A DNA stretch of 64,000 bases from Salipaludibacillus sp. LMS25 (lineage in GTDB: Bacteria; Bacillota; Bacilli; Bacillales; Salisediminibacteriaceae), in the NCBI RefSeq assembly GCF_024362805.1, contig NZ_CP093299.1, positions 4,062,001 to 4,126,000 of the forward strand, written 5' to 3'. Position 1 is the stretch's first letter. The number at the start of each line of letters is the position of its first letter. Below, in pieces: positions 1 through 64,000 of the stretch. The notes beneath the pieces were generated by a model. That model worked only from the letters and a program-made list of their open reading frames with translations, did no database searches and was not told the DNA's origin. The position numbers and the translations under genes are program-made.

Positions 1-147
1 CATGTGCAAGCCGGAGCAGGGATCGTACAAGATTCAATTCCTGAAAATGAATATGAAGAAACGAGAAACAAAGCACGGGCATTAATTTATGCCATTAAAT
101 TAGCTGAGCTGAGGTACGAAAAAGAGGAGGAAGAGGAGAATGAGTAG
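1..147 (+). CDS. trpE: Anthranilate synthase component I, C-terminal end (partial)
   Basis: Frame 1 is open from the first base to the TAG at 145-147 and gives 48 residues with the typical TrpE ending: an HVQAGAGIV segment followed by a [19 protein letters not shown] helix. This is the chorismate-binding domain that makes anthranilate from chorismate and glutamine-derived ammonia. The start lies outside the window. The stop overlaps the trpD start by 8 bases, which implies translational coupling. The following genes D-C-F-B-A reproduce the Bacillus trp order, with no trpG in between. Confidence 0.93.
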
Positions 148-1156
148 AGCGCTAGAAAGAATAATGTCCACCGAACCACTAACAGAGGATGAGGCGAAGC
201 AACTTGTTATAGCCATGATGGAAGGGCAATTAAATAATGAAGAAATGGCAGGTATACTTTCCGTGTTGCAATATCGCGGAGAAACGGTTGATGAATTGGT
301 GGGATTTGCAAAGGGGATGCAAGAAAAAGGGAAAAAAATTAGCTTGCCTTATGATGTGTTAGATACGTGTGGAACCGGTGGAGATGGTAAAGGAACCTTT
401 AATATTTCAACGGCAGTGGCTATATTGTTAAGCTCTCTAGGTGTAAAAGTAGCGAAGCATGGTAACCGAAGTGTTTCATCTACGACAGGCAGTGCAGATG
501 TCCTAAAGGCATTAGGAGTCCCTTTTCAAGAAACCGAGCAAGAAGTGTCCCGCATGCTTCAAAAGCACCATCTTGCATTCTTATTCGCCCCGATTTATCA
601 TTCTGCAATGAAAAACGTCGCACCAGTGCGAAAACAACTGGGAATGAAAACGATTTTTAATTTATTAGGCCCTTTGACAAACCCTGCAGATGCCCCTTGT
701 CGGATTATTGGCGTATATGATTATTTAGTTGCAAAGAAAATGGCATATGCATCTCAGCGGTTAGGTGTAAAACGTGCGTTGTTTGTGAGTGGCGAAGATG
801 GATTAGATGAACTTACGGTCCAAGGTAAAAGTTATATTATTGAAGTGAACGGTGATCACATACATGAATTTATCGTAACACCAGAGGACGTAGGGTTAAA
901 AACGGAGGCTATTGATAAAGCATTGGTCTCATCACCAGCTGAAAGTGCTGCCCTCATCAAAAAAGTTTTTGCCGAAAAAGGATCGCAGGCTGCTGAAAAC
1001 CTATTATTATTAAATGCAGGAGCGGGCCTATATGTACAAGGAAGAACAGCGACGATCAAGGATGGTGTGAGAGAAGCTAAAGAAGCGCTCGGAACCCACG
1101 CATTAAACCACTTAGCTGCGTTACAACGTGAGAGGGAAGAGGTGACCACACCATGA
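140..1156 (+). CDS. trpD: Anthranilate phosphoribosyltransferase
   Basis: TrpD transfers the phosphoribosyl group of PRPP to anthranilate, the second step of tryptophan synthesis. The 338-residue length is normal for the family. The PRPP-binding glycine loop [17 protein letters not shown] lies near residue 74, followed by the conserved KHGNRSVSS segment; the N-terminal helical cap matches the family. The start ATG at 140 follows an AGGAGGAAGAGGAG ribosome site and overlaps the trpE stop. The TGA at 1154-1156 overlaps the trpC start (ATGA). Confidence 0.97.
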
Positions 1157-1929
1157 CGATATTAGATAAAATTGTTGCTAAAAAAAAGGATGAGATATCA
1201 TCGTTAACTATACCAGAGTCTAGAGTCGTTGATACGCCATTTCGATCGTTAAAAAACGCTTTGCTAACGTCCATTCATCCACTGGGGATTATTGCAGAAA
1301 TAAAACAGGCAAGCCCTTCAAAAGGGTTATTAACCGATCATTTTCAACCCCTTTCCATTGCAGCAGCATATGAAACAATGGGGGTATCTGGTATTTCAGT
1401 GTTAACTGATGAGACGTTTTTTAAAGGTCATGCGGAGGATTTGTCAGCAGTCAAAAATCACGTCAACATACCCGTGTTACGAAAAGATTTTATAATTGAT
1501 GAAAAACAAGTGGTGTATTCTGAACGGATTGGAGCCGATGCTATTCTATTAATTGCAGCTATTTTAGAAGGGAATCAGTTAGCTGAACTCTATGATCAGG
1601 CAACGGAGCTTGGAATGGAAATACTCGTCGAAGTGCATAACGAAGAAGAATTAGAAAAGGTCATCACACATACGAACCCAACCATGATCGGTGTGAATAA
1701 TCGTGATTTGACGACGTTTGACACTCATTTATCGACCACAGCACGATTACGCCCTTTAGTGACTAATGATGAAACGTTATTTATAAGTGAAAGTGGGATC
1801 CATACAAAAGAAGATGTGGACTGCCTTTTAAAAAATAAAGTAGATGGTATGTTAGTTGGAGAAGGCTTTATGAAAAGCTCGAATAAGCAGCAGTTTCTGA
1901 ACTCCTTATTTCATAAGGGGGAGAAGTAA
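1153..1929 (+). CDS. trpC: Indole-3-glycerol-phosphate synthase
   Basis: TrpC closes the indole ring of CdRP to give indole-3-glycerol phosphate. The 258-residue TIM barrel carries the hallmark [13 protein letters not shown] strand near residue 46, [10 protein letters not shown] near residue 107, and the phosphate-binding SESGI and VGEGFM motifs near the C-terminus. It is coupled at both ends: ATGA overlap with trpD and TAATG overlap with the trpF part of the next gene. It is monofunctional, unlike the TrpC-TrpF fusion of enterobacteria. Confidence 0.97.
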
Positions 1930-3758
1930 TGGCACCGTTATTAAAATTTTGTGGTATCACGTCGAAAACAGATTTTGCTCAAGTAGTGGCGTCAGAAGCT
2001 GACATGCTCGGCGTCATTTTTGCCAAAAGTAAGCGACAAGTTATGCCACATCGAGTAGCTGAGTGGAAAGAAGCATATCCTCTTTCTAAAAGACAAAAAC
2101 TTTCAGGTGTGTTTGTTAATGAAACTGTGTCGAAACTTCTGGAGATCGTGAAGGTGGCCAAAGTTGATGCCATTCAATGTCATGGCACTGAATCACCAGC
2201 TGAGGTGGCAGAAATTAAGAGACGAAGTGGTTTAGATGTTTTCAAAACAATTCATCATCACGACGAAGCTATATCTGAGATGAGAGAATATGAAGGCATT
2301 GTAGATGGCTTTGTTGTGGATACAAAAACGGCTGATGCGTGGGGAGGAACGGGAACTCAATTCGATTGGAAGGCCGTCCCTGCTTATGAACGCGAAGCGA
2401 AAAGGCAAGGTGTACCGTGCTTAATCGCAGGAGGTGTGACCCCCGAGAATGTCCTGCAATTATTAGCTTATAAACCATCAGGAATCGACCTTTCTTCAGG
2501 TATTGAAACAGATGGTCGAAAAGATGAAAGGAAGATGAATGACATGTCGAAATATGTAAATGAAACGTATCAAGCACCAGATTCATTCGGCAGATTTGGC
2601 CCTTTTGGAGGTAAATATGTCCCTGAGACATTAATGTACGCATTAGAAGAGTTAGAAGAAGCTTATATATCGATTAAAGAAGATGATAGCTTTCAACGAA
2701 AACTGTTAAATGAATTGAAAGAATATTCCGGAAGACCTACTGCCTTAACATATGCCGAACGCTTATCTGATCACTACGGTGGAGCTCGTATCTACTTAAA
2801 AAGAGAAGATTTAAACCACACAGGCGCGCACAAAATAAATAACGCATTGGCCCAAGGGCTATTAGCTAAAAAAATGGGGAAATCTCACATTATCGCAGAA
2901 ACGGGAGCGGGACAGCATGGCGTCGCATCTGCTACAGTAGCCGCTCGATTCGGGTTATCTTGTAAAGTGTTTATGGGTGCAGAGGATATGCGGAGACAAT
3001 CTTTAAACGTGTTTAGAATGCGACTTCTTGGCGCTGAAGTTATTGAAGTAACTTCTGGTGGTAAAACGTTAAAAGATGCCACAAATGAAGCGATTCGTCA
3101 TTGGGTAGCAAATGTCCATGATACCTTTTATTTAATTGGAAGTGTCGTTGGTCCTCACCCTTATCCGCAAATGGTTAGAGATTTTCAAAGTGTGATAGGT
3201 GAAGAGAGTAAAAAACAAATAACCGACCGCCTTGGAAAGCTTCCTGATGAAGTCGTGGCGTGTGTCGGTGGTGGCAGCAATGCTATGGGAATGTTTTATC
3301 CTTTTTTAAACGATGATAGTGATTTGACAGGGATTGAAGCAGCGGGTAAAGGAATCGAGACAGATGACCATGCAGCAACATTGTCAAAAGGGAGAAAAGG
3401 AGTTCTTCACGGTTCGTTATCTTATTTATTACAAGATGACAATGGCAACATCATTGAACCGTATTCCATTTCAGCGGGACTGGATTACCCTGGTATTGGA
3501 CCGGAACATGCTCATTTACGGGATATCGGAAGGGTACATTATGAAGCAGTAACTGATAAAGAAGCGATGATTGCTTTAGAGGATTTATGTAAACTGGAAG
3601 GCATATTGCCTGCTATAGAGTCTGCCCATGCGCTCGCTTATGTCAAAAAAGAGGCAGCTAAGCGACATAAAGATGACATCATCCTCGTTTGTTTATCCGG
3701 AAGAGGAGACAAAGATGTTCATACAATCCAAGAAGTGTTAGGGGGGAATGAGGGATGA
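1929..3758 (+). CDS. trpFB: Fused phosphoribosylanthranilate isomerase - tryptophan synthase beta chain
   Basis: One uninterrupted frame of 609 codons covers two enzymes normally encoded separately. Residues 1-204 are TrpF: KFCGI with catalytic Cys8, the GGVTPENV strand and IDLSSGIE. From about residue 206 comes complete Trp[24 protein letters not shown] with the PLP lysine at residue 302, and the phosphate loop [12 protein letters not shown]. The joint is a short charged linker ([15 protein letters not shown]) with no stop. Within it, AAAGGAAG at 2527-2534 lies about 9 bases before an in-frame ATG at 2544, so free TrpB may also be made. TrpF isomerises PRA; TrpB condenses indole with serine. 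It overlaps trpC by one base and trpA by four. Confidence 0.93.
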
Positions 3759-4552
3759 ATCGGTTAATTATGGATACATTTCAAAATAGCAATGAAAAGT
3801 TTGTGCCATACATTATGAGTTGTGACCCTAGCTATGAAGCATCAATTGAGATTGCGTTAGCAATGCAAGAAGCAGGAGTTGATGCTATTGAATGGGGTGT
3901 CCCTTTTAGTGACCCTTTAGCGGATGGACCTGTTATTCAAGAGGCCGGTGAGCGGGCACGCGCTGCCGGAGGTTCTCTATCTAAAGCTCTTGAAGGAATG
4001 AAAGAAGCGAGAAAAAGAGGCTTAACTCTTCCTGTTGTTTTATTTTCGTACGTAAACCCCATTTTGACCCTCGGTAACGAGGTCCTCATAGAACAGATGA
4101 AGAACGCAGAAATAGATGGTTTAATAGTACCTGATTTGCCTTTTGAAGAGAGCAGTGAGTTGCGTGAATTATGTCGATCAGCAAGTATCTCGTTAATCTC
4201 TCTCATTGCACCTAGCTCTAAACACCGAATGAAGACGATTTGTCAGCTTGGCGATGGATTTTTATATTTTGTTACGTCGCTAGGTGTTACTGGCACACGT
4301 GAAAGCTTTTCATATGAACTAGAAAACACGTTGAAGGAAGTCACATCTTATAGCAAAGTACCAGTACTTGCTGGTTTTGGTATATCAACTCGTGATCACG
4401 TGCGATTCTTCCAAACGATTGCAGACGGGGTGATAGTAGGCAGTGCTTTAGTACGCTATATTGCTGAAAGAGAGAAAGAGTTAACATCGTCTACCAAAAA
4501 AGAAAATGCTTTGATTGAAATAAAACAATTTGTACAGCAGCTCATTTCATAA
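3755..4552 (+). CDS. trpA: Tryptophan synthase alpha chain
   Basis: TrpA cleaves indole-3-glycerol phosphate and passes indole to TrpB. The 265-residue barrel shows the catalytic Glu in [17 protein letters not shown] near residue 47, the catalytic Asp in [11 protein letters not shown] near residue 130, and the phosphate-binding GFGIST and VGSALV segments. The ATGA overlap with the trpFB stop couples translation. This is the last trp gene; hisC follows after a 43-base spacer without a visible terminator. Confidence 0.97.
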
Positions 4553-4595
4553 TACTATAGAAACTAGACAGTAATTGTTAGGTGGAGGGATTGAC

Positions 4596-5678
4596 ATGAA
4601 TGTAAAACCATCAATGGTTGGACTTATACCGTATCAACCAGGAAAGCCCATAGAAGAAGTTAAACGAGAGTTAGGATTAGATGAGGTTATTAAGCTTGCC
4701 TCAAACGAAAATCCATATGGCTGCTCACCTCTTGTAAAAGATGCAATCACACATGCGTTGGAAACGATTGCTATATACCCGGATGGCTATGCCCGTTTAT
4801 TACGTAAAAAAGTAGCTCAACATCTTCATGTTGAGGAAGAGCAACTGATTTTTGGAAATGGTTCTGATGAGGTTATCTTAATTTTATGCCGTGCTTACTT
4901 AGAATCAGGAGATAATATTGTCACAGCATCACCAACATTTCCCCAATATAGACACAATGCGGTGATCGAAGGAGCAGAAGTCAAAGAAGTCCCACTTCAA
5001 AACGGCGTCCACGATTTGGATGCTATGCTTGAGGCAATCGATGAGAAAACTAAAATGGTCTTTGTCTGTAACCCTAACAATCCTACTGGCACATATGTAA
5101 ATGAGCTTGCATTTAAATCGTTCATTGAAAAAGTGCCCAAAGATGTGCTTATCATTAGTGATGAGGCTTACTATGAATATGTTACTGAGTCGGACTACCC
5201 AGACACTTTACCTATGTTACGTTCTTATCCGAATTTAATTATATTACGTACTTTTTCAAAGGCTTACGGTCTCGCTTCTTTAAGAGTAGGTTATGGCGTG
5301 ACATCAAAAGAAATTGCTAGAGCTGTTGATCCAGGACGAGAGCCGTTTAATACGAATTCGATGGCCCAAGCGGCTGCAATCGCCGCACTTGATGATCCTT
5401 CTTTTATTAAAGAGTGTCGTGAAAAAAATGCATTGGAAATGAAAAAATACGAAGATTTTTGTGTGAAAAATAAGTTTGACTATTTTCCCTCGCAAACGAA
5501 TTTTATATTAATTGACTTTCAAAGACCAGGTAGCGAGATATTTAATATTTTATTAAAGAACGGGTTTATTACACGTAATGGCGAAGCATTAGGATATGCA
5601 ACATCTGTTAGGATTACTCTTGGAACATCTGAACAGAACGATAAGATAATTTCTGAATTAACGAAGTGGCTCGCTTAG
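4596..5678 (+). CDS. hisC: Histidinol-phosphate / aromatic aminotransferase
   Basis: A fold-type I PLP aminotransferase used in both histidine and phenylalanine/tyrosine synthesis in Bacillus, where it sits in this same place after trpA. The 360-residue product has [16 protein letters not shown] and the PLP-lysine motif [16 protein letters not shown] near residue 220. The ATG at 4596 is preferred because GGTGGAGGG (4581-4589) lies 6 bases upstream; a TTG at 4575 would place the ribosome site inside the gene. tyrA follows after 10 bases. Confidence 0.94.
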
Positions 5679-5688
5679 GAGGATCACC

Positions 5689-6792
5689 GTGACTAGACGA
5701 TTATTGGTTGTTGGCTTGGGGCTCATCGGTGGGTCTCTTGCTCTTGCTGTGAAAAATAGTTATCCTGAAACAATTATAATGGGTTATGATGTAAATAAGA
5801 AAGCCTGTAAGCTGGCAAAAAGCTTGCAAGTCATTGATGAAATTGTTGAGAGCTTAGCTGAAGAAGCACCGGTTGCAGATATGATTATTATTTCTGCACC
5901 GGTAGAAAGTACAATTAATATTATTGAACAATTAAAAACCTTACCTTTAAAACAAGGGGCAATCATCACAGATGTAGGAAGTACAAAAGCATCTGTCGTA
6001 GCAGCTGGCCAACCCCTTACTGCTAAAGGGGTTTATTTTATCGGCGGCCATCCTATGGCAGGCTCTCATAAAACAGGGGTTGAAGCAGCACGAGAAAGGT
6101 TATTTGAGAATGCTTTTTACATACTGACGCCTACAGAGGAAGTGCCATCTAGAAAGCTTAATGAATTACAAGAGATTCTTAAAGCAACAAAGGCTAAATT
6201 TATTCAGTTAGATCCAGATACACATGATCGCTATGCTGGTCTTATTAGTCATTTACCTCATATTATAGCGTCAGGACTTGTACATCAAGTAGCAAAAGTA
6301 GGAGAAAAAGACGCGATGGTTATGGAGTTAGCGGCTGGAGGGTTTAAAGATATTACGCGTATTGCATCAGCATCTCCAGCGATGTGGCGCGATATTTTAC
6401 TGCATAATAGACAGGTACTTCTCCCGATGTTAAAGGAATGGAAAGCTGGCATGACCGAAGTGGAAGAGATGTTGCAACAAGCTGATAAAGAGCAAATTTA
6501 CTCATTTTTCTCTCGTGCGAAAGAATCAAGGGATTTACTTCCATCTAAAAAAAGAGGGGCACTTATGCCATTTTACGATTTATTTGTGGATATCCCCGAC
6601 CATCCAGGTGTTATTTCTGATGTAACAGCGATTCTTGCTGAAGAAAGGATTAGCTTAACGAATATTCGTATTATTGAGGCAAGGGAAGATATCATGGGTG
6701 TATTGCGATTAAGTTTTCGTTCTGAAGAAGACTTAACGCTTGCGAAAGACAAGCTGACTAACCATTTATATGACACATACGAAGTCCTGTAA
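5689..6792 (+). CDS. tyrA: Prephenate dehydrogenase with C-terminal ACT domain
   Basis: TyrA oxidatively decarboxylates prephenate to 4-hydroxyphenylpyruvate. The 367 residues begin with an NAD-binding [14 protein letters not shown] loop, contain [12 protein letters not shown] and the catalytic-region [13 protein letters not shown], and end with an ACT domain from about residue 296 ([16 protein letters not shown]) that probably senses tyrosine. The start is GTG at 5689 behind AGGAGG (5678-5683), just past the hisC stop. The TAA is part of the aroA ribosome binding site. Confidence 0.95.
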
Positions 6793-6805
6793 GGAGGAGA
6801 ATAAG

Positions 6806-8098
6806 TTGACAAAAACGGTATCCCCTGTAAAAGATGGGTTAACAGGTTCTGTTACAATTCCAGGTGATAAATCTATTAGCCATCGAGCAATTCTCTTTGC
6901 ATCACTGGCTGAAGGTGATTCAAAGGTATACGGATTTTTAAAAGGTGAAGATTGCTTAAGTACGATCGCGTGTATGAAGCAGCTAGGTATTGAGGTGGTG
7001 GAAGAAGAGGATTATATACGGGTAAAAGGAAAAGGGTTGAACGGTCTAGAAGAACCAGAGAAACCTTTAGATGTTGGAAACTCAGGAACAACGATTCGTT
7101 TACTTTCAGGTATTCTTGCCGGCCAAGACTTTTCATCAGTTCTTGTCGGAGACGATTCAATAGCAAAGCGTCCGATGGGAAGAGTGACAGGACCTTTAAA
7201 AATGATGAACACGTCAATTGACGGAAGAAGAAGCGCTGCTTATACGCCGCTTCATATACGAGGCGGAAGTTTAACTAGTATTCATTATCTTTCTCCTGTT
7301 GCCAGTGCACAAGTAAAATCTGCTATATTACTTGCGGGAATGTTTGCTGATGGTGTAACGAAAGTGACTGAGCCCCATAAGTCACGGGATCATACAGAAC
7401 GGATGCTACAGACATTTGGTGTACACGTTGAGAGTAATGAATTTTCAGCATCAATAGAAAGTGGCCAAACACTTTCAGCACAAACTATTTACGTACCTGG
7501 AGATATCTCTTCAGCGGCATTTATGCTCGTGGCAGGAGCCATTGTTCCTGGAAGTAATATCACGTTAAGAAATGTTGGAATGAACCCTACTCGGACTGGG
7601 ATTATTGATGTACTTGAAGCGATGGGAGCGGATTTAACTGTCGAGAATGAGCGGTATTTAGGAAGTGAACCGGTTGCAGACTTAACCATTCGCTACAGTC
7701 AATTGTCCTCTTGTACAATAAGCGGCGATCTCATTCCTCGTTTAATTGATGAGATCCCTGCAATAGCCGTTCTTGCAACGCAAGCTGATGGCACAACCAT
7801 CATTAAAGATGCCCAGGAGCTTAAAGTGAAAGAATCAAATAGAATTGACACAGTGGTAAGTCAATTGAAAAAAATTGGTGCTTCTGTAGAACCTACAGAA
7901 GATGGTATGATCATTACTGGAAAAACACCTCTTAATGGCGGGACACTGCAAAGCTTTCATGACCATCGAATTGGGATGGCTATGGCACTTTGTGGCTTAA
8001 TAGCGGCTGAACCTGTGTCAATAAAAGATTCAGAAGCTATTTCTGTCTCTTATCCTGAATTTTTCGAACAATTGACACACTTACAAGGAACTAACTAG
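6806..8098 (+). CDS. aroA: 3-phosphoshikimate 1-carboxyvinyltransferase (EPSP synthase)
   Basis: Makes EPSP from shikimate-3-phosphate and phosphoenolpyruvate, the sixth step of the shikimate pathway; called aroE in older B. subtilis naming. Motifs include [12 protein letters not shown] near the N-terminus, the [15 protein letters not shown] loop, and [10 protein letters not shown] and HDHRIGMA near the C-terminus. The TTG at 6806 is chosen because AAGGAGGAG (6791-6799) lies 6 bases upstream. The upstream in-frame ATG at 6770 would overlap tyrA and lacks a ribosome site. The product is 430 residues. It ends the operon before a terminator. Confidence 0.95.
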
Positions 8099-8145
8099 TC
8101 ATGATCAAATTACGTCCAAAGAGATAAAAAAGACGTGTCTATCTT

Positions 8146-8178
8146 GAGCTGTTGAGTAAATATCAACAGCTCTTTTCT
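8146..8178 (+). terminator. Terminator of the trp-aroA operon
   Basis: A perfect 10-bp stem (GAGCTGTTGA / TCAACAGCTC) with a 7-base loop is followed by TTTTCTT, 48 bases after the aroA stop. Confidence 0.88.
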
Positions 8179-8191
8179 TAGTGATGTTCAG

Positions 8192-8398
8192 GTTTATCAC
8201 GGATAACCGTCCGTAAAACTCCCCTGATTGAAAGGTCGTTTTATCCCACTCTTAAGGGGCAGTAAAACCCCCATCTCAAAACTTAAGAAGATCGAAAAGT
8301 TTAGGTGGGGGGATAAACTGCCCCTTAAGGTCCCATAAGTTAAACGAACAATCAGTGGGGATGAAGGAAAACTCCCATTGATTGAAGCTTAGCTTTAT
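8192..8398 (-). repeat. Dispersed modular hairpin repeat, longest copy (R1)
   Basis: The reverse complement of 8240-8398 matches 47629-47786 nearly base for base, so this is a mobile or amplified element and not a unique leader. Read on the minus strand it begins AAAGCTAAGCTTCAATC. It then has hairpin A (arms CAATCA-TGGG and CCC-ACTGATTG) and hairpin B (arms ACTGCCCCTTAAG / CTTAAGGGGCAGT) enclosing a C-run/G-run inner stem. It continues through a second TTCAATCAG-GGGAGTTTT unit and CGGACGGTTATCCGTGATAA, a segment shared with the partial copy at 27187-27240. It lies about 20 bases past the aroA terminator. Its function is unknown. Confidence 0.9.
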
Positions 8399-9100
8399 TT
8401 AGTCATGTTGTAGAACGTGTTTTCAAACAACACCTATTTTCATGCAAACTTCCTAGAATGATAGAGGATGAAAGGAGAGATGCTTTTCTATGTCAAATTT
8501 CTCATAACCACTGTTTCTCTGTGTTTTGACGGTGTAGTGAGATTAGCAATAATCCAACAGAGAATACCCTTTGTTCCAATCAGTGCGTAAAAAGTGAATT
8601 ATTGCGTTTGCAAAGCTGATAGTATAGTTAGGACGATGGGTCTAAGCTTTACTGAAACAGAAAAACCGACCGAGAGTAATGGCGATTTAGTGTTTTGTAA
8701 AGCTGATGAACGATTTTCTAAATCTAATTTGTATGTTTAGCTAAAACGTTAACGCAACCCAAATAATCTAGCTTCATGTAAAAGATAAACGAAAGCTATC
8801 ATCTGAAAATGGTTATTTGACGTTTTTTTGAGGAACAAGGTTGGAACCCAGCAGGAGGAGAGAGCAAACTGAAATCCAGTAGCATAGCCAGTTAGTTCAG
8901 CACTCGTGTGTGGCTCTCTTCTTGGCAGCGATCGGTTTAAAGAACTTGTAGGCTTATGTCATGTTGTGGTTAAGTTATAGCGACTAATGCGAATATACTC
9001 GTGTTAGTCAAAGTAACACTTTTGCTTATTTAAATATCTGGAATCTACATAAGTATCTAGCATATCCCACATGTTTGAATCATAGCTTGTCACTAAAAGG
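8399..9100. other. About 700 bp with no convincing gene
   Basis: No frame over 40 codons with plausible coding character was found. A 36-codon reading frame at 8480 has an AAAGGAGAG sequence upstream but no recognisable product. A weak imperfect inverted repeat around 8866-8925 (GGAGAGAGC and GCTCTC) is the only structure noted. Confidence 0.5.
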
Positions 9101-9115
9101 ACGGAGTTGGTTGCT

Positions 9116-10024
9116 ATGAAATATGTCATTCAAGTGCATGATGGGGATAATAGTACTGCAAACGTAAAAAAGATCATTGTGGAAGACGGGGTCGTCCAAA
9201 TCTTTAACAACAGTAATATTTCTCAACGTGTTAAATATGTGGATACAGAAGGCTTTACTGTCCTTCCGGGAAAAGTTATTTTAAAAGAAAACGTTTTGAC
9301 ACAAATGACAGAGGATGATATGATCTCTTTTTCAAAACATCTATTTCTTCATGGATTTTCAACTTTTATTCATCTTATAGAGATAAACTATGAAAGTGAA
9401 ACGGGTAAATTTTTAGAATCATCGAGACACCTATTAAAAAAATGTCCAGCTGATTATATTCATGCTGTAAGGCTTCCATTGAGACGCTTAACCCCCTCTT
9501 GGGTTAGAAAACTAAAAAAGCTGTCTGTTCCACTTATTGTTTTTACGGTGCAAACGGAGGATGACCTTAATAAAGCACCTTGGCAACGATTAATTGAAGC
9601 GGCTTTTCCATTAAGGATGATGTTTATTTTTGATCAAAAAAACTCAGACTTGAGGGAGAGACAAAAACTTAAAGCACAACAGTGCTGGGAACAAATTGTT
9701 AAGTTTAGACGTATAAACAGTTATTTTCAGTTACCTGAACAACATGAGGCACTCCCTCTTCTATTTTTAAAAAGAATGGGCTTATATCCACAAAAAGGCA
9801 CGTTTGATTCAGGAGCTCATGCAGACTATTTTATGTATTGGGAAAAGGATTTAAACGAAACGGTGGAAGGATTACACCTACCTGATGTTATCGTTCTTAA
9901 AGGGCATGTTGTTAAGTCTGGATCCTATTGGTTTATTGAGGAAGCGGTAGGCTGTGAATTGACTTCAACCATGCCAGAGCAATTTCTATCAATTAGTGAA
10001 GTGCATCAATATACGGTTAAATAA
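9116..10024 (+). CDS. Degenerate amidohydrolase-like protein, probably non-catalytic
   Basis: The 302-residue product is not a family I can name exactly. Its outline resembles a metal-dependent amidohydrolase: an N-terminal small-domain strand, a GFTVLPGKVILKENVL segment where such enzymes have 'hxPGxIDxHxH', a barrel-like middle, and a C-terminal GAHADYFMYWEKD...LPDVIVLKGHVVKSG segment like the usual 'GxxADxxxxD...V..V...G..V'. The metal-binding HxH is absent (ILKEN) and no other obvious metal ligands stand out. The ATG at 9116 is preferred over TTG 9107 because CGGAG lies 9 bases upstream. It stands alone between a repeat region and the ypiA promoter. Function unknown; a regulatory or structural role is inference. 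Confidence 0.6.
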   Translation: MKYVIQVHDGDNSTANVKKIIVEDGVVQIFNNSNISQRVKYVDTEGFTVLPGKVILKENVLTQMTEDDMISFSKHLFLHGFSTFIHLIEINYESETGKFLESSRHLLKKCPADYIHAVRLPLRRLTPSWVRKLKKLSVPLIVFTVQTEDDLNKAPWQRLIEAAFPLRMMFIFDQKNSDLRERQKLKAQQCWEQIVKFRRINSYFQLPEQHEALPLLFLKRMGLYPQKGTFDSGAHADYFMYWEKDLNETVEGLHLPDVIVLKGHVVKSGSYWFIEEAVGCELTSTMPEQFLSISEVHQYTVK

Positions 10025-10045
10025 TAAGCATATAGCGCCTTTTTG

Positions 10046-10073
10046 TTGACTCGTGGACAAAGTGAGGTAAAAT
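10046..10073 (+). promoter_or_regulatory. SigA-type promoter of ypiA
   Basis: TTGACT (10046-10051) and TAAAAT (10068-10073) are 16 bases apart, 48 bases before the ypiA start. Confidence 0.65.
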
Positions 10074-10121
10074 GAAGGTCAAATGAAGTCAAAGGCTGCA
10101 TAGAAAGGAAGCTTGTAAGTC

Positions 10122-11396
10122 ATGAATGAAAAATTAGCGCGCGCCATCCAATTGATCGAACAAGGTCAACATGAGGAAGGTTTAAAAAAAGTAGAAGAAA
10201 TAGGAAAAGAAGCGGATGATGAAACGAAACGAACAATTAGTGAATTATATTACGAATTAGGCCTAGTAGATAAAGCTCTATCATTATTGGAACCACTTAT
10301 GTTTAAATACCCAGACAATGGGGAGCTTTTTGCCTTCGCAGCAGAATGCTATAGTGAACTAGGAAAAGAAGATGAAGCAATTGATATGCTCACCGAAATT
10401 AAATACAATGATGCGGCTTACGTACAGGCACAACTTCTCCTAGCAGATTTATATGAACATCAAGGTTTATCAGAAGTAGCAGAACAAAAACTGCTAGAAG
10501 CCATTAAAAATGAACCTGATAACCCAGTTCTTCAATTTGGTTTAGGGGAATTTTATTTAAGCCGTGGGGAATATAGACAGGCGATTTCATACTACAAAAA
10601 AGCGATTTATCAAGGGAAGCTTCCCGATGATCTACCAGTAAACCCAAAACTTAAATTGGCAGAAGCTTACAGCGCCACAGGTGAGTTTGAGGACGCGATG
10701 GTTAATTATAAGGAAGGACTTGAAGACGATGAAACACCTGATGGCTTATTCGGCTATGGTTTTACGTCACTCCAAATAGAAGATTATGAAACAGCGATAA
10801 CTGTCTTTAATCGACTTATTGAGATAGATCCAGACTACACGACTGTCTACACGTATCTTGCAAAAGCCTATGTTGCTGAGAAAAAATTTTCCGAGGCTTT
10901 GAAAGTGCTAGAGGAAGGAATAAAAAAAGATGAGTTTAACGAGGAGTTGTATTTAGAATTAGCAAAACTACAGTTTTCGCTCGGAAATAATCAGAAAGGG
11001 GTTGAATTTTTAGAAAAAGTCATTGCTCTTAACCCATCAAATGTCTCTGCGGTAAAGGAGCTGCTTTTCTATTTTGATGACGAAGAGGATTATGAATCTC
11101 TCATAGAACTATTAGCATTTTTGGATGACTATGGTGAGTTTGATCCGTTATTTGAACGGTATAGAGGAAAAGCCTTATTTGAAGAAAATGATATTGAAGG
11201 GGCAGTGAAAGCTTATGATATCGCACTAGAATCATTAATTAAAGATGAGATACTGCTTGAAGAAGCGGCAACGGTGTATTTAGTAGCTGGTAATAAAGAG
11301 CGAGCTGTCCATTTATTAGAGGACTTTCTCTTGTTACAACCTCACCGCTTCGACATTGAAGAGCGACTTGTCGATTTAAAAAGAGAGCAAGTATGA
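10122..11396 (+). CDS. ypiA: Tetratricopeptide-repeat protein YpiA
   Basis: A 424-residue cytoplasmic protein built almost entirely of TPR units (for example ELYYELGLVDKALSLLEP, GEYRQAISYYKKAI and AYVAEKKFSEALKVLEEG at roughly 34-residue spacing). The length matches B. subtilis YpiA, which also lies between aroA and ypiB. TPRs suggest a scaffold role; the partner is not evident. It starts at ATG 10122 behind AAAGGAAGC. The composition is strongly acidic. Confidence 0.92.
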   Translation: MNEKLARAIQLIEQGQHEEGLKKVEEIGKEADDETKRTISELYYELGLVDKALSLLEPLMFKYPDNGELFAFAAECYSELGKEDEAIDMLTEIKYNDAAYVQAQLLLADLYEHQGLSEVAEQKLLEAIKNEPDNPVLQFGLGEFYLSRGEYRQAISYYKKAIYQGKLPDDLPVNPKLKLAEAYSATGEFEDAMVNYKEGLEDDETPDGLFGYGFTSLQIEDYETAITVFNRLIEIDPDYTTVYTYLAKAYVAEKKFSEALKVLEEGIKKDEFNEELYLELAKLQFSLGNNQKGVEFLEKVIALNPSNVSAVKELLFYFDDEEDYESLIELLAFLDDYGEFDPLFERYRGKALFEENDIEGAVKAYDIALESLIKDEILLEEAATVYLVAGNKERAVHLLEDFLLLQPHRFDIEERLVDLKREQV

Positions 11397-11593
11397 TATA
11401 ATAATAGAAATAATACTGCTTTCAAAAAAACATGAGTTAAAATAAGTTTTTGAAGGATTTTTTAAAACGGTGGCGAATAGTTATCATTATAAAGGCTGTT
11501 AGTCATACATTGGCATGTTCATTTAATTAAGACGTTTAAGCCGCAGTTGTTAAGGTTAAAGAGTTCCTGTCCACATTCTAAAGGGAGGGGTTC

Positions 11594-12145
11594 ATGATGA
11601 CAAATTCAGTTCCGGTTATGGATAAAAGGGAATTTTTAAAATGGTTTCTTGAGTCATATCAGCTTAAACGAAGAGAATGTGCTTGGCTTTTGAACTTTTT
11701 GATGAGTGATGATATTTTAATGGAGCGGGTACATTTCGTAGAGCAAGCTGAACATTGTCCAAAAGCACTCATGATCTCTGCAAATGACGTGGATCATGTT
11801 CCATTTGCTTTTCATAAAAATCAACATGTGACGATGGATGCAGAGAAATCATTTCATGACATTCGTTTAAATCGCAACGAGGACATTTTTATCCAATTGA
11901 ATTTTAAGGATAAACAAATGACGCCATCATACATGGCAGTCCTTGAAGAAAACCCCTATTTACCAGTAAATAACGAAGAAGAAAATGTAAATGGCCTTTT
12001 AGCAGAAATCATAATTGAAGAATCTTTAAGAAGACATACTATAAAAAAAATGGAAGAAGAAATTGATGAAGCACTAGTGATGGGGAATGAATCTAAATTT
12101 TATGAGCTTGCAGAAAGATATACTCAGTTAAAAGCCCTTGATTAA
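11594..12145 (+). CDS. ypiB: YpiB, UPF0302 family protein with C-terminal IDEAL motif
   Basis: A 183-residue cytoplasmic protein matching B. subtilis YpiB in size and position. The N-terminal part (WFLESYQLKRRECAWLLN) is the UPF0302 domain. The last 40 residues (EEIDEALVMGNESKFYELAERY) are an IDEAL-type helix of the kind found in YpiB and YpeP-like proteins. The precise function is not established. AAGGGAGGGG precedes tandem ATGs at 11594 and 11597. The stop codon lies inside the terminator hairpin. Confidence 0.9.
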   Translation: MMTNSVPVMDKREFLKWFLESYQLKRRECAWLLNFLMSDDILMERVHFVEQAEHCPKALMISANDVDHVPFAFHKNQHVTMDAEKSFHDIRLNRNEDIFIQLNFKDKQMTPSYMAVLEENPYLPVNNEEENVNGLLAEIIIEESLRRHTIKKMEEEIDEALVMGNESKFYELAERYTQLKALD

Positions 12146-12156
12146 GGGCTTTTAGT
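12130..12156 (+). terminator. Terminator overlapping the ypiB stop codon
   Basis: A perfect 10-bp stem AAAAGCCCTT / AAGGGCTTTT has the ypiB TAA (12143-12145) at the loop/3' arm junction. The poly-U tail is short (TTTTAGTTT). Confidence 0.8.
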
Positions 12157-12264
12157 TTGTGAAAATGACGTATATGTTTTTTTGGATGCATTATTAGTGG
12201 CCCTATTATTCGCAGAATATTAAGTGCGACATGACTCATTACATAATAAGAGGGAGTGGATAAG

Positions 12265-12744
12265 ATGAAATGGCTAACAGAAAATTATCATATGTATGAG
12301 CAGGCGAAGGAGTATGTGGATACAGCTTTAATACCACTTATTCCATTAAATTGGGGGGTGGAAGCTAAACAAACAATCGTAAAAGGCGAATTCACGTCTT
12401 ATTTAGCAGAGTATTTAGAAACTCAGTTTACAGGTAGAGTATTTTTAATGCCTCCTTTCACTTATTTAACATTTGAGTCGTCTGACGGTAAGCTGAATAG
12501 GTTAAAACAGTGGGAAAAGCATTTAAATGCTAATGGTTTTAAACATGTTATTTACATAACGGCTGATATTACATGGCGAGCGGTCTCCAGGGAGCTTTCA
12601 GATGACTTAATATGGATACCGGTTTCAACGGTAGAATCAATGGGAAAATCGCAATATCGCGCGACAATAGAACAGCAGGGGAAAGAGTTAATGCCAATAT
12701 TTACGACAAAGTGGCAAGTGGAACCGAAATCTAGAGAGGAATAG
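12265..12744 (+). CDS. ypiF: YpiF, DUF2487 family protein
   Basis: A 159-residue soluble protein located between ypiB and qcrA as in B. subtilis. It contains IPLIPLNWG near residue 28 and an alternating beta/alpha pattern typical of the DUF2487 family; no catalytic motif is recognisable. ATG 12265 is chosen because GAGGGA (12249-12254) lies 10 bases upstream; an in-frame GTG at 12256 would be too close. Its link to the cytochrome genes is by position only. Confidence 0.85.
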   Translation: MKWLTENYHMYEQAKEYVDTALIPLIPLNWGVEAKQTIVKGEFTSYLAEYLETQFTGRVFLMPPFTYLTFESSDGKLNRLKQWEKHLNANGFKHVIYITADITWRAVSRELSDDLIWIPVSTVESMGKSQYRATIEQQGKELMPIFTTKWQVEPKSREE

Positions 12745-12779
12745 GACATTATTCTTCTAAAATGATTGAACGGATTTTA

Positions 12780-12809
12780 TTGACAGAGCCTGTTTTTTTG
12801 GGCTATCAT
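12780..12809 (+). promoter_or_regulatory. SigA-type promoter of qcrABC
   Basis: TTGACA (12780-12785), an 18-base spacer, then TATCAT (12804-12809). The spacer contains a small AGCC...GGCT dyad. qcrA begins 62 bases later. Confidence 0.65.
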
Positions 12810-12871
12810 AATACTGTCTTAGTATGTTTTTATGTGTGAATTGGATAACTGTAAGTGAAGGAGGGAAGGTC

Positions 12872-13381
12872 GTGAGTGATGAGAAAAAACACCGGGTGTC
12901 TAGACGCCAATTTTTAACTTATACTTTAACAGGTGTAGGCGGTTTCATGGCGGCGGGTATGCTAAGTCCTATGGTCAGAATGGCGTTGGATCCTGCACTA
13001 GGGACAACGGGAGAATCAGATTTTATATCGGTTGGTATTACTGAAGATGAACTGACAGATGAGCCTCAAATTGTGAAATTTCAAGTTGATATTGACGATG
13101 CGTGGTACCAATCAGAACAACCCCAAACTGCATGGATTTACAAAGACGGTGATGAGATTATTGCATTATCACCTACCTGTACGCATTTAGGTTGTACAGT
13201 TGACTGGGATACTAACGAAAATTATCCAGAGCAGTTTTATTGTCCCTGCCATGATGGACGATTCGAAAGAGACGGGACAAACATTCCAGGTACGCCGCCG
13301 ACGCGACCGTTGGACACCTACGAAGTGGAAGTCCGTGACGGAGCGATTTATCTTGGACAAATCAATCAGCGTGATGCTTAA
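12872..13381 (+). CDS. qcrA: Menaquinol:cytochrome c reductase Rieske iron-sulfur subunit
   Basis: The 169-residue product has a twin-arginine signal anchor (SRRQFLTYTLTGVGG, then a hydrophobic stretch) and a Rieske domain with CTHLGC near residue 104 and CPCHDGRF near residue 126, supplying the two Cys and two His of the 2Fe-2S cluster. It passes electrons from menaquinol to the cytochrome c part of the complex. GTG 12872 follows AAGGAGGGA (12858-12866). The Tat signal ties it to the tatA/tatC genes at 58.8-59.8 kb in this window. Confidence 0.96.
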   Translation: MSDEKKHRVSRRQFLTYTLTGVGGFMAAGMLSPMVRMALDPALGTTGESDFISVGITEDELTDEPQIVKFQVDIDDAWYQSEQPQTAWIYKDGDEIIALSPTCTHLGCTVDWDTNENYPEQFYCPCHDGRFERDGTNIPGTPPTRPLDTYEVEVRDGAIYLGQINQRDA

Positions 13382-13394
13382 GGGGGCGTAAGAA

Positions 13395-14066
13395 ATGCTG
13401 CAAAAAATATATGATTGGGTGGATGAACGTTTAGACATTACACCGATGTGGCGCGATATTGCTGATCATGAAGTGCCCGAACACGTTAACCCGGCTCATC
13501 ATTTTTCAGCTTTTGTTTATTGCTTTGGCGGTCTAACTTTTTTCGTGGTCGTCATTCAAATACTGTCCGGCATGTTTTTAACGATGTACTATGTTCCGGA
13601 TATCATTCATGCATATGAATCTGTTTACTATCTTCAAAATGAAGTAACTCACGGCATGATCGTGCGAGGAATGCATCATTGGGGAGCAAGTCTTGTTATT
13701 GTTATGATGTTTCTTCATACATTGAGGGTTTTCTTTACCGGTTCATATAAAAAACCTCGTGAATTAAACTGGGTCGTTGGTGTTTTGCTCTTTTTCGTTA
13801 TATTAGGACTCGGCTTTACAGGCTACTTACTCCCTTGGGATATGAAAGCTTATTTTGCTACTGTAGTAGGTTTGGAAATTGCAGAAAGCGCACCTATTAT
13901 AGGGGGTTTTGCAAGAACATTGTTAGCCGGTGGCGAGATTATTGGGGCGCAAACATTAACACGATTCTTTGCAATTCACGTATTCTTCCTACCTGGCGCG
14001 TTATTAGGACTATTGGGGGCCCACTTTTACATGATCCGTAAGCAAGGAATTTCTGGACCACTGTAA
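13395..14066 (+). CDS. qcrB: Cytochrome b6 subunit of menaquinol:cytochrome c reductase
   Basis: The 223-residue membrane protein has four hydrophobic helices and the haem-ligand histidines in RGMHHWGASLVIVMMFLHTLR and in the ARTL...RFFAIHVFFLP helix. It is the b6-type N-terminal half of cytochrome b, carrying the quinol sites. It follows qcrA by 13 bases behind GGGGGCG. The length equals B. subtilis QcrB (224). Confidence 0.96.
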   Translation: MLQKIYDWVDERLDITPMWRDIADHEVPEHVNPAHHFSAFVYCFGGLTFFVVVIQILSGMFLTMYYVPDIIHAYESVYYLQNEVTHGMIVRGMHHWGASLVIVMMFLHTLRVFFTGSYKKPRELNWVVGVLLFFVILGLGFTGYLLPWDMKAYFATVVGLEIAESAPIIGGFARTLLAGGEIIGAQTLTRFFAIHVFFLPGALLGLLGAHFYMIRKQGISGPL

Positions 14067-14097
14067 AGATGGATGGAAGTGAAAAGGAGGAAAAGCT

Positions 14098-14922
14098 ATG
14101 CATCGCGGGAAAGGGATGAAGTTTGTTGGTGATTCACGTGTCCCAGCAGAGCGGAAACCGAATATACCGAAGGATTATTCAGAATACCCAGGGAAAACAG
14201 AAGCCTTCTGGCCGAATTTTTTACTTCGTGAGTGGATGGTTGGTGCTGTTTTTCTCGTTGGATTTTTAGTTCTTACTGTTGCTCATCCGGCACCGTTAGA
14301 ACGAATGGCGGACCCTACTGATTCTGGTTACATACCGTTGCCAGACTGGTATTTTCTATTTTTATACCAGTTACTAAAGTATGAATTTGCTGCTGGTCAG
14401 TATACCGTTATTGGAGCAGTCGTTATTCCAGGATTAGCTTTTGGAGCATTGCTATTAGCTCCTTGGCTTGATACTAGTAAAGAACGACGTCCGTTCAAAC
14501 GCCCGATTGCTAGTAGTTTAATGTTACTTGCAGTGGCTTCGATTATTTTCCTTACATGGGAATCTGTTGATGATCATGACTGGGAAGCAGCAGCTCAGCA
14601 AGGAGAAATAGTAGAAGGCGTTGAAGTTGATGAATCAGCTGCGGGATATGAGATTTACCAATCGCAAGACTCCTGTATTGGTTGCCACGGCGGTGACATG
14701 TTAGGTGGTGCTGCAGGACCTAACATATTTGAGAGTGATTATGAAACAGAAGACGTGATGGAAATCATTCAAAATGGAATTGGTGATATGCCAGCAGATC
14801 AGTTTGATGGCACAGATGAAGAACTTGAAATATTAGCTGCCTTTATTGCTAACGATGGACAGGATCCGGATAATGGAAGCGGTAGCAATGACGATGAGGG
14901 CGAAGAAACAGGAAACGATTAA
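14098..14922 (+). CDS. qcrC: Fused subunit IV / cytochrome c of menaquinol:cytochrome c reductase
   Basis: The first roughly 150 residues resemble subunit IV of b6f complexes, with PLPDWYFLFLYQLLKYEFA (the PDWY variant of PEWY) and three membrane helices. The last 100 residues are an extracellular c-type cytochrome with CIGCHGG binding haem and a Met in the DMPADQF region as likely sixth ligand. The C-terminus is a strongly acidic tail (NDDEGEETGND), as expected of an exported protein at high pH or salt. The 274-residue length compares with about 255 in B. subtilis. It closes the qcrABC operon. Confidence 0.95.
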   Translation: MHRGKGMKFVGDSRVPAERKPNIPKDYSEYPGKTEAFWPNFLLREWMVGAVFLVGFLVLTVAHPAPLERMADPTDSGYIPLPDWYFLFLYQLLKYEFAAGQYTVIGAVVIPGLAFGALLLAPWLDTSKERRPFKRPIASSLMLLAVASIIFLTWESVDDHDWEAAAQQGEIVEGVEVDESAAGYEIYQSQDSCIGCHGGDMLGGAAGPNIFESDYETEDVMEIIQNGIGDMPADQFDGTDEELEILAAFIANDGQDPDNGSGSNDDEGEETGND

Positions 14923-14963
14923 CTTTAAAACATAGGGGCAAGTAACCCCTTTCATTATGAGAG

Positions 14964-15006
14964 AAGGAGCAGGGTGCCTGAGAGCATTTACTGGCTCCTT
15001 TTTTTA
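14964..15006 (+). terminator. Terminator of qcrABC
   Basis: AAGGAGC (14964-14970) pairs with GCTCCTT (14994-15000), followed by a run of T residues. A smaller GGGG/CCCC dyad lies just upstream at 14934-14950. Confidence 0.8.
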
Positions 15007-15554
15007 TCGGCCCCTTCATTCGGGGAAGCTTTACATAGGTCCATACATGTTATCATTTTCTGTTTTTTTTAGACACCTCTGAAATCGTGATGACATAAAT
15101 CTCGTTATATGAAAAAAATAGTGATTTAGATCAGTTCAGAATCTGTTGCTAGCGGATGCTTCTTGTACCCACAGAAAGGTAATGTGGTACCATTTTAAAC
15201 TGATATCGTTTGGATGAAAGCAAGTAGATGGAGAGTCTCACCCACTATCATGGATTTAGGGTATACTTTGTGAGTGGTTTGTACAAAGGTAAAATTAAAA
15301 ACGTCATTTTTAGCGGCTATTCGTAATTGCTAGTTTCGCCTTCAGTGGGTTCCAGGCCAGAACCTGTGATGATTTAAGCGTATTTAAGGGGATCTTTGAA
15401 AACTGGTGATGCGTGATGTTGGAGTAACAAATTTAGGCGTGAGCTAACGGGCGCTACTGTCCTGATTGAAGGGTCGTTTTATAGAAAATAGTTGGTTAGA
15501 AGGTTAGAAATTGATAGAATAAGCAGCATAGTAATTGAGAAGGAAGCGATGGAA
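15007..15554. other. Intergenic stretch with a short repeat fragment
   Basis: No gene is visible. The only recognisable piece is CTGATTGAAGGGTCGTTTTA at 15462-15481, a fragment of the dispersed hairpin repeat described at 8192-8398 (called R2 here), in the same orientation as that copy. Confidence 0.6.
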
Positions 15555-16163
15555 ATGATGATATACTTACATACAATTTTACGTGAACGTTGGTTTATTG
15601 CTTTATTACTCGTCATAAATATAGCAGGGACTATATACGGGTATATGTGGTATGACAGTCAGCTTGCAATAACCCCCCTTCATTTTATATTATTTGTGCC
15701 AGATAGCCCCACCGCTAGTTTATTTTTCTGTTTTGTATTAGCTGCTTTTTTGTTCGGTAAAAATTTACCGTTGTTAGAAGCACTCGCTGCCATCACGTTA
15801 TTTAAATACGGTGTTTGGGCTGTCGTCATGATTCTTGCAGCAGCTGCAGCAGGTACCCCAATTGACATTCGTAATTATATGTTGATCGTGTCTCATTTAG
15901 GGATGGCTATACAAGGATTATTATATACACCCTATTATAGAATTAAAGGATGGCATTTCGTCGTAGTCGCTATTTGGACTCTTCATAATGATGTAATAGA
16001 TTATGTTTATGGTATGCATCCGTGGGTTGCCGCCTCCATTCAGCCGTATATTCAGGAAATTGCTTACTTTACTTTCTGGCTCAGTATTAGTTCTATTGCA
16101 ATCGTATACTGGTTAAATAATGTGTCCAACGGTTATACGATTGAAGGTTCTTCAAACAGATAG
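15555..16163 (+). CDS. ypjA: YpjA, DUF1405 integral membrane protein
   Basis: A 202-residue protein with about five or six hydrophobic helices (for example FIALLLVINIAGTIYGYMWY and ALAAITLFKYGVWAVVMILA). It occupies the ypjA position after qcrC as in B. subtilis. The conserved YGMHPW segment is typical of the family. No biochemical role is known; position beside qcr suggests a membrane bioenergetic link, which is inference. Several Met codons (15549, 15555, 15558) could start; 15555 has the best spacing to AAGGA (15540-15544). Confidence 0.85.
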   Translation: MMIYLHTILRERWFIALLLVINIAGTIYGYMWYDSQLAITPLHFILFVPDSPTASLFFCFVLAAFLFGKNLPLLEALAAITLFKYGVWAVVMILAAAAAGTPIDIRNYMLIVSHLGMAIQGLLYTPYYRIKGWHFVVVAIWTLHNDVIDYVYGMHPWVAASIQPYIQEIAYFTFWLSISSIAIVYWLNNVSNGYTIEGSSNR

Positions 16164-16241
16164 CGATATTTCTTCACTGTTTTCGGTCTATCCTTGTCCT
16201 TTTTTTCATAGGATGAACTATGACAAAGAGGAGGGACAGGC

Positions 16242-17054
16242 ATGACGATAGATTGGATGAAAAAAATAAGCATTCTGTGCGTATTAATAATTCTCTGTCT
16301 CGATTTTACTGTTGGTGCGAACCAAGATCATAATTGGGTTCAGTTAAATCGGTCAACTGATACGATTTTAAAATATGTAAAAGACTACCACTATGAGGAA
16401 GCCTTACAGCAACTTGAAAATTTTTCAGATGAGTTTTTACAGTTAGAACGAGATGAGAATGATTTGACGATGACCGAACTACAAGTTATCACAGCAACAT
16501 ATGAAGATGCTGTTAAAGCCGTTAAGAGGACTTCGCTGTCTCATGAGGCACGGGTACGAGAAGTATATAAATTACGATTACTCACAGATGTGTTCTCTAA
16601 TCACTCTGCACCTTTATGGCAGCAAACAGAGCCCTTATTTCAAAATGAGTTGTCAAAAATGTCGGAAAGCGTATCTACTGAATCTTCTCCTCAAGAGACG
16701 AATATTACGCGCTTAATCGCTTATTATAAGACCGTTGAACCAGCATGGCGTGTAAGTCTGTCTGATTCGCAATTTCAACGTTTGCATTCCCAAGTTGTGT
16801 TCTTGAAAAAAATGTCAGAAGGGACGCCCTCAAAAGCAGAATGGAAAAAACATATCGCGCTTTTACAAGACTCATTTTCAGAAGTGTTTGAGGGCAAAAA
16901 TGTCGAAGAGGATACAGACCCATCTCTTTACTGGTTTATTATCACAGTAAGCAGTGCCGTTTTTAGTGGGCTTACGTATGCCGGTTGGAAAAAGTATGCA
17001 GGTCATAAGGCTCGAAAAAAATACACCTCTAACCAGAAAAGTGAGCGAGGTTAA
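16242..17054 (+). CDS. ypjB: YpjB family sporulation protein
   Basis: A 270-residue exported protein with an N-terminal signal segment (ISILCVLIILCLDFTVG), an alpha-helical extracytoplasmic part rich in charged residues, a C-terminal membrane helix (YWFIITVSSAVFSGLTYAGW) and a basic tail. Position and architecture match B. subtilis YpjB, annotated as a sporulation protein. It starts at ATG 16242 behind GAGGAGGGA. No enzymatic motif is seen. Confidence 0.85.
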   Translation: MTIDWMKKISILCVLIILCLDFTVGANQDHNWVQLNRSTDTILKYVKDYHYEEALQQLENFSDEFLQLERDENDLTMTELQVITATYEDAVKAVKRTSLSHEARVREVYKLRLLTDVFSNHSAPLWQQTEPLFQNELSKMSESVSTESSPQETNITRLIAYYKTVEPAWRVSLSDSQFQRLHSQVVFLKKMSEGTPSKAEWKKHIALLQDSFSEVFEGKNVEEDTDPSLYWFIITVSSAVFSGLTYAGWKKYAGHKARKKYTSNQKSERG

Positions 17055-17067
17055 AAAGGCAAATTTG

Positions 17068-17096
17068 TTGACAGTTCAAAGTGGATTGACTAAGAT
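17068..17096 (+). promoter_or_regulatory. SigA-type promoter of the yugP-like gene
   Basis: TTGACA (17068-17073), a 17-base spacer and TAAGAT (17091-17096), 41 bases before the gene. Close to consensus. Confidence 0.75.
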
Positions 17097-17137
17097 TAGA
17101 GTAAATTCACATCTGTGAGAAACAGGAGGAATTAATC

Positions 17138-17827
17138 ATGTTTGGATCTTTAGGCGGATATCTCATATATATTGCCATTTTAATGATTATCCCGTTATGG
17201 GCACAGTCCCGAGTTAAAAATACGTATCGTAAATACTCACAAGTCGCATCATCATCTCGCATGAGTGGTGCCGAAGTGGCAAGACAAATCTTAAATGATA
17301 ATGGGCTTTATGATGTGAATGTTGAACCTATTAAAGGCCAATTAACTGATCATTATGACCCAAGAAAGAAAGTGGTACGCCTTTCTGAACATAACTATTA
17401 CGGCCATTCTGTTGCCGGAGCAGCAGTAGCAGCCCATGAAGTGGGGCACGCTCTACAAGATGCAGAGGGGTACAGTTTCTTGAGATTTCGTTCTGCCCTA
17501 GTCCCTGTTGCCAGCTTCGGATCAAACATGTCTATTTTCCTAATTATAGGCGGAATACTTTTAACAATGACTGAATTGTTCCTTGCAGGAATCGTCCTTA
17601 TGTCTTTTGCTGTTTTATTCCAGCTCGTGACGTTGCCTGTAGAATTTAATGCGTCTAGCAGAGCGATGGACCAAGTGATATCTCTCGGTGTTATTCGTAA
17701 CGATGAAGAACGAGAAACAAAGAAAGTGTTGGATGCTGCAGCACTAACTTATTTAGCTGCTGCGTTAGTGGCTGTTGCAGAGTTAGTTCGTTTTATATTA
17801 ATGTATGTCATGATGAACAGAGATTAA
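17138..17827 (+). CDS. yugP: YugP-type membrane zinc metallopeptidase
   Basis: A 229-residue membrane protein with an N-terminal helix, a conserved YDPRKKVVRLSE segment, the zinc site HEVGHALQD near residue 97, and two or three C-terminal helices; PVEFNASSRA is also typical of the DUF2227/YugP peptidase family. It probably acts on membrane or envelope proteins. In B. subtilis yugP is elsewhere, so its place between ypjB and ypjC is a local difference. It has its own promoter and terminator, making it monocistronic. Confidence 0.9.
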   Translation: MFGSLGGYLIYIAILMIIPLWAQSRVKNTYRKYSQVASSSRMSGAEVARQILNDNGLYDVNVEPIKGQLTDHYDPRKKVVRLSEHNYYGHSVAGAAVAAHEVGHALQDAEGYSFLRFRSALVPVASFGSNMSIFLIIGGILLTMTELFLAGIVLMSFAVLFQLVTLPVEFNASSRAMDQVISLGVIRNDEERETKKVLDAAALTYLAAALVAVAELVRFILMYVMMNRD

Positions 17828-17856
17828 CGCTCCCGAAATAATGGGCAAATAAAGTG

Positions 17857-17893
17857 AAAGCTTCATGGAGAAATGTGCCATGAAGCTTTTTTG
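17857..17893 (+). terminator. Terminator after the yugP-like gene
   Basis: A perfect 12-bp stem AAAGCTTCATGG / CCATGAAGCTTT with a 9-base loop, followed by six T residues. Confidence 0.9.
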
Positions 17894-17959
17894 TTAAAAA
17901 ATGTTGAACGCTAAAGCTTTTGTTAGGTGTTAAATATAGTTTAATTCGAAAAATTTTTT

Positions 17960-18832
17960 CTATAAATCAAAAGGTTTTTTATTTTCGTCAAGAGTAAAGC
18001 CCTCACCTAATACATCTTGCACATCTGTGAGTGTGACAAATGCATGGGGATCAACTTTCGAAATAAGGTTTTTAAGACGGACCATTTCATTTCTTCCTAC
18101 TACACAATATAGTACATCTCGATCATGTCCCGTAAATGTCCCTTTCCCTTTAAGTATGGTGGCACCTCTATCCATTTCACGCATAATGGCTGAGGATATG
18201 TCAGAGGCATGGTCTGAAATAATCATGGCTGCTTTACCCGAATAAGCTCCCTGCTGCATAAAATCGATAACTTTGGCAGACACAAATACAGCGAGTAACG
18301 TATACATAGCTTCTCTGTAATTTAAATAAAATAAGGATGAGGTTATGACCAATGCATCAAAGATAAACATCGTTCGTCCCATGCTCCAGCCAAAGTACTT
18401 AAAACCGAGCTTAGCAATGATGTCCACGCCACCGGTCGTCCCTCCAAACCTAAAGACGATACCTAACCCTGTACCGATAAATACACCAGCAAAAAGGGCA
18501 GCCAGTGTCAAGTCATCATACAACGGAAGGGCAAACCATTTATAACGCTGAAAAAGCCATAAAAACAAAGACACTGCAATAGTGCCAATTAACGTGTAAA
18601 TAAAAGCATTTCTCCCTAACACTTTCCACCCCAAAATAAAGAGTGGTATATTCAAAACAATATTTGAGTACGCTGGATCAATATTTAGCACAAAATATAA
18701 AATAAGCGTAATACCAGTAAAGCCTCCGTCTGCTAAATTATTCTCCATATTAAAATAAACGAGTCCAAACGACATAATTGCTGTACCTAGCAAGATAAAA
18801 AAGATATTCTTAAATTGAATCTTCGCAATCAT
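17960..18832 (-). CDS. ypjC: YitT-family membrane protein (YpjC-like)
   Basis: A 290-residue protein with five or six N-terminal helices, the MENNLADGGFTGI and RFGGTTGGVDIIA segments, and a soluble C-terminal DUF2179 domain (GATILKGKGTFTGHDRDVLYCVV). This is the YitT family to which B. subtilis YpjC belongs, also transcribed opposite to its neighbours between ypjB and ypjD. The DUF2179 domain may bind a small ligand. It starts at 18832 behind AAGGAGG. A small convergent gap of about 70 bp separates it from the yugP terminator. Confidence 0.9.
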   Translation of the reverse strand: MIAKIQFKNIFFILLGTAIMSFGLVYFNMENNLADGGFTGITLILYFVLNIDPAYSNIVLNIPLFILGWKVLGRNAFIYTLIGTIAVSLFLWLFQRYKWFALPLYDDLTLAALFAGVFIGTGLGIVFRFGGTTGGVDIIAKLGFKYFGWSMGRTMFIFDALVITSSLFYLNYREAMYTLLAVFVSAKVIDFMQQGAYSGKAAMIISDHASDISSAIMREMDRGATILKGKGTFTGHDRDVLYCVVGRNEMVRLKNLISKVDPHAFVTLTDVQDVLGEGFTLDENKKPFDL

Positions 18833-18976
18833 ATGGCACCTCCTTATGTTATTATCAATGTGGTTTATTATATAAGATCAGAAGGGACGGATCAATTTTA
18901 TTAAAAATATTTGTCAAAAACGTTTGTTTTCGCTACGATAAGCGTGGGAGCCTATAGAGTAATGGAAAGGAACGTG

Positions 18977-19330
18977 ATGTATAACATGGCAGAAAAGTCT
19001 ATGGCCGACATGCAACAAGAGGTTCATGCTTACATATCGCAATTTAAAGAGGGCTATTTTTCACCGTTAGCTATGATGGCGAGACTAACAGAAGAAATGG
19101 GTGAATTAGCGAGAGAAATAAACCATTTTTACGGAGAGAAACCTAAGAAACAATCTGAAGAAGCTAAGACGATGGAACAGGAAATTGGAGATGTTTTATT
19201 TGTCATGATTTGCTTGGCAAATTCGTTAGACATTAATCTTGAAGAATCTTTCCGTCTTGTGATGACTAAGTTTCAAAATAGGGACAAGGATCGCTGGACT
19301 AAAATTGACGAATCGGAGGAGACGACATGA
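18977..19330 (+). CDS. ypjD: MazG-like nucleotide pyrophosphohydrolase YpjD
   Basis: A small all-alpha NTP pyrophosphohydrolase of about 114-117 residues, with [17 protein letters not shown] supplying the EExxE metal ligands and [11 protein letters not shown] the second ExxD set. It probably hydrolyses non-canonical NTPs. ATG 18977 (5 bases after AAAGGA) and ATG 18986 (which matches the B. subtilis start) are both possible. Its stop overlaps the dapB start (ATGA), so the two genes are coupled. Confidence 0.9.
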
Positions 19331-20121
19331 TAAATATTGTAATAGCAGGCCCCCGTGGAAACATGGGCAAAGAGGCGGTAAAAATGGTTACAAAAGAGCT
19401 CGGCTTCCGATTAACGGCTGTCGTTGATCGGAAGTATAATGGTTTTCAAATGAAAGACGTAGAAGAAATGGAAGATCTTGATGTTCCTGTGTTTGAAGAT
19501 ATGGCAGAGTGTTTTCAACAAGTGACATGTGATGTTCTCGTTGATTTAACGAGTCCGGAATCAGGTAAGAAACATATGCTTATTGCTTTTGATTACGGTG
19601 TGAGACCTGTAGTAGGGACGACAGGATTTACAGAAGAGGACATTAAAGAACTCTCTCAAATAGCTGAAGAAAAAGAATTAGGTGCTATTATCGCCCCTAA
19701 CTTTGCTATCGGAGCGATCTTATTAATGAAATTTTCTCAACAGGCAGCGAAGTATCTTTCAGATGTAGAAATAATTGAACAGCATCATGATCGGAAACTA
19801 GATGCACCTTCAGGAACTGCAGTTAAAACAGCAGAACTCATTTCGGAAGTGAGAGAAACGAAACAACAAGGCCATCCAAATGAAACAGAGCAACTTAAAG
19901 GAGCTCGTGGTGCCAATTATGAGGGGATGCGTATCCATAGTGTTCGCTTGCCAGGACTCGTAGCACATCAAGAGGTTATTTTTGGTGGTGAAGGTCAATC
20001 ACTAAAGTTACGGCATGATTCATTTAATCGAGCATCATTTATGCCAGGGGTAAAATTAGCGTGTGAGACAGTGTTGTCATTACCGGGACTCGTTTATGGT
20101 TTAGAACAGATTATTGACTAG
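19327..20121 (+). CDS. dapB: 4-hydroxy-tetrahydrodipicolinate reductase
   Basis: DapB performs the NAD(P)H-dependent reduction step of lysine/diaminopimelate synthesis, which also supplies dipicolinate for spores. The 264 residues include the nucleotide-binding [11 protein letters not shown] loop, [18 protein letters not shown] and the catalytic [13 protein letters not shown] motif near residue 157. It overlaps ypjD by four bases. An intergenic gap of about 115 bp follows before mgsA. Confidence 0.96.
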
Positions 20122-20236
20122 ATCACGCCCGTTTATGACACTTTTAGTAATCTCTAAAATCTTTCAATCTCGAAAAGTCATATTGATAAAATAGAAAGAA
20201 TTAATAAAATTATTATAGGAGATGGAGGGTGTTTTT

Positions 20237-20656
20237 ATGAATATAACGTTTATTGCCCATGATAAAAAGAAAGATGATATTGTTCGCTTTGCGATGGCTT
20301 ATGAAAAAGTATTGGCAAGTCACGAGCTTTTTTCCACGGGAACGACAGGAAAGAGAATTATGGCGGAAACGTCTTTAAAGATTCATCGATTCAAATCAGG
20401 CCCATTAGGTGGAGATCAGCAAGTAGGTGCGCTTATAGCAGAGAATAAGATGGACTTAGTCATATTTTTTAAAGACCCTCTCACTGCCCAACCTCATGAG
20501 CCTGATATTTCGGCGCTTATAAGGCTGTGCGATGTGTATACCATTCCTTTAGCAACCAATATGGCGACTGCCGAGATTTTATTATCAGGTTTGCAACGTG
20601 GTGAATTTAAATGGCGGGAAATAATTAAAGAGGAAAAGCGTCATGATGAGCTTTAA
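20237..20656 (+). CDS. mgsA: Methylglyoxal synthase
   Basis: Converts dihydroxyacetone phosphate to methylglyoxal and phosphate. The 139-residue protein shows the phosphate-binding STGTTGKRI, the catalytic-Asp motif [12 protein letters not shown], and [18 protein letters not shown] 20237 is favoured, 7 bases after GGAGGG (20224-20229); the earlier ATG at 20222 lies before the ribosome site. Its end overlaps bshB1 by 14 bases. Bacillithiol genes next door fit, since bacillithiol helps detoxify methylglyoxal. Confidence 0.95.
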
Positions 20657-21362
20657 TTACGATATCATGGCTGTCGGTGCCCATCCAGACGATGTAGAAA
20701 TCGGAATGGGTGGCACGATAGCAAAATATTCACGCCTAGATAAAAAAGTGGTAATTATCAATTTAACTGAAGCCGAACTATCTTCAAATGGCACTGTTGA
20801 AACCCGGCAAAAAGAGGCAGAAAAAGCGTGTGAACGACTAGGGGTACAGACACGGGTCCAACTTCGATTTCCTGATAGGGGCCTTTTAGAATCTCGCCAA
20901 AAGGCTATCGATGAGATAGTGAAATTAATAAGGCATTATAGGCCAAGGCTCGTGTTTGCGCCATTCCACCAAGATCGTCATCCTGATCATGGACACTGTG
21001 GTGATATATGTCGAGAAGCTGTTTTCTCTGCTACTATAAAAAAATATTTGCCACAAGAATCCAATGATCGCTTTCAAGTACAAGCTTTATATTATTATCA
21101 AATTAACGGTAGCTCACAACCAGACTTTCTTATTGATATTAGCGATGATAAAGAAACGAAGTATAGCGCATTAGCATGCTTTAAGAGCCAATTTAATAAC
21201 GAGACTAATTCACTCAAAACACCTTTGAATTCAGGATATATAGACTTATTGCAAGCGAGAGAACAACTTTTAGGTTCTGAAGCGGGCACCATTGCAGCAG
21301 AAGGTTTTTTTTGTGAAAAACCACCACTTATTCATGATCTGTTAGGAGACATAATAAAATGA
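20643..21362 (+). CDS. bshB1: N-acetyl-alpha-D-glucosaminyl L-malate deacetylase (bacillithiol)
   Basis: Second enzyme of bacillithiol synthesis: a zinc-dependent LmbE-type deacetylase that removes acetate from GlcNAc-malate. [12 protein letters not shown] near residue 12 gives zinc ligands; [16 protein letters not shown] near residue 106 gives the third ligand and active-site histidines. The length of 239 is normal. It overlaps mgsA at its start and bshA (ATGA) at its end, so bshB1-bshA are coupled. Confidence 0.95.
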
Positions 21363-22492
21363 CCTATAAAATCGGGATTACATGCTATCCTACTGTAGGG
21401 GGATCGGGAGTAGTAGCAACTGAATTGGGGAAAGCATTAGCTGAAAAAGGCCATCAAATACATTTTATTACGTCTAGCTTACCATTTCGACTTGATGAGC
21501 AAAAAGCAAATATTTATTTCCACGAAGTTGCCGTTAATCAATATTCTGTTTTTCGTTATCCTCCATATGACCTAGCTTTGGCAAGTAAAATGGCTGAAAT
21601 AATAAAGTGTCAAAACCTTGATATACTACATGTCCACTATGCTATCCCTCATGCTATCAGTGCCTATTTAGCAAAAGAGATGGTTGACCGCGAAGTGAAA
21701 ATAGTGACGACGCTACACGGGACTGATATTACAGTGCTAGGTTATGACCCTTCTTTATCGGATATGATTAAGTTTGGAATCGAAAAATCTGATGCTGTTA
21801 CCGCCGTTTCCCGTGACTTAATAGCCCAAACAAAATCTCTTTTACATATTCACCGATCGATATCACCGATCTATAATTTCGTCGATGAACGAATCTACTA
21901 TCCACGACAAACGGATGAGTTGAGGAAATCTTTTCAAATAGATCCAGATGTTAACGTACTTTCACATGTCTCAAACTTCCGTAAAGTTAAACGTGTACAA
22001 GATGTGGTACGTGTTTTTGAAAAGGTACAGCAAACGGCGAAATCTGTCTTAATATTAATCGGGGAAGGCCCAGAATTACCGATCGTTAAAGAACTTGTGA
22101 AAAATTTAAACCTCTCAGACGTCGTATTTTTTCTCGGTAATCAAAAAAGAGTTGCAGATATTATGTCCATGAGTGATGTGAAATTGGTACTTTCTGAAAA
22201 AGAGAGCTTTGGACTTGTTATTTTGGAAGCGATGGCGTGTGGCGTCCCGGTCATAGGGACGAATATAGGAGGCATTCCGGAAGTTATTGAGGATGGTAAA
22301 AGTGGTTTTATTTGCGAAGTTGGGGATATTGAGAGTATTGCCGCTCGCACCCTTTATCTACTAAAAAATCCTCTGGTGAGACAGAAAATGTCTCAGGAAG
22401 CAATAAAGCGAGCAACTGTCACATTTCATCAAAAGCGAATTGTGGCTGATTATGAGAAAATTTATCATAATGTATTGAAAGAGCTGGGTTAA
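21359..22492 (+). CDS. bshA: N-acetyl-alpha-D-glucosaminyl L-malate synthase (bacillithiol)
   Basis: A GT-B glycosyltransferase of family 4 that joins UDP-GlcNAc and L-malate, the first bacillithiol step. The 377 residues include the N-terminal GGSGVVATELGKALAEKGH loop, TTLHGTDITVLG, and the donor-binding ESFGLVILEAMACGVPVIG with the EX7E pattern near residue 280. It is followed one base later by cca, as in B. subtilis. Confidence 0.95.
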   Translation: MTYKIGITCYPTVGGSGVVATELGKALAEKGHQIHFITSSLPFRLDEQKANIYFHEVAVNQYSVFRYPPYDLALASKMAEIIKCQNLDILHVHYAIPHAISAYLAKEMVDREVKIVTTLHGTDITVLGYDPSLSDMIKFGIEKSDAVTAVSRDLIAQTKSLLHIHRSISPIYNFVDERIYYPRQTDELRKSFQIDPDVNVLSHVSNFRKVKRVQDVVRVFEKVQQTAKSVLILIGEGPELPIVKELVKNLNLSDVVFFLGNQKRVADIMSMSDVKLVLSEKESFGLVILEAMACGVPVIGTNIGGIPEVIEDGKSGFICEVGDIESIAARTLYLLKNPLVRQKMSQEAIKRATVTFHQKRIVADYEKIYHNVLKELG

Positions 22493-22493
22493 T

Positions 22494-23636
22494 ATGAACG
22501 GAAAAGAAGCTGCTCATGACGTTATAACAAAATTAGAAACAGCAGGCTTCTCTGCCTTCATAGTTGGTGGGGCTGTCAGAGATTATTGTATGGGTGTCAT
22601 AAATCGGGACATAGATGTCGCTACGTCAGCCAACGTGGAGGACATTCAATCCATTTTTACGAAAACAATTGATGTGGGCATTAAGCATGGAACGTTAATT
22701 GTCCCGATTAAGGGGATACCTGTGGAAGTAAGTGCCTTTAGAGGTCGGACTCTCGAAGAAGATTTGGCAAAGAGAGACTTTACTATAAATGCCATGGCAA
22801 TTGGACGAGATGGGCAACTGATTGACCCTTTTGGTGGAAAGGATGATATACACAAACGGCGATTAAAAACGATACATAATAAGGAAACACCGTTTATTGA
22901 AGATCCCATCCGCTTATTAAGAGCGGTGAGATTTGCCTTAACATTGGATCTCACTATTGATGATAGAACCCAAACGCATATTAATCATCACGTGAATTTA
23001 ATTCATAATACGGCCGTTGAAAGAATGGCTAGTGAGATTAGAAAAATGTATAAGCCTGTCATGAAGAGAGAGGATTGGGAGCGACTGCTTTCCCAGCGAT
23101 TAATAGCAGAATTACCATTTGTTTTTAAAGTAGAACAACTAACCCATGTATTAAGGCATTATAAAGAGTCTACACTTTTTAATACGCCTTTAGCTTGGTG
23201 GGCATATGTCCTATATCATTCATCTCGTGATAACACACAACGTGCTCTGAATTTTTATAAGGGATCTAAAGAGCTTTCTAAAAACGTGTTGAGCATTCAA
23301 GAGTCGGTCAATCATTATTTTCAGCATGGGTGGGAAGGCTGGGACTTGTATCAGTTAGGTAAAGAACGTCTTCATATTGCTATGTCTCTTCTTAATGATT
23401 TAACAAAAGGGAACTTTAACCCATCATTTTGGAAAAGGAACTATTTAAAGTTGCCGATAAAAAACAAACAAGATATGGCTATAGATGGTAAAGTGCTCCT
23501 CGGGCATTACCCTCATTTGACAGGTAGGGAATTAGGCAACTTATTGAATCAGTTGGAAAGAGACATTGTTGCCGGTGTTATATGTAATCAAGCTAAACAG
23601 TTGTTAGTAAGAGTAGAAGAGGTGTTGAGTAAATGA
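22494..23636 (+). CDS. cca: CCA-adding tRNA nucleotidyltransferase
   Basis: A class II nucleotidyltransferase that adds or repairs the 3' CCA of tRNA. The 380 residues begin with the catalytic VGGAVRD...RDIDVATSA motif (metal-binding DxD), followed by FRGRTLEEDLAKRDFTINA and the RLLRAVRFA helix, then neck/body/tail domains. The start ATG 22494 follows directly after the bshA stop with GAGCTGGG upstream. It overlaps birA by four bases. Confidence 0.95.
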   Translation: MNGKEAAHDVITKLETAGFSAFIVGGAVRDYCMGVINRDIDVATSANVEDIQSIFTKTIDVGIKHGTLIVPIKGIPVEVSAFRGRTLEEDLAKRDFTINAMAIGRDGQLIDPFGGKDDIHKRRLKTIHNKETPFIEDPIRLLRAVRFALTLDLTIDDRTQTHINHHVNLIHNTAVERMASEIRKMYKPVMKREDWERLLSQRLIAELPFVFKVEQLTHVLRHYKESTLFNTPLAWWAYVLYHSSRDNTQRALNFYKGSKELSKNVLSIQESVNHYFQHGWEGWDLYQLGKERLHIAMSLLNDLTKGNFNPSFWKRNYLKLPIKNKQDMAIDGKVLLGHYPHLTGRELGNLLNQLERDIVAGVICNQAKQLLVRVEEVLSK

Positions 23637-24595
23637 AGGGGCAAGTACTTAAACTGCTAAGAGAACATAATACCACTTTCCTCTCAGGTGAAAAGATGAG
23701 TCGATTGCTAGGGTGTAGTAGAACGGCTATTTGGAAACATATCGCTGCACTACGCAAGGAAGGCTATGAGATTATTGCTAGCCAAAACAAGGGCTATCAA
23801 CTTAAAGAGACGGGACCAATGTTAAGTGAACATGACATCTTGTCGTACCTATCTGATGACTCATTATTTACGAACGTTATGTTTTATCGGTCCGTTAACT
23901 CAACTCAAATAGCGGCACAAAAACATGTGAGTGATGGTATGACTCACGGTACGTTAGTTGTTGCTGATGAACAAAAAAATGGTAAGGGAAGGCTTGGTAG
24001 GACATGGAGCTCTGAAAAGGGACTAGGGGTCTGGATGAGTTTAATCGTCAAACCTGACATTGCTTTTGAACAAGCGCCACAACTTACACTTTTAACCGCG
24101 GTTGCTGTAACGCGTGCTATTGAAAAAATGTCTGACGTCGAGATAACAATTAAATGGCCTAATGATCTTTTAATCAATGGAAAGAAAGTGTGTGGTATTC
24201 TGACGGAAATGCAGGCAGACACTGATCGGTTATTATCGGTTATTATTGGCATTGGTTTAAATGTTAACCACCAGAAATTTCCCGACCCTTTAACGGATAT
24301 AGCCACATCTCTTTTTGTTGAAACAGGTAAAACCTATCATCGTGCCCAGCTGATAGGTACGATATTAGATGAATTCACTAAACTTTACCATATTTATCTC
24401 GAGGATGGTTTCACTATCATTAAACCGTTATGGGAAGCTCATGCATCGTCTATAGGGAAGAGAATAAAAGCAAGAACTGTTACGGCTGTCATTGAAGGTA
24501 AAGCATTAGGGATTAATAATGACGGCGTCTTACTTTTGAAAGATGAAGCTGGCAAGCTACATAAAATATATTCTGCCGATATAGAGGGCCAGTAA
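23633..24595 (+). CDS. birA: Biotin--protein ligase / biotin operon repressor
   Basis: Bifunctional: it attaches biotin to acetyl-CoA carboxylase and represses biotin genes. Residues 1-60 form a winged helix (LLGCSRTAIWKHIAALRKEGY). The ligase domain has the biotinyl-AMP loop GKGRLGRTWSS near residue 116 and IKWPNDLLINGKKVCGILTEM. The C-terminal SH3-like domain is present. The 320-residue length equals typical Bacillus BirA. It ends the ypjD-to-birA gene series; panB follows from its own promoter. Confidence 0.95.
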   Translation: MKGQVLKLLREHNTTFLSGEKMSRLLGCSRTAIWKHIAALRKEGYEIIASQNKGYQLKETGPMLSEHDILSYLSDDSLFTNVMFYRSVNSTQIAAQKHVSDGMTHGTLVVADEQKNGKGRLGRTWSSEKGLGVWMSLIVKPDIAFEQAPQLTLLTAVAVTRAIEKMSDVEITIKWPNDLLINGKKVCGILTEMQADTDRLLSVIIGIGLNVNHQKFPDPLTDIATSLFVETGKTYHRAQLIGTILDEFTKLYHIYLEDGFTIIKPLWEAHASSIGKRIKARTVTAVIEGKALGINNDGVLLLKDEAGKLHKIYSADIEGQ

Positions 24596-24640
24596 CAAGG
24601 AAATAATCGTGATAACGTCATTGTGTGATTAGAGGGAAGG

Positions 24641-24669
24641 TTGGCGTCTTTTCCAAATTGCTTTATAAT
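24641..24669 (+). promoter_or_regulatory. Promoter of the panBCD leader
   Basis: TTGGCG (24641-24646), exactly 17 bases, then consensus TATAAT (24664-24669). It starts transcription about 320 bases before panB, upstream of an intrinsic terminator. Confidence 0.75.
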
Positions 24670-24675
24670 AAAAGC

Positions 24676-24996
24676 AGGACAGTATCGTTTATGAGCTGTA
24701 CCTTGAAATAGAAGTACAATTAAAATGAATGGCTGCCTTGATCCGGCATGGACGGGGACAGAGGGTTGAACAAGAAACAGTGACATGATGAGTAAGATCA
24801 TCTAGCATTCTGCTGGTGCCTTTCCCCATGTTCCTGATAAGCTCAAAACGACCTTCTCTCCAATCGAGAAGGTTTTTTCATTGAGTGGCTGTCTTAATAA
24901 TAGTGTCCAAAAACTATTAGGTTAATGAAAATCTGACAACGGCAGCTTGTTCAAATGGTATCCTTCTTTCCCTTTCAAATTGAAAGGAGTAGGAGA
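24676..24996 (+). ncRNA. Candidate regulated 5' leader of panBCD
   Basis: Between the predicted start near 24676 and panB lies about 170 nt of sequence with local dyads (GTAC...GTAC near 24699-24718, CTTG...CAAG near 24740-24775, GATGA...TCATC near 24787-24801), then a strong terminator, then the panB ribosome site. This promoter / structured RNA / terminator / gene order is that of an attenuator or riboswitch. Firmicute panB genes are known to carry the 'pan' RNA motif upstream, but I could not confirm its consensus here. The alternative is a birA terminator plus an unrelated small RNA. No T-box motif (GGTGG-ACC) is present. Confidence 0.5.
24846..24879 (+). terminator. Intrinsic terminator in the panB leader
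   Basis: ACCTTCTC / GAGAAGGT stem (24851-24858, 24866-24873) with a 7-base loop, then TTTTTT. It lies about 120 bases before panB. Confidence 0.88.
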
Positions 24997-25839
24997 ATGA
25001 AAACCACAAAAGACTTTAAAAAGATGAAAAAAGATGGCGAGCCAATCGTGATGGTAACAGCGTATGATGCGCCAGCAGCGGGGATAGCTGAAACCGCGGA
25101 TGTCGATTGTTTACTCGTTGGGGATTCTCTCGGAATGGTTGTATTAGGTTATGAATCCACAGTACCTGTCACATTGGATGATATGGTGCATCATACGAAA
25201 GCAGTTAAACGAGGAGCTCGTGAGACATTTGTTATAACTGATATGCCTTTCCTCACCTATCATTCGTCACGATCAGAAACAGTTAATAACGCTCGAAGAT
25301 TAGTTCAAGAAGCAGGGGCTCATGCTATTAAGCTGGAAGGTAACGGTGACGTCATTACTTATACGAAACATCTTGTTGATGCTGGCGTTCCTGTTGTCAA
25401 TCATTTAGGTTTAACTCCTCAATCAGTAGGTGTATTTGGTGGCTATCATGTTCAAGGAAAACAAGAAAGTGATGCTGAGAGATTAAAGGATGATGCCATT
25501 AAAACAGAAGAAGCAGGTGCATGTATGCTCGTCCTTGAATGTGTCCCCGAATCATTAGCTCAACAAATTTCTCAGCTATTAACGATTCCTGTTATCGGTA
25601 TAGGGGCCGGGAGATTTACTGATGGTCAAGTGCTCGTTTACCACGATATTATCGGTTATAATGACGGCCATGTACCGAAATTTGTAAAACAATATGCCAA
25701 TATAAATGAAACAGCTAAAAACGCCATAACTCAATTCAGCTCCGATGTAAAAAAGAGACATTTCCCTGAACACGTACATGTCTTTCAACCGCTAGAAAAG
25801 ACTGTTTCACACCTCTACGGTAAAGGTGATACGACATGA
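24997..25839 (+). CDS. panB: 3-methyl-2-oxobutanoate hydroxymethyltransferase
   Basis: First committed step of pantothenate synthesis: transfers a hydroxymethyl group from methylene-THF to ketoisovalerate. The 280 residues contain [13 protein letters not shown], the metal-binding [12 protein letters not shown], and the catalytic-Glu region [12 protein letters not shown] 24997 is chosen because AAAGGAGTAGGAG lies just upstream; an earlier in-frame codon at 24955 would put the ribosome site inside the gene. It overlaps panC by four bases. Confidence 0.95.
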
Positions 25840-26690
25840 TGAAACATATTAATAATATCACGGGGATGAAAGAAGAAATTGCTCAACTAAAAGCAGCCAA
25901 AAAAACAATTGGGTTTGTACCTACAATGGGCTCTTTGCATGAAGGACATTTACAGCTCGTAGAAAAAGCGACACAACAGGTAGATGTTGTCATAATGAGC
26001 ATCTTTGTGAATCCTCTCCAGTTTGGCGAAAATGAGGATTTCGATACTTACCCAAGAGACCTAGCAAACGATCTCCAGTTAGCTAAGCAGCATGGGGTTC
26101 ATCAGGTATTCACCCCTACAGCAGATGACATGTACCCTAACACAATGAGTGTTACGATGAATGTGCAAAGAGGAGCAGATATCCTGTGTGGTTCCAGTAG
26201 ACCTGGACACTTTGATGGTGTAGCCACAGTCGTTATGAAACTATTTAATATTATAGAACCTGACGTGGCTTATTTTGGAATGAAAGATGCTCAGCAGGTG
26301 GCTATTATAAAGCAAATGGTAGCTGACTATCATTTAAATGTCACCATTGTACCTATCCCTACTGTAAGGGAAGAAGATGGGCTAGCGATGAGTTCGCGTA
26401 ACGTCAATTTGTCACACATGGAAAGACAGGAAGCACCTCACATTTATAAAACACTTGCTGAAGCGAAAAGTAAGGCGCTACAAGGACACTTTAAAACGGT
26501 GGCTCAGCTTGAGGAATGGGTAAATCACACACTGAAAAAACGTCTCGTGTTAGGCAAAGTAGATTACATTTATTTTCTGAAATTTCCGTCCTTAACCCGT
26601 CCGAGCACTATTGCAGGGAGTGCCATACTAGCTACGGCTGTTCACTATGAAAAGACGAGACTTATTGATAATGTAACGTGGGAACAATGA
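25836..26690 (+). CDS. panC: Pantothenate synthetase
   Basis: Condenses pantoate and beta-alanine with ATP. The 284 residues carry the nucleotidylyl-transferase motifs [14 protein letters not shown] near residue 31 (HxGH type), [17 protein letters not shown] and the KMSKS-like MSSRNVNLS near residue 188. It starts at overlapping ATG codons (25836, 25839) in the panB stop and is followed 30 bases later by panD. Confidence 0.95.
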
Positions 26691-26720
26691 CCTATTTGGT
26701 AAATAAGGAGAGGAATTAAT

Positions 26721-27104
26721 ATGTATCGTGAAATGATGAGTGGGAAAATTCACCGGGCAACCGTGACAGAAGCAAACTTACATTATATTGGCAGTATCAC
26801 GATTGATAGTGACTTATTAAAAGCAGTTGGCATGTTAGAAAATGAAAAAGTTCACGTCGTGAATAATAACAATGGTGCACGACTTGAAACGTATATTATA
26901 GCCGGAGCGCCTGGCTCAAAAACAATCTGTTTAAATGGCGCTGCAGCCCGTCACGTTCAACCAGGAGATAAAGTCATTATTATGTCGTACAAGTGGATGG
27001 AAGAGGCGGAAGCTTACAAACATGTGCCGACTGTCGCTATTTTAAATGATCATAACGATATTTTAGATATACTGGGGACTGAGCCAGAAGCGACTATTAA
27101 ATAA
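26721..27104 (+). CDS. panD: Aspartate 1-decarboxylase proenzyme
   Basis: Makes beta-alanine from aspartate. It is synthesised as a 127-residue proenzyme that self-cleaves between Gly24 and Ser25 in [12 protein letters not shown] to create the pyruvoyl cofactor. [12 protein letters not shown] near the N-terminus and [20 protein letters not shown] are conserved family segments. It completes panBCD and is followed by a strong terminator. Confidence 0.96.
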
Positions 27105-27106
27105 CT

Positions 27107-27150
27107 AAAAAACTCTCTTAACAGCTTTTAGCGTGTTAAGAGAGTTTTTT
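27107..27150 (+). terminator. Terminator of panBCD
   Basis: A perfect 17-bp stem (AAAAAACTCTCTTAACA / TGTTAAGAGAGTTTTTT) with a 10-base loop, directly after panD. Confidence 0.93.
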
Positions 27151-27186
27151 AAATGTCGTGTAAGAGTTATAGAATTGGTCAGTCTC

Positions 27187-27240
27187 GTTTTATCACAGAT
27201 AAGCGTCCGTAAAACCTCCACTGATTGAAGGTTCGTTTAT
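27187..27240 (-). repeat. Dispersed hairpin repeat, partial copy (R3)
   Basis: This segment aligns with 8192-8240 of copy R1: TTTATCAC-GATAA-CGTCCGTAAAAC and then TGATTGAAGGTTCGTTT. It therefore represents only the far end of the long element, without the two main hairpins. It lies between the panD terminator and dinG. Confidence 0.75.
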
Positions 27241-27371
27241 ATGAATGAGGTCATTTCTCTGATGGAAATGGGTGCTTCGTGGCCTTGTGCGTGCTACAAT
27301 AAGACAGTACGCTAAATTTTATGTGATTGAGATGATTTAAATGATCGTCCTTAGAAAGAAGGTAAATGACG

Positions 27372-30224
27372 ATGACGCGTTTTGTGGTTTTAGATGTTGA
27401 AACGACAGGAGTTTCTTTTTCAAAGGGTGACCGAATTATTCAATTAGCTTATTCTGTCGTAGAAAATGGGGAAATAACGGATAATTATGCGACCTATCTA
27501 AATCCTAATAGAACCATACCGCCCTTTATAAAAACGTTGACTAACATTACTGATGAACATGTTACGCACGCCCCCACATTTGCTACAATTGCACCTGTGC
27601 TCTTACAAGCATTAGAAGGCGCTTATTTCGTAGCTCACAATGTGGAGTTTGATTTAAATTTTATTAATGATGAACTAATCCACGCAGGGTATACACCTTT
27701 TCAAGGACCTCTACTAGATACAGTAGAATTAGCTCGTATTGCGTTTCCGACAGAAGATAGTTTTCGTTTATCCGAATTATCTGAACGATTTAATATGACT
27801 CACACTACACCTCATCGTGCTGATAGCGATGCTACTGCTACTGCCTTATTACTCATGGAGATTTTTGAGACGTTTGACATGCTGCCTTTACTGACACTAC
27901 AGCAGCTTGAGAAATTATCCCCTGCGTTAAAAAGTGATCTAGGTGCATGGCTTAGTGAGCTTATTGCAAAAAAAACGACTCAACCTCACTTTATTGAAGA
28001 GGTTGAGTCGTATCGAGGGCTCGCCCTTAAAAACCATGGGCTGACAGATGAACAACAACAACATGATGAAGACTCGTGTGAAGTCATTCCAACAGTAGAC
28101 ACACTTCTCCATCAAACATTAACAGATGAAATGGGCATGTCAGATAAAATGCCTGCTTATGAACTTCGAGAAGGTCAAATTGACATGATCCGATTTATAG
28201 ATGACGTTTTTAAAGAGGACAGTATCGGATTAATTGAAGCGGGGACAGGTACAGGGAAAACATTAGGCTACCTTATTCCAGCTGCCATTTTTGCAAAAAC
28301 GTCAAATGAGCAGGTTGTGATTAGTACTGAAACGATCCAATTACAAGACCAGCTTTTAAAAAATGAACTGCCTACTTTGAAAAAATTACTGCCTTTCTCA
28401 ATAAAAACTGCTCTATTAAAGGGACGTAGTCACTATCTTTGTTTGCAAAAGTTTGAAAATCTTTTGCTAAAAGATCCTATGCCTTCTTACGATCGTACGT
28501 TATCAAAGGCTCAAATTTTAGTTTGGCTCACGATAACGGATACAGGTGATGTAGAAGAATTAAATCTTGCTTCAGGAAATACGCGCTTTTGGTATGAAAT
28601 AGCCAGTGATGCTAAATCATGTGCTAATCCATCGTGTCCGTGGTTTACGCGTTGTTATTATCAGCGAGCAAAAAAGAAATCAAAACAAGCTGATTTAATC
28701 ATTACGAACCATTCACTTTTGTTTACTGATATGGTGGCTGATCACCAAGTCATTCCAAAATACGCCACATTAATCGTTGATGAGGCCCACCATCTTGAAG
28801 AAACGGCCACGAGACAATTAGGTGAAAAACTAGACTATTTAACGATTACCCAAGTGTTAAATGATGTTGCTAGCCGCGATAAAGTCGAATGGTTACCCGA
28901 ATCCATAGCAAAACTTGCCCCTGATTATATGCGGGAGAAAGCTGAAAACATCACACGAGTCTCAACAGAATTTAAGCAAGAATGGAATGATCTCTTCATT
29001 CAGATGAACCATTATGTGACACGAGGGACGGCTGGTAAAAATGAAACAGGTCGTTTATCAAAAATCATTGCACCGTCTGACGAAAAATGGCTGAAGGTGA
29101 GAGAAACTGCTGCTAGGTGTGAGCACTTATTTAAGTCGTTATTGATAACAGCTCATGACATCGTCCAAAAAGTAGATGATGTCTTTGAGCAAGAAGAGAT
29201 TCATCCGACAAATGAGCAGCGAAGAGAACGTGAATGGTTGCTTTCAATTTTATATCAAATAGAAAGTCAATATGTGGCCTTCAATCACGTGATCCTTCAA
29301 CAACAAGAGAATGAGGTTTACTGGCTAGAAGTAGAAACGAGAGGACCTAAACAGTCCATTTCTATTCAAAGTTCGCCAATTAGTGTAGCAGAGCGTCTTG
29401 CTGATGATTTTTTCACCTATAAAAAACGGGTCATTTTAACATCAGCAACCTTAACAGTTAACAACAAATTTAATTATATGATTCAACGGTTAGGTCTTGA
29501 GGATTTCCCAGTGAAAACAAAGCAAGTGGCATCGCCTTTTTCTTGGTCAGACCAAGTGGCCTTGATGGTGCCGGACGACATGCCGCTTATACAAGATGCC
29601 GGTGAAGACGCCTATATTGAAGCAGCTTCTTTACAGATCTATCGAACGGCACAAGTGACGAAAGGCAAAATGCTCGTTTTATTTACATCTTATGATATGC
29701 TAAAGCGCACATACGCCCTTTTGAAAAATATGCTTGACGAGTCCTTTATGATTGTTGCTCAAGGTATTCATACGAAGAGTCGCTCTAAATTAACTAAAAA
29801 CTTCCAACAATTTGAGCAATCGATATTATTAGGAACGAGTAGCTTTTGGGAAGGGGTTGACATTCCGGGAACTGATTTAAGCTGTATCTTAATGGCTAGA
29901 TTACCATTTAGTCCACCTAACGACCCTGTTTTTAAAAAGCGATCAGATTTATTGAAAGAGCAAGGTGACTCGCCATTTATGAAGCTGGCATTGCCACAGG
30001 CAGTGATAAGGTTTAAGCAGGGATTTGGACGTTTAATTAGACGCTCTACGGATAAAGGGGTTGTCATTGTGTTAGATCGACGACTTGTGACAACGCGATA
30101 TGGAAAATCATTTATAAATTCTCTACCAGAAGGTATCCCGTTCATTGAAGAGCCCATGGATGTGCTAGAAGATCATATGGCTAACTGGTTTAATGATCTA
30201 CAGGAAAACGAGAATGGGGAGTGA
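27372..30224 (+). CDS. dinG: DinG-family 3'-5' exonuclease / helicase
   Basis: A 950-residue fusion of a DEDD exonuclease (LDVETTG near residue 9, VAHNVEFDLNF, HRADSDATAT) and an XPD-like superfamily 2 helicase (GTGTGKT near residue 291, DEAHHLEE near 469, GTSSFWEGVDIPG and FGRLIRR near the C-terminus). It probably acts in DNA repair. Four cysteines at about 356, 416, 421 and 427 follow the C...C-x4-C-x5-C spacing of iron-sulfur DinG proteins. ATG 27372 has better spacing to AAGAAGG than ATG 27366. A 13-bp perfect inverted repeat lies inside the gene at 27975-28011. Confidence 0.93.
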   Translation: MTRFVVLDVETTGVSFSKGDRIIQLAYSVVENGEITDNYATYLNPNRTIPPFIKTLTNITDEHVTHAPTFATIAPVLLQALEGAYFVAHNVEFDLNFINDELIHAGYTPFQGPLLDTVELARIAFPTEDSFRLSELSERFNMTHTTPHRADSDATATALLLMEIFETFDMLPLLTLQQLEKLSPALKSDLGAWLSELIAKKTTQPHFIEEVESYRGLALKNHGLTDEQQQHDEDSCEVIPTVDTLLHQTLTDEMGMSDKMPAYELREGQIDMIRFIDDVFKEDSIGLIEAGTGTGKTLGYLIPAAIFAKTSNEQVVISTETIQLQDQLLKNELPTLKKLLPFSIKTALLKGRSHYLCLQKFENLLLKDPMPSYDRTLSKAQILVWLTITDTGDVEELNLASGNTRFWYEIASDAKSCANPSCPWFTRCYYQRAKKKSKQADLIITNHSLLFTDMVADHQVIPKYATLIVDEAHHLEETATRQLGEKLDYLTITQVLNDVASRDKVEWLPESIAKLAPDYMREKAENITRVSTEFKQEWNDLFIQMNHYVTRGTAGKNETGRLSKIIAPSDEKWLKVRETAARCEHLFKSLLITAHDIVQKVDDVFEQEEIHPTNEQRREREWLLSILYQIESQYVAFNHVILQQQENEVYWLEVETRGPKQSISIQSSPISVAERLADDFFTYKKRVILTSATLTVNNKFNYMIQRLGLEDFPVKTKQVASPFSWSDQVALMVPDDMPLIQDAGEDAYIEAASLQIYRTAQVTKGKMLVLFTSYDMLKRTYALLKNMLDESFMIVAQGIHTKSRSKLTKNFQQFEQSILLGTSSFWEGVDIPGTDLSCILMARLPFSPPNDPVFKKRSDLLKEQGDSPFMKLALPQAVIRFKQGFGRLIRRSTDKGVVIVLDRRLVTTRYGKSFINSLPEGIPFIEEPMDVLEDHMANWFNDLQENENGE
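27975..28011. repeat. Perfect inverted repeat inside dinG
   Basis: ACGACTCAACCTC (27975-27987) and GAGGTTGAGTCGT (27999-28011) are exact reverse complements around an 11-base spacer, in coding sequence between the exonuclease and helicase domains. There is no following T-run, so it is not a standard terminator. Confidence 0.7.
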
Positions 30225-30231
30225 GAAACAA

Positions 30232-31536
30232 ATGACGCTTATCATTCACTCTGTCACCATTATAACGCTTGAAAAACACGATGCTATCTTTCAAGGCCAT
30301 GTCATTATAGAAGATTATAAATTTACCAAGGTAGCGAAAGGGCTCCCAACAGAAGAAGAACAAAAAGCAGCTGACCGAATCATCGATGGAAAAGGCAAAT
30401 GGTTAATGCCTGGGCTAGTTAACACACACGGTCATTTAGGAAGTGCTCTTTTAAGAGGAGCAGGAGACGATATGCCACTAATGGTGTGGCTAAAGGAAAT
30501 TATGTGGCCCAATGAAGCTAAGTTTGATAAAGAAACGGTACTAACTGCTGTACAAATAGCGGTGATGGAAATGATAAAATCAGGGACAACGACTTTTTTA
30601 GACATGTATCATTTGCATATGTCAGATATAGCTGAAATCGTCATTGAGAAAAATCTTAGAGCTGTTTTGTGTAGAGGAATGATTGGACAATGTTCCCAAG
30701 CCGAACAAGAAAAAAAGCTGGCAGAAAGTACGACTTTTTTTAAAAATTATCACGGAGAAGGGGAAGGACGAGTCTCTGTTGCTTTGTCACCGCATGCTCC
30801 TTATACGTGTCCACCTAACTTTTTAAAGCGCGTGGCTGAGACGGCTGGTAAACATCACATGATGATTCATACGCACGTATCAGAGACTCGAAACGAAGTA
30901 GATAAGCATGTGAGCGAGTATGGTATTCGGCCAATCCTTCACCTTAAAGAGCTTGGGATATTTGAGCATCCAGTTCTACTAGCTCATGCGGTTCATGTTG
31001 ACGAGACTGAACTGACAATTATTAAAGAGGCTGAAGCAGCTATATCCCATAATCCCATTAGCAACCTTAAGCTTGGATCTGGCATTGCGCCATTAAAGCA
31101 ATTTCATGCGTTAGGTATTCCAGTGAGTTTAGGAACTGATTCTACGGCAAGCAATAATAATTTAGATTTATTTGAAGAAATGAGGACGGCTGCATTACTT
31201 CATAAAGGGGTCAATGAAGACCCTACTGTCACAAATGCGTTTGATATATTGAAGATGGCAACTTCTCAAGGAGCAACGTCTTTACAGATTAAACATACAG
31301 GTGTTATTGCGGCAGGATATCAAGCAGATTTTATTTTAATTAATCCAGCAACCCCACACCTCACCCCAAATAATGAGGGGACCATCATGTCTCACTTAGT
31401 TTACAGCTGTAAAGGAAGTGATGTGACAGATGTTTTCATCAATGGTTCACCTGTTTATGAAAATGAGGAATTACGACTGTTTGATGAGGAGAAACTTTTA
31501 TTTAATGCGAATTTATTAGCAAAAAAATTCATATAG
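30232..31536 (+). CDS. mtaD: Amidohydrolase, probable SAH/5'-methylthioadenosine deaminase
   Basis: A 434-residue metal-dependent amidohydrolase. LVNTHGHLGSALLRG near residue 64 gives the HxH metal ligands and the LLRG of the MtaD/TrzN-type group; SPHAPYTCPP, HTHVSETRNEV, LLAHAVHVDE and GTDSTASNNNLDLFEEM supply the other His/Glu/Asp ligands. It probably deaminates S-adenosylhomocysteine or methylthioadenosine, but the exact substrate cannot be read from sequence. ATG 30232 follows GGGGAGTGAG. It sits between dinG and ypmA, where B. subtilis has no such gene. Confidence 0.85.
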   Translation: MTLIIHSVTIITLEKHDAIFQGHVIIEDYKFTKVAKGLPTEEEQKAADRIIDGKGKWLMPGLVNTHGHLGSALLRGAGDDMPLMVWLKEIMWPNEAKFDKETVLTAVQIAVMEMIKSGTTTFLDMYHLHMSDIAEIVIEKNLRAVLCRGMIGQCSQAEQEKKLAESTTFFKNYHGEGEGRVSVALSPHAPYTCPPNFLKRVAETAGKHHMMIHTHVSETRNEVDKHVSEYGIRPILHLKELGIFEHPVLLAHAVHVDETELTIIKEAEAAISHNPISNLKLGSGIAPLKQFHALGIPVSLGTDSTASNNNLDLFEEMRTAALLHKGVNEDPTVTNAFDILKMATSQGATSLQIKHTGVIAAGYQADFILINPATPHLTPNNEGTIMSHLVYSCKGSDVTDVFINGSPVYENEELRLFDEEKLLFNANLLAKKFI

Positions 31537-31563
31537 ACACAAACACGATCCCTTAATTATGAT
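31534..31563 (+). promoter_or_regulatory. Probable promoter of ypmA-ypmB
   Basis: TAGACA (31534-31539), 18 bases, TATGAT (31558-31563), starting at the mtaD stop codon. Confidence 0.5.
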
Positions 31564-31606
31564 AAAATTAAAATCATAAAAGGAATGGTACGGGGAGGAC
31601 AGAAAG

Positions 31607-31780
31607 ATGGGGTTAGCAGGCAATAAACAGTTAGCTTCGGTGACGGTTGAACGCAGTGATGACCTATACAAACTAGTTAATTCATTGAATCGTACACTTA
31701 AAAAGAGAGACCTTATGTTTGGTTTGGCAGTAGATGAGACAAATAATCAAAAAATGATTTTCACAATTTATGAAACGTGA
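31607..31780 (+). CDS. ypmA: YpmA, small DUF4264-type protein
   Basis: A 57-codon gene. The product runs from MGLAGNKQLASVTVERSDDL through YKLVNSLNRTLKKRDLMFGL to MIFTIYET. Size and place before ypmB and aspB match B. subtilis YpmA (56 residues). It starts at ATG 31607 behind GGGGAGGAC. It is probably cytoplasmic; the role is unknown. ypmB starts 11 bases after its stop, so they are cotranscribed. Confidence 0.88.
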   Translation: MGLAGNKQLASVTVERSDDLYKLVNSLNRTLKKRDLMFGLAVDETNNQKMIFTIYET

Positions 31781-31790
31781 GTGATGATGC

Positions 31791-32363
31791 ATGAAAGCGT
31801 GGATAATAGCTATATCGGTGATGGTAGTTATCGGTATAGTAGCCTTCTCTATTTATATATACAATATCACTTTGGACCCTTTGACGCTAAGACAGGATCA
31901 AGCGGTAGCTATAGCTAGGGAAGAAGTAGACTTAGAAGAAGTCAACGATGTTCAATATTATCATGGGCGTCGATCTTATCAAGTGATTGATGGGATGAAT
32001 AGTGCAGGTGATGAAATATACATATGGGTTGAGGAATTAACGGAAAAAGACGAAGATCAACGTGATGACAATACTGATAATAATGAAGAAGCCTCTGACA
32101 ACAATGAGGAGAGTGAAGACGAGGAAGAATGGAAGCCAACTATTAAAACGAGGTTACATTCTGATGGCTTAACTAGTGAAGAAGCACTGGAAATTGCGCG
32201 ATCAGAGCTTGATATGAAAAAAGTTAATTCAGTGAAGCTAGGAATGGCTGGCTCAACCCCTGTATATGAAGTTAGTTATATTGATACATCTGACCGTCAC
32301 TCTTTTTACTATCTCAAGTTTGAAGATGGGACATATATTCGTCACTATCAATTTAACCCTTAA
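31791..32363 (+). CDS. ypmB: YpmB, membrane-anchored PepSY-like protein with acidic insert
   Basis: A 190-residue protein with one N-terminal membrane helix (IAISVMVVIGIVAFSIYIY) and two PepSY/DUF5590-like modules outside the membrane (around LRQDQAVAIAREEVDLEEV and LTSEEALEIARSELDMKKV). Between them is a run of about 30 mostly Asp/Glu/Asn residues (near residues 83-112), so the protein is longer than B. subtilis YpmB (about 160). The insert fits an extracytoplasmic domain in a salty or alkaline habitat. PepSY-type domains often modulate proteases, but no partner is evident. Confidence 0.88.
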   Translation: MKAWIIAISVMVVIGIVAFSIYIYNITLDPLTLRQDQAVAIAREEVDLEEVNDVQYYHGRRSYQVIDGMNSAGDEIYIWVEELTEKDEDQRDDNTDNNEEASDNNEESEDEEEWKPTIKTRLHSDGLTSEEALEIARSELDMKKVNSVKLGMAGSTPVYEVSYIDTSDRHSFYYLKFEDGTYIRHYQFNP

Positions 32364-32404
32364 AGCAGTAATACTAAATTAACGATAGAAGGAGCGATTT
32401 TCAT

Positions 32405-33589
32405 ATGAAATTCTCACCACGTGTTACGTCAATTACACCATCGTCTACATTAGCAATTACGGCAAAAGCAAAAGAATTGAAAGCGGAAGGGCACGATGTT
32501 ATTGGCCTTGGAGCTGGAGAGCCAGATTTCAATACGCCAGCATACATTATAGAAGCAAGCTATCGATCGATGATAGAGGGGCATACTAAATATACGCCAG
32601 CTGCAGGTTTGCCGAGTCTTAAAAGCGCGATTAGTGAAAAGTTTAAAAAAGACCAAGGAATTGAGTATTCAAACGATGAAATCATTGTGACGAGTGGTGC
32701 AAAGCACTCTCTAGCCTTGCTTTTTCAAACCATTTTGTTAGAAGATGAAGAAGTCATCATCCCTTCTCCTTATTGGGTAAGTTATCCTGAACAAGTGAAG
32801 GTAGCTGGTGGAAAACCTGTTTTTGTTGAAGGGAAAGAGACGTCACAGTTCAAAGTAACCGTTGATCAACTAAAAGAAGTGGTGACAGAAAAAACGAAAG
32901 CATTCATTTTAAATTCACCTAGTAATCCTACTGGTGTCATGTATGAAGAAAGTGAGCTTAAAGCGATAGGTGAATTTTGTATAGAACATAATATCTTAAT
33001 CGTTTCTGACGAAATTTATGAAAAACTTATTTATGATGGCAAACAGCACGTATCCATTGCTCAGCTTTCTGACGCGCTAAAGGAGCAAACATTAATTATA
33101 AACGGCGTCTCAAAATCTCATTCCATGACGGGATGGCGAATTGGCTATACGGCAGGAAATAAGGAGATTATAAAACGGATGTCGAACGTAGCTAGTCATA
33201 CGACGTCTAATCCCGCTGTTATGTCTCAGTATGGCGCGATCGCTGCTTATACAGAAGACGATGGTTCAGTTGAAACGATGCGCCAAGCGTTTGAAGACCG
33301 ATTAAATACGGTTTACAGTAAATTGACAGATATACCAGGATTTTCTTGCGTTAAACCGCAGGGAGCCTTCTATCTTTTCCCAAATGTAAAAGAAGCTGTG
33401 ACAAATAGTCCATTTAACACGACAGATGAGTGGGTAAAAGCGCTCCTTGAAGAAGAAAAAGTGGCAGTAATTCCTGGAAGTAGCTTTGGTGCTCCTGATA
33501 ATATTAGGCTGTCTTATGCTACAAGCCTTGACCAATTTGAAGAAGCCTTGCATCGGGTTAAAGCGTTTGTTGAAAAACATAGTAGATAA
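32405..33589 (+). CDS. aspB: Aspartate aminotransferase
   Basis: A 394-residue subgroup I-gamma aminotransferase making aspartate from oxaloacetate and glutamate. It shows GAGEPDFNTP near residue 37, the NSPSNPTGVMY motif near 177, SDEIYEKL and the PLP lysine in GVSKSHSMTGWRIGY near 238. It starts at ATG 32405 after AAGGAGCG. The neighbouring asnS, which uses aspartate, has its own promoter. Confidence 0.95.
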   Translation: MKFSPRVTSITPSSTLAITAKAKELKAEGHDVIGLGAGEPDFNTPAYIIEASYRSMIEGHTKYTPAAGLPSLKSAISEKFKKDQGIEYSNDEIIVTSGAKHSLALLFQTILLEDEEVIIPSPYWVSYPEQVKVAGGKPVFVEGKETSQFKVTVDQLKEVVTEKTKAFILNSPSNPTGVMYEESELKAIGEFCIEHNILIVSDEIYEKLIYDGKQHVSIAQLSDALKEQTLIINGVSKSHSMTGWRIGYTAGNKEIIKRMSNVASHTTSNPAVMSQYGAIAAYTEDDGSVETMRQAFEDRLNTVYSKLTDIPGFSCVKPQGAFYLFPNVKEAVTNSPFNTTDEWVKALLEEEKVAVIPGSSFGAPDNIRLSYATSLDQFEEALHRVKAFVEKHSR

Positions 33590-33636
33590 CACGAAAGAGT
33601 ACGTTTCTTATGTGATTCGGATACACACAATCCAGC

Positions 33637-33666
33637 GGGCACTTGGTACTAGTTGATCAGGTGCCC
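33637..33666 (+). terminator. Hairpin after aspB
   Basis: A GGGCACTTG / CAGGTGCCC stem (one G-T pair) 47 bases after the aspB stop, with no following T-run, so termination efficiency is uncertain. Confidence 0.4.
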
Positions 33667-33677
33667 TGCCTATGTCA

Positions 33678-33707
33678 TTGACTTCTTTTTTCACTGACAG
33701 GTATAAT
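33678..33707 (+). promoter_or_regulatory. Promoter of asnS
   Basis: TTGACT (33678-33683), 18 bases, TATAAT (33702-33707), 50 bases before asnS. No T-box leader fits in the remaining space. Confidence 0.65.
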
Positions 33708-33756
33708 ATTAACGGCAACACATGTATGATATGAAGAGACTTTTGGAGGTATGAGT

Positions 33757-35046
33757 GTGAAAACAACTATTTCAGAAGTAGGGCAGTATGTAGGACAAAC
33801 TGTCACTATAGGTACGTGGCTAGCAAATAAACGTTCAAGCGGTAAGATTGCTTTTCTTCAGCTTCGTGATGGGACTGGTTTTATTCAAGGTGTTCTCGTG
33901 AAAGCTGAAGTTGGGGAAGAGGTGTTTAAACAGGCTAAAGAGTTAACTCAAGAAAGCTCATTATACGTAACTGGAACAGTGAGAGAAGATGATAGAGCAC
34001 CATCAGGATTCGAATTAACTGTCGAGAGTTTTGACGTGATTCATGAAGCAACAGATTATCCAATTACACCTAAGGAACATGGGACGGAATTTCTCATGGA
34101 TCACCGCCATCTATGGCTTCGTTCTAAACGACAGCATGCGATTATGAAAATCAGAAATGAGATTATCCGTGCTACATATGAATTTTTTAACGACCATGGG
34201 TTTGTCAAAGTCGACCCTCCAATTTTAACGGGGAGTTCAGCAGAAGGAACGACCAATTTATTTCATACGAAATACTTTGATGAGGATGCTTATCTGTCTC
34301 AGAGTGGCCAGTTATATATGGAAGCTGCTGCTATGGCACTTGGAAAAGTATTTTCCTTTGGCCCTACATTCCGCGCAGAAAAATCCAAAACACGTCGGCA
34401 TTTAATTGAATTTTGGATGATAGAACCTGAAATGGCATTTATGGATCATGAAGAAAGCCTAGCATTACAAGAATCTTACGTTAGTTTTATGGTTCAATCA
34501 GTGCTAGTGAATTGTAAATTAGAGTTGGAGGTCCTTGAACGGGACACACGTAAATTAGAAAATGTTAAGGCACCATTTCCTAGAATAAGTTATGATGAAG
34601 CAGTTGCATTTTTACAAGAAGAAGGCTATGAGATTGAGTGGGGAGAAGATTTTGGTGCCCCTCATGAAACAGCAATTGCAGAAAAGTATGATAAACCTGT
34701 TTTTATTACAAACTATCCGAAAGACATTAAAGCTTTTTACATGAAACCTCATCCTGAGAGAGACGACGTCGTATTATGTGCTGATTTAATTGCGCCAGAA
34801 GGATACGGGGAAATTATCGGCGGAAGTCAACGAATCGACGATGAAGAGCTTCTTAAACAAAGATACGACGAACATAATTTATCTGAAGATGCCTACAAGT
34901 GGTATTTAGACCTACGGAAATATGGTTCAGTACCTCATTCAGGATTTGGCCTTGGCCTTGAGAGAACAGTAGGATGGATAAGTGGAACAGAACATGTGAG
35001 AGAAACGATTCCGTTCCCGCGTTTATTAAACCGTCTCTATCCATAA
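33757..35046 (+). CDS. asnS: Asparaginyl-tRNA synthetase
   Basis: A class IIb synthetase of 429 residues: an N-terminal OB-fold ([24 protein letters not shown]), then motif 2 ([25 protein letters not shown]) and motif 3 ([12 protein letters not shown]) near the C-terminus. GTG 33757 lies 7 bases after TTTGGAGGT and gives the family N-terminus; ATG 33751 would touch the ribosome site. A terminator-like hairpin follows before dnaD. Confidence 0.94.
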
Positions 35047-35154
35047 GAGGTTAATTTGTTAACGGAATGGTTTGTCACTATAACAGAAAACGCTGAACCA
35101 GCTAATATGTTATAATGCTCATGGTTTTAAAATGATAGTAACTGGTGGGGAGTG

Positions 35155-35197
35155 GTGTTTCAAAAGTGTGATTACTCTTTTGAAACACCCTCTTATT
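35155..35197 (+). terminator. Terminator-like hairpin between asnS and dnaD
   Basis: A perfect 12-bp stem GTGTTTCAAAAG / CTTTTGAAACAC (35155-35166, 35177-35188) followed by CCTCTTATTTTG. Confidence 0.7.
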
Positions 35198-35232
35198 TTG
35201 TTACTAGTAGTAGAAGAAAGTAGGTGACATGC

Positions 35233-35949
35233 ATGGAAAATCATCATATTTTTAGTTTATTATCTGAACCACCTTTTACATTACCTGGGCTGTTATTTAA
35301 ATATTACAAACAGCTCGGTTTAACAGATGAGCAATTTTTAATTTTAATTCATATTCGACAATTTCATCAAGAAGGTAATGACTTCCCTTCACCTGATAAC
35401 CTTGTTGAAAGAATGACGATCACCTCAAACGATTGCGCACATCAATTAAAAGAACTATTATCGAAGCGATTTATAGAAATAGTTGAGTCTAAGGGGACTG
35501 ACAATAAAATCTCTGAAGTAATTTCTATCGCACCATTGTTCGAGAAGCTTCAAATGCATTTAAATGAACAATCACAAAATGAGGTCAGAGAAGATAAACA
35601 ATTACAAGAAGGAAAACTATTTCAAAGATTTGAAGAGGAGTTTGCAAGGCCCTTATCTCCGATGGAAATGGAGATGATATCTATGTGGTTAGATGATGAC
35701 GAACATGAACCATTTATTATTGAAGCTGCACTTAGGGAATCCGTTGTGTCATCTAAACTAAACTTTCGCTATATAGATCGTATTTTATTCGACTGGAAAA
35801 AGAACGGGGTTAAAACAATAGAGCAAGCGAAAAGCCATGGAGAAAATATAAGGAATCATCAATTAAGTCGTCAATTAACCCGCACATCAGAGGTTAAAAG
35901 AGAGAAGAAACACCCCGGGTATAACTGGCTGGAAGGAGAGGGAAATTAA
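35233..35949 (+). CDS. dnaD: Replication initiation / primosome protein DnaD
   Basis: A 238-residue primosomal protein that with DnaB and DnaI loads the replicative helicase. The N-terminal winged-helix domain (LPGLLFKYYKQLGLTDEQFLIL) and the C-terminal DnaB_2 domain with SPMEMEMISMWLDD and YIDRILFDWKKNGV are clear. ATG 35233 is 5 bases after AGGTGA. The basic C-terminal end (KREKKHPGYNWLEG) is typical. nth follows after three bases, as in B. subtilis. Confidence 0.93.
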   Translation: MENHHIFSLLSEPPFTLPGLLFKYYKQLGLTDEQFLILIHIRQFHQEGNDFPSPDNLVERMTITSNDCAHQLKELLSKRFIEIVESKGTDNKISEVISIAPLFEKLQMHLNEQSQNEVREDKQLQEGKLFQRFEEEFARPLSPMEMEMISMWLDDDEHEPFIIEAALRESVVSSKLNFRYIDRILFDWKKNGVKTIEQAKSHGENIRNHQLSRQLTRTSEVKREKKHPGYNWLEGEGN

Positions 35950-35952
35950 CGT

Positions 35953-36618
35953 ATGTTGACTAAGGCGCAAGTAGAATTTGTCTTAAAGACAATGGGAGAG
36001 ATGTTTCCAGATGCAGAGTGTGAGTTAACCCATTCTAATCCATTCGAATTAACGATTGCTGTGGTCCTTTCCGCGCAAGCAACAGATGCACTAGTTAATA
36101 AAGTAACACCAGCCCTGTTTGAAAAATATAAAACACCTGAAAATTATGTAGAAGTGCCTCTTGAAGAATTAGAAAACGATATTCGCTCCATCGGCCTTTT
36201 TAGAAGTAAAGCTAAAAATATTAAAAAGCTCGCTCAGTCATTAATTGAAGACTACAATGGAGAAGTTCCACGAGAAAGAGACGAATTAATTAAATTAGCT
36301 GGAGTAGGGAGAAAAACAGCTAACGTTGTGGCATCTGTTGCGTTTGATGAACCGGCAATTGCTGTTGATACTCACGTAGAGCGCGTAAGTAAACGGTTAG
36401 GAATTTGTCGATGGAAAGATTCTGTGTTAGAAGTAGAAAAAACACTCATGAAAAAAGTCCCAAAAGACGAATGGTCAATTACGCATCATCGACTCATTTT
36501 TTTTGGGCGTTACCACTGTAAAGCCCAATCACCAAATTGTATGGCGTGTCCGCTCGTGGCGTTGTGTCGTGAAGGGAAAAAGCGGCTTAAGAAAAAGGGA
36601 ATTGTGGTGGGAGAATGA
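35953..36618 (+). CDS. nth: Endonuclease III
   Basis: A base-excision-repair glycosylase/AP lyase for oxidised pyrimidines. The 221 residues include the helix-hairpin-helix LAGVGRKTANVV with catalytic Lys near residue 118, the catalytic Asp in AIAVDTHVERVSKRLG near 138, and the C-terminal 4Fe-4S loop with C-x6-C-x2-C-x5-C spacing (CKAQSPNCMACPLVALC). It overlaps ypoC by four bases. Confidence 0.95.
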   Translation: MLTKAQVEFVLKTMGEMFPDAECELTHSNPFELTIAVVLSAQATDALVNKVTPALFEKYKTPENYVEVPLEELENDIRSIGLFRSKAKNIKKLAQSLIEDYNGEVPRERDELIKLAGVGRKTANVVASVAFDEPAIAVDTHVERVSKRLGICRWKDSVLEVEKTLMKKVPKDEWSITHHRLIFFGRYHCKAQSPNCMACPLVALCREGKKRLKKKGIVVGE

Positions 36619-37127
36619 AGAAGGTATCAGTTCCACCAGTGTTTATTATGTCGCCCTTTTATGAGACAAGCGATAAAATAGTGATCGATGATCCATCGCG
36701 ATCAAAAGCTAATCGTGAATCTGATTGGTTCTATGAAGATATTTTAGCGTATTTAAACATCGAAACAGCAACCCCATGTCCATGGACGTGTCCCGTCGTT
36801 TCTATTCACAGGTTTTTAGATAAGTGGAAAGAGGAGGGGGAGCCGAAATTAACGAGCTGTTTTCAGCTACGTAATCGGAAAGCTGCGCGACCTCTTATGC
36901 AATATTACACATCCTCTTATTTGCAAAATATGCAGTGGGTGAAACAAAAGCCTTTAACACATTTAGAGGCTGATTTTAATGCCCTCACGCATGAGTTATA
37001 TGCCCCTGTCAATCTTTTTGAACGCTTGTCATTTGTGTTTAATTCGATTAACCATTATCATGCCTTTACAACTTTGCGCCAATTAATTGAAGAGTCAGAA
37101 AAGAAATGGGCTGTCCATTTTTCATAA
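36615..37127 (+). CDS. ypoC: YpoC family protein
   Basis: A 170-residue soluble protein in the ypoC position (nth-ypoC-ponA) of Bacillus. Recognisable pieces are PPVFIMSPFYETSD at the N-terminus and a helical C-terminal half ending in LIEESEKKWAVHFS. It has no known catalytic motif. It is translationally coupled to nth (ATGA). Confidence 0.85.
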   Translation: MKKVSVPPVFIMSPFYETSDKIVIDDPSRSKANRESDWFYEDILAYLNIETATPCPWTCPVVSIHRFLDKWKEEGEPKLTSCFQLRNRKAARPLMQYYTSSYLQNMQWVKQKPLTHLEADFNALTHELYAPVNLFERLSFVFNSINHYHAFTTLRQLIEESEKKWAVHFS

Positions 37128-37227
37128 CGATTAACAAGCAACTGAAATAGTTGTTTTAAAACCATGCCATACAGTGATATCTCTTAAAGCTCACTCTTAT
37201 CTTTATAAAGTTGTTTTAGTAACAAAA

Positions 37228-37327
37228 AAATCGCCTCCTTCTTAATGATGAATTGCAAAAAGGTTGGGCGATTTCGTTATTTTCTAATGAACCTCGCGTC
37301 GTTCCTTTAGAAGGGGTTCTTTTTTTG
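37228..37327 (+). terminator. Two successive hairpins after ypoC
   Basis: The first is AAATCGCC / GGCGATTT (37228-37235, 37267-37274) with a long loop. The second is GAACC...CCTT-tag-AAGG-GGTTC (37289-37319) followed by eight T residues, the stronger terminator for the dnaD-nth-ypoC direction. Confidence 0.65.
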
Positions 37328-37353
37328 CAGTATTTTTCAATGAAACATCAAAG

Positions 37354-37387
37354 ATTAAAAAAGAAGGGCCAATTAAAGGCCCTTCGT
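37354..37387 (-). terminator. Terminator of ponA (minus strand)
   Basis: GAAGGGCC / GGCCCTTC stem (37363-37370, 37378-37385). Read on the minus strand it is followed by a run of T (the A-run at 37357-37362), 18 bases past the ponA stop. Confidence 0.85.
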
Positions 37388-37404
37388 TCTAGAGTATTGA
37401 TGGA

Positions 37405-40011
37405 TTATCCATTGGATTCGGTACTAGCTGGAGCATTTTCTTGTTCTGGTTCGTCTTCTGTTTGATTTTCATTTGGTTCCTCATTGGTGCCCTCGTTTTC
37501 GTTATTACCATTATTAGGAGATTCATTCTCATCAAGTCCATTATTAGACTCGTTATCTTCGTTTTCATTTTGCTCATTTTCATTTTCGTTATTGTCGTTC
37601 AGTTCATTGTCTTCATCAATTTCTTCTTCCTCTTCTTCCTCTTTGGGAATGGTGATACTTACTGTGGCTGGATCGCTTGATAAATCATCATTATTATCAG
37701 CGATAGCGGTCACACGAATAGAGTAAGTTTCGCCATACTCTGGATTGGAAAAAGTATATTTCGTATCGTTCGTTATATCTACTAACGAATAATCACCACT
37801 ACCACCTGTTTGAACTTCTACTTTAAAGCTATAATCATCTTCAGGATAACTCCAATCAATGTGAATAGCATGAGCTTCTTCATCATAAGTAGCTGAAAGG
37901 TTTCCAATCCCTTGAGCTTCTTCAAACTCTTGAGACACACTTGTTGGCTCAGTTCCCCGCACAAAATATTCTGTAATAATTTCACTGTCTGGTGTGGAAC
38001 CGCTTGGTAGTTGACCGGTTGAACGTTCAATGGCCACTTCGACAACGGAATCAGGCTGAGCAAAATCGGATGTTTCTCGACCTTCGTGCGCATAGCTCAT
38101 CACTTCGCGGAAGATATCCCGTGATAGTTGATGCTCGTTATTATCCATAATAATTTGACCATCGGCAGGCGTATCATACCCGGTCCATACGCCTGCTGTT
38201 AGTTCAGTTGTATAACCGACAAACCAAGCGTCTTTTATGGCTGAGCTAGGGATGTTATGTCGCGCTCGCTCTTCATCGTCGAAGTTAGTTGAGCCTGTTT
38301 TACCAGCTATCGGAAGGCCAGAAATTTGCGCTGCTGTTCCTGTCCCTGATTCCACAACATCTTTTAGCATATCTGAAATCATAAAAGCGGTATAATCTTC
38401 CATAACTTGTTCTGATTCAGGTGTTAAGTCAATGACACGCCCATCAGGAAATTCTACTTTTCGTACAGTAAAAGGTTCATTGTACTCACCGTCATTACCG
38501 AAAGCAGCATATGCGCCTGTCATTTGGTATGAAGACACTTGATTCGTACCAAGAGCTGATGATTCATATATTTCATCAATTGGAAGCCCGAGACTTTGAC
38601 CGAAATCTTGAGCGTTCTCTAAGCCCACTTCTTGAATAGCTTTAACGGCAGGGACGTTTAACGAGTCTTTTAACGCTTCCCTCATTGAAACTGATCCGCG
38701 GAATGTGCGACTAAAGTTACGCACAGGTGTCTCTCCATCAGCGTAATAGTATTCTTCATCCACAATTTGATGGTAAGTGGACCATTGTAGCTCATTAATG
38801 GCTGGGCCGTAATCTAAAATTGGTTTAATGGATGAGCCTGCTTGGCGACGTGGATCTGTCGCCCAGTTCCAAGATCGGACACCTTCAGCTGGCTCGCGCA
38901 TCCCACCAATTGCCCGTACTTCACCGGTCTGTGTTTCCATTAACGTGATACCAGCCTGTAACATTTCATCAGGGAAATTAATGACATCCTCTGATTGCAT
39001 GACATGCTCCACGTGAGTTTGTAAGTCAGTATCAAGGTTTGTATATATTTTCAAACCACCTGTATAAATATCGCTAGCTTCAATGCCTTCGATATCGTCG
39101 ACTTCCCTGTATACTTGGTTAATGTAAGATTGATATGGATTCGTTTCACGGTCTTCACTCGGGTTCAGTTGATCTTCAACTGAGATAGCCATAGCCGCTT
39201 CAGCTTCTTCTTCAGTAATTTTATCGTTAGAGAGCATCCGTTGAATAACTGTGTTACGACGACTTTCAGCAGCCTCTGGATTATTTAACGGATTATGAGC
39301 GTTAGGACGCTGAGGTATACCAGCTAATAAAGCAGCATCTTCAATTGTTAACTCATCTAAGTCTTTACTGAAATAATAATTAGCAGCTTCAACGACGCCA
39401 TAACGCGAATCTGAGAAATAAATTGCATTTAAATACATTTCTAATATTTGATCTTTCGTATATTTCTGCTCAAGTTTAATCGCCAAATATTGTTCTTGAA
39501 GCTTTCGGGCCATCGTTTTATCAAACTCTAAAAACAGATTTCTAACGACTTGTTGCGTGATGGTACTGGCGCCTTCTGAGCCGAAGCCACCCGTAATATT
39601 AGCCCGTATGGCTCCCCCAACTCGACGGAGATCAACCCCGAAGTGGTCATAAAAGCGAGCATCCTCTACAGATATAACCGCATCAATTAGGACATCTGGC
39701 ACATCTTCAATGTTAGCCATACGCCGATTTTCGGCGGCATTGAGTGTCGTGACTAATTCGTCATTCATATCATAAATCTCAGGAATTAAAGCAAGTGTTA
39801 ATTTATCTTCATCAAGTTCTGGTGCATTGCTTACAATGGCGACGACTGCAATCGTACCCACTACAAACATGACTAACATCATGACAGCAGTAGCAGTTAA
39901 TATTTTTTTAAATAAGCCTTTACGAGATTTACTTTTGCTAGTTGTTTTGGTTTTCGTTGATTTATTCGTACGCGCTTTTCTGCGCTCTTTTCTAGACATT
40001 TTATCAGACAT
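37405..40011 (-). CDS. ponA: Class A penicillin-binding protein 1A/1B
   Basis: An 868-residue bifunctional peptidoglycan synthase: a basic cytoplasmic tail, a membrane helix at about 36-60, a GT51 glycosyltransferase domain with catalytic Glu116 in SVEDARFYDHFG and GASTITQQVVRNLF, a transpeptidase domain with SSIK near residue 393, SLN, and KTGS near 568, then a fibronectin-type module and a roughly 90-residue Glu/Asn/Asp tail. The acidic tail suits an extracellular domain at high pH. recU lies upstream on the same strand 40 bases away, the conserved recU-ponA operon. Confidence 0.95.
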   Translation of the reverse strand: MSDKMSRKERRKARTNKSTKTKTTSKSKSRKGLFKKILTATAVMMLVMFVVGTIAVVAIVSNAPELDEDKLTLALIPEIYDMNDELVTTLNAAENRRMANIEDVPDVLIDAVISVEDARFYDHFGVDLRRVGGAIRANITGGFGSEGASTITQQVVRNLFLEFDKTMARKLQEQYLAIKLEQKYTKDQILEMYLNAIYFSDSRYGVVEAANYYFSKDLDELTIEDAALLAGIPQRPNAHNPLNNPEAAESRRNTVIQRMLSNDKITEEEAEAAMAISVEDQLNPSEDRETNPYQSYINQVYREVDDIEGIEASDIYTGGLKIYTNLDTDLQTHVEHVMQSEDVINFPDEMLQAGITLMETQTGEVRAIGGMREPAEGVRSWNWATDPRRQAGSSIKPILDYGPAINELQWSTYHQIVDEEYYYADGETPVRNFSRTFRGSVSMREALKDSLNVPAVKAIQEVGLENAQDFGQSLGLPIDEIYESSALGTNQVSSYQMTGAYAAFGNDGEYNEPFTVRKVEFPDGRVIDLTPESEQVMEDYTAFMISDMLKDVVESGTGTAAQISGLPIAGKTGSTNFDDEERARHNIPSSAIKDAWFVGYTTELTAGVWTGYDTPADGQIIMDNNEHQLSRDIFREVMSYAHEGRETSDFAQPDSVVEVAIERSTGQLPSGSTPDSEIITEYFVRGTEPTSVSQEFEEAQGIGNLSATYDEEAHAIHIDWSYPEDDYSFKVEVQTGGSGDYSLVDITNDTKYTFSNPEYGETYSIRVTAIADNNDDLSSDPATVSITIPKEEEEEEEIDEDNELNDNNENENEQNENEDNESNNGLDENESPNNGNNENEGTNEEPNENQTEDEPEQENAPASTESNG

Positions 40012-40051
40012 GAGTCATCTTCCTTTCAATCTGTGCAAGTCTGAAAACAGG

Positions 40052-40669
40052 TTAGCATCGATCTATCATTTTATCTATTATTTTAAGGTAATCAATTCGC
40101 GGATGATAGCCGAATGGGATATAATGACCGCGCTTTTCTATTTCTTTTTTCGGGATAGACTTTCGATTTGTATCTTGCTTATCATAAAACCACATGAGTT
40201 CATGAGCTTCTAAGAGATAAACTTCATCAAGCAGGGAAAACTTTAATAGGGCAAATGCAATACCATTGTGTTGTATCACTTCTTTCATATGTTGAATTTG
40301 GTGTTCATGAAAATTTTTTAAGGGGAAACTTGTTTTATTTCGTGTTTCTTTCGCTTCGAAATCAATATATCTCCCTTGATAAACGCCGTTGTAATCTGTC
40401 GTAGAAGGCTTTTTAAAGTAAGCTTCAGTCACGACAGCAGCACTCCGTTTCGGATAGTTTACTTTTACAACTTGCAGCGGTGTTGGCTTTTTATGGATCA
40501 CTGCTACTTGATGTGTCCGGTAATAATCGTTCGTTTCATTGATGTCTTCCTCAAGAGACATCCCACGGTTACTGAAACGGTCGTCTTTATTATTGACGTT
40601 CTTTTGGCCGGAAAAGATTCGTTTTTTCTCAAATTTTTTTCCGTTAGGGTAACGAATACTCATCTTCAT
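40052..40669 (-). CDS. recU: Holliday junction resolvase RecU
   Basis: Resolves recombination intermediates. About 205 residues with [30 protein letters not shown], the catalytic core [21 protein letters not shown] with Asp and Glu-x-Lys, and a C-terminal YHPRIDYL segment. Three in-frame ATGs (40672, 40669, 40663) follow AAAAGGA; 40669 gives the most reasonable spacing. It is first gene of the recU-ponA pair. Confidence 0.94.
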
Positions 40670-40792
40670 CATCGTCCTTTTGAAAAATGCTGTCTTTTCG
40701 GATCACTATATCATACCATATCATCATGATTTTGAAATAGACTAATAGCTATTTTTAGAATAAAAGGAGTAAGTTCCTGTAGAGATGGCATG

Positions 40793-40847
40793 ATAAAGCT
40801 AAGCTTCAATCAGTGGGAGTTTTACTCCCCTTAAGAGTGGGATAAAA
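40793..40847 (+). repeat. Dispersed hairpin repeat, internally deleted copy (R4)
   Basis: It starts ATAAAGCTAAGCTTCAATC like the full copy but jumps from GGGAGTTTT straight to ACTCCCCTTAAG, ending GAGTGGGATAAAA. In the full copy these segments are separated by about 100 bases and both carry GTTTT, so a deletion between short direct repeats explains the form. It lies between recU and yppC. Confidence 0.88.
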
Positions 40848-40869
40848 GCAACGAGAGTTAAAGGGAAGG

Positions 40870-41841
40870 ATGATGAATGTGAACTGCCAGTTTAGTCAAC
40901 AGGCTATTGGTTGTATTCAACAGGCTACCTTTAAACATAATCGAGATAATATTTCGAGAACAACTGCATATGCTAACTATTTTATGGCTTATCCAGAAAT
41001 ACGCTGGGCTTACTTAGCTCATATGGTTTCCCGAAATGCAGGTTGGTCTATGACAGATTTGACGAGCAAGGCTTATAAGACATTATTATCAAAGGAATGG
41101 CGCCGTTGTCTCTTTATGACCTATGAACGAGCAAACTGGTTAATATTTTCTGATGCTTACCCGCAATTAATGGTTTATCGTCTTTCAAAAGAAATGGCCC
41201 GTCCATTATTCCATCTTTTGTCTGCCTTTTCAGTCTCGAGCTGGATGATTCACGAATGGGAGTATTTTTGGTATTGCCGCGATATTAACCGATTATTACT
41301 TGCTCTTATCGTAAACGAACAGCATGTTATAGATAAACCTATTATACGAAGCAGTCCCTTTAAATCCGTCTTTCACACGTCCATTTTTAAATGGCAGGAA
41401 ACGTTTCATTTTAATGTTGTGTTATTTCCCAGTTACTCAAAGGGGATATACGGTTGTTCAGTAAAAGACTTCACGAATGTTATAGAACGAATAAATCTGG
41501 GGAAACAGCTGTCATGGTTACTGTTTCAAGCTCCATGTAAAAAAGAAATATATGATTATTTTAAATGGAGTCCTTATACAGGAAGCAGACTAATTGATAT
41601 ACGTGGGTATCTTTCAGGTGAAAAAAGCTTACCACTTAGAGTAACGTTTCCTTATATACGACATGAAGACATAAAAAGAATCGATTGGTCTAAGGATGAA
41701 AGGTATAAACCTAATAAAGCATTACATCGTCACGTTAAACGACCTGTCCAATATGATCTTACTAAATGGTATGCAAAAAAGCACGAGCAAATGCTGATGA
41801 CAGCTAAATTAGTTGCTCATGTAAAAAACTCTATTAAATAA
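40870..41841 (+). CDS. yppC: YppC, DUF2515 family protein
   Basis: A 323-residue protein in the yppC position next to recU. It is rich in aromatic residues (for example WMIHEWEYFWYCRDIN) and has NISRTTAYANYFMAYPEIRWAYLAHMVS at residues 27-54, the conserved start of DUF2515. No catalytic motif or clear signal peptide is seen. It starts at ATG 40870 or 40873 after AAGGGAAGG. The ribosome site lies just past repeat R4. Confidence 0.85.
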   Translation: MMNVNCQFSQQAIGCIQQATFKHNRDNISRTTAYANYFMAYPEIRWAYLAHMVSRNAGWSMTDLTSKAYKTLLSKEWRRCLFMTYERANWLIFSDAYPQLMVYRLSKEMARPLFHLLSAFSVSSWMIHEWEYFWYCRDINRLLLALIVNEQHVIDKPIIRSSPFKSVFHTSIFKWQETFHFNVVLFPSYSKGIYGCSVKDFTNVIERINLGKQLSWLLFQAPCKKEIYDYFKWSPYTGSRLIDIRGYLSGEKSLPLRVTFPYIRHEDIKRIDWSKDERYKPNKALHRHVKRPVQYDLTKWYAKKHEQMLMTAKLVAHVKNSIK

Positions 41842-41928
41842 TAGTTAAAAACAGCAGTATTTTTAGATCTAGTCTAGCCTTTCGCGCTCAATGGAAGGTC
41901 TTTGCACTGGGACACTACACCATAGAAA

Positions 41929-41964
41929 GAGCTGTCTTCAAAAGTAAAACTTCTGAGACAGCTC
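41929..41964. terminator. Bidirectional terminator between yppC and sspM
   Basis: A perfect 9-bp stem GAGCTGTCT / AGACAGCTC lying between convergent genes. On the minus strand it is followed by TTTCT. Confidence 0.7.
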
Positions 41965-41972
41965 ACTTGATA

Positions 41973-42107
41973 TTATGTGGAGGGTCTGTCTGGCCCCTTC
42001 ATTTTTTTATCTGGTTGGGATTTAAGATCCGACATCTGGTCTGGTTGGTGTGAGTGATTCGACTTTTCTTTTTGTTCTCTTGATTGATTTGATTGTTTTT
42101 TTGACAT
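41973..42107 (-). CDS. sspM: Small acid-soluble spore protein M-like
   Basis: A 44-codon minus-strand gene with a strong AGGAGGTGAT ribosome site. The product begins MSKKQSNQSREQKEKSNHSH and ends DKKMKGPDRPST. B. subtilis SspM (34 residues, encoded in the same ypp neighbourhood) is likewise hydrophilic and ends in GGPNRPST, so the C-terminal match plus the location support the call. It is expected to be made in the forespore. A hairpin terminator lies just beyond the stop. Confidence 0.78.
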   Translation of the reverse strand: MSKKQSNQSREQKEKSNHSHQPDQMSDLKSQPDKKMKGPDRPST

Positions 42108-42285
42108 AAAATCACCTCCTCGCTCATTATTTTGTAGTGTGCTCTTCATAACTAAAATGATACGAGGCTGATTTTATCCACATTGTTCTTTCTTTGCCGA
42201 ATGTGAACTAGTTTTGTCAAGTTGAAAGGGGATTTTAATCGGGAGAGCGAACAGTTGAGTAACTAAGAAATAAGGAGCGATTATT

Positions 42286-42813
42286 ATGGGGAAAAAAAGT
42301 TGGAAAACAAGAGAAATTGCCAAAGCGATTCATGTGAACCCGTCAACCGTTCAGCGTTGGATAAAGTATTTTAACCTAGCTTATAACGTTAATTCTAACG
42401 GTCATTTTGAAATACCGAACGAAACTTATAAGCAACTAAAAGTTATTTATGCTGAAATGAAACAAGGGAAAAAAATGAGTGATGTGTGTTTGTTAGGAGG
42501 AGACAAGGAGCAGGCTAAAAGTAAAAAAGTGACGATGATTCCTACGACACAGGTAGAAAAGAAGATGGAAGAATTGTTAAGTCAACTGGATCATATAGAG
42601 AGAAAAGTGCGTAACAAAGCCGATGATGTCGTTGAATATCAAATTCTTCATCAACGAAAAGAAATTAATGAATTAAATCAAGTTATCACGCAGTTATCTG
42701 CACGAATTAATACTCTGGAAGACCAATTAGTTAGTAACACAACGCCGTCAACGAGGCCTCTACGTGAGACCTCTGGAAAAAAACGACGTTTATCAAGCAT
42801 TTTTAGTTTCTAA
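42286..42813 (+). CDS. racA: RacA-like chromosome-anchoring protein
   Basis: A 175-residue protein with an N-terminal MerR-type helix-turn-helix (TREIAKAIHVNPSTVQRW, residues 8-25), a central basic linker, a coiled coil at about 90-150 (LSQLDHIERKVRNKADDVVE, then further heptads) and a basic C-terminus. This is the RacA layout: in B. subtilis RacA anchors chromosome origins to the pole during spore formation. B. subtilis racA is elsewhere, so the location differs. A generic MerR-type regulator is the alternative. ATG 42286 follows AAGGAGCG. Confidence 0.7.
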   Translation: MGKKSWKTREIAKAIHVNPSTVQRWIKYFNLAYNVNSNGHFEIPNETYKQLKVIYAEMKQGKKMSDVCLLGGDKEQAKSKKVTMIPTTQVEKKMEELLSQLDHIERKVRNKADDVVEYQILHQRKEINELNQVITQLSARINTLEDQLVSNTTPSTRPLRETSGKKRRLSSIFSF

Positions 42814-42855
42814 ACGTGTCTTTATTTGTTACAATTTCCAGTGAGGTGAACCATC

Positions 42856-43221
42856 ATGTCTAATAAAGAAATAGAAAAGCTAATGACTGATACACATAAA
42901 TTAAAGGCATTGAATGATCAGGCTTATCACATCTATAACACATTTGCACAGACAGAAAAAGAGGCTGATTTCTTTCAAGATGTCAAACCTTTTGCAGATG
43001 AAGTTAAAAATGCCATCACAAGCTGGAAACCTATCGTTTTAAAGTGGATAGAGAAAGTACATCCTTCATATTTACATGCAGAGCAAATTGATCAACTGGA
43101 AGAGAACTTCGAAATTCTGTCCGTCACGTGTTTTCAAAAAGATGCTAAGAAAAAAAAGATAATGGAACAGTATAAATCAATTGAGTATACACTTTCTCTC
43201 GTGGAAAAATCAGATTCTTAA
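42856..43221 (+). CDS. yppE: YppE, DUF1798 helical protein
   Basis: A 121-residue all-helical soluble protein. Length, position beside yppC/recU and segments such as FFQDVKPFADEVKNAITSW and VHPSYLHAEQIDQLEENF fit the DUF1798 family represented by B. subtilis YppE. No known function. It begins 42 bases after the racA-like gene behind GTGAGGTG. Confidence 0.8.
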   Translation: MSNKEIEKLMTDTHKLKALNDQAYHIYNTFAQTEKEADFFQDVKPFADEVKNAITSWKPIVLKWIEKVHPSYLHAEQIDQLEENFEILSVTCFQKDAKKKKIMEQYKSIEYTLSLVEKSDS

Positions 43222-43294
43222 AGTAGTTGTCTGAAAGAAAGGCACTACTTTTTCTTATGATACAATAGTGATAAATGAAAAAAGGGGTTATGAC

Positions 43295-43762
43295 GTGAGA
43301 AAGCTTATAGTCGGGTGGCTAACACTAACCGTCCTTATTTTTTTAACCGCTTGCAATGAAGAAGAGGATTGGCTGCTTATAGAAGATCAAACTGAGAAAG
43401 AGACACTGATAGCATTTATGTATGACTATAAAGAAACTTGGGAGGAAAGCTTAGAAAGCCAATCTTTCTCTCTAATGGAGCCTTTTTTTGTGGGAAATAG
43501 TCATGTTTATCATATGGAACGAAGGCAACACCAACAATTAACTAGTGAAAGAAAAATAGAAAGATTTAAAATGGCAAGTAGTATTCATGTGGAACGGAAT
43601 CAATTTGAGGAATACAGAGTTCGGTGGGAAGAGGAGATTATTGTAGAACAACTTGAGTCATCATTTACAGAGTTACGGCAACGGCGGTTTTATATTTCAG
43701 AAGGCAATGATGGTTACCGTATTACTGCTATTGAACGACCAAAAGACAATGAAGAAGATTGA
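43295..43762 (+). CDS. Putative lipoprotein of unknown function
   Basis: The 155-residue product has a type II signal peptide, MRKLIVGWLTLTVLIFLTAC, with lipobox Cys20. The mature part is strongly charged and helical, with TLIAFMYDYKETWEES and a beta-like C-terminus (RFYISEGNDGYRITAIERPK). I do not recognise the family. GTG 43295 lies 8 bases after AAAAGGGG (43280-43287), which excludes the longer in-frame GTG at 43268. It is convergent with the next gene across a shared terminator. Confidence 0.7.
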   Translation: MRKLIVGWLTLTVLIFLTACNEEEDWLLIEDQTEKETLIAFMYDYKETWEESLESQSFSLMEPFFVGNSHVYHMERRQHQQLTSERKIERFKMASSIHVERNQFEEYRVRWEEEIIVEQLESSFTELRQRRFYISEGNDGYRITAIERPKDNEED

Positions 43763-43774
43763 AGAAAAGATATA

Positions 43775-43810
43775 AAAACCTATTGTGCTAGTGGCACAAT
43801 AGGTTTTATT
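43775..43810. terminator. Bidirectional terminator
   Basis: A perfect 14-bp stem AAAACCTATTGTGC / GCACAATAGGTTTT with a 5-base loop, between convergent genes; T-rich on both strands. Confidence 0.9.
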
Positions 43811-43819
43811 AAGAGGCGA

Positions 43820-44449
43820 TTATATTTTTTCAACATCAAAGACACGAAATCCTTCTGTTTCTAAATGGTTAATCATGTTGTGAAGTGTGTCACGTGTTGT
43901 ATTGTCCGGTAAAGTGATCATAACCCTTCTGATAAAAGTGCTTGCATTATCTAATGTCATTAAGCTTTGAATATTAGTGAATCTTTTAATAGTGGCAACA
44001 ATGTTGCTTAAGGCCCCCTGATATTCATGTGTTGAGACTGTTAAGGTGTATCTGCCAGATTGTACCCCCCATGAGTCTTCCAATATTTCCATCACATTAG
44101 CATGAGTTAAAATACCAGTAAATTGGTGTTCAGCATTCAAGACAGCTAAATAAGGGTATTGTTTAATACGTGAAAAAATACGAAAAAATGAGGCTTGTTC
44201 CTCAATATGAATCGTTTCATCATGAATTAATTCAGTGATCGCATCTTCCCATTTAACAGTCTCTTTTACAAGAGCACGATAAATGTGTTGAATGTATATA
44301 TTACCTTTAAAATAGTAACCTGTCTCATCGAGGACAGGTATACAACGAAAACCGCTGTCTTCAAGTGTTTGTGCAGCTTCTTTAATAGTGAAAGTTGTAT
44401 GACAATGGCTAACTTCTTCTTTTGGGATGACATTGTATTTGATCTTCAT
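43820..44449 (-). CDS. CBS-pair protein with C-terminal ACT-like domain (CbpA-type)
   Basis: A 209-residue cytoplasmic protein: two CBS motifs (FTIKEAAQTLEDSGFRCIPV at residues 19-38 and HIEEQASFFRIFSRIKQYPY further on) and a C-terminal ACT-like region (YTLTVSTHEYQGALSNIVAT). CBS plus ACT is the layout of c-di-AMP-binding CbpA proteins of Firmicutes, but ligand binding here is inference. ATG 44449 is preferred, 5 bases after AGGA; the longer start at 44491 lacks a good site. Confidence 0.72.
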   Translation of the reverse strand: MKIKYNVIPKEEVSHCHTTFTIKEAAQTLEDSGFRCIPVLDETGYYFKGNIYIQHIYRALVKETVKWEDAITELIHDETIHIEEQASFFRIFSRIKQYPYLAVLNAEHQFTGILTHANVMEILEDSWGVQSGRYTLTVSTHEYQGALSNIVATIKRFTNIQSLMTLDNASTFIRRVMITLPDNTTRDTLHNMINHLETEGFRVFDVEKI

Positions 44450-44613
44450 AACGTTCCTGAACACTCCTTTGCTCACTGTTAAAAAATTCATTATACAATC
44501 GGGAAAAAACTTCTTAACATGTTTAGTAGGCCGGTCATGAGTACTTATTTAAGTTGGTCATGGTACAATAGGAATTAACAACTTTAAATGTATATGTATG
44601 GGGAGGAATAGTT

Positions 44614-45186
44614 ATGAAAGCATTGATCGTAATTGATTATACGAATGATTTTGTTGCAAATGATGGTAAACTCACATGCGGTGAAAGGGGACAAGCCATT
44701 GAGAAGAGAATTACACAATTAACACAATTGTTTATGGATACAGACGATTTTATTGTATTTGCTGTTGATGCCCATGACGAATATGACCCTTATCATCCTG
44801 AGACAGCCTTGTTTCCTGCCCATAATATAAGAGGCACAAAAGGCCGTAAATTGTATGGATTATTAGGACAATTCGTGGAAGAACTTCCTTCACAAGAAAA
44901 AGAGCAATATTATTGGATGGATAAAACGCGATATAGCGCCTTCGCTGGCACGAATCTTGAACTGAAATTACGTGAAAGAGGTATCCAAGACATTCACCTC
45001 GTAGGTGTATGTACCGATATATGTGTGTTGCATACAGCTGTTGATGCTTATAATAAAGGGTTTAATATTACCGTTCATAAAGATGCCGTAGAAAGTTTTG
45101 ACCCAGTAGGGCATGAATGGGCGCTTCAACATTTCTCCAATACGATTGGTGCGAAAGTTGTAGAAAAATGGGTTGAAGTGAAATAG
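44614..45186 (+). CDS. pncA: Nicotinamidase / isochorismatase-family hydrolase
   Basis: A 190-residue cysteine hydrolase with the catalytic triad visible: Asp8 in ALIVIDYTNDF, Lys in WMDKTRYSAFAGT near residue 109, and Cys in VGVCTDICVLHTA near residue 134. DAHDEYDPYHPE holds the metal ligands typical of nicotinamidase, so conversion of nicotinamide to nicotinate for NAD salvage is the likely reaction. It starts at ATG 44614 after GGGGAGG and appears monocistronic. Confidence 0.88.
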   Translation: MKALIVIDYTNDFVANDGKLTCGERGQAIEKRITQLTQLFMDTDDFIVFAVDAHDEYDPYHPETALFPAHNIRGTKGRKLYGLLGQFVEELPSQEKEQYYWMDKTRYSAFAGTNLELKLRERGIQDIHLVGVCTDICVLHTAVDAYNKGFNITVHKDAVESFDPVGHEWALQHFSNTIGAKVVEKWVEVK

Positions 45187-45342
45187 TCAGATTTAAAAAA
45201 TACCTACATGAGGTTAAATTCAAAAAAAGTGTTTTAAAAATGGTATCCGTTTAGGTGGACGTTCATCAATTTGCTGAAAGTTATATAAATGATCTTAAAT
45301 GCAATAAGACAGACATACCTAGTTGCCTTCAGAGACGTATTA

Positions 45343-45380
45343 AAAGTATCCGCCGACATCTAATTCGGCGGATACTTTAA
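45343..45380. terminator. Strong hairpin between pncA and a small minus-strand frame
   Basis: A perfect 14-bp stem AAAGTATCCGCCGA / TCGGCGGATACTTT with an 8-base loop. It overlaps the stop of the small minus-strand gene and is followed by TTTTAA on that strand. It could also end pncA transcripts 150 bases downstream. Confidence 0.75.
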
Positions 45381-45556
45381 TGAAAAAAATAGGGATTATT
45401 GGAACTTATATTAAGATAGACAAAGCATTTAAAAGGGATCTTCTTAAAAAAATCTTCTTTCACACCAATGCCAAAGAAAAAAGGACGTGTTTGCATTGGG
45501 GGAAGAGGTGTTAAGGAAACAACTCTTTGCTCTTTTGATGTTACTTGACTAAACAT
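45377..45556 (-). CDS. Small hypothetical protein, 59 residues
   Basis: A minus-strand frame starts at ATG 45556 behind AGAGGTGAT, a good Bacillus ribosome site, and ends at a strong hairpin. The product begins MFSQVTSKEQRVVSLTPLPP, then QTRPFFFGIGVKEDFFKKIP, with a hydrophobic/aromatic C-terminus. I recognise no family. The ribosome site plus abutting terminator argue that it is real; the rest of the 45.2-45.7 kb gap has no other gene. Confidence 0.45.
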   Translation of the reverse strand: MFSQVTSKEQRVVSLTPLPPMQTRPFFFGIGVKEDFFKKIPFKCFVYLNISSNNPYFFH

Positions 45557-45738
45557 TGAATCACCTCTAATTTGATAGATATAATAGGAATTACTATAAG
45601 ATATTAATCTAACATGAGGTTTTTTGTAAAGAAAAACACCTTGCTAGATGTATAAGTTATAATAGAATGAAGTAAACGAAGGCCAAGCTCATGGTAATGA
45701 ATTGCTTAAAAATTGACTAATATGAAAGGAAAGATAAT

Positions 45739-46035
45739 GTGATTACACTTAAGCATGATGGGGAGCTAAACACGGAAAGGACTAAGTGGATTTATTTATA
45801 TACACCTCTCTGTGGGACATGTCAGCTAGCTCGGACATTTATAGAGTTAGCTGAAAAGGCTTATGGCGAGAGTTTTATATATGCATTAGATTTAAATTAT
45901 TTTAAAAATGGCGCGCAATTATGGGGAATTGAAAGTGTCCCATGTCTTGTGAAAATCGTGGAAGGGAAACCCATAAAGAAATTATATGCATTCGAATCTG
46001 TTTCTACTGTATTTGAGTTTATATCAGCCAATTAG
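45739..46035 (+). CDS. Thioredoxin-like protein (YtpP-type)
   Basis: A 98-residue single-domain thioredoxin fold with the active-site motif CGTC in LYTPLCGTCQLARTF near residues 25-37 and a conserved cis-Pro in GIESVPCLVKI. The size and CGTC motif match YtpP-type thiol proteins; a role in bacillithiol or disulfide chemistry is plausible given the bsh genes but is inference. GTG 45739 lies 7 bases after GAAAGGAAAG; no ATG fits in frame. Confidence 0.8.
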   Translation: MITLKHDGELNTERTKWIYLYTPLCGTCQLARTFIELAEKAYGESFIYALDLNYFKNGAQLWGIESVPCLVKIVEGKPIKKLYAFESVSTVFEFISAN

Positions 46036-46102
46036 TTATTGAGGTGGTAAAAAAGCAGAACCACCAATGTTCACGTTAAAAAAATTGACCTCCAATTGCG
46101 GT

Positions 46103-46128
46103 GTTTCTTTAAGTGACTTTAAAGAAAC
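46103..46128 (+). terminator. Hairpin after the thioredoxin-like gene
   Basis: A 10-bp stem GTTTCTTTAA / TTAAAGAAAC with a weak T-rich tail, 70 bases after the stop codon. Confidence 0.45.
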
Positions 46129-46380
46129 GCAGTCATTTTAGCTTTTTGGGTGTCATGGTGCCCAACCGTTAAAGAGACTTAGGTTAGCATTAGTGTTGCA
46201 TAAATGTCATTTGAATTTTTAGAACCAAGCTCCTTAGTATTTAGAGCCAAAAAGATAAAAACCCAATCAAAGGTAGCTCATCCGTTCGGCAATTATTTTA
46301 CAGTTAAACTAGTGCGACGACGACAATACCCATTAAGGAATGGCTTTTCCAAATATGCGAAGGTTTCCACAATGCAGCCC

Positions 46381-46608
46381 TTAGCTAAAGGCTAATTTGT
46401 ATTCAATTTTAACTAAAACATGCAAACAAAATAGGATAAATACTTGGTTTTGGATCGCCCATTCGCTTTGACCGTAGAATTTTTTGGTGCTGAGATGTTG
46501 CTTGATCCATTTGAGAAGTAATTTGATGGCCCAGCGAGATTTATCCGTCTCTGAAATGTCTTCAGAACATAAGCAGATGGGTAATTTTCCGACAGTCTGG
46601 AACGTCAA
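46381..46608 (-). pseudogene. IS4-type transposase C-terminal fragment
   Basis: The minus-strand frame encodes DKSRWAIKLLLKWIKQHLST, then KKFYGQSEWAIQNQVFIL. This is the conserved C-terminal block of IS4-family transposases (RWxIELFFKWIKQHL...FxG...A...Q...A). It contains the catalytic-Glu region but the DDE N-terminal two thirds are missing. No intact terminal repeats were recognised. It marks an old insertion now decayed. Confidence 0.8.
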
Positions 46609-46620
46609 AACCCCGATCTG

Positions 46621-46822
46621 AGAAATAGGCGGAAAAAATTCTCTTAAATAGTCATAAGCATTGACAATAGCTTAAATAGACGGAGAGATTCCGCCTATTG
46701 ACTCGGAAAATTTGAAAATGGGTATTTTTGCTTTGCATAATCGGAAAAATTCCCCCTATATTCTCCAAAATGAGCTCTCTTCTGCATCTAACCGAAAAAT
46801 ATCCGCTTATTTTACTTACGCT
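46621..46822. repeat. Cluster of CGGA...TCCGCYTATT repeat units
   Basis: Four related pieces lie at about 50-60 base spacing: AATAGGCGGAAAAAATTCTC (inverted) near 46627, CGGAGAGATTCCGCCTATT at 46681, CGGAAAAATTCCCCCTAT at 46742, and CCGAAAAATATCCGCTTATT at 46792. Each is a small CGGA/TCCG dyad. Similar arrays occur in intergenic regions of other Bacillaceae as I recall; here they are degenerate. Confidence 0.65.
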
Positions 46823-47038
46823 AATTACTCGATATTATGGAGGTAAAGCACTAAATACGGCTATTTCAAAGCTTACAAATCAAGAGCAGAAAATAAAGAT
46901 AAATTAACATTTAACCAGTCTTGAAGTAATAAGTCGATTAAGTCCAATCTCTATGGAACCTTTTTGAAGGAGTTGTGGCAGGTCGTAGCTGATGGATATT
47001 CTGTAAAAATTTTATACAATAAAAGTGGTGAAAAACAA

Positions 47039-47379
47039 CCCGGAGGGAATACTTGGGGAGAAAATAGTCATCAACCTATCTAGTTAGGCACTATTGTTGC
47101 TGCAATTTGTGGGGCAACTGAGGGTTAGCGAATGCTGGATACCTAGACTAAAGAAAGCACACAAGCAATAGCTTAGAGTATATTAAAATGGTCTGTCCTA
47201 AATATAAAGGAGAAAAATTTTATGAAACGGAACCTGTGGTAGCTAGTGAGAATTTGGTTACTGCATCAGGGGTAGCTCCTCTGGGATTTGCGATGGAAGT
47301 ACAGAAAAAATTAGATGTATTTGCACCAGATACATTGCATTCAAGGTATAAGCTAAATAAGACGCATAAAATGGAATAA
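47039..47379 (+). pseudogene. DJ-1/PfpI-family protein, decayed
   Basis: Translation from 47039 gives PGGNTWGENSHQPI, a stop, LGTIVAAICGATEG (with the nucleophile-cysteine motif AAICGAT), then stops at 47126, 47144 and 47174. A one-base loss in the A-run at 47185-47188 shifts to the frame encoding MVCPKYKGEKFYETEPVVAS, then NLVTASGVAPLGFAMEVQKK. In order, these are the core and C-terminus of the DJ-1/PfpI (type 1 glutamine amidotransferase-like) fold. The N-terminus is lost. Clearly inactive. Confidence 0.85.
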
Positions 47380-47628
47380 TTCTTTCAATTGATGGATTCA
47401 ATAAATAGATGAGCTAGAAAATCAACTTAGCAGAGTTATATTAGTTTAGATAATTTCCATACTTGAGCCGATGTCACAATAGAGTTTTTGTATACAATTT
47501 TAAAATATTTATGGAGTTGTGAAAAAGCTCAATTTCTCTATTAATTAATGGTGAAGTTGTTTTTAAATATTAGGAAACTCTATTCCTATCGTTGTAAATC
47601 CGCTTTTTCCTGACGGTGCCCCTTCATT

Positions 47629-47786
47629 AAAAGCTAAGCTTCAATCAGTGGGAGTTTTCCTTCATCCCCCACTGATTGTTCGTTTAACTTATGGGACCTT
47701 TAGGGGCAGTTGATCCCCCACTTAAACTTTTCGACCTTATTAAGTTTTGAGGTGGGGGTTTTACTGCCCCTTAAGAGTGGGATAAA
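47629..47786 (+). repeat. Dispersed hairpin repeat, long copy (R5)
   Basis: It matches the reverse complement of 8240-8398. Hairpin A has arms CAATCAGTGGG / CCCACTGATTG. Hairpin B has arms CTTTAGGGGCAGT / ACTGCCCCTTAAG, enclosing an inner CCCCCAC / GTGGGGG stem. It ends GAGTGGGATAAA. It sits in the decayed 46-48 kb patch. Confidence 0.92.
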
Positions 47787-47973
47787 GTTAAAGTAACGAC
47801 CAAAATCAGGATAATAGCATGAATTAAGTTATGTTGTCACTACATTTTAAAATCGAATGACAAGGGAATGATATTTAGCCAATGTCATACATGATATGTG
47901 GAGAGGAATTGGATGAGACTGTTTGGTCTATCCCTCCCCACACAAATGTTCTTGAATCTTAGTTTAGTATCTC

Positions 47974-48705
47974 CTAAGGTTTTGAGCCAGTCGTATAAAT
48001 TTTTTTCACTACTTTTTTAGCGGCTTCTGGATAGTTAGTCTCATCTAAAGCATGACAAGCTTTTTCTACATCATAGCTAACTCTACGAAATTGAATGTTA
48101 ATGTCGTGATGAGTACTATCTAGCACTATATACGATGCTCTTACATCACCATCAAAAGGAAGACCTACACTGCCAGTATTTATTATTTTTTTCTTAGAAA
48201 AGGCACGTAAAAATGGTAAGTGTATATGGCCATAAGCATAATACGTTGCCCGATTATTTGCTTCTGTAAAAATAGAAAAGGATTCGTTATCCGCTTCATT
48301 TGAAAGAATGTCAAATAAACTATTAGGAGTGGCATGGCAAGCATATAATTGTTCTTGATTAGATAAAGGGATCTCAAGGGTTTCAGGGAGTTTAGATAGA
48401 TAATCAAGGTCATCTTCGGTTAAGTGTTCCTTTGCCCAAGCTTGTTCTGTTTGCATCATGTTTAACGCCTGGGCTGGTACTTCACCCTTTTTTATGCCCC
48501 TTACAATCCACTCGTCTGCATTCCCTTTAATCACTTTACCTTGTAATTCTCTAACTAAATTAAGACACTCTTTCGGTTGTGGTCCACGGAAAGCTAGATC
48601 TCCCAAAACAGCAACATTTGTTGCCCCAACAGTTGAGAGGTCATTAATAACAGATTTTAACGCTTCTGCATTTCCGTGAATATCAGAAATTAATGCAAGT
48701 TTCAT
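47974..48705 (-). CDS. Calcineurin-like metallophosphoesterase
   Basis: A 243-residue protein with the family metal-binding series: DIHGN near residue 8, GDLAFRGPQP, GNADEW, ACHATPNS in the position of GHxH, and YGHIHLPF near residue 157. Members cleave phosphodiester or phosphoprotein substrates; the natural substrate cannot be assigned. It starts at 48705 behind AGGAGT. The gene follows the decayed patch and is divergent from ypgR. Confidence 0.85.
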   Translation of the reverse strand: MKLALISDIHGNAEALKSVINDLSTVGATNVAVLGDLAFRGPQPKECLNLVRELQGKVIKGNADEWIVRGIKKGEVPAQALNMMQTEQAWAKEHLTEDDLDYLSKLPETLEIPLSNQEQLYACHATPNSLFDILSNEADNESFSIFTEANNRATYYAYGHIHLPFLRAFSKKKIINTGSVGLPFDGDVRASYIVLDSTHHDINIQFRRVSYDVEKACHALDETNYPEAAKKVVKKIYTTGSKP

Positions 48706-48848
48706 TTCGTCGACTCCTCCTAAAATGCGATGATGAGTTTACTTTAACAAAGATCATTGAAATTGAACAGGCACGTGCGTTGGGTTCATGAACAGGTTGT
48801 GATACGATGAAGTAAACAAGTCACGTATAGTAGAAAGGGGTTTGAACC

Positions 48849-49973
48849 ATGAAAATTATTGCTGTAGAACCAACACCAAGTCCTAATACAATGAAATTCA
48901 CATTAAATGAGGCGCTTCCCGAAGGAAAAGCTAATAATTATACATTAAAAGAAAAAGAGAATGCACCGCAATTTGTAAAAGACATTTTTGAGATCGAAGG
49001 CGTAAAAGGCGTTTATCATGTAGCAGATTTTATTGCTGTGGAGCGTCATCCAAAAATTGATTGGAAAGTGATTTTGCCAAAAGTGCGTCATGTGTTCGGT
49101 GATCATTCTGAAGTCATAGCAGAAAAGAAAGTAGACGATCATTTCGGTGAAGTGACGATAAATGTTCAAGAGTTTAAAGGCATCCCAATGCAAGTAAAAG
49201 TATCAGATGGGGAACAAGAGGTGAGAGTCGGTTTACCAGAACGTTTTGTTAATGCTGTAAATAAAGCGACTAAAGAAGATGACAATGTTGTCCTACTTAG
49301 GAAGTGGAAAGAACAGCGTCCACGGTACGGAGAACTTAATCAGGTAGCGAATGAAGTAGCTGAAGAGCTCCAGGCAACTTATACAGATGCTCGATTAGAA
49401 GAGCTAGTGGGAAATGCAGATAAAGCTACTGACAGTTTAACGTTAGAAAAACCTGCTCGACAGTGGTTAAAAGTAACAGAAGAGATGCTTGACGAGGAGG
49501 ATTGGAAAAAGCGGTTTGCCATTCTTGAGCAAATGAACCCTGAATTAGAAGACCTGCCTGTTCTTAAGAAGGCTTTAAACGATGAAAAAGCTTCAATCAG
49601 ACGGTTGGCAACAGTTTATTTAGGAATGATAGAAGATGAAAGAGTGATTCCTTATTTAGAAAAAGCATTAGAGGATAAAACAGTCACAGTTAGAAGAACA
49701 GCTGGAGATGCTATGTCAGATATTGGAAGTTCAGCTGCTATCCCTGCCATGATCAAATCCCTAAAAGACCCATCAAAGCTTGTACGATGGAGAGCTGCTA
49801 TGTTTTTATATGAAGTGGGAGATGAAAGAGCTATCACGCCATTAAAAGTGGCCCAAGAGGACGGGGAATTTGAAGTAAGCATGCAAGCTAAACTTGCTCT
49901 CGCTAGAATAGAGGATGGGGAGGAAGCTAAAGGGTCCATTTGGAAGCAGATGACTGAAGTGTTTGATCAGTAA
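48849..49973 (+). CDS. ypgR: YpgR / CvfC-like protein: NifU-N-like domain plus HEAT repeats
   Basis: A 374-residue cytoplasmic protein. Residues 1-85 are a Nfu/NifU N-terminal-like domain (VEPTPSPNTMKFTLNEALPE, then KGVYHVADFIAVERHP). A central linker follows, then C-terminal HEAT-like repeats from about residue 230 (DEKASIRRLATVYLGMIEDE, DKTVTVRRTAGDAMSDIGSS, DPSKLVRWRAAMFLYEVGDE). This is the layout of B. subtilis YpgR and staphylococcal conserved virulence factor C. A role in iron-sulfur or protein assembly is inference from the domain. Confidence 0.9.
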   Translation: MKIIAVEPTPSPNTMKFTLNEALPEGKANNYTLKEKENAPQFVKDIFEIEGVKGVYHVADFIAVERHPKIDWKVILPKVRHVFGDHSEVIAEKKVDDHFGEVTINVQEFKGIPMQVKVSDGEQEVRVGLPERFVNAVNKATKEDDNVVLLRKWKEQRPRYGELNQVANEVAEELQATYTDARLEELVGNADKATDSLTLEKPARQWLKVTEEMLDEEDWKKRFAILEQMNPELEDLPVLKKALNDEKASIRRLATVYLGMIEDERVIPYLEKALEDKTVTVRRTAGDAMSDIGSSAAIPAMIKSLKDPSKLVRWRAAMFLYEVGDERAITPLKVAQEDGEFEVSMQAKLALARIEDGEEAKGSIWKQMTEVFDQ

Positions 49974-50032
49974 TATCTTAATTAAGTAGTGTTTAAATAA
50001 CTGTACAGCTTCATAAGTATAGGTATGTGTAT

Positions 50033-50067
50033 AGCATTGATAGAACTTGTTTCTGTCAATGCTTCTT
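50033..50067 (+). terminator. Terminator of ypgR
   Basis: A 13-bp stem AGCATTGATAGAA / TTCTGTCAATGCT (one T-G pair) with a 5-base loop, followed by TCTTTG. Confidence 0.7.
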
Positions 50068-50163
50068 TGTTCATAATGTTATTAAAAGGCGCCATTATAA
50101 ATGGAAAATATCTGCTGACTATGGTAGCATACAACTATCACGAGATAAGCGAGGAGGACTAAC

Positions 50164-50376
50164 ATGACACGCGACGAATTGACAGCTGTTTTAGAAAAGC
50201 AAGGCATGTCTGAAATTATTGAGCTGATTGAAGACGCAGAAAATGGTTACTTAGAAGAATTAGAGCTGGCTCCTTCTATAGGGTTATTAAGAGATGATGA
50301 GTTAAATAAAGAAGTCTTAAATTTTTTAGAAGAGCAAGGGGTTACCATCATCTATATGGATGAAGAAGTTGAATAA
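50164..50376 (+). CDS. Small acidic protein resembling sigma-70 region 1.1
   Basis: A 70-residue acidic protein behind GAGGAGG. The pattern, with helices such as TAVLEKQGMSEIIELIEDAE and a C-terminal NKEVLNFLEEQGVTIIYMDE, resembles region 1.1 of primary sigma factors (ending in ...LEELGIEVVDEE). No sigma regions 2-4 follow, so it would be a free-standing copy of that fold. The similarity is by eye and uncertain; otherwise it is an unknown small cytoplasmic protein. It precedes ydbS by 39 bases, so cotranscription is possible. Confidence 0.55.
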   Translation: MTRDELTAVLEKQGMSEIIELIEDAENGYLEELELAPSIGLLRDDELNKEVLNFLEEQGVTIIYMDEEVE

Positions 50377-50415
50377 TTAAATATATGTCATTTACATAAA
50401 AGGAGTCTTACAGTG

Positions 50416-50898
50416 ATGAGACCTAAACCAGATCAACCATTAGATCTAAAAACGTTAAAGGTGTGGAAGATAACGTCTGCGATCGGTTCTATTTTCTATG
50501 GTTTACTACCATTAATCTATTGGGGACTAAGTCGATTCTGGACTTTTTTGCCTGCATGGCCAACATACGCCTTAGCTGTGCTGGCCATTCTTTTTGCTCT
50601 TATAAACATTTTTGTTATTCAAAAGCTACAATGGAGACGATGGCGGTACAAGATTTATGATAATGAGATTGAATTAATGCACGGCGTATTTATTTTAAGG
50701 CGCGTTATTATTCCTATGATTAGAGTTCAACATGTGGATACGAAGCAGGGACCGTTATTTCGTCATTATCATTTAGCAAGTGTTACCATATCGACAGCTG
50801 CCACTGTTCATGAAATACCTGGACTTACGTTGGAAAAAGCGGATATGCTAAGAGACCATATTGCTCAGTTAGCAAGGGAAGCTGATCCTGATGAATAG
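50416..50898 (+). CDS. ydbS: YdbS, bacterial PH-domain membrane protein
   Basis: A 160-residue protein with two membrane helices (SAIGSIFYGLLPLIYWGLSR and TYALAVLAILFALINIFVI) and a cytoplasmic bPH_2 domain (YDNEIELMHGVFILRRVIIP, then VQHVDTKQGPLFR). It forms a pair with ydbT, overlapping by 8 bases, as in B. subtilis, where YdbST contributes to resistance to some antimicrobial peptides. GTG 50413 and ATG 50416 are both usable after AAAAGGAG. Confidence 0.9.
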   Translation: MRPKPDQPLDLKTLKVWKITSAIGSIFYGLLPLIYWGLSRFWTFLPAWPTYALAVLAILFALINIFVIQKLQWRRWRYKIYDNEIELMHGVFILRRVIIPMIRVQHVDTKQGPLFRHYHLASVTISTAATVHEIPGLTLEKADMLRDHIAQLAREADPDE

Positions 50899-52450
50899 TT
50901 GGAAACGACAACACCCAGCTGCTATTTTTATTCGTTTTCTCAGCAGCCTTAAAGAAATTGTTATTTCTTTTATTGCTGTCATTATTTTTGGTCAAACGCA
51001 AGCTTATACTTCGCTATTTTATCTCATATTTTTTGCAGTTATATTGTTGACGGCTCTTTACAACGGATTTATAAGCTGGTGGAAGTTTTACTACAACCTA
51101 CAAGAAGAGGAGTTATTAATAAAAAAAGGGCTTATTTTTCGTAAAAACCGATTTATAAGGAAAGAGCGTATCCAGAGCATTGATATAAACGCCAATATTA
51201 TTCAAAGAATCTTTCGTCTCGTAGAACTGCGGATTGAAACCGCTGGTGGTGGTAGTGAGCCAGAGTTTAGTCTTGTGGCTTTAAGAAGAGAGGAAGCACA
51301 GAAAATTAAAAAGCAATTATTAAAAAAGAAAGCCCCTTCTAGCCATCTGATTGAACATGATCAGGATCTATCTGGCTACTCTCATGACAAAGGTGAGATT
51401 CGGCTTGCACCAAATGACGGGATTAGGGAAAACGATGAGGCTTCTCACGCTAGAGTGAAGGCTGATGAGTGTGAAGAGATGGAAGAAGTCGAAGAACGAG
51501 TAGATTTTAAATGGGAGCTTGGTACGAAACGTTTGATTTTTGCTGCGTTAACGTCGAGCGGTGTTGGTATTGCGGCAACGTTTTTGACAGCGATTGTATC
51601 TCAGCTTCCACAAGTACTTCCTGAATGGCTGTTAGATCAAGTGATAGGCTGGTTCGTTCATTCCAGTATTCTTTTAATCGCCTCTTTAGTTGTAGTAATC
51701 TTGTTTACAGCATGGTTGTTTACGTTAGTAGGAACGATATTAAAATATGGTTATTTTGTTTTAAAAAAACAAGGAACCGACATTCATATTTCTCGGGGCG
51801 TCCTTGAACAAAGACAATTGACACTAAATTCAAGCCGAATAACAGGTGTTAGAATTGTTCAGAGCCCTATGCGCCAACTGTTTAATGTAGTAACTATTTA
51901 CGTTGAAAGTGCTGGAGGAGGGACGGAAGATGAAGATTTATCCACTATTTTAGTCCCTTTGTGTAAACGAAAAGAAATAAAATATATATTGGAACAGACG
52001 ATACCTGAGTTTGCCATTACTCCGAGTTACGAGAGCCTCCCTAAAGAGAGTTTGAGACGTTACATGATTAGACTAACCATTCCTGCTCTCGTGGTAGCTG
52101 CCACCACCACATATTTTCTACCTTATGGATGGCTCGCTTTTATATTGCCGATAGCAGGAGCAAGTATCGGGTTTGTTCAATTTAAAACCGCAGGTATATT
52201 CTATAACGAGCAGATGCTTTGTTTAAAAACACGAACACTAGCTAAGACAGAAGTCTATCTACCTAAAAAGAGAATTCAGGATATGAGTTCTTCTCAACAC
52301 CCTTTGCAAAAGCTTGACAATTTGCATACATTAAGTGTCTCAGTCCTAACGACAGTACTTGGAAAAACGTTCACAATGCGTCATATTAGTCATGATCAAA
52401 TGGAAAAAAGCTATGAATGGTATTCGTATGAAGTTGTGAAAAAAGAGTAA
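50891..52450 (+). CDS. ydbT: YdbT, membrane protein with repeated bPH_2 domains
   Basis: A 519-residue protein with three pairs of membrane helices alternating with PH-like modules. The signatures are RIQSIDINANIIQRIFRLVE near residue 95, RITGVRIVQSPMRQLFNVVT near residue 317, and LPKKRIQDMSSSQHPLQKL near residue 454. A charged linker (residues 147-205) separates the first module. It is the large partner of YdbS. A terminator follows. Confidence 0.9.
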   Translation: MNSWKRQHPAAIFIRFLSSLKEIVISFIAVIIFGQTQAYTSLFYLIFFAVILLTALYNGFISWWKFYYNLQEEELLIKKGLIFRKNRFIRKERIQSIDINANIIQRIFRLVELRIETAGGGSEPEFSLVALRREEAQKIKKQLLKKKAPSSHLIEHDQDLSGYSHDKGEIRLAPNDGIRENDEASHARVKADECEEMEEVEERVDFKWELGTKRLIFAALTSSGVGIAATFLTAIVSQLPQVLPEWLLDQVIGWFVHSSILLIASLVVVILFTAWLFTLVGTILKYGYFVLKKQGTDIHISRGVLEQRQLTLNSSRITGVRIVQSPMRQLFNVVTIYVESAGGGTEDEDLSTILVPLCKRKEIKYILEQTIPEFAITPSYESLPKESLRRYMIRLTIPALVVAATTTYFLPYGWLAFILPIAGASIGFVQFKTAGIFYNEQMLCLKTRTLAKTEVYLPKKRIQDMSSSQHPLQKLDNLHTLSVSVLTTVLGKTFTMRHISHDQMEKSYEWYSYEVVKKE

Positions 52451-52452
52451 TT

Positions 52453-52493
52453 AACAAACATCAGGTCTCACAGATGAGTTCCTGATGTTTGTT
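52453..52493 (+). terminator. Terminator of ydbS-ydbT
   Basis: A perfect 13-bp stem AACAAACATCAGG / CCTGATGTTTGTT, immediately after the ydbT stop; the U-tail is short. Confidence 0.75.
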
Positions 52494-52529
52494 GGTATTT
52501 CTTATTAATAGTTAGAGAAATTTCTTGAT

Positions 52530-53495
52530 TCACTCATTGGATAATTGTGTAGCATAAGTTGTTAAAACTCTTTCCCCTTTATCAGAAGTGAATTCAAATC
52601 TATCAAAAGTAATGTCAGGCTCATCATCTCTCATGGTTCTTTCATAATGATGTTGGACGATAAATTGATTTGTTTCTGTAGCGTAAGAAATGAAATTAAC
52701 ACCTGAGAAGAATGATTGGTTAAAGGAACTAAGTAAATGAATTAACAAAGAGTTATGGCAATAAACTGAATTTTCATGGCCAATTTCAAGTTTTTCCAGC
52801 CCTCGTTCTAGAGCATTTAAGGAAGGTTCATCTAACTCGTTCAACAAAATCTTATAGGGATCGAACTGCGCTTTATTAAGTCTTACAGTTGAGCCATGTT
52901 TCAACTCAATTTTATCTTGAGAGGATGTTTCAAAGGTAAACCCTTTTTTGTAATAGGCTGTTTGCCACTCGTTATTTACTTTTATCTCAAATTCAAACGG
53001 ACATCCTTCTAATGAAAGGGATTCACGCTTTTTCTCATCATAAATATAAAGTTTTCTTCCCTTTTTAACTAATTGATAGTATACGAAAGCATCCTCATAA
53101 ATGAGATGTTCGGCATTTAATTTTCTTAATTCTTGTTGTAAAAAAGATAATGTTTTTTCATAGCGAGTATTTTCATCGTGAGCTATATCCCATGCTTCTT
53201 TAAGAGCAACAGCAAGTGACTCGTTAAAGTTACCATGAAACGGTTTGTCTAAAGAGGTGATTTTACGTCCTGATACGTGAACCTTTTCATTTTCAGCAAA
53301 AAGTAAATTAACGGTGTCAAGTGCGTCAACCTCAATCAAAGGAATGCTTAATACACCAGTTATGCGAACAATTCCTTCCCACGTGGACTGTGGAGGAGTC
53401 ATCACTTCTAATAATTGTCCCACATATGTTCCCTTATTCCCTTCGTTGACAGCAATATATTTTCCAATCATAGCCTTAGCTTCTTGTCTATTCAT
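52530..53495 (-). CDS. Uncharacterised protein, possibly DUF2777
   Basis: A 321-residue soluble protein without signal peptide or membrane helix. The first 70 residues are beta-rich and SH3-like (MIGKYIAVNEGNKGTYVGQL, then STWEGIVRITGVLSIPLIEV); the rest mixes helices and strands, ending FEFTSDKGERVLTTYATQ. It resembles what I remember of the Bacillus DUF2777 family, but I am not certain. It stands alone, convergent with ydbT, and starts at 53495. Confidence 0.6.
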   Translation of the reverse strand: MNRQEAKAMIGKYIAVNEGNKGTYVGQLLEVMTPPQSTWEGIVRITGVLSIPLIEVDALDTVNLLFAENEKVHVSGRKITSLDKPFHGNFNESLAVALKEAWDIAHDENTRYEKTLSFLQQELRKLNAEHLIYEDAFVYYQLVKKGRKLYIYDEKKRESLSLEGCPFEFEIKVNNEWQTAYYKKGFTFETSSQDKIELKHGSTVRLNKAQFDPYKILLNELDEPSLNALERGLEKLEIGHENSVYCHNSLLIHLLSSFNQSFFSGVNFISYATETNQFIVQHHYERTMRDDEPDITFDRFEFTSDKGERVLTTYATQLSNE

Positions 53496-54019
53496 TAATT
53501 AAACCCCACTCCAATAGTAATTTCATCCATCTAATGTTCGTGCATGAATGGACATGATGTATCGCAGTATTTTCCAAGTACTTGTTTCACCATCGAATAG
53601 TGACCTGTTAACAGTATACTATCTAATTGATGAAGCCATCAATCTAAATACGTGATCATATCATGAATTTTCATTTCTATGTCAGTTAAAACATTTTACG
53701 TTGGTGTCCTATCATGTGGTGGAAACTAACGAGCTTATCTCACTATTAGTTATTTGGTATTATTTTACACAAAGGGACACGTGTCATTCGTCATAGTTCT
53801 TATGGCTATTTATTAACGATATATTACAAGTGTTACAGTTCTTCCGATGTCGGTTCATGGCATATGCCACAAGGATTTTTCGGTTTTTGTAGTCACGTTT
53901 TAGCTATTATTGTAGTGAATCGTCATCCGATTGTAAAGCGACTATCATTAAAATGTAATTGATAGTTAGGAGTAACGTCCCCTGTCAGATAAATAATTAA
54001 TCGTTATGATGTTTAAATG
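53496..54019. other. Intergenic stretch of about 520 bp without a recognised gene
   Basis: A reading frame of about 60 codons (roughly 53785-53962) lacks a ribosome site and matches nothing I recognise. No strong hairpins or repeat copies were seen. Confidence 0.5.
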
Positions 54020-54048
54020 CCCCCCTTAAAAACGAGGCAAGGGCCGAA
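54020..54048 (+). promoter_or_regulatory. Candidate SigI-dependent autoregulated promoter
   Basis: CCCCCC (54020-54025) followed 19 bases later by CGAA (54045-54048), directly before sigI. Known SigI promoters have a C-rich -35 element (ACCCCC) and a CGAA -10 element and lie upstream of sigI itself. The spacing is slightly long, so the exact register is uncertain. Confidence 0.6.
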
Positions 54049-54080
54049 TAATAATTTTGAACACATGCGGGGTGTTTCCT

Positions 54081-54821
54081 GTGCTAAAGCGTCTCTTAGC
54101 TAAGCCAGATTATAATGAGAAAATAAACAATACAATTGAATTAATACAGTCCGGAAATGTTGAACATGAAAGTGAATTCATCAATCAATATATTCCATTT
54201 ATAAGAAAAGTGACTGCTGGAGTATGTAAAAGATTTATTAATCCAGATACTGATGATGAGTTTAGTATCGCTTTAATTGCTTTTAGTGAAGCCATTCATC
54301 AATATTCTCCAGATAAAGGGAGTTCCTTTTTGTCTTTTGCAAACCTTGTTATTAGACGACGTGTCATTGATTACATACGGATGGAACAACGTAGAAGAAC
54401 ATCCCTTTCTTTTGACTTTAAAGAAGATGACAAGGAAAATATGGAAAATGTTGCAGAGGTTTCAGCTTCTTTTCAAGACTACTATCAACAACTAGAAAAC
54501 GATCTAAGGCGAGAAGAGATCAGTCATTTTAAGGCCAAGTTGCATACTTTTGGTATCAGCTTAACAGAAGTAGCAGATCAATGTCCGAAACATCAAGATG
54601 CCAGAATGAATATGGTTGGTATTGCGAAAATTATTATTGAAGAAGAAGAGGTTCTCTCCTCATTGATGCTTAAAAAACGTTTACCTGTTAAGCAGCTTAT
54701 GAAGTACATGACGATGAGTAGAAAGACTATAGAGAGAAATAGAAAATATATTATCGCTCTTGTTATTGTGCTTCTCGAAGATTATAAATATCTGAAGGAT
54801 TATTTGAGGGAGTGGTTATAA
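54081..54821 (+). CDS. sigI: RNA polymerase sigma factor SigI
   Basis: The 246-residue product matches SigI: FINQYIPFIRKVTAGVCKRF and DEFSIALIAFSEAIHQYSPD form the sigma region 2 part, SFANLVIRRRVIDYIR the promoter-melting helix, and the C-terminal part (SRKTIERNRKYIIALVIVLL) the SigI-specific region replacing region 4. SigI responds to heat and envelope stress in B. subtilis. GTG 54081 is 6 bases after CGGGGTG; TTG 54057 lacks a site. The stop abuts the rsgI start. Confidence 0.93.
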   Translation: MLKRLLAKPDYNEKINNTIELIQSGNVEHESEFINQYIPFIRKVTAGVCKRFINPDTDDEFSIALIAFSEAIHQYSPDKGSSFLSFANLVIRRRVIDYIRMEQRRRTSLSFDFKEDDKENMENVAEVSASFQDYYQQLENDLRREEISHFKAKLHTFGISLTEVADQCPKHQDARMNMVGIAKIIIEEEEVLSSLMLKKRLPVKQLMKYMTMSRKTIERNRKYIIALVIVLLEDYKYLKDYLREWL

Positions 54822-55574
54822 ATGAAAAAAGGGGTCGTGATGGAAGTGAGGAATAGGCACATTATCGTCATGACAAAAGACGGTGAATTTATTCGTGCCA
54901 AACCTGATGAACATGCACACGTAGGGGAGGAAGTAGAATTTTCTGCTTTTCCTTTGTATTCCTTTTATCGCATAGTGGATAAAAAACTATATAGTGTGCC
55001 TTTAACATTTACGCTTATTATATTATTGTGCCTGCCATTCGGGCCTCTCGTCCAACCTTCAAAAGTGTATGGGATTATTTCACTTGATATGAACCCTAGT
55101 ATTGAGATGGCTGTAAATGAAGAATATGAAGTGATATATACGTCCAGTTATGATAAAGAAGGCCAAACGTTATTAGCAGATATCGATACTACATTCAAAG
55201 GAATGACTGTTAGCCGAGCTACAAATATTATTCTAGAAGAGGGTTACGAACAAGGGATATTAAACGAGACAAGTTCCGTTTATATTACGTCTCCGTTGGC
55301 TTTTAATGATCCTTTATTAACGAATGAGATAGGGGATTGGTCGTCTAAGTTATCAAATGAGGTGGAGTTAACAATTTATTCTGTCTATGTAGATGATGAG
55401 TTAGTGGAAAAAGCGAGAGAACAAGCTGTTTCTCCTCTTAAGATGTTGCTATTATCATACTATAATCAAGAGGAGACTGGGAAGTCATTAGATAGTCATT
55501 ATTCAGTCAACGAGCTTATCGATTTAACTGGTTTTCCATTAGATGAGCTAACGAGTGTCACTGTTATTAACTAA
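54822..55574 (+). CDS. rsgI: Anti-sigma-I factor RsgI, short form
   Basis: A 250-residue single-pass protein: an N-terminal anti-sigma domain (KKGVVMEVRNRHIIVMTKDG), a membrane helix at about 59-77, and the conserved extracytoplasmic domain starting IISLDMNPSIEM. Asn91-Pro92 corresponds to the site where RsgI proteins are reported to self-cleave. B. subtilis RsgI is about 381 residues with a disordered C-terminal extension; here the protein ends soon after the conserved domain. It starts directly at the sigI stop, so the two are coupled. Confidence 0.9.
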   Translation: MKKGVVMEVRNRHIIVMTKDGEFIRAKPDEHAHVGEEVEFSAFPLYSFYRIVDKKLYSVPLTFTLIILLCLPFGPLVQPSKVYGIISLDMNPSIEMAVNEEYEVIYTSSYDKEGQTLLADIDTTFKGMTVSRATNIILEEGYEQGILNETSSVYITSPLAFNDPLLTNEIGDWSSKLSNEVELTIYSVYVDDELVEKAREQAVSPLKMLLLSYYNQEETGKSLDSHYSVNELIDLTGFPLDELTSVTVIN

Positions 55575-55613
55575 AAAATTTAAACTAGATAAAATGCTCC
55601 TTCATCAATCATG

Positions 55614-55722
55614 AACTGCACCCCAATTGTTGGACACTGTCTACAATTGGAGGTGCAGTTTTTCTATGGCTAAATATACCCTTGAGGAAAAATTAGCAGT
55701 TACACACTATTTGGAGGTGTAG
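55614..55722 (+). mobile_element. IS3-type element left-end remnant
   Basis: AACTGCACC-CCAATTGT and ACAATTGG-AGGTGCAGTT (55614-55660) form the imperfect terminal dyad of IS3/IS150-type elements. They are followed at ATG 55666 by the first 18 codons of OrfA (MAKYTLEEKLAVTHYLEV) and a stop. The rest of the element is gone. The hairpin plus TTTTTC may now serve as the terminator of sigI-rsgI. Confidence 0.75.
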
Positions 55723-55764
55723 AAAGGTTTTGATGCTAGACTTTTGTCGTAAGTTTGAGCAATC

Positions 55765-56706
55765 TCAATCCGGTGACTTATCTTCTGAGTTGTATCTAAG
55801 TTCATTTAGCTTTAATAGATGATTCATGCGATCCATCCTTGTGGATTGTAAATCATTTGCTTGACGTTGTAAATAAGACGCCATTTGTTTAATCGTTCGC
55901 ACCATCTCTTCATATTTTTCTTGCTGTTGTGAGGTATTTAATGAGTCATAAGTTTTAAGTAAATTAGGCAAGTCATGTTGAATCATCCGCTTCATATGGT
56001 GTTTTTCTTCTATGTCTAATAAGTGAAATTCCTCTGCACATCGTTGAAGCTCTTGAAGTAGTTTATTCAATGCCTTGTCTGTTGTCAAATCAATTTCTTT
56101 ATAGTAATCATACGTATGTTCTGCAGACGATATAAGGGCTTTTATTTGTGACTCGTTATCTGTTGAAGGAGAGAGCTGTTGTTCTTGATTAAAGTTGGAT
56201 TGGTTTTTAATTTCTTCGAGCTTCATATTTTCTCCTGATAGGGATAAATCAAGTCTATGGATATGATGGAATAAGGATTGAAAAAAAGGATGTTTTCTAA
56301 TATTCCTTACAATGGTTTTACCGTTATACTGATAGTAGATGGTAGAGTCAATAATTTTACCAAAGCCGTTTTCCATTTTTATGTTTTTTCGATAACTTGT
56401 AATATAAACCCTCTTTTTAATAGTTGAGGAAGATTTTTTTGTATCAATAAGTTCAGTGTGAATTTTCTTTTGTTTAATTTTTATTTTAAAACTGAAGCCC
56501 TGAATACTACGCTTAAATGTTTTATTTAAGCGGGGTAGTTCTGTCAGCGCTGCAAGATCTGATATAAATTCTTCTGCCTCATAAACGAATTCTTTCGTGT
56601 GTTCGTTCATTAGAGCTGGTTCATTTAAAGGTTTCATATAGTTGGGCAAGAGAGGAAGAATCCAATTTTGCTCCCACAATCTTTCACGCCAGTTCACTCG
56701 TTTCAC
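55765..56706 (-). CDS. TelA partner with XpaC-like C-terminal part
   Basis: A 313-residue soluble protein downstream of telA with a 15-base gap. The N-terminal half is beta-rich and basic (KIKIKQKKIHTELIDTKKSS). The C-terminal 120 residues are helical (MIQHDLPNLLKTYDSLNTS, then MASYLQRQANDLQ) and resemble the end of XpaC (5-bromo-4-chloroindolyl phosphate hydrolysis) proteins, which pair with TelA-family genes in Bacillus. There is no XpaC-type membrane segment, so it may be a distinct partner. Function unknown. Confidence 0.6.
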   Translation of the reverse strand: MKRVNWRERLWEQNWILPLLPNYMKPLNEPALMNEHTKEFVYEAEEFISDLAALTELPRLNKTFKRSIQGFSFKIKIKQKKIHTELIDTKKSSSTIKKRVYITSYRKNIKMENGFGKIIDSTIYYQYNGKTIVRNIRKHPFFQSLFHHIHRLDLSLSGENMKLEEIKNQSNFNQEQQLSPSTDNESQIKALISSAEHTYDYYKEIDLTTDKALNKLLQELQRCAEEFHLLDIEEKHHMKRMIQHDLPNLLKTYDSLNTSQQQEKYEEMVRTIKQMASYLQRQANDLQSTRMDRMNHLLKLNELRYNSEDKSPD

Positions 56707-56721
56707 CCCGCATATGTCTTT

Positions 56722-57762
56722 CTAATTTAGCAGCTTACGTTCCATTTGATCATTAAGCTGTTCCATTTCATTTATGAATTTTTTGCTTGATTCGATAATT
56801 CGTTCATTGGATTGTTCAGTCATCTCAATAGCTGAATACACATCTTCGTATGCTTTTTTAAAGGTTTCCATCGCTACTGCTGGCTCTTCAAGCGTCTTCA
56901 GTGTTTCTTCGGTATTAGATTTAAGCATTTCCGCATTATTAAGTAACATGGATTCGGTGGTTTTGTTGACACTTTGGACAGCATCAATGACTTTTTTCTG
57001 ATTGCTAAGTGATAATTGAATAGACGCAGTCACTGTAATGATGTTTTTAGTCATCGTAATAGCATTGAAAATAGCTTCTTCTAATTTTTCATTATTTTCA
57101 ACAATAATATCGACAGAAGCTAACGATTGTTGGAGAACAAGGACAGCTTGCTGCATATTTTTAACTCTTGTTAAAACTTTTTGTTGGCCTTTTTGTATAG
57201 GTGTAGGGTCTTCTTGCCATTCTTCCTTTAATAACTCTTTCTCGAGCATAACATTAAGTTCTTTACCAACTTCTATTTGCTCATTTAAACCTTTAATTCG
57301 TTCGCGAGCCACACCCTTTAATTGGTGGAGCATAACCGTGTCTTCCTGTAAGCGATCCTTTCCGTGCAGTAGCGCTTCAATAATAGTATCTACTTCACTT
57401 TCAATGGATTGATATTTTTGAGCGTATTTCTCCACCGGGCTTCGGCGGATCAATTTTGTTAGAAATTGCTTAAATCGCCCTTCTTGTAAATAATTTGGTT
57501 CAAGTTCGCCAACCACTTCTTTTAATTTTGAGAGTTGTTCAGGTAAATCGTGGTTTGGTTCATTCATCATATCGCTGACAGGGCGTTTTAATGCTTCAAG
57601 AGATTCACCAGCTTTCTCTTGTTCATGTGCACCAAGTTTACCAATTGAGTTTAAAATATCGTGGATGTTTTGGTCTGACTTTGTAGTGCTGAGTTCAGAA
57701 TCTTGAGAAGGTGTCAGGCTATTGGCATTTTCTGTAGCAGTAAACTTATTATTATCGTTCAT
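56722..57762 (-). CDS. telA: TelA/KlaA-family toxic-anion-resistance-like protein
   Basis: A 346-residue, mostly coiled-coil protein. FLTKLIRRSPVEKYAQKYQS near residue 103, the LKGVARERIKGLNEQIEVGK helix and the C-terminal NQKKVIDAVQSVNKTTESML are typical TelA family (B. subtilis YaaN/YceH). Members were linked to tellurite resistance and phage inhibition on plasmids, but chromosomal copies are better viewed as envelope-stress genes of unknown mechanism. First gene of a two-gene minus-strand operon; AATGGAGGT precedes the start at 57762. Confidence 0.88.
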   Translation of the reverse strand: MNDNNKFTATENANSLTPSQDSELSTTKSDQNIHDILNSIGKLGAHEQEKAGESLEALKRPVSDMMNEPNHDLPEQLSKLKEVVGELEPNYLQEGRFKQFLTKLIRRSPVEKYAQKYQSIESEVDTIIEALLHGKDRLQEDTVMLHQLKGVARERIKGLNEQIEVGKELNVMLEKELLKEEWQEDPTPIQKGQQKVLTRVKNMQQAVLVLQQSLASVDIIVENNEKLEEAIFNAITMTKNIITVTASIQLSLSNQKKVIDAVQSVNKTTESMLLNNAEMLKSNTEETLKTLEEPAVAMETFKKAYEDVYSAIEMTEQSNERIIESSKKFINEMEQLNDQMERKLLN

Positions 57763-58333
57763 ATATATACCTCCATTTTTTTTGAGGGAAAGTCACCGTA
57801 TCATTTATTTACGAGTTCAACACAGTAAAGTTTCAATATACTACTGTTACCCTAAATTATACAGATATCAAACGAATGACACAATTGAACTTCTCAAACT
57901 GTCCAAAATATTTTAAAGATGGTGTCATAACATGACAGTTTATTGTAATTAGGCAGTATTACCTATCAGTGTAGCAGATAAGGTATAAAGTCCTGATTTT
58001 TATCTAAATCTTCTGTGACATGAGGTGAGAGCGTTAACATAGACCTTTGATACTAGTTGGAGAGAATTACACCTTGAATTAATCTGATGTTGTATGATAC
58101 AAAAGATATAAGAGTAAGGACGATATGTGGTATAAAAGTAGTTTTTAACGTACTAGTTTTCGGTTAGAGGGTTGATTTAGCTGAAGATGAGCCCGTGGGA
58201 AAGCGTCCGCCTGTAGCAGAAGTTCAATGTATGAGTTTTTACAGGGTGGATTGTGTATGATGAAATTGATTCTCTTTAATAACAATTATTAAAAAATAGC
58301 TTTAATATAAATGACTCAGAAAGAGTGATGACG
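57763..58333. other. Intergenic stretch with a fragment of a widespread Bacillaceae repeat
   Basis: No gene is recognised. Bases 58191-58227 (CCCGTGGGAAAGCGTCCGCC, then TGTAGCAGAAGTTCAA) resemble the 3' end of a GC-richer intergenic repeat common in Bacillus relatives (CCCGCGGAAAGCG...GTAGCGGAAATCAA). The local GC rise supports a separate origin. The identification is from memory. Confidence 0.45.
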
Positions 58334-58720
58334 ATGAAAAAATGGATTGGCTTAGGGGTAATGAGTGTTGTAATGGTTTCTGTATGGGGAGTTTTGTTAT
58401 CATTCATGTTTAGTCATGATAATAATAGTGCCTCCAGTTCTGAACCACAAACGATGGATGCGAACGAATCGTTAAATATGCCATCGTACGGTGTTAATGA
58501 GGATGACGTTGTGTCAGTAGAGGAGACAGAAAATGATAAAGTTACCGCTGCAGATAATAATGATGAGTTAGATGATGAAGGGACAAATAAGGACGAGTGG
58601 GATTTTTCAGGAAAATCTGTATCTGTTGCTGATATTACAATTAGAGAAGGCGATGCTATCGGTTATGGAGAAGGTGTCTCTATCGATGAGTTGTTAGAGG
58701 GTTTCTCTATAAGTGAGTAA
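58334..58720 (+). CDS. Small membrane-anchored acidic protein of unknown function
   Basis: A 128-residue protein with a single N-terminal hydrophobic segment (WIGLGVMSVVMVSVWGVLLS) and a low-complexity Ser/Asp/Glu/Asn extracytoplasmic region ending in DFSGKSVSVADITIREGDAI. The acidity fits surface exposure in a haloalkaliphile. No family is recognised. ATG 58334 is chosen, 8 bases after AGAAAGAG; GTG 58325 and ATG 58328 are alternatives. It lies just upstream of tatA, but a separate promoter-like TATAAT sits before tatA. Confidence 0.65.
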   Translation: MKKWIGLGVMSVVMVSVWGVLLSFMFSHDNNSASSSEPQTMDANESLNMPSYGVNEDDVVSVEETENDKVTAADNNDELDDEGTNKDEWDFSGKSVSVADITIREGDAIGYGEGVSIDELLEGFSISE

Positions 58721-58818
58721 TTTTTAAAAATGTTTTTAACATGTTCATAGTAAAATCCGTTAAAACCCCTTATAATAGACAGTAAGTAAGGAATTCTGTC
58801 GAGAGGGGTTTTAATTGT

Positions 58819-59004
58819 ATGTTTTCTAATATTGGCATCCCTGGCCTTTTATTAATATTGGTTATCGCTTTAGTCATCTTTGGACCGAAAAAATTGCCCG
58901 AAATTGGTAAAGCGATGGGACAAACACTTAAAGAGTTTAAAAATTCAACTAAAGAGCTTACTAAAGATGATGATGAAACAAATCATCATCGTAAGAACGA
59001 TTAG
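58819..59004 (+). CDS. tatA: Twin-arginine translocase subunit TatA
   Basis: A 61-residue protein: a short N-terminal membrane helix ([18 protein letters not shown]), the [20 protein letters not shown] amphipathic helix and a charged tail. This is the pore-forming TatA/E type. With TatC (next gene, 76 bases on) it forms a minimal Tat system for folded proteins such as QcrA at 12.9 kb. No tatB is present, as usual in Gram-positives. Confidence 0.95.
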
Positions 59005-59080
59005 TCTCGATAATAGATTGTAGAGAGATGTGAGGTGTAGGTCCATCTGACATCTTTGTCGTGTTTAAGGAGCGTCCAGT

Positions 59081-59824
59081 ATGACAGATAAAAATATGAA
59101 TGTCCTTGATCATTTAGAAGAGTTACGAAAACGAATTTTAATTGTATTTACTGCTTTCCTTCTGATTTTTATCAGTATATTCGTTTTTATAAGGGATATA
59201 TATAGTTGGTTCACACGAGGATTAGATATGCCTTTAGCTGTATTGGGACCATTAGATATAGTCGTTATCTATTTTTCGTTGGCAGCGGTAATCGCTTTTG
59301 CCTTAACAGTTCCTGTGGTTGTGTTTCAGATCTGGCTTTTTGTAAAACCGGCGTTAACAGCTAAGGAAAAAAAAGTCACTGCATTATATATCCCGGCTTC
59401 CTTTTTATTATTTATTGGGGGATTAGCTTTCGGATATTTTGTTGTCATGCCACTCGTACTGAACTTTTTATTAGAATTAGGTACAGGCACGTTTGAGATT
59501 ATGCTTACAGCTGATAAGTACTTTCAATTTGTTCTAAGGATGACAGTCCCGTTTAGTATTTTATTTGAAATGCCTCTTGTTGTCATGTTCTTAACGAGTG
59601 TAGGTATGATGACCCCTATGGCCATGAAGAAAAATCGTAAATACGCGTATTTTGCCATTGTAGTTGTCAGTGTCGTTATTTCACCACCGGACTTTATATC
59701 TGATGTTCTCGTCATAATACCTTTAATTTTGCTTTATGAAATAAGCATCAACTTATCAGCCATTATTTATAGGCGACGGCTTAAACGAGAACAACTAAAA
59801 GAGAGACAGGAGATTGTTAAGTAG
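59081..59824 (+). CDS. tatC: Twin-arginine translocase subunit TatC
   Basis: A 247-residue membrane protein with six helices. The N-terminal NVLDHLEELRKRILI motif, the F-x-x-KPAL segment (FVKPALTAKEKKV near residue 87) and SPPDFISDVLVIIPLILLYE near the C-terminus are TatC signatures. It recognises RR signal peptides. ATG 59081 follows AAGGAGCG. A terminator follows. Confidence 0.95.
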   Translation: MTDKNMNVLDHLEELRKRILIVFTAFLLIFISIFVFIRDIYSWFTRGLDMPLAVLGPLDIVVIYFSLAAVIAFALTVPVVVFQIWLFVKPALTAKEKKVTALYIPASFLLFIGGLAFGYFVVMPLVLNFLLELGTGTFEIMLTADKYFQFVLRMTVPFSILFEMPLVVMFLTSVGMMTPMAMKKNRKYAYFAIVVVSVVISPPDFISDVLVIIPLILLYEISINLSAIIYRRRLKREQLKERQEIVK

Positions 59825-59858
59825 CAACCAGCTGCATCATGTTAAAAACGACTATATG

Positions 59859-59890
59859 AAAAAGTTAGGAGATATTCTCCTAGCTTTTTT
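59859..59890 (+). terminator. Terminator of tatA-tatC
   Basis: A 14-bp stem AAAAAGTTAGGAGA / TCTCCTAGCTTTTT (one G-T pair) with a 3-base loop and continued T-run. Confidence 0.88.
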
Positions 59891-60095
59891 CTATAAGAAT
59901 AATTAATTTTAAGTCAGAAGTGAGAAAAAACTTGTCAAACTTCTTTGCGTGTTATGTTTGTAAAGTAAAAACCGGGTATTGCACACAATCGTCATAGTAT
60001 AGTCAAGATTTCGCCATTAAATGAATCCAAAACTGACCATTTTTATAAGAAAATAAGACTATGCTAGTAGAAAATTAATTGAGGGAGGAAGGTAG

Positions 60096-60992
60096 ATGAT
60101 TTTACAGCCGAAAAAACTTCTGAACAGGCTGTTAAAAAGCCTTCTTGTGTCTTTTATATGTAGTAGTGTTTTTAGCATCATCTTGATAGCCACCGAGATC
60201 CGGCTCCCCTTTCCAATTGAAGCATCCTATACACTGCACCTCATTTTATTTTTGTATCTCACTGTGAAGATTTTTTATGTCAGTTTGTTATTTGATCAAC
60301 TGCATCTTTCGCCCGGGGCTAAAGGGCTTAGCTTATTCTGTTATTTTTTTATAATGACAGGAAGCCTTCAAGTGTTAGAATACCTTATTGCTCAACTTAA
60401 TGTGCACTCTAAAGCAATAGCTGGTCACATTATATATACGTTAGCTGTTTCCACAGTTACATTGTTCGTTTTTAACTATTATGGAGACGGAGAAGAAAGA
60501 TATACGAAGAGGCTAAGACTATATTTCAGTCATCAAAGTTTTTTAAAGTGGCTTTTTAAATGTATCTACGCCATTTTCTTATTATTTGCAGCACATTACT
60601 TAATAAATAGTATGCTCGTTCCATTTATAGAGCCATATTATAACGAGCGATACGTTAACATTTTGAAAGTGCCTTATAATACTCAAACTGTGAAATATGT
60701 TGCCATGGCAACCCATGCAGTTATTATGGTAGTGGGATTTATACCTTTATTTGCCTTATGGAAGGGGTCTAAAACATCACTCTTATTCTGGTTTGGATTT
60801 CCATTATTTTTAACATTAGCTGTTCAACCATTTATTTTTAATCCCCACTGGCCACTTGGTTTTAGATTTCCACTGTTTATTGAAGAAACGCTTATTATGT
60901 CTATTCATGCCATTATTCTCGTGTATCTATTTTATGTAGCAGATGACACGCATAAAGAGGAAGAACTGTTGGAGAATAAATTGAATGTCTAA
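60096..60992 (+). CDS. Polytopic membrane protein of unknown function
   Basis: A 298-residue protein with about eight hydrophobic segments, for example LLVSFICSSVFSIILIATEI, LFCYFFIMTGSLQVLEYLIA and LFWFGFPLFLTLAVQPFIF. A charged loop (GDGEERYTKRLRLYF) lies mid-protein, and the end is acidic. No family is recognised. It starts at ATG 60096 behind GAGGGAGGAAGG and appears monocistronic. Confidence 0.7.
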   Translation: MILQPKKLLNRLLKSLLVSFICSSVFSIILIATEIRLPFPIEASYTLHLILFLYLTVKIFYVSLLFDQLHLSPGAKGLSLFCYFFIMTGSLQVLEYLIAQLNVHSKAIAGHIIYTLAVSTVTLFVFNYYGDGEERYTKRLRLYFSHQSFLKWLFKCIYAIFLLFAAHYLINSMLVPFIEPYYNERYVNILKVPYNTQTVKYVAMATHAVIMVVGFIPLFALWKGSKTSLLFWFGFPLFLTLAVQPFIFNPHWPLGFRFPLFIEETLIMSIHAIILVYLFYVADDTHKEEELLENKLNV

Positions 60993-61278
60993 TTGGTTAT
61001 GCATGGTTAGAAATTAAAATAAAGAGTGTTTCAAAGGGTAGGTGAGTTCCTGTTCACTCATTTCTTCTGCATATTCGATTCTATGCATCAATGACAAATC
61101 CATTAGGTGCTACTCTGTCATCGTCGTCGTTAAATATATCTGTCAAACCATGAGGCGAACTACTTCTCCAGGGAAGATAGGGCTCATACGCCATTCGATT
61201 CTGATATTGGTGCAGTGTTTATCTCCCTATAATCTCAACAGAATTAGGGGAAATAGAGCCACTTAAAATCACAGATTC
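60993..61278. other. Intergenic stretch of about 290 bp
   Basis: A minus-strand frame ending near 61087 (MAYEPYLPWRSSSPHGLTDI, then an acidic NDDDDRVAPNGFVIDA end) lacks a convincing start and may be a gene remnant. Nothing else was seen. Confidence 0.35.
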
Positions 61279-61341
61279 ATAAAGCTAAGCTTCAATCAGT
61301 GGGAGAAGAACGAATACTCTCACTGATTGAAGGATCGTTTA
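61279..61341 (+). repeat. Dispersed hairpin repeat, short copy (R6) overlapping a gene end
   Basis: ATAAAGCTAAGCTTCAATCA, then GTGGGAG, followed by a modified loop and CTCACTGATTGAAGGATCGTTTA: hairpin A and the GATCGTTT tail without hairpin B. It overlaps the last 15-17 codons of the minus-strand gene at 61292-61762, so the repeat supplies that protein's C-terminus and stop. Confidence 0.85.
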
Positions 61342-61762
61342 ATGCTGCTATTGTTTTTTCCCTATTCCACGTGTAATTGAAATGGCTAGGCTTTAAAAGC
61401 TTAGGGTTAATCATTTCAATTTGGTCTAATTCACCTGAATTTTTTTCGATTGTAAAAGTGAGCCGGTGTATCCCAAGATTATTAACATATGTTTTAGCTT
61501 CTTTTGAAATTAAAATCCAACTATTTGTAGCTACACTATAGGAACTACGAGCTAGAAGTAACTCTCCACGAGTAAGTTGTAACTCAAGATGGTAAGTTCC
61601 TGTTTGATTAATAGGTAATAACATGGAGGAATTTCCTTTAAGCTGCCCCTTTAAAGATGTTACTTCCTGTTCTTCTCCCATACGCATAGGTGTTCTAAGG
61701 ATGAAAAATAATAGTGAGCCAAGAGTGAGCACAGCAATTAAGAGGGATATTTTCGTGTCCAT
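61292..61762 (-). CDS. Unknown membrane-anchored protein in the fluoride operon
   Basis: A 156-residue protein with one N-terminal membrane helix (ISLLIAVLTLGSLLFFIL) and an extracytoplasmic domain of about 120 residues with beta-sandwich-like strands (GTYHLELQLTRGELLLARSS, then HRLTFTIEKNSGELDQIEMI). It has a strong AAAGGAGG ribosome site inside the end of the CLC gene and overlaps it by 25 bases, so it is cotranscribed under the fluoride riboswitch. No family recognised. The last residues (NDPSISESIRSSPTD) are encoded by repeat R6, so the C-terminus may be altered or truncated. Confidence 0.75.
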   Translation of the reverse strand: MDTKISLLIAVLTLGSLLFFILRTPMRMGEEQEVTSLKGQLKGNSSMLLPINQTGTYHLELQLTRGELLLARSSYSVATNSWILISKEAKTYVNNLGIHRLTFTIEKNSGELDQIEMINPKLLKPSHFNYTWNREKTIAALNDPSISESIRSSPTD

Positions 61763-63087
61763 CCTAGTTCGGCCTCCTTTGGTTTAGGAGATTTTGGTAA
61801 ATTACCTAATGTGCTTTCTTCGTGATATTCAAGTGAATTACTTTTTGCCACTCCAACTCTTTGGGCAGTATATATGCCTGTATGCCCTGAAAACATGTAA
61901 CTGATGGCACATGCTGTGAAAAGATAGATGGCGGCTTCTGATCCAAACAGTTCAATTCCCATAACAAAACATGCAACAGGTGTATTAGTAGCGCCTGCGA
62001 AAACAGCGATAAATCCTAACCCAGCCAGCAAAGCTGTCGGAACACCGAGATAACTAGAAAGCGTATTTCCAAGAGTAGCACCAATCGTAAAAAGTGGTGT
62101 AACCTCACCACCTTGGAAACCTGCACCAAGAGTCATTGTTGTCAATAACGTTTTCCAGAAGAAGGAAAGCGGAGAAACCTCTCCTTCAAATGACTCGTGA
62201 ATTAATGGTAGGCTTAAGCCAATATAATCCCTAGTACCTAATATTAGGACAATAATGACAACAATAGATCCACCAACAAAACTTTTCACCATTGGGTTTT
62301 TGAAATATGCAGAAAAAAGTGTTTTAAAACCTTGTGACATTTTACTAAATAAAAGTGCTGTTAAACCGAATATAATAGCGGCTATGATGATTTTTAATAA
62401 TAATACTACTGAAAACTCCGGGACGGCTCCAAGACTGTAATGGGCATGTGGAATACCCCATGCGACAGTTACTCTATCACCGATCAAAGCAGCAAAGAAA
62501 GAAGGAATTAATGCCTGATAACGAATTATTCCAAACACTAACACTTCCAATGCAAAGATCGTTCCTGCTAAAGGGGTGCCAAAAACCGAACCAAAACCTG
62601 CACTAATTCCGCAGACCAAAATGATTTTCCGGTCGATCGCACTTAATTTTAGACGTTTCCATACTGCATCTGCCAAACTACTGCCCATTTGAACTGCTGT
62701 ACCTTCACGACCAGCGGAACCTCCAAAAAGATGGGTCATAATGGTGCCAAATAGAACTAGGGGGGCCATCCTTAGTGGAACACCATCCTTACTATTATGA
62801 ATCTGCTCTAAAATAAGGTTATTGCCTTTACTAGCAACGCCACCATATTTCATATAAACATAACTGACGATAACACCAGCTATAGGTAAAAAGAATAATA
62901 GAATTGGTGTGTTATTTCTCAAGTTTGTTGCCCAATCTAGACTAGCTAAAAATAGTGCAGAAGCCGATCCTGCAAGTAAACCAATAATTCCACTAATAAT
63001 TAGCCATTTTCCTAAAAAGAATAAGGATTGGAGATGAAAGCTATTTCGGATAAAAAGACCAACGTTTTTTTCTTTGAAACTATGCAT
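61738..63087 (-). CDS. CLC-F-type fluoride/proton antiporter
   Basis: A 449-residue CLC-family transporter with about ten or more hydrophobic segments. It has GGSAGREGTAVQMGSSLADA near residue 122: GREGT (not GREGP of chloride CLCs) is the signature of the fluoride-exporting branch. SAGFGSVFGTPLAGTIFALE and GAGFQGGEVTPLFTIGATLG are also present. The fluoride riboswitch directly upstream gives independent support. It exports toxic fluoride across the membrane. AAAAGGAGGAC precedes the start at 63087. Confidence 0.93.
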   Translation of the reverse strand: MHSFKEKNVGLFIRNSFHLQSLFFLGKWLIISGIIGLLAGSASALFLASLDWATNLRNNTPILLFFLPIAGVIVSYVYMKYGGVASKGNNLILEQIHNSKDGVPLRMAPLVLFGTIMTHLFGGSAGREGTAVQMGSSLADAVWKRLKLSAIDRKIILVCGISAGFGSVFGTPLAGTIFALEVLVFGIIRYQALIPSFFAALIGDRVTVAWGIPHAHYSLGAVPEFSVVLLLKIIIAAIIFGLTALLFSKMSQGFKTLFSAYFKNPMVKSFVGGSIVVIIVLILGTRDYIGLSLPLIHESFEGEVSPLSFFWKTLLTTMTLGAGFQGGEVTPLFTIGATLGNTLSSYLGVPTALLAGLGFIAVFAGATNTPVACFVMGIELFGSEAAIYLFTACAISYMFSGHTGIYTAQRVGVAKSNSLEYHEESTLGNLPKSPKPKEAELGWTRKYPS

Positions 63088-63104
63088 AAAGTCCTCCTTT
63101 TTTT

Positions 63105-63190
63105 TAAAAAAAATAGACTCCTGCTAAGGGTTACTTAGCAGGAGTCATTATCTCAAAAGTGAGCGGTTAATGGCGGGTCTCCATCGCCTA
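63105..63190 (-). ncRNA. Fluoride riboswitch (crcB RNA) with expression-platform terminator
   Basis: Read on the minus strand from 63189: AGGCGATGGAGACCCGCCAT, then TAACCGCTCA, a short hairpin, GATAATGACTCCTGC. This matches the crcB RNA consensus (GGCGATG-G--CGCC-TAAC-GC...TAATGACTCCT). The last aptamer bases form the 5' arm of a perfect 13-bp terminator stem (63134-63146 with 63116-63128) followed by TATTTTTTTT. Fluoride binding should favour read-through into the exporter gene 18 bases later. Confidence 0.93.
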
Positions 63191-63209
63191 TGTATTATTT
63201 TATTTCTTA

Positions 63210-63237
63210 ATTTTATCATAGTACTAGTAATCGTCAA
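63210..63237 (-). promoter_or_regulatory. Promoter of the fluoride operon
   Basis: On the minus strand: TTGACG (63237-63232), 16 bases, TAAAAT (63215-63210), placing the start about 15 bases before the aptamer. Confidence 0.65.
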
Positions 63238-63259
63238 CATATCTAATGGCATTCTTAAC

Positions 63260-63347
63260 ATAAAGCTAAGCTTCAATCAGTGGGAGTTTTCCTTCATCCC
63301 CCACTGATTGTTCGTTTAACTTACTGCCCCTTAAGAGTGGGATAAAA
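63260..63347 (+). repeat. Dispersed hairpin repeat, copy lacking hairpin B interior (R7)
   Basis: It has the start and hairpin A of the full copy (ATAAAGCTAAGC, arms CAATCAGTGGG / CCCACTGATTG), then GTTTAACTTACTGCCCCTTAAG, skipping about 70 bases present in R5, and ends GAGTGGGATAAAA. It lies just upstream of the fluoride promoter; with R6 it flanks the operon in direct orientation. Confidence 0.9.
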
Positions 63348-63447
63348 GGAACAAATTACATAATTGTTCATTCTAAAAGTTAGGGACGGCCAAAATCTCT
63401 AGATTCATTCTTTGAAAAATTAAGCAATGTTGTTGATTATAGCTAGC

Positions 63448-63620
63448 ATGAATACGACCAATGGCGAGTTAGAAGTATTTTATAATGAAGGTGACGAGAT
63501 CAAAGTGAACTTTGGCTCGTTTTCCTCAACGATGTTGAACATGGTTTAGTACAGGTTAAGGCACGAGTACTCGCGTCATACCTTTTGGGAGATGTCATTC
63601 ATATCATTCTGGCATGCTAA
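63448..63620 (+). pseudogene. Possible coding remnant
   Basis: Two short overlapping frames (MNTTNGELEVFYNEGDEIKV... from 63448, stop at 63547; then EHGLVQVKARVLASYLLGDV... in the next frame, stop at 63618) read like one beta-rich sequence broken by a frameshift, perhaps the TOBE end of an ABC-transporter ATPase. There is no ribosome site. Confidence 0.3.
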
Positions 63621-63759
63621 TAATAAGCTCATTTGTCGTATAATGGCTATATGAAGAACTCCTGCAATCCGTTTTAGTACTATCATTATACTCAAATTGG
63701 GGATGAACGACCTTTTCTTTCCTTGAAAACTTGAGAGTATAGGTTGAGATTTACGAAAT

Positions 63760-64000
63760 TCACTCGAGTTTTAAATAATTTAAATGATCATCTTCTTGTA
63801 ATTGTTCAATACCTCTTATAATGGCTTTTACTGATAAAGGGTCGTGACAATCATAATGATCGATGTCAAGATGAAGAATGGGTGCTTCTTTAAATTCAGA
63901 AATCCACTGGCTGTATCTGGTATATAAGTTCTCCCAAAAAGAGACAGCTGTATTAATTTCCATATGACGTCCACGCTTGTGAATTCGTTTCATAATACTA
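63760..64000 (-). CDS. Deoxynucleoside kinase (dAdo/dCyd kinase type), C-terminal part
   Basis: The frame is open to the right edge (SIMKRIHKRGRHME upstream of the visible part), so the N-terminus with the P-loop lies outside. The visible 80 residues show RIHKRGRHMEINTAVSFWEN, then LYTRYSQWISEF and APILHLDIDHYDCH: the LID arginine region and C-terminal strand of the deoxynucleoside kinase family (B. subtilis Dck/Dgk). It phosphorylates deoxynucleosides for salvage; the exact substrate needs the N-terminal part. Confidence 0.82.
   Translation of the reverse strand, partial: SIMKRIHKRGRHMEINTAVSFWENLYTRYSQWISEFKEAPILHLDIDHYDCHDPLSVKAIIRGIEQLQEDDHLNYLKLE

What the first reader, a model, noticed from the sequence alone, without database searches (positions are those of the whole stretch)
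8192..63347. A modular dispersed hairpin repeat family in at least seven forms
The same element appears at 8192-8398 (longest), 15462-15481 (fragment), 27187-27240 (far end only), 40793-40847 (internal deletion), 47629-47786 (long), 61279-61341 (hairpin A only, altered) and 63260-63347 (hairpin B interior missing). Four copies start with the same (A)TAAAGCTAAGCTTCAATC boundary and three end GAGTGGGATAAA. It has two separable hairpins and an internal direct repeat (TTCAATCAG-GGGAGTTTT). Seven copies in 64 kb implies hundreds per genome if uniform. It has no coding capacity, so it could be a MITE-like element needing a trans-acting transposase, a REP-like element, or a structured RNA. I do not recognise it as a named family.
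Basis: seen in the sequence. Interest (0 to 1): 0.75.

Follow-up and report, generated by a model that had tools for sequence, protein, structure and literature searches.

The report
Replication-oriented hairpin repeats of Bacillales
Hundreds of copies of a 160-letter non-coding DNA hairpin have spread through this bacterium and many of its relatives, into the same five-letter target and mostly in one direction relative to chromosome replication, which suggests they jump as single strands at the replication fork with the help of an enzyme not yet identified.

Summary
All seven pieces are real; 30 shuffled windows gave no match. In 538 kb sampled from the genome there are 115 pieces, 2.5% of the bases, or about 970 per genome by scaling.

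The unit is 155-160 bp, with two covarying hairpins, ATAAA at its start and GATAAA at its end, and no inverted ends.

Near relatives show empty sites with one ATAAA where filled sites have two: one ATAAA fitted best in 24 of 29 comparisons.

Copies mostly point one way per replication arm: 80 of 92 here, and 33 of 35 and 24 of 24 listed copies in two other families, with the same polarity. A covariance model finds the family in 69 of 249 genomes of the order, own included.

The anatomy matches that reported for bcr1 of the Bacillus cereus group and behaves like IS200/IS605 single-strand transposition at TTTAT. Homology to bcr1 could not be tested. No autonomous copy was found in the stretches read, and some carriers lack known candidate enzymes.

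Best reading: a non-autonomous, replication-coupled single-strand mobile element.

The parts
8239..8398 (-). full type-1 unit (hairpin A, spacer, hairpin B)
   Evidence: 94% identical to 47630-47786; profile E 8.6e-38; model E 6.4e-22
8192..8238 (-). tail of a type-2 unit joined to the type-1 unit at the shared ATAAA
   Evidence: profile 128-158 match at 8193-8223
15425..15482 (-). type-2 fragment: start plus part of the left arm of hairpin B
   Evidence: profile 62-105 at 15425-15468; 22-nt match to the 8192-8398 copy at 15461-15482
27187..27240 (-). internally deleted type-2 unit (start joined to the 3' tail)
   Evidence: profile 4-31 and 127-158; related copies at the same site in G001 and, with a different deletion, in G005
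40793..40847 (+). internally deleted type-1 unit; both near relatives have the empty site GGCATGATAAAACCAACG
47628..47786 (+). full type-1 unit
   Evidence: model E 5.7e-25 over positions 1-159; one search lists 42 matches in the genome, itself included, with 40 of 695 first-look candidates scored
61279..61343 (.). head-to-head palindromic form: two unit starts facing each other around hairpin A
   Evidence: profile starts on both strands
63260..63347 (+). type-1 unit lacking the interior of hairpin B

Best explanation
The repeat is a non-autonomous mobile DNA element that moves as folded single-stranded DNA at the replication fork. Shown: near-constant length and ends, two conserved hairpins, insertion at a pre-existing ATAAA (TTTAT on the other strand) with one ATAAA before and two after, and an orientation tied to the replication arms in genomes of three families. 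Inferred: the mobile strand is the TTTAT strand, read 5'-TTTAT|CCCACTC-hairpin B-hairpin A-GCTTAGCTTTAT|. An HUH-type enzyme would bind the two hairpins on the exposed lagging-strand template, cut after TTTAT on the left flank and after the TTTAT at the right tip, and rejoin the excised strand after another TTTAT. Repeated insertion at the ATAAA tip of older copies would give the head-to-tail chains. The enzyme acts in trans and is unknown; a Y1 (IS200-like) enzyme fits best but is not shown. By its reported anatomy the family is a wider relative of the bcr1 repeats of the Bacillus cereus group.
For: Empty sites: of 45 elements with recognisable ends, 21 gave 29 joined-flank matches; one ATAAA fitted best in 24, two in 4, none in 1. 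Orientation: 80 of 92 pieces outside the terminus zone follow the arm; 32 of 34 copies that are not antisense to both neighbouring genes still follow it (my count from the listing, window rows left out); 33 of 35 listed copies in G271 and 24 of 24 in G201, shuffle maxima 29 and 21, with + copies mainly where GC skew is negative, as here. Covariation: 79.5% of cells paired against 37-47% when slid; score 0.206 against at most 0.098 slid; 0 of 500 shuffles for these two measures. No strong flank preference beyond ATAAA in 36 copies of this genome. TTTAT is a reported target of group A IStrons, which share their ends with IS200/IS605 elements (PMC4227781, passages); IS608 and ISDra2 are reported to use the lagging-strand template and single-stranded circles (PMC6006769, passages).
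Against: No autonomous copy was found in the stretches read. G001, G005 and G088 carry many copies but have no Y1_Tnp match, and G136, G041 and G055 have only fragments; 7 of 7 genomes without a T1 match carry Y1 genes. I found no convincing guide tetranucleotide; the internal loop TTATC of this genus is not kept in other genera. Orientation is weaker in G026 (70 of 91, shuffle maximum 67). In one search two of five measures do not stand out against shuffles (30 and 79 of 500 reach them). In one search the 3' end was chosen, among candidates, as the one scoring best with one ATAAA, which favours that result. Empty sites cannot tell an ATAAA carried by the element from a strictly constant 5-bp duplication. 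The origin was placed by GC skew and coding strand, not by dnaA.
Confidence: 0.6

Rival explanations
1. Site-specific recombination of folded cassettes: a tyrosine recombinase joins ATAAA in a (possibly single-stranded, integron-like) circle to ATAAA in the chromosome. This is close to what the bcr literature suggests.
For: One ATAAA before and two after is what core-site recombination gives; [quoted passage not shown] it would also work in genomes without Y1 genes.
Against: Copies sit at hundreds of unlinked places with no strong flank preference beyond 5 nt; orientation by replication arm is not expected of double-stranded recombination. Integrase genes near copies were not searched for.
Confidence: 0.17
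2. Orientation comes from selection, not from insertion: the repeats serve the chromosome (for example as skewed signals or transcription terminators) and survive mainly in one direction.
For: Orientation follows replication arms; 1 of 68 clusters overlaps a predicted gene of 100 aa or more by over 20 nt.
Against: Many copies are broken or absent from relatives; orientation holds whatever the neighbouring gene directions; 5 of the 7 other genomes of the genus gave no T1 match.
Confidence: 0.12
3. A small retroelement: an RNA copy inserts by reverse transcription at nascent lagging strands.
For: Structured element, no terminal inverted repeats, and strand bias at forks.
Against: No reverse transcriptase match in G001, G005 or G271, which carry many copies, and only a broken one in G000.
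Confidence: 0.05
4. A classical MITE of a DDE insertion sequence.
For: Small, no room for a transposase gene, many copies.
Against: No terminal inverted repeats; no duplication other than the near-invariant ATAAA.
Confidence: 0.03

Closest known systems
bcr1 (group A Bacillus cereus repeats bcr1-bcr3)
   Same: Reported at 147 or 167 bp with a conserved structure in one genome (PMC2267715, table passages), MITE-like (PMC3446304, passages), up to 130 whole copies per genome, mobile, tied to a TTTAT motif (PMC6542083, passages). 'About 155 bp' and 'TTTAT at each end' are recalled from the abstract of Okstad et al. 2004, which is not held.
   Different: Reported as restricted to the B. cereus group; this family matches in 45 of 106 sampled genera of the order. 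My estimate of about 420 full units per genome (scaled) is about three times the reported maximum. Sequence homology was not tested because no bcr1 sequence could be fetched.
IS200/IS605 insertion sequences (IS608, ISDra2) and group A IStrons
   Same: Subterminal hairpins, insertion next to a fixed T-rich motif (TTTAT among those reported), lagging-strand-template use (PMC4227781, PMC6006769, passages).
   Different: No room for a transposase gene; some carriers lack any Y1 match; the guide sequence is not identified.
REP/BIME with RAYT (TnpA-REP)
   Same: Many small non-autonomous palindromes, mostly between genes.
   Different: Longer two-hairpin unit, defined ends, fixed ATAAA target, no constant GTAG (REP features from PMC8266576 and PMC3733652, passages).
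CGTC-tagged REPs
   Same: Abundant palindromes that lack a dedicated transposase (PMC3733652, passages).
   Different: Short palindromes reported from five phyla, mostly alpha-Proteobacteria; the passages seen name no fixed 5-nt target.

Membership tests
bcr1 / group A bcr | about 150-165 bp, hairpin structure, many copies mostly between genes | tested here: met
   155-160 bp, covarying hairpins, 115 pieces in 538 kb, 1 of 68 clusters overlapping a predicted gene
bcr1 / group A bcr | TTTAT (ATAAA) at each end | tested here: met
   of 83 full copies from eight genomes, 61 end GGGATAAA or GTGATAAA; 63 start ATAAAGC, ATAAAAC or ATAAAGT
bcr1 / group A bcr | sequence homology to bcr1 | not testable with these tools
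   no locus named as B. cereus group was obtained; primary papers not held
bcr1 / group A bcr | confined to the B. cereus group (as reported) | tested here: not met
   if this is the same family: named loci are from Neobacillus, Cytobacillus, Lysinibacillus, Sporosarcina, Peribacillus and others
IS200/IS605 | insertion 3' of a fixed short motif without further duplication | tested here: met
   (24 of 29 comparisons)
IS200/IS605 | subterminal hairpins at both ends | tested here: met
IS200/IS605 | lagging-strand-template preference | tested here: met
   as an orientation bias in genomes, not an experiment; weak in G026
IS200/IS605 | encodes, or is served by, a Y1 transposase | tested here: not met
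   no room for the gene in the unit; no Y1 match in carriers G001, G005 and G088
IS200/IS605 | guide tetranucleotide 5' of each palindrome that matches the cleavage site | tested here: inconclusive
   no constant guide seen by eye in alignment A1; the internal-loop candidate fails in other genera
REP (RAYT-associated) | constant GTAG (or CGTC) beside the palindrome | tested here: not met
   variable in alignment A1, though GTAG occurs in some copies
DDE MITE | terminal inverted repeats and variable target duplications | tested here: not met

The most novel reading that the evidence does not exclude
An order-wide family of single-strand mobile elements is driven by an enzyme that is not a known Y1, Y2 or reverse-transcriptase type. 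It acts on folded lagging-strand DNA at TTTAT and serves the bcr1 repeats as well.
Probability: 0.22. Interest if true: 0.8.

Novelty: new member of a known kind. Interest (0 to 1): 0.52.

Why it matters
bcr1 has been described as restricted to the B. [quoted passage not shown] The same anatomy in 45 of 106 sampled genera, with empty sites and a replication-linked orientation of one polarity in genomes of three families, gives a concrete testable mechanism: single-strand transposition at TTTAT on the lagging template. It also offers many host species in which to look for the enzyme. At 2.5% of the sampled sequence it is also a real force on genome shape.

Tried and rejected
An RNA-only function (riboswitch, terminator): no Rfam family matched the element at gathering thresholds in the window or in four loci, and the empty sites point to mobility.

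Internal-loop guide: TTATC in hairpin B is complementary to GATAA in this genus, but in named genera the loop reads GTTGATC, GTTTGAC and the like, so I dropped it.

Autonomous parent: I looked for a unit start and a unit end facing each other across a gene. In the first sampled set two pairs came up: one in L032 157 nt apart, and one in L041 2,410 nt apart whose end piece has its own start, so separate copies. In the first 80 named loci one candidate, in L120, is an etfB-like gene (named from recall) between two separate copies. The 40 further named loci and whole genomes were not searched this way.

The G000 IS200-like element (745 bp in L053, L088 and L089 at 99.9-100%, and L090 at 98%; Y1 domain confirmed) has a type-1 unit within about 10 nt of its right end in 2 of these 4 copies. 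Its ends do not resemble the repeat by eye, so I take this as a shared taste for TTTAT-rich sites, not as proof of a helper.

Retroelement: no reverse transcriptase in carriers G001, G005 and G271. IS91-like Y2: intact matches only in G000 and G201 of 14 genomes; the 14 control genomes rang in none.

Phage carriage: no blastn match in phages and no exact match of one 33-base pattern in viral contigs.
Full report
Observation. All seven reported places hold pieces of one repeat family. The family profile matches 12 stretches in the window and nothing in 30 shuffles that keep its dinucleotides. In the same genome (one contig, 4,525,667 bases) a sample of 538 kb, including the window, holds 115 pieces, 50 of them near full length, covering 2.5% of the bases. 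Scaled up, that is about 970 pieces and 420 full units; 158 kb of the sample is one block around the window, the rest 20-kb pieces around the chromosome.

Anatomy. A full unit is 155-160 bp: ATAAA-GC, hairpin A (CAATCAGTGGGAG...CTCCCACTGATTG), a spacer, hairpin B, and GATAAA. There are two main types in this genome, with much the same hairpin A but different outer stems in hairpin B. Of 83 full copies from eight genomes, 63 start ATAAAGC, ATAAAAC or ATAAAGT and 61 end GGGATAAA or GTGATAAA. In 30 aligned copies from seven genomes the named structure keeps 79.5% of cells paired, against 37-47% when partners are slid; the covariation score is 0.206 against at most 0.098 slid, and 0 of 500 shuffles reach either. 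Two other measures do not stand out (pairs with changes on both sides, 30 of 500 shuffles; further pair types, 79 of 500). RNAalifold on its own found only hairpin A; I placed hairpin B by eye, so the score leans towards that structure. Copies form head-to-tail chains sharing one ATAAA (for example L033:16661 and L045:16880, L195). Broken forms include internal deletions and a head-to-head palindrome such as window 61279-61343.

Insertion. Two relatives, G001 and G005, are 88-90% identical to the window where the searched 9-kb stretch aligns. Over 258-280 kb of matching stretches in the three genomes I joined each copy's flanks with one, no or two ATAAA and compared them with the other genomes. 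Of 45 elements with recognisable ends, 21 gave 29 matches; one ATAAA fitted best in 24, two in 4, none in 1. The 3' end was picked as the candidate that scored best with one ATAAA, so the count leans that way, but by my reading of the listing about eight independent sites have an ungapped junction with a single ATAAA. The window copy at 40793-40847 is one: both relatives read GGCATGATAAAACCAACG. A G005 copy (concatenated position 171320) is absent from both other genomes at an exact site. Many other copies could not be compared: of all 77 merged copies, a good part of the comparisons came out as 'no flank' or 'other'. Units thus insert at a pre-existing ATAAA and add one more, with no other duplication seen. 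Flanks show no other strong preference in 36 complete copies of this genome.

Orientation. GC skew and coding strand put the origin near 2.0-2.1 Mb and the terminus near 4.2-4.3 Mb of this contig; dnaA was not located. Outside a terminus zone (4.0-4.3 Mb), 45 of 49 pieces on one arm are + and 35 of 43 on the other are -; inside it 10 are + and 13 -. This is not just gene direction: among 34 copies lying between convergent or divergent genes or codirectional with both (window rows left out), 32 still follow the arm (my count from the listing). In two genomes of other families the listed copies fit two arcs in 33 of 35 and 24 of 24 cases, where 300 shuffles reached at most 29 and 21. These are the rows shown: 35 of 49 and 24 of 98 matches. 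GC skew was read from ten 10-kb stretches each: + arcs are mainly negative, as here, with two near-zero stretches of G271 (0.012 and -0.006) on the wrong side. G026 is weaker: 70 of 91 typed rows of 105 matches, shuffle maximum 67. The lagging-strand template thus mostly carries the strand 5'-TTTAT|CCCACTC...GCTTAGCTTTAT-3'.

Spread. By DNA search 10 of 60 genomes match, own included, and 2 of the 7 others in the genus. With a covariance model (built from copies of seven genomes, four of them among those scored), 69 of 249 genomes of the order match at E 1e-4 or better, own included, in 45 of 106 genera; E-values from the short calibration are rough. Named loci are from Neobacillus, Cytobacillus, Niallia, Lysinibacillus, Psychrobacillus, Sporosarcina, Peribacillus, Domibacillus, Rummeliibacillus, Terrilactibacillus, Gottfriedia and others (the scan stopped at 120 rows). 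No title names a B. cereus group species, though several say only 'Bacillus sp.'. In plasmid records there are few: 1 and 5 records in two searches. There was no match in phages and no exact match of one 33-base pattern in viral contigs.

Enzyme. A 160-bp unit has no room for a transposase gene. Y1_Tnp has no match in G001, G005 and G088, and only broken or partial matches in G041, G055 and G136, although all six carry the family. Conversely, 7 of 7 genomes without a T1 DNA match have Y1 genes. Reverse transcriptase has no match in G001, G005 and G271 and only a broken one in G000. An intact Y2 transposase appears only in G000 and G201 of 14 tested. Either an enzyme was lost after the insertions, or it is of another type.

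Known families. Group A bcr repeats of the B. [quoted passage not shown] PMC3446304, passages). bcr1 is given as 147 or 167 bp with conserved structure in one genome (PMC2267715, table passages). The 2004, 2007 and 2011 primary papers are not held; 'about 155 bp' and 'TTTAT at each end' are recalled from the 2004 abstract. Group A IStrons, related to IS200/IS605 elements, insert after TTGAT, ATTAT or TTTAT (PMC4227781, passages), and IS608 and ISDra2 use single-stranded circles and the lagging-strand template (PMC6006769, passages). The repeat thus works like an IS200/IS605 non-autonomous element and looks like bcr1. Membership in either is not proved: no Y1 gene, no guide found, and no bcr1 sequence to compare.

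Verdict. This is most likely a bcr1-like, replication-coupled single-strand mobile element of much wider range than reported, with an unidentified enzyme. In the listings and passages I saw there was no report of this family outside the B. cereus group and none of its orientation bias; most primary work on bcr1 is outside that library.

Noticed in passing
window 24676-24765 +: pan motif (RF01749) upstream of ORFs 24955-25839, 25836-26690 and 26721-27104; that these are the pan genes is recalled, not searched.
   Followed up: no
window 63132-63197 -: Fluoride riboswitch (RF01734) just upstream of the 449-aa minus-strand ORF 61738-63087, next to the repeat at 63260.
   Followed up: no
window 61292-61762 -: A 156-aa ORF ends inside the palindromic repeat copy at 61279-61343, so the repeat may supply its last codons.
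   Followed up: no
L053 1284-2028, L088, L089, L090: A 745-bp IS200-like element in four copies (98-100% identical) inserted after T-rich, mostly TTTATT, sites; two copies sit within about 10 nt of a repeat unit.
   Followed up: partly
L042 3685-4346: A repeat copy interrupts a recombinase-like pseudogene; a fragment related to the IS200-like gene lies about 200 bp upstream of the copy.
   Followed up: partly
L244, L247, L248, L251 (G157): A variant with an extra module of about 25-30 nt (..CCTAAAGG..) between the two hairpins.
   Followed up: no
L294 4001-4063 (CP079755.1): A Klebsiella grimontii plasmid record holds 63 bp of the repeat; a foreign stretch or assembly mix-up should be considered.
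   Followed up: partly
L293 3001-3159 (NZ_CP156675.1): Repeat copies on a 355-kb plasmid of Pseudalkalibacillus hwajinpoensis, between annotated genes.
   Followed up: partly
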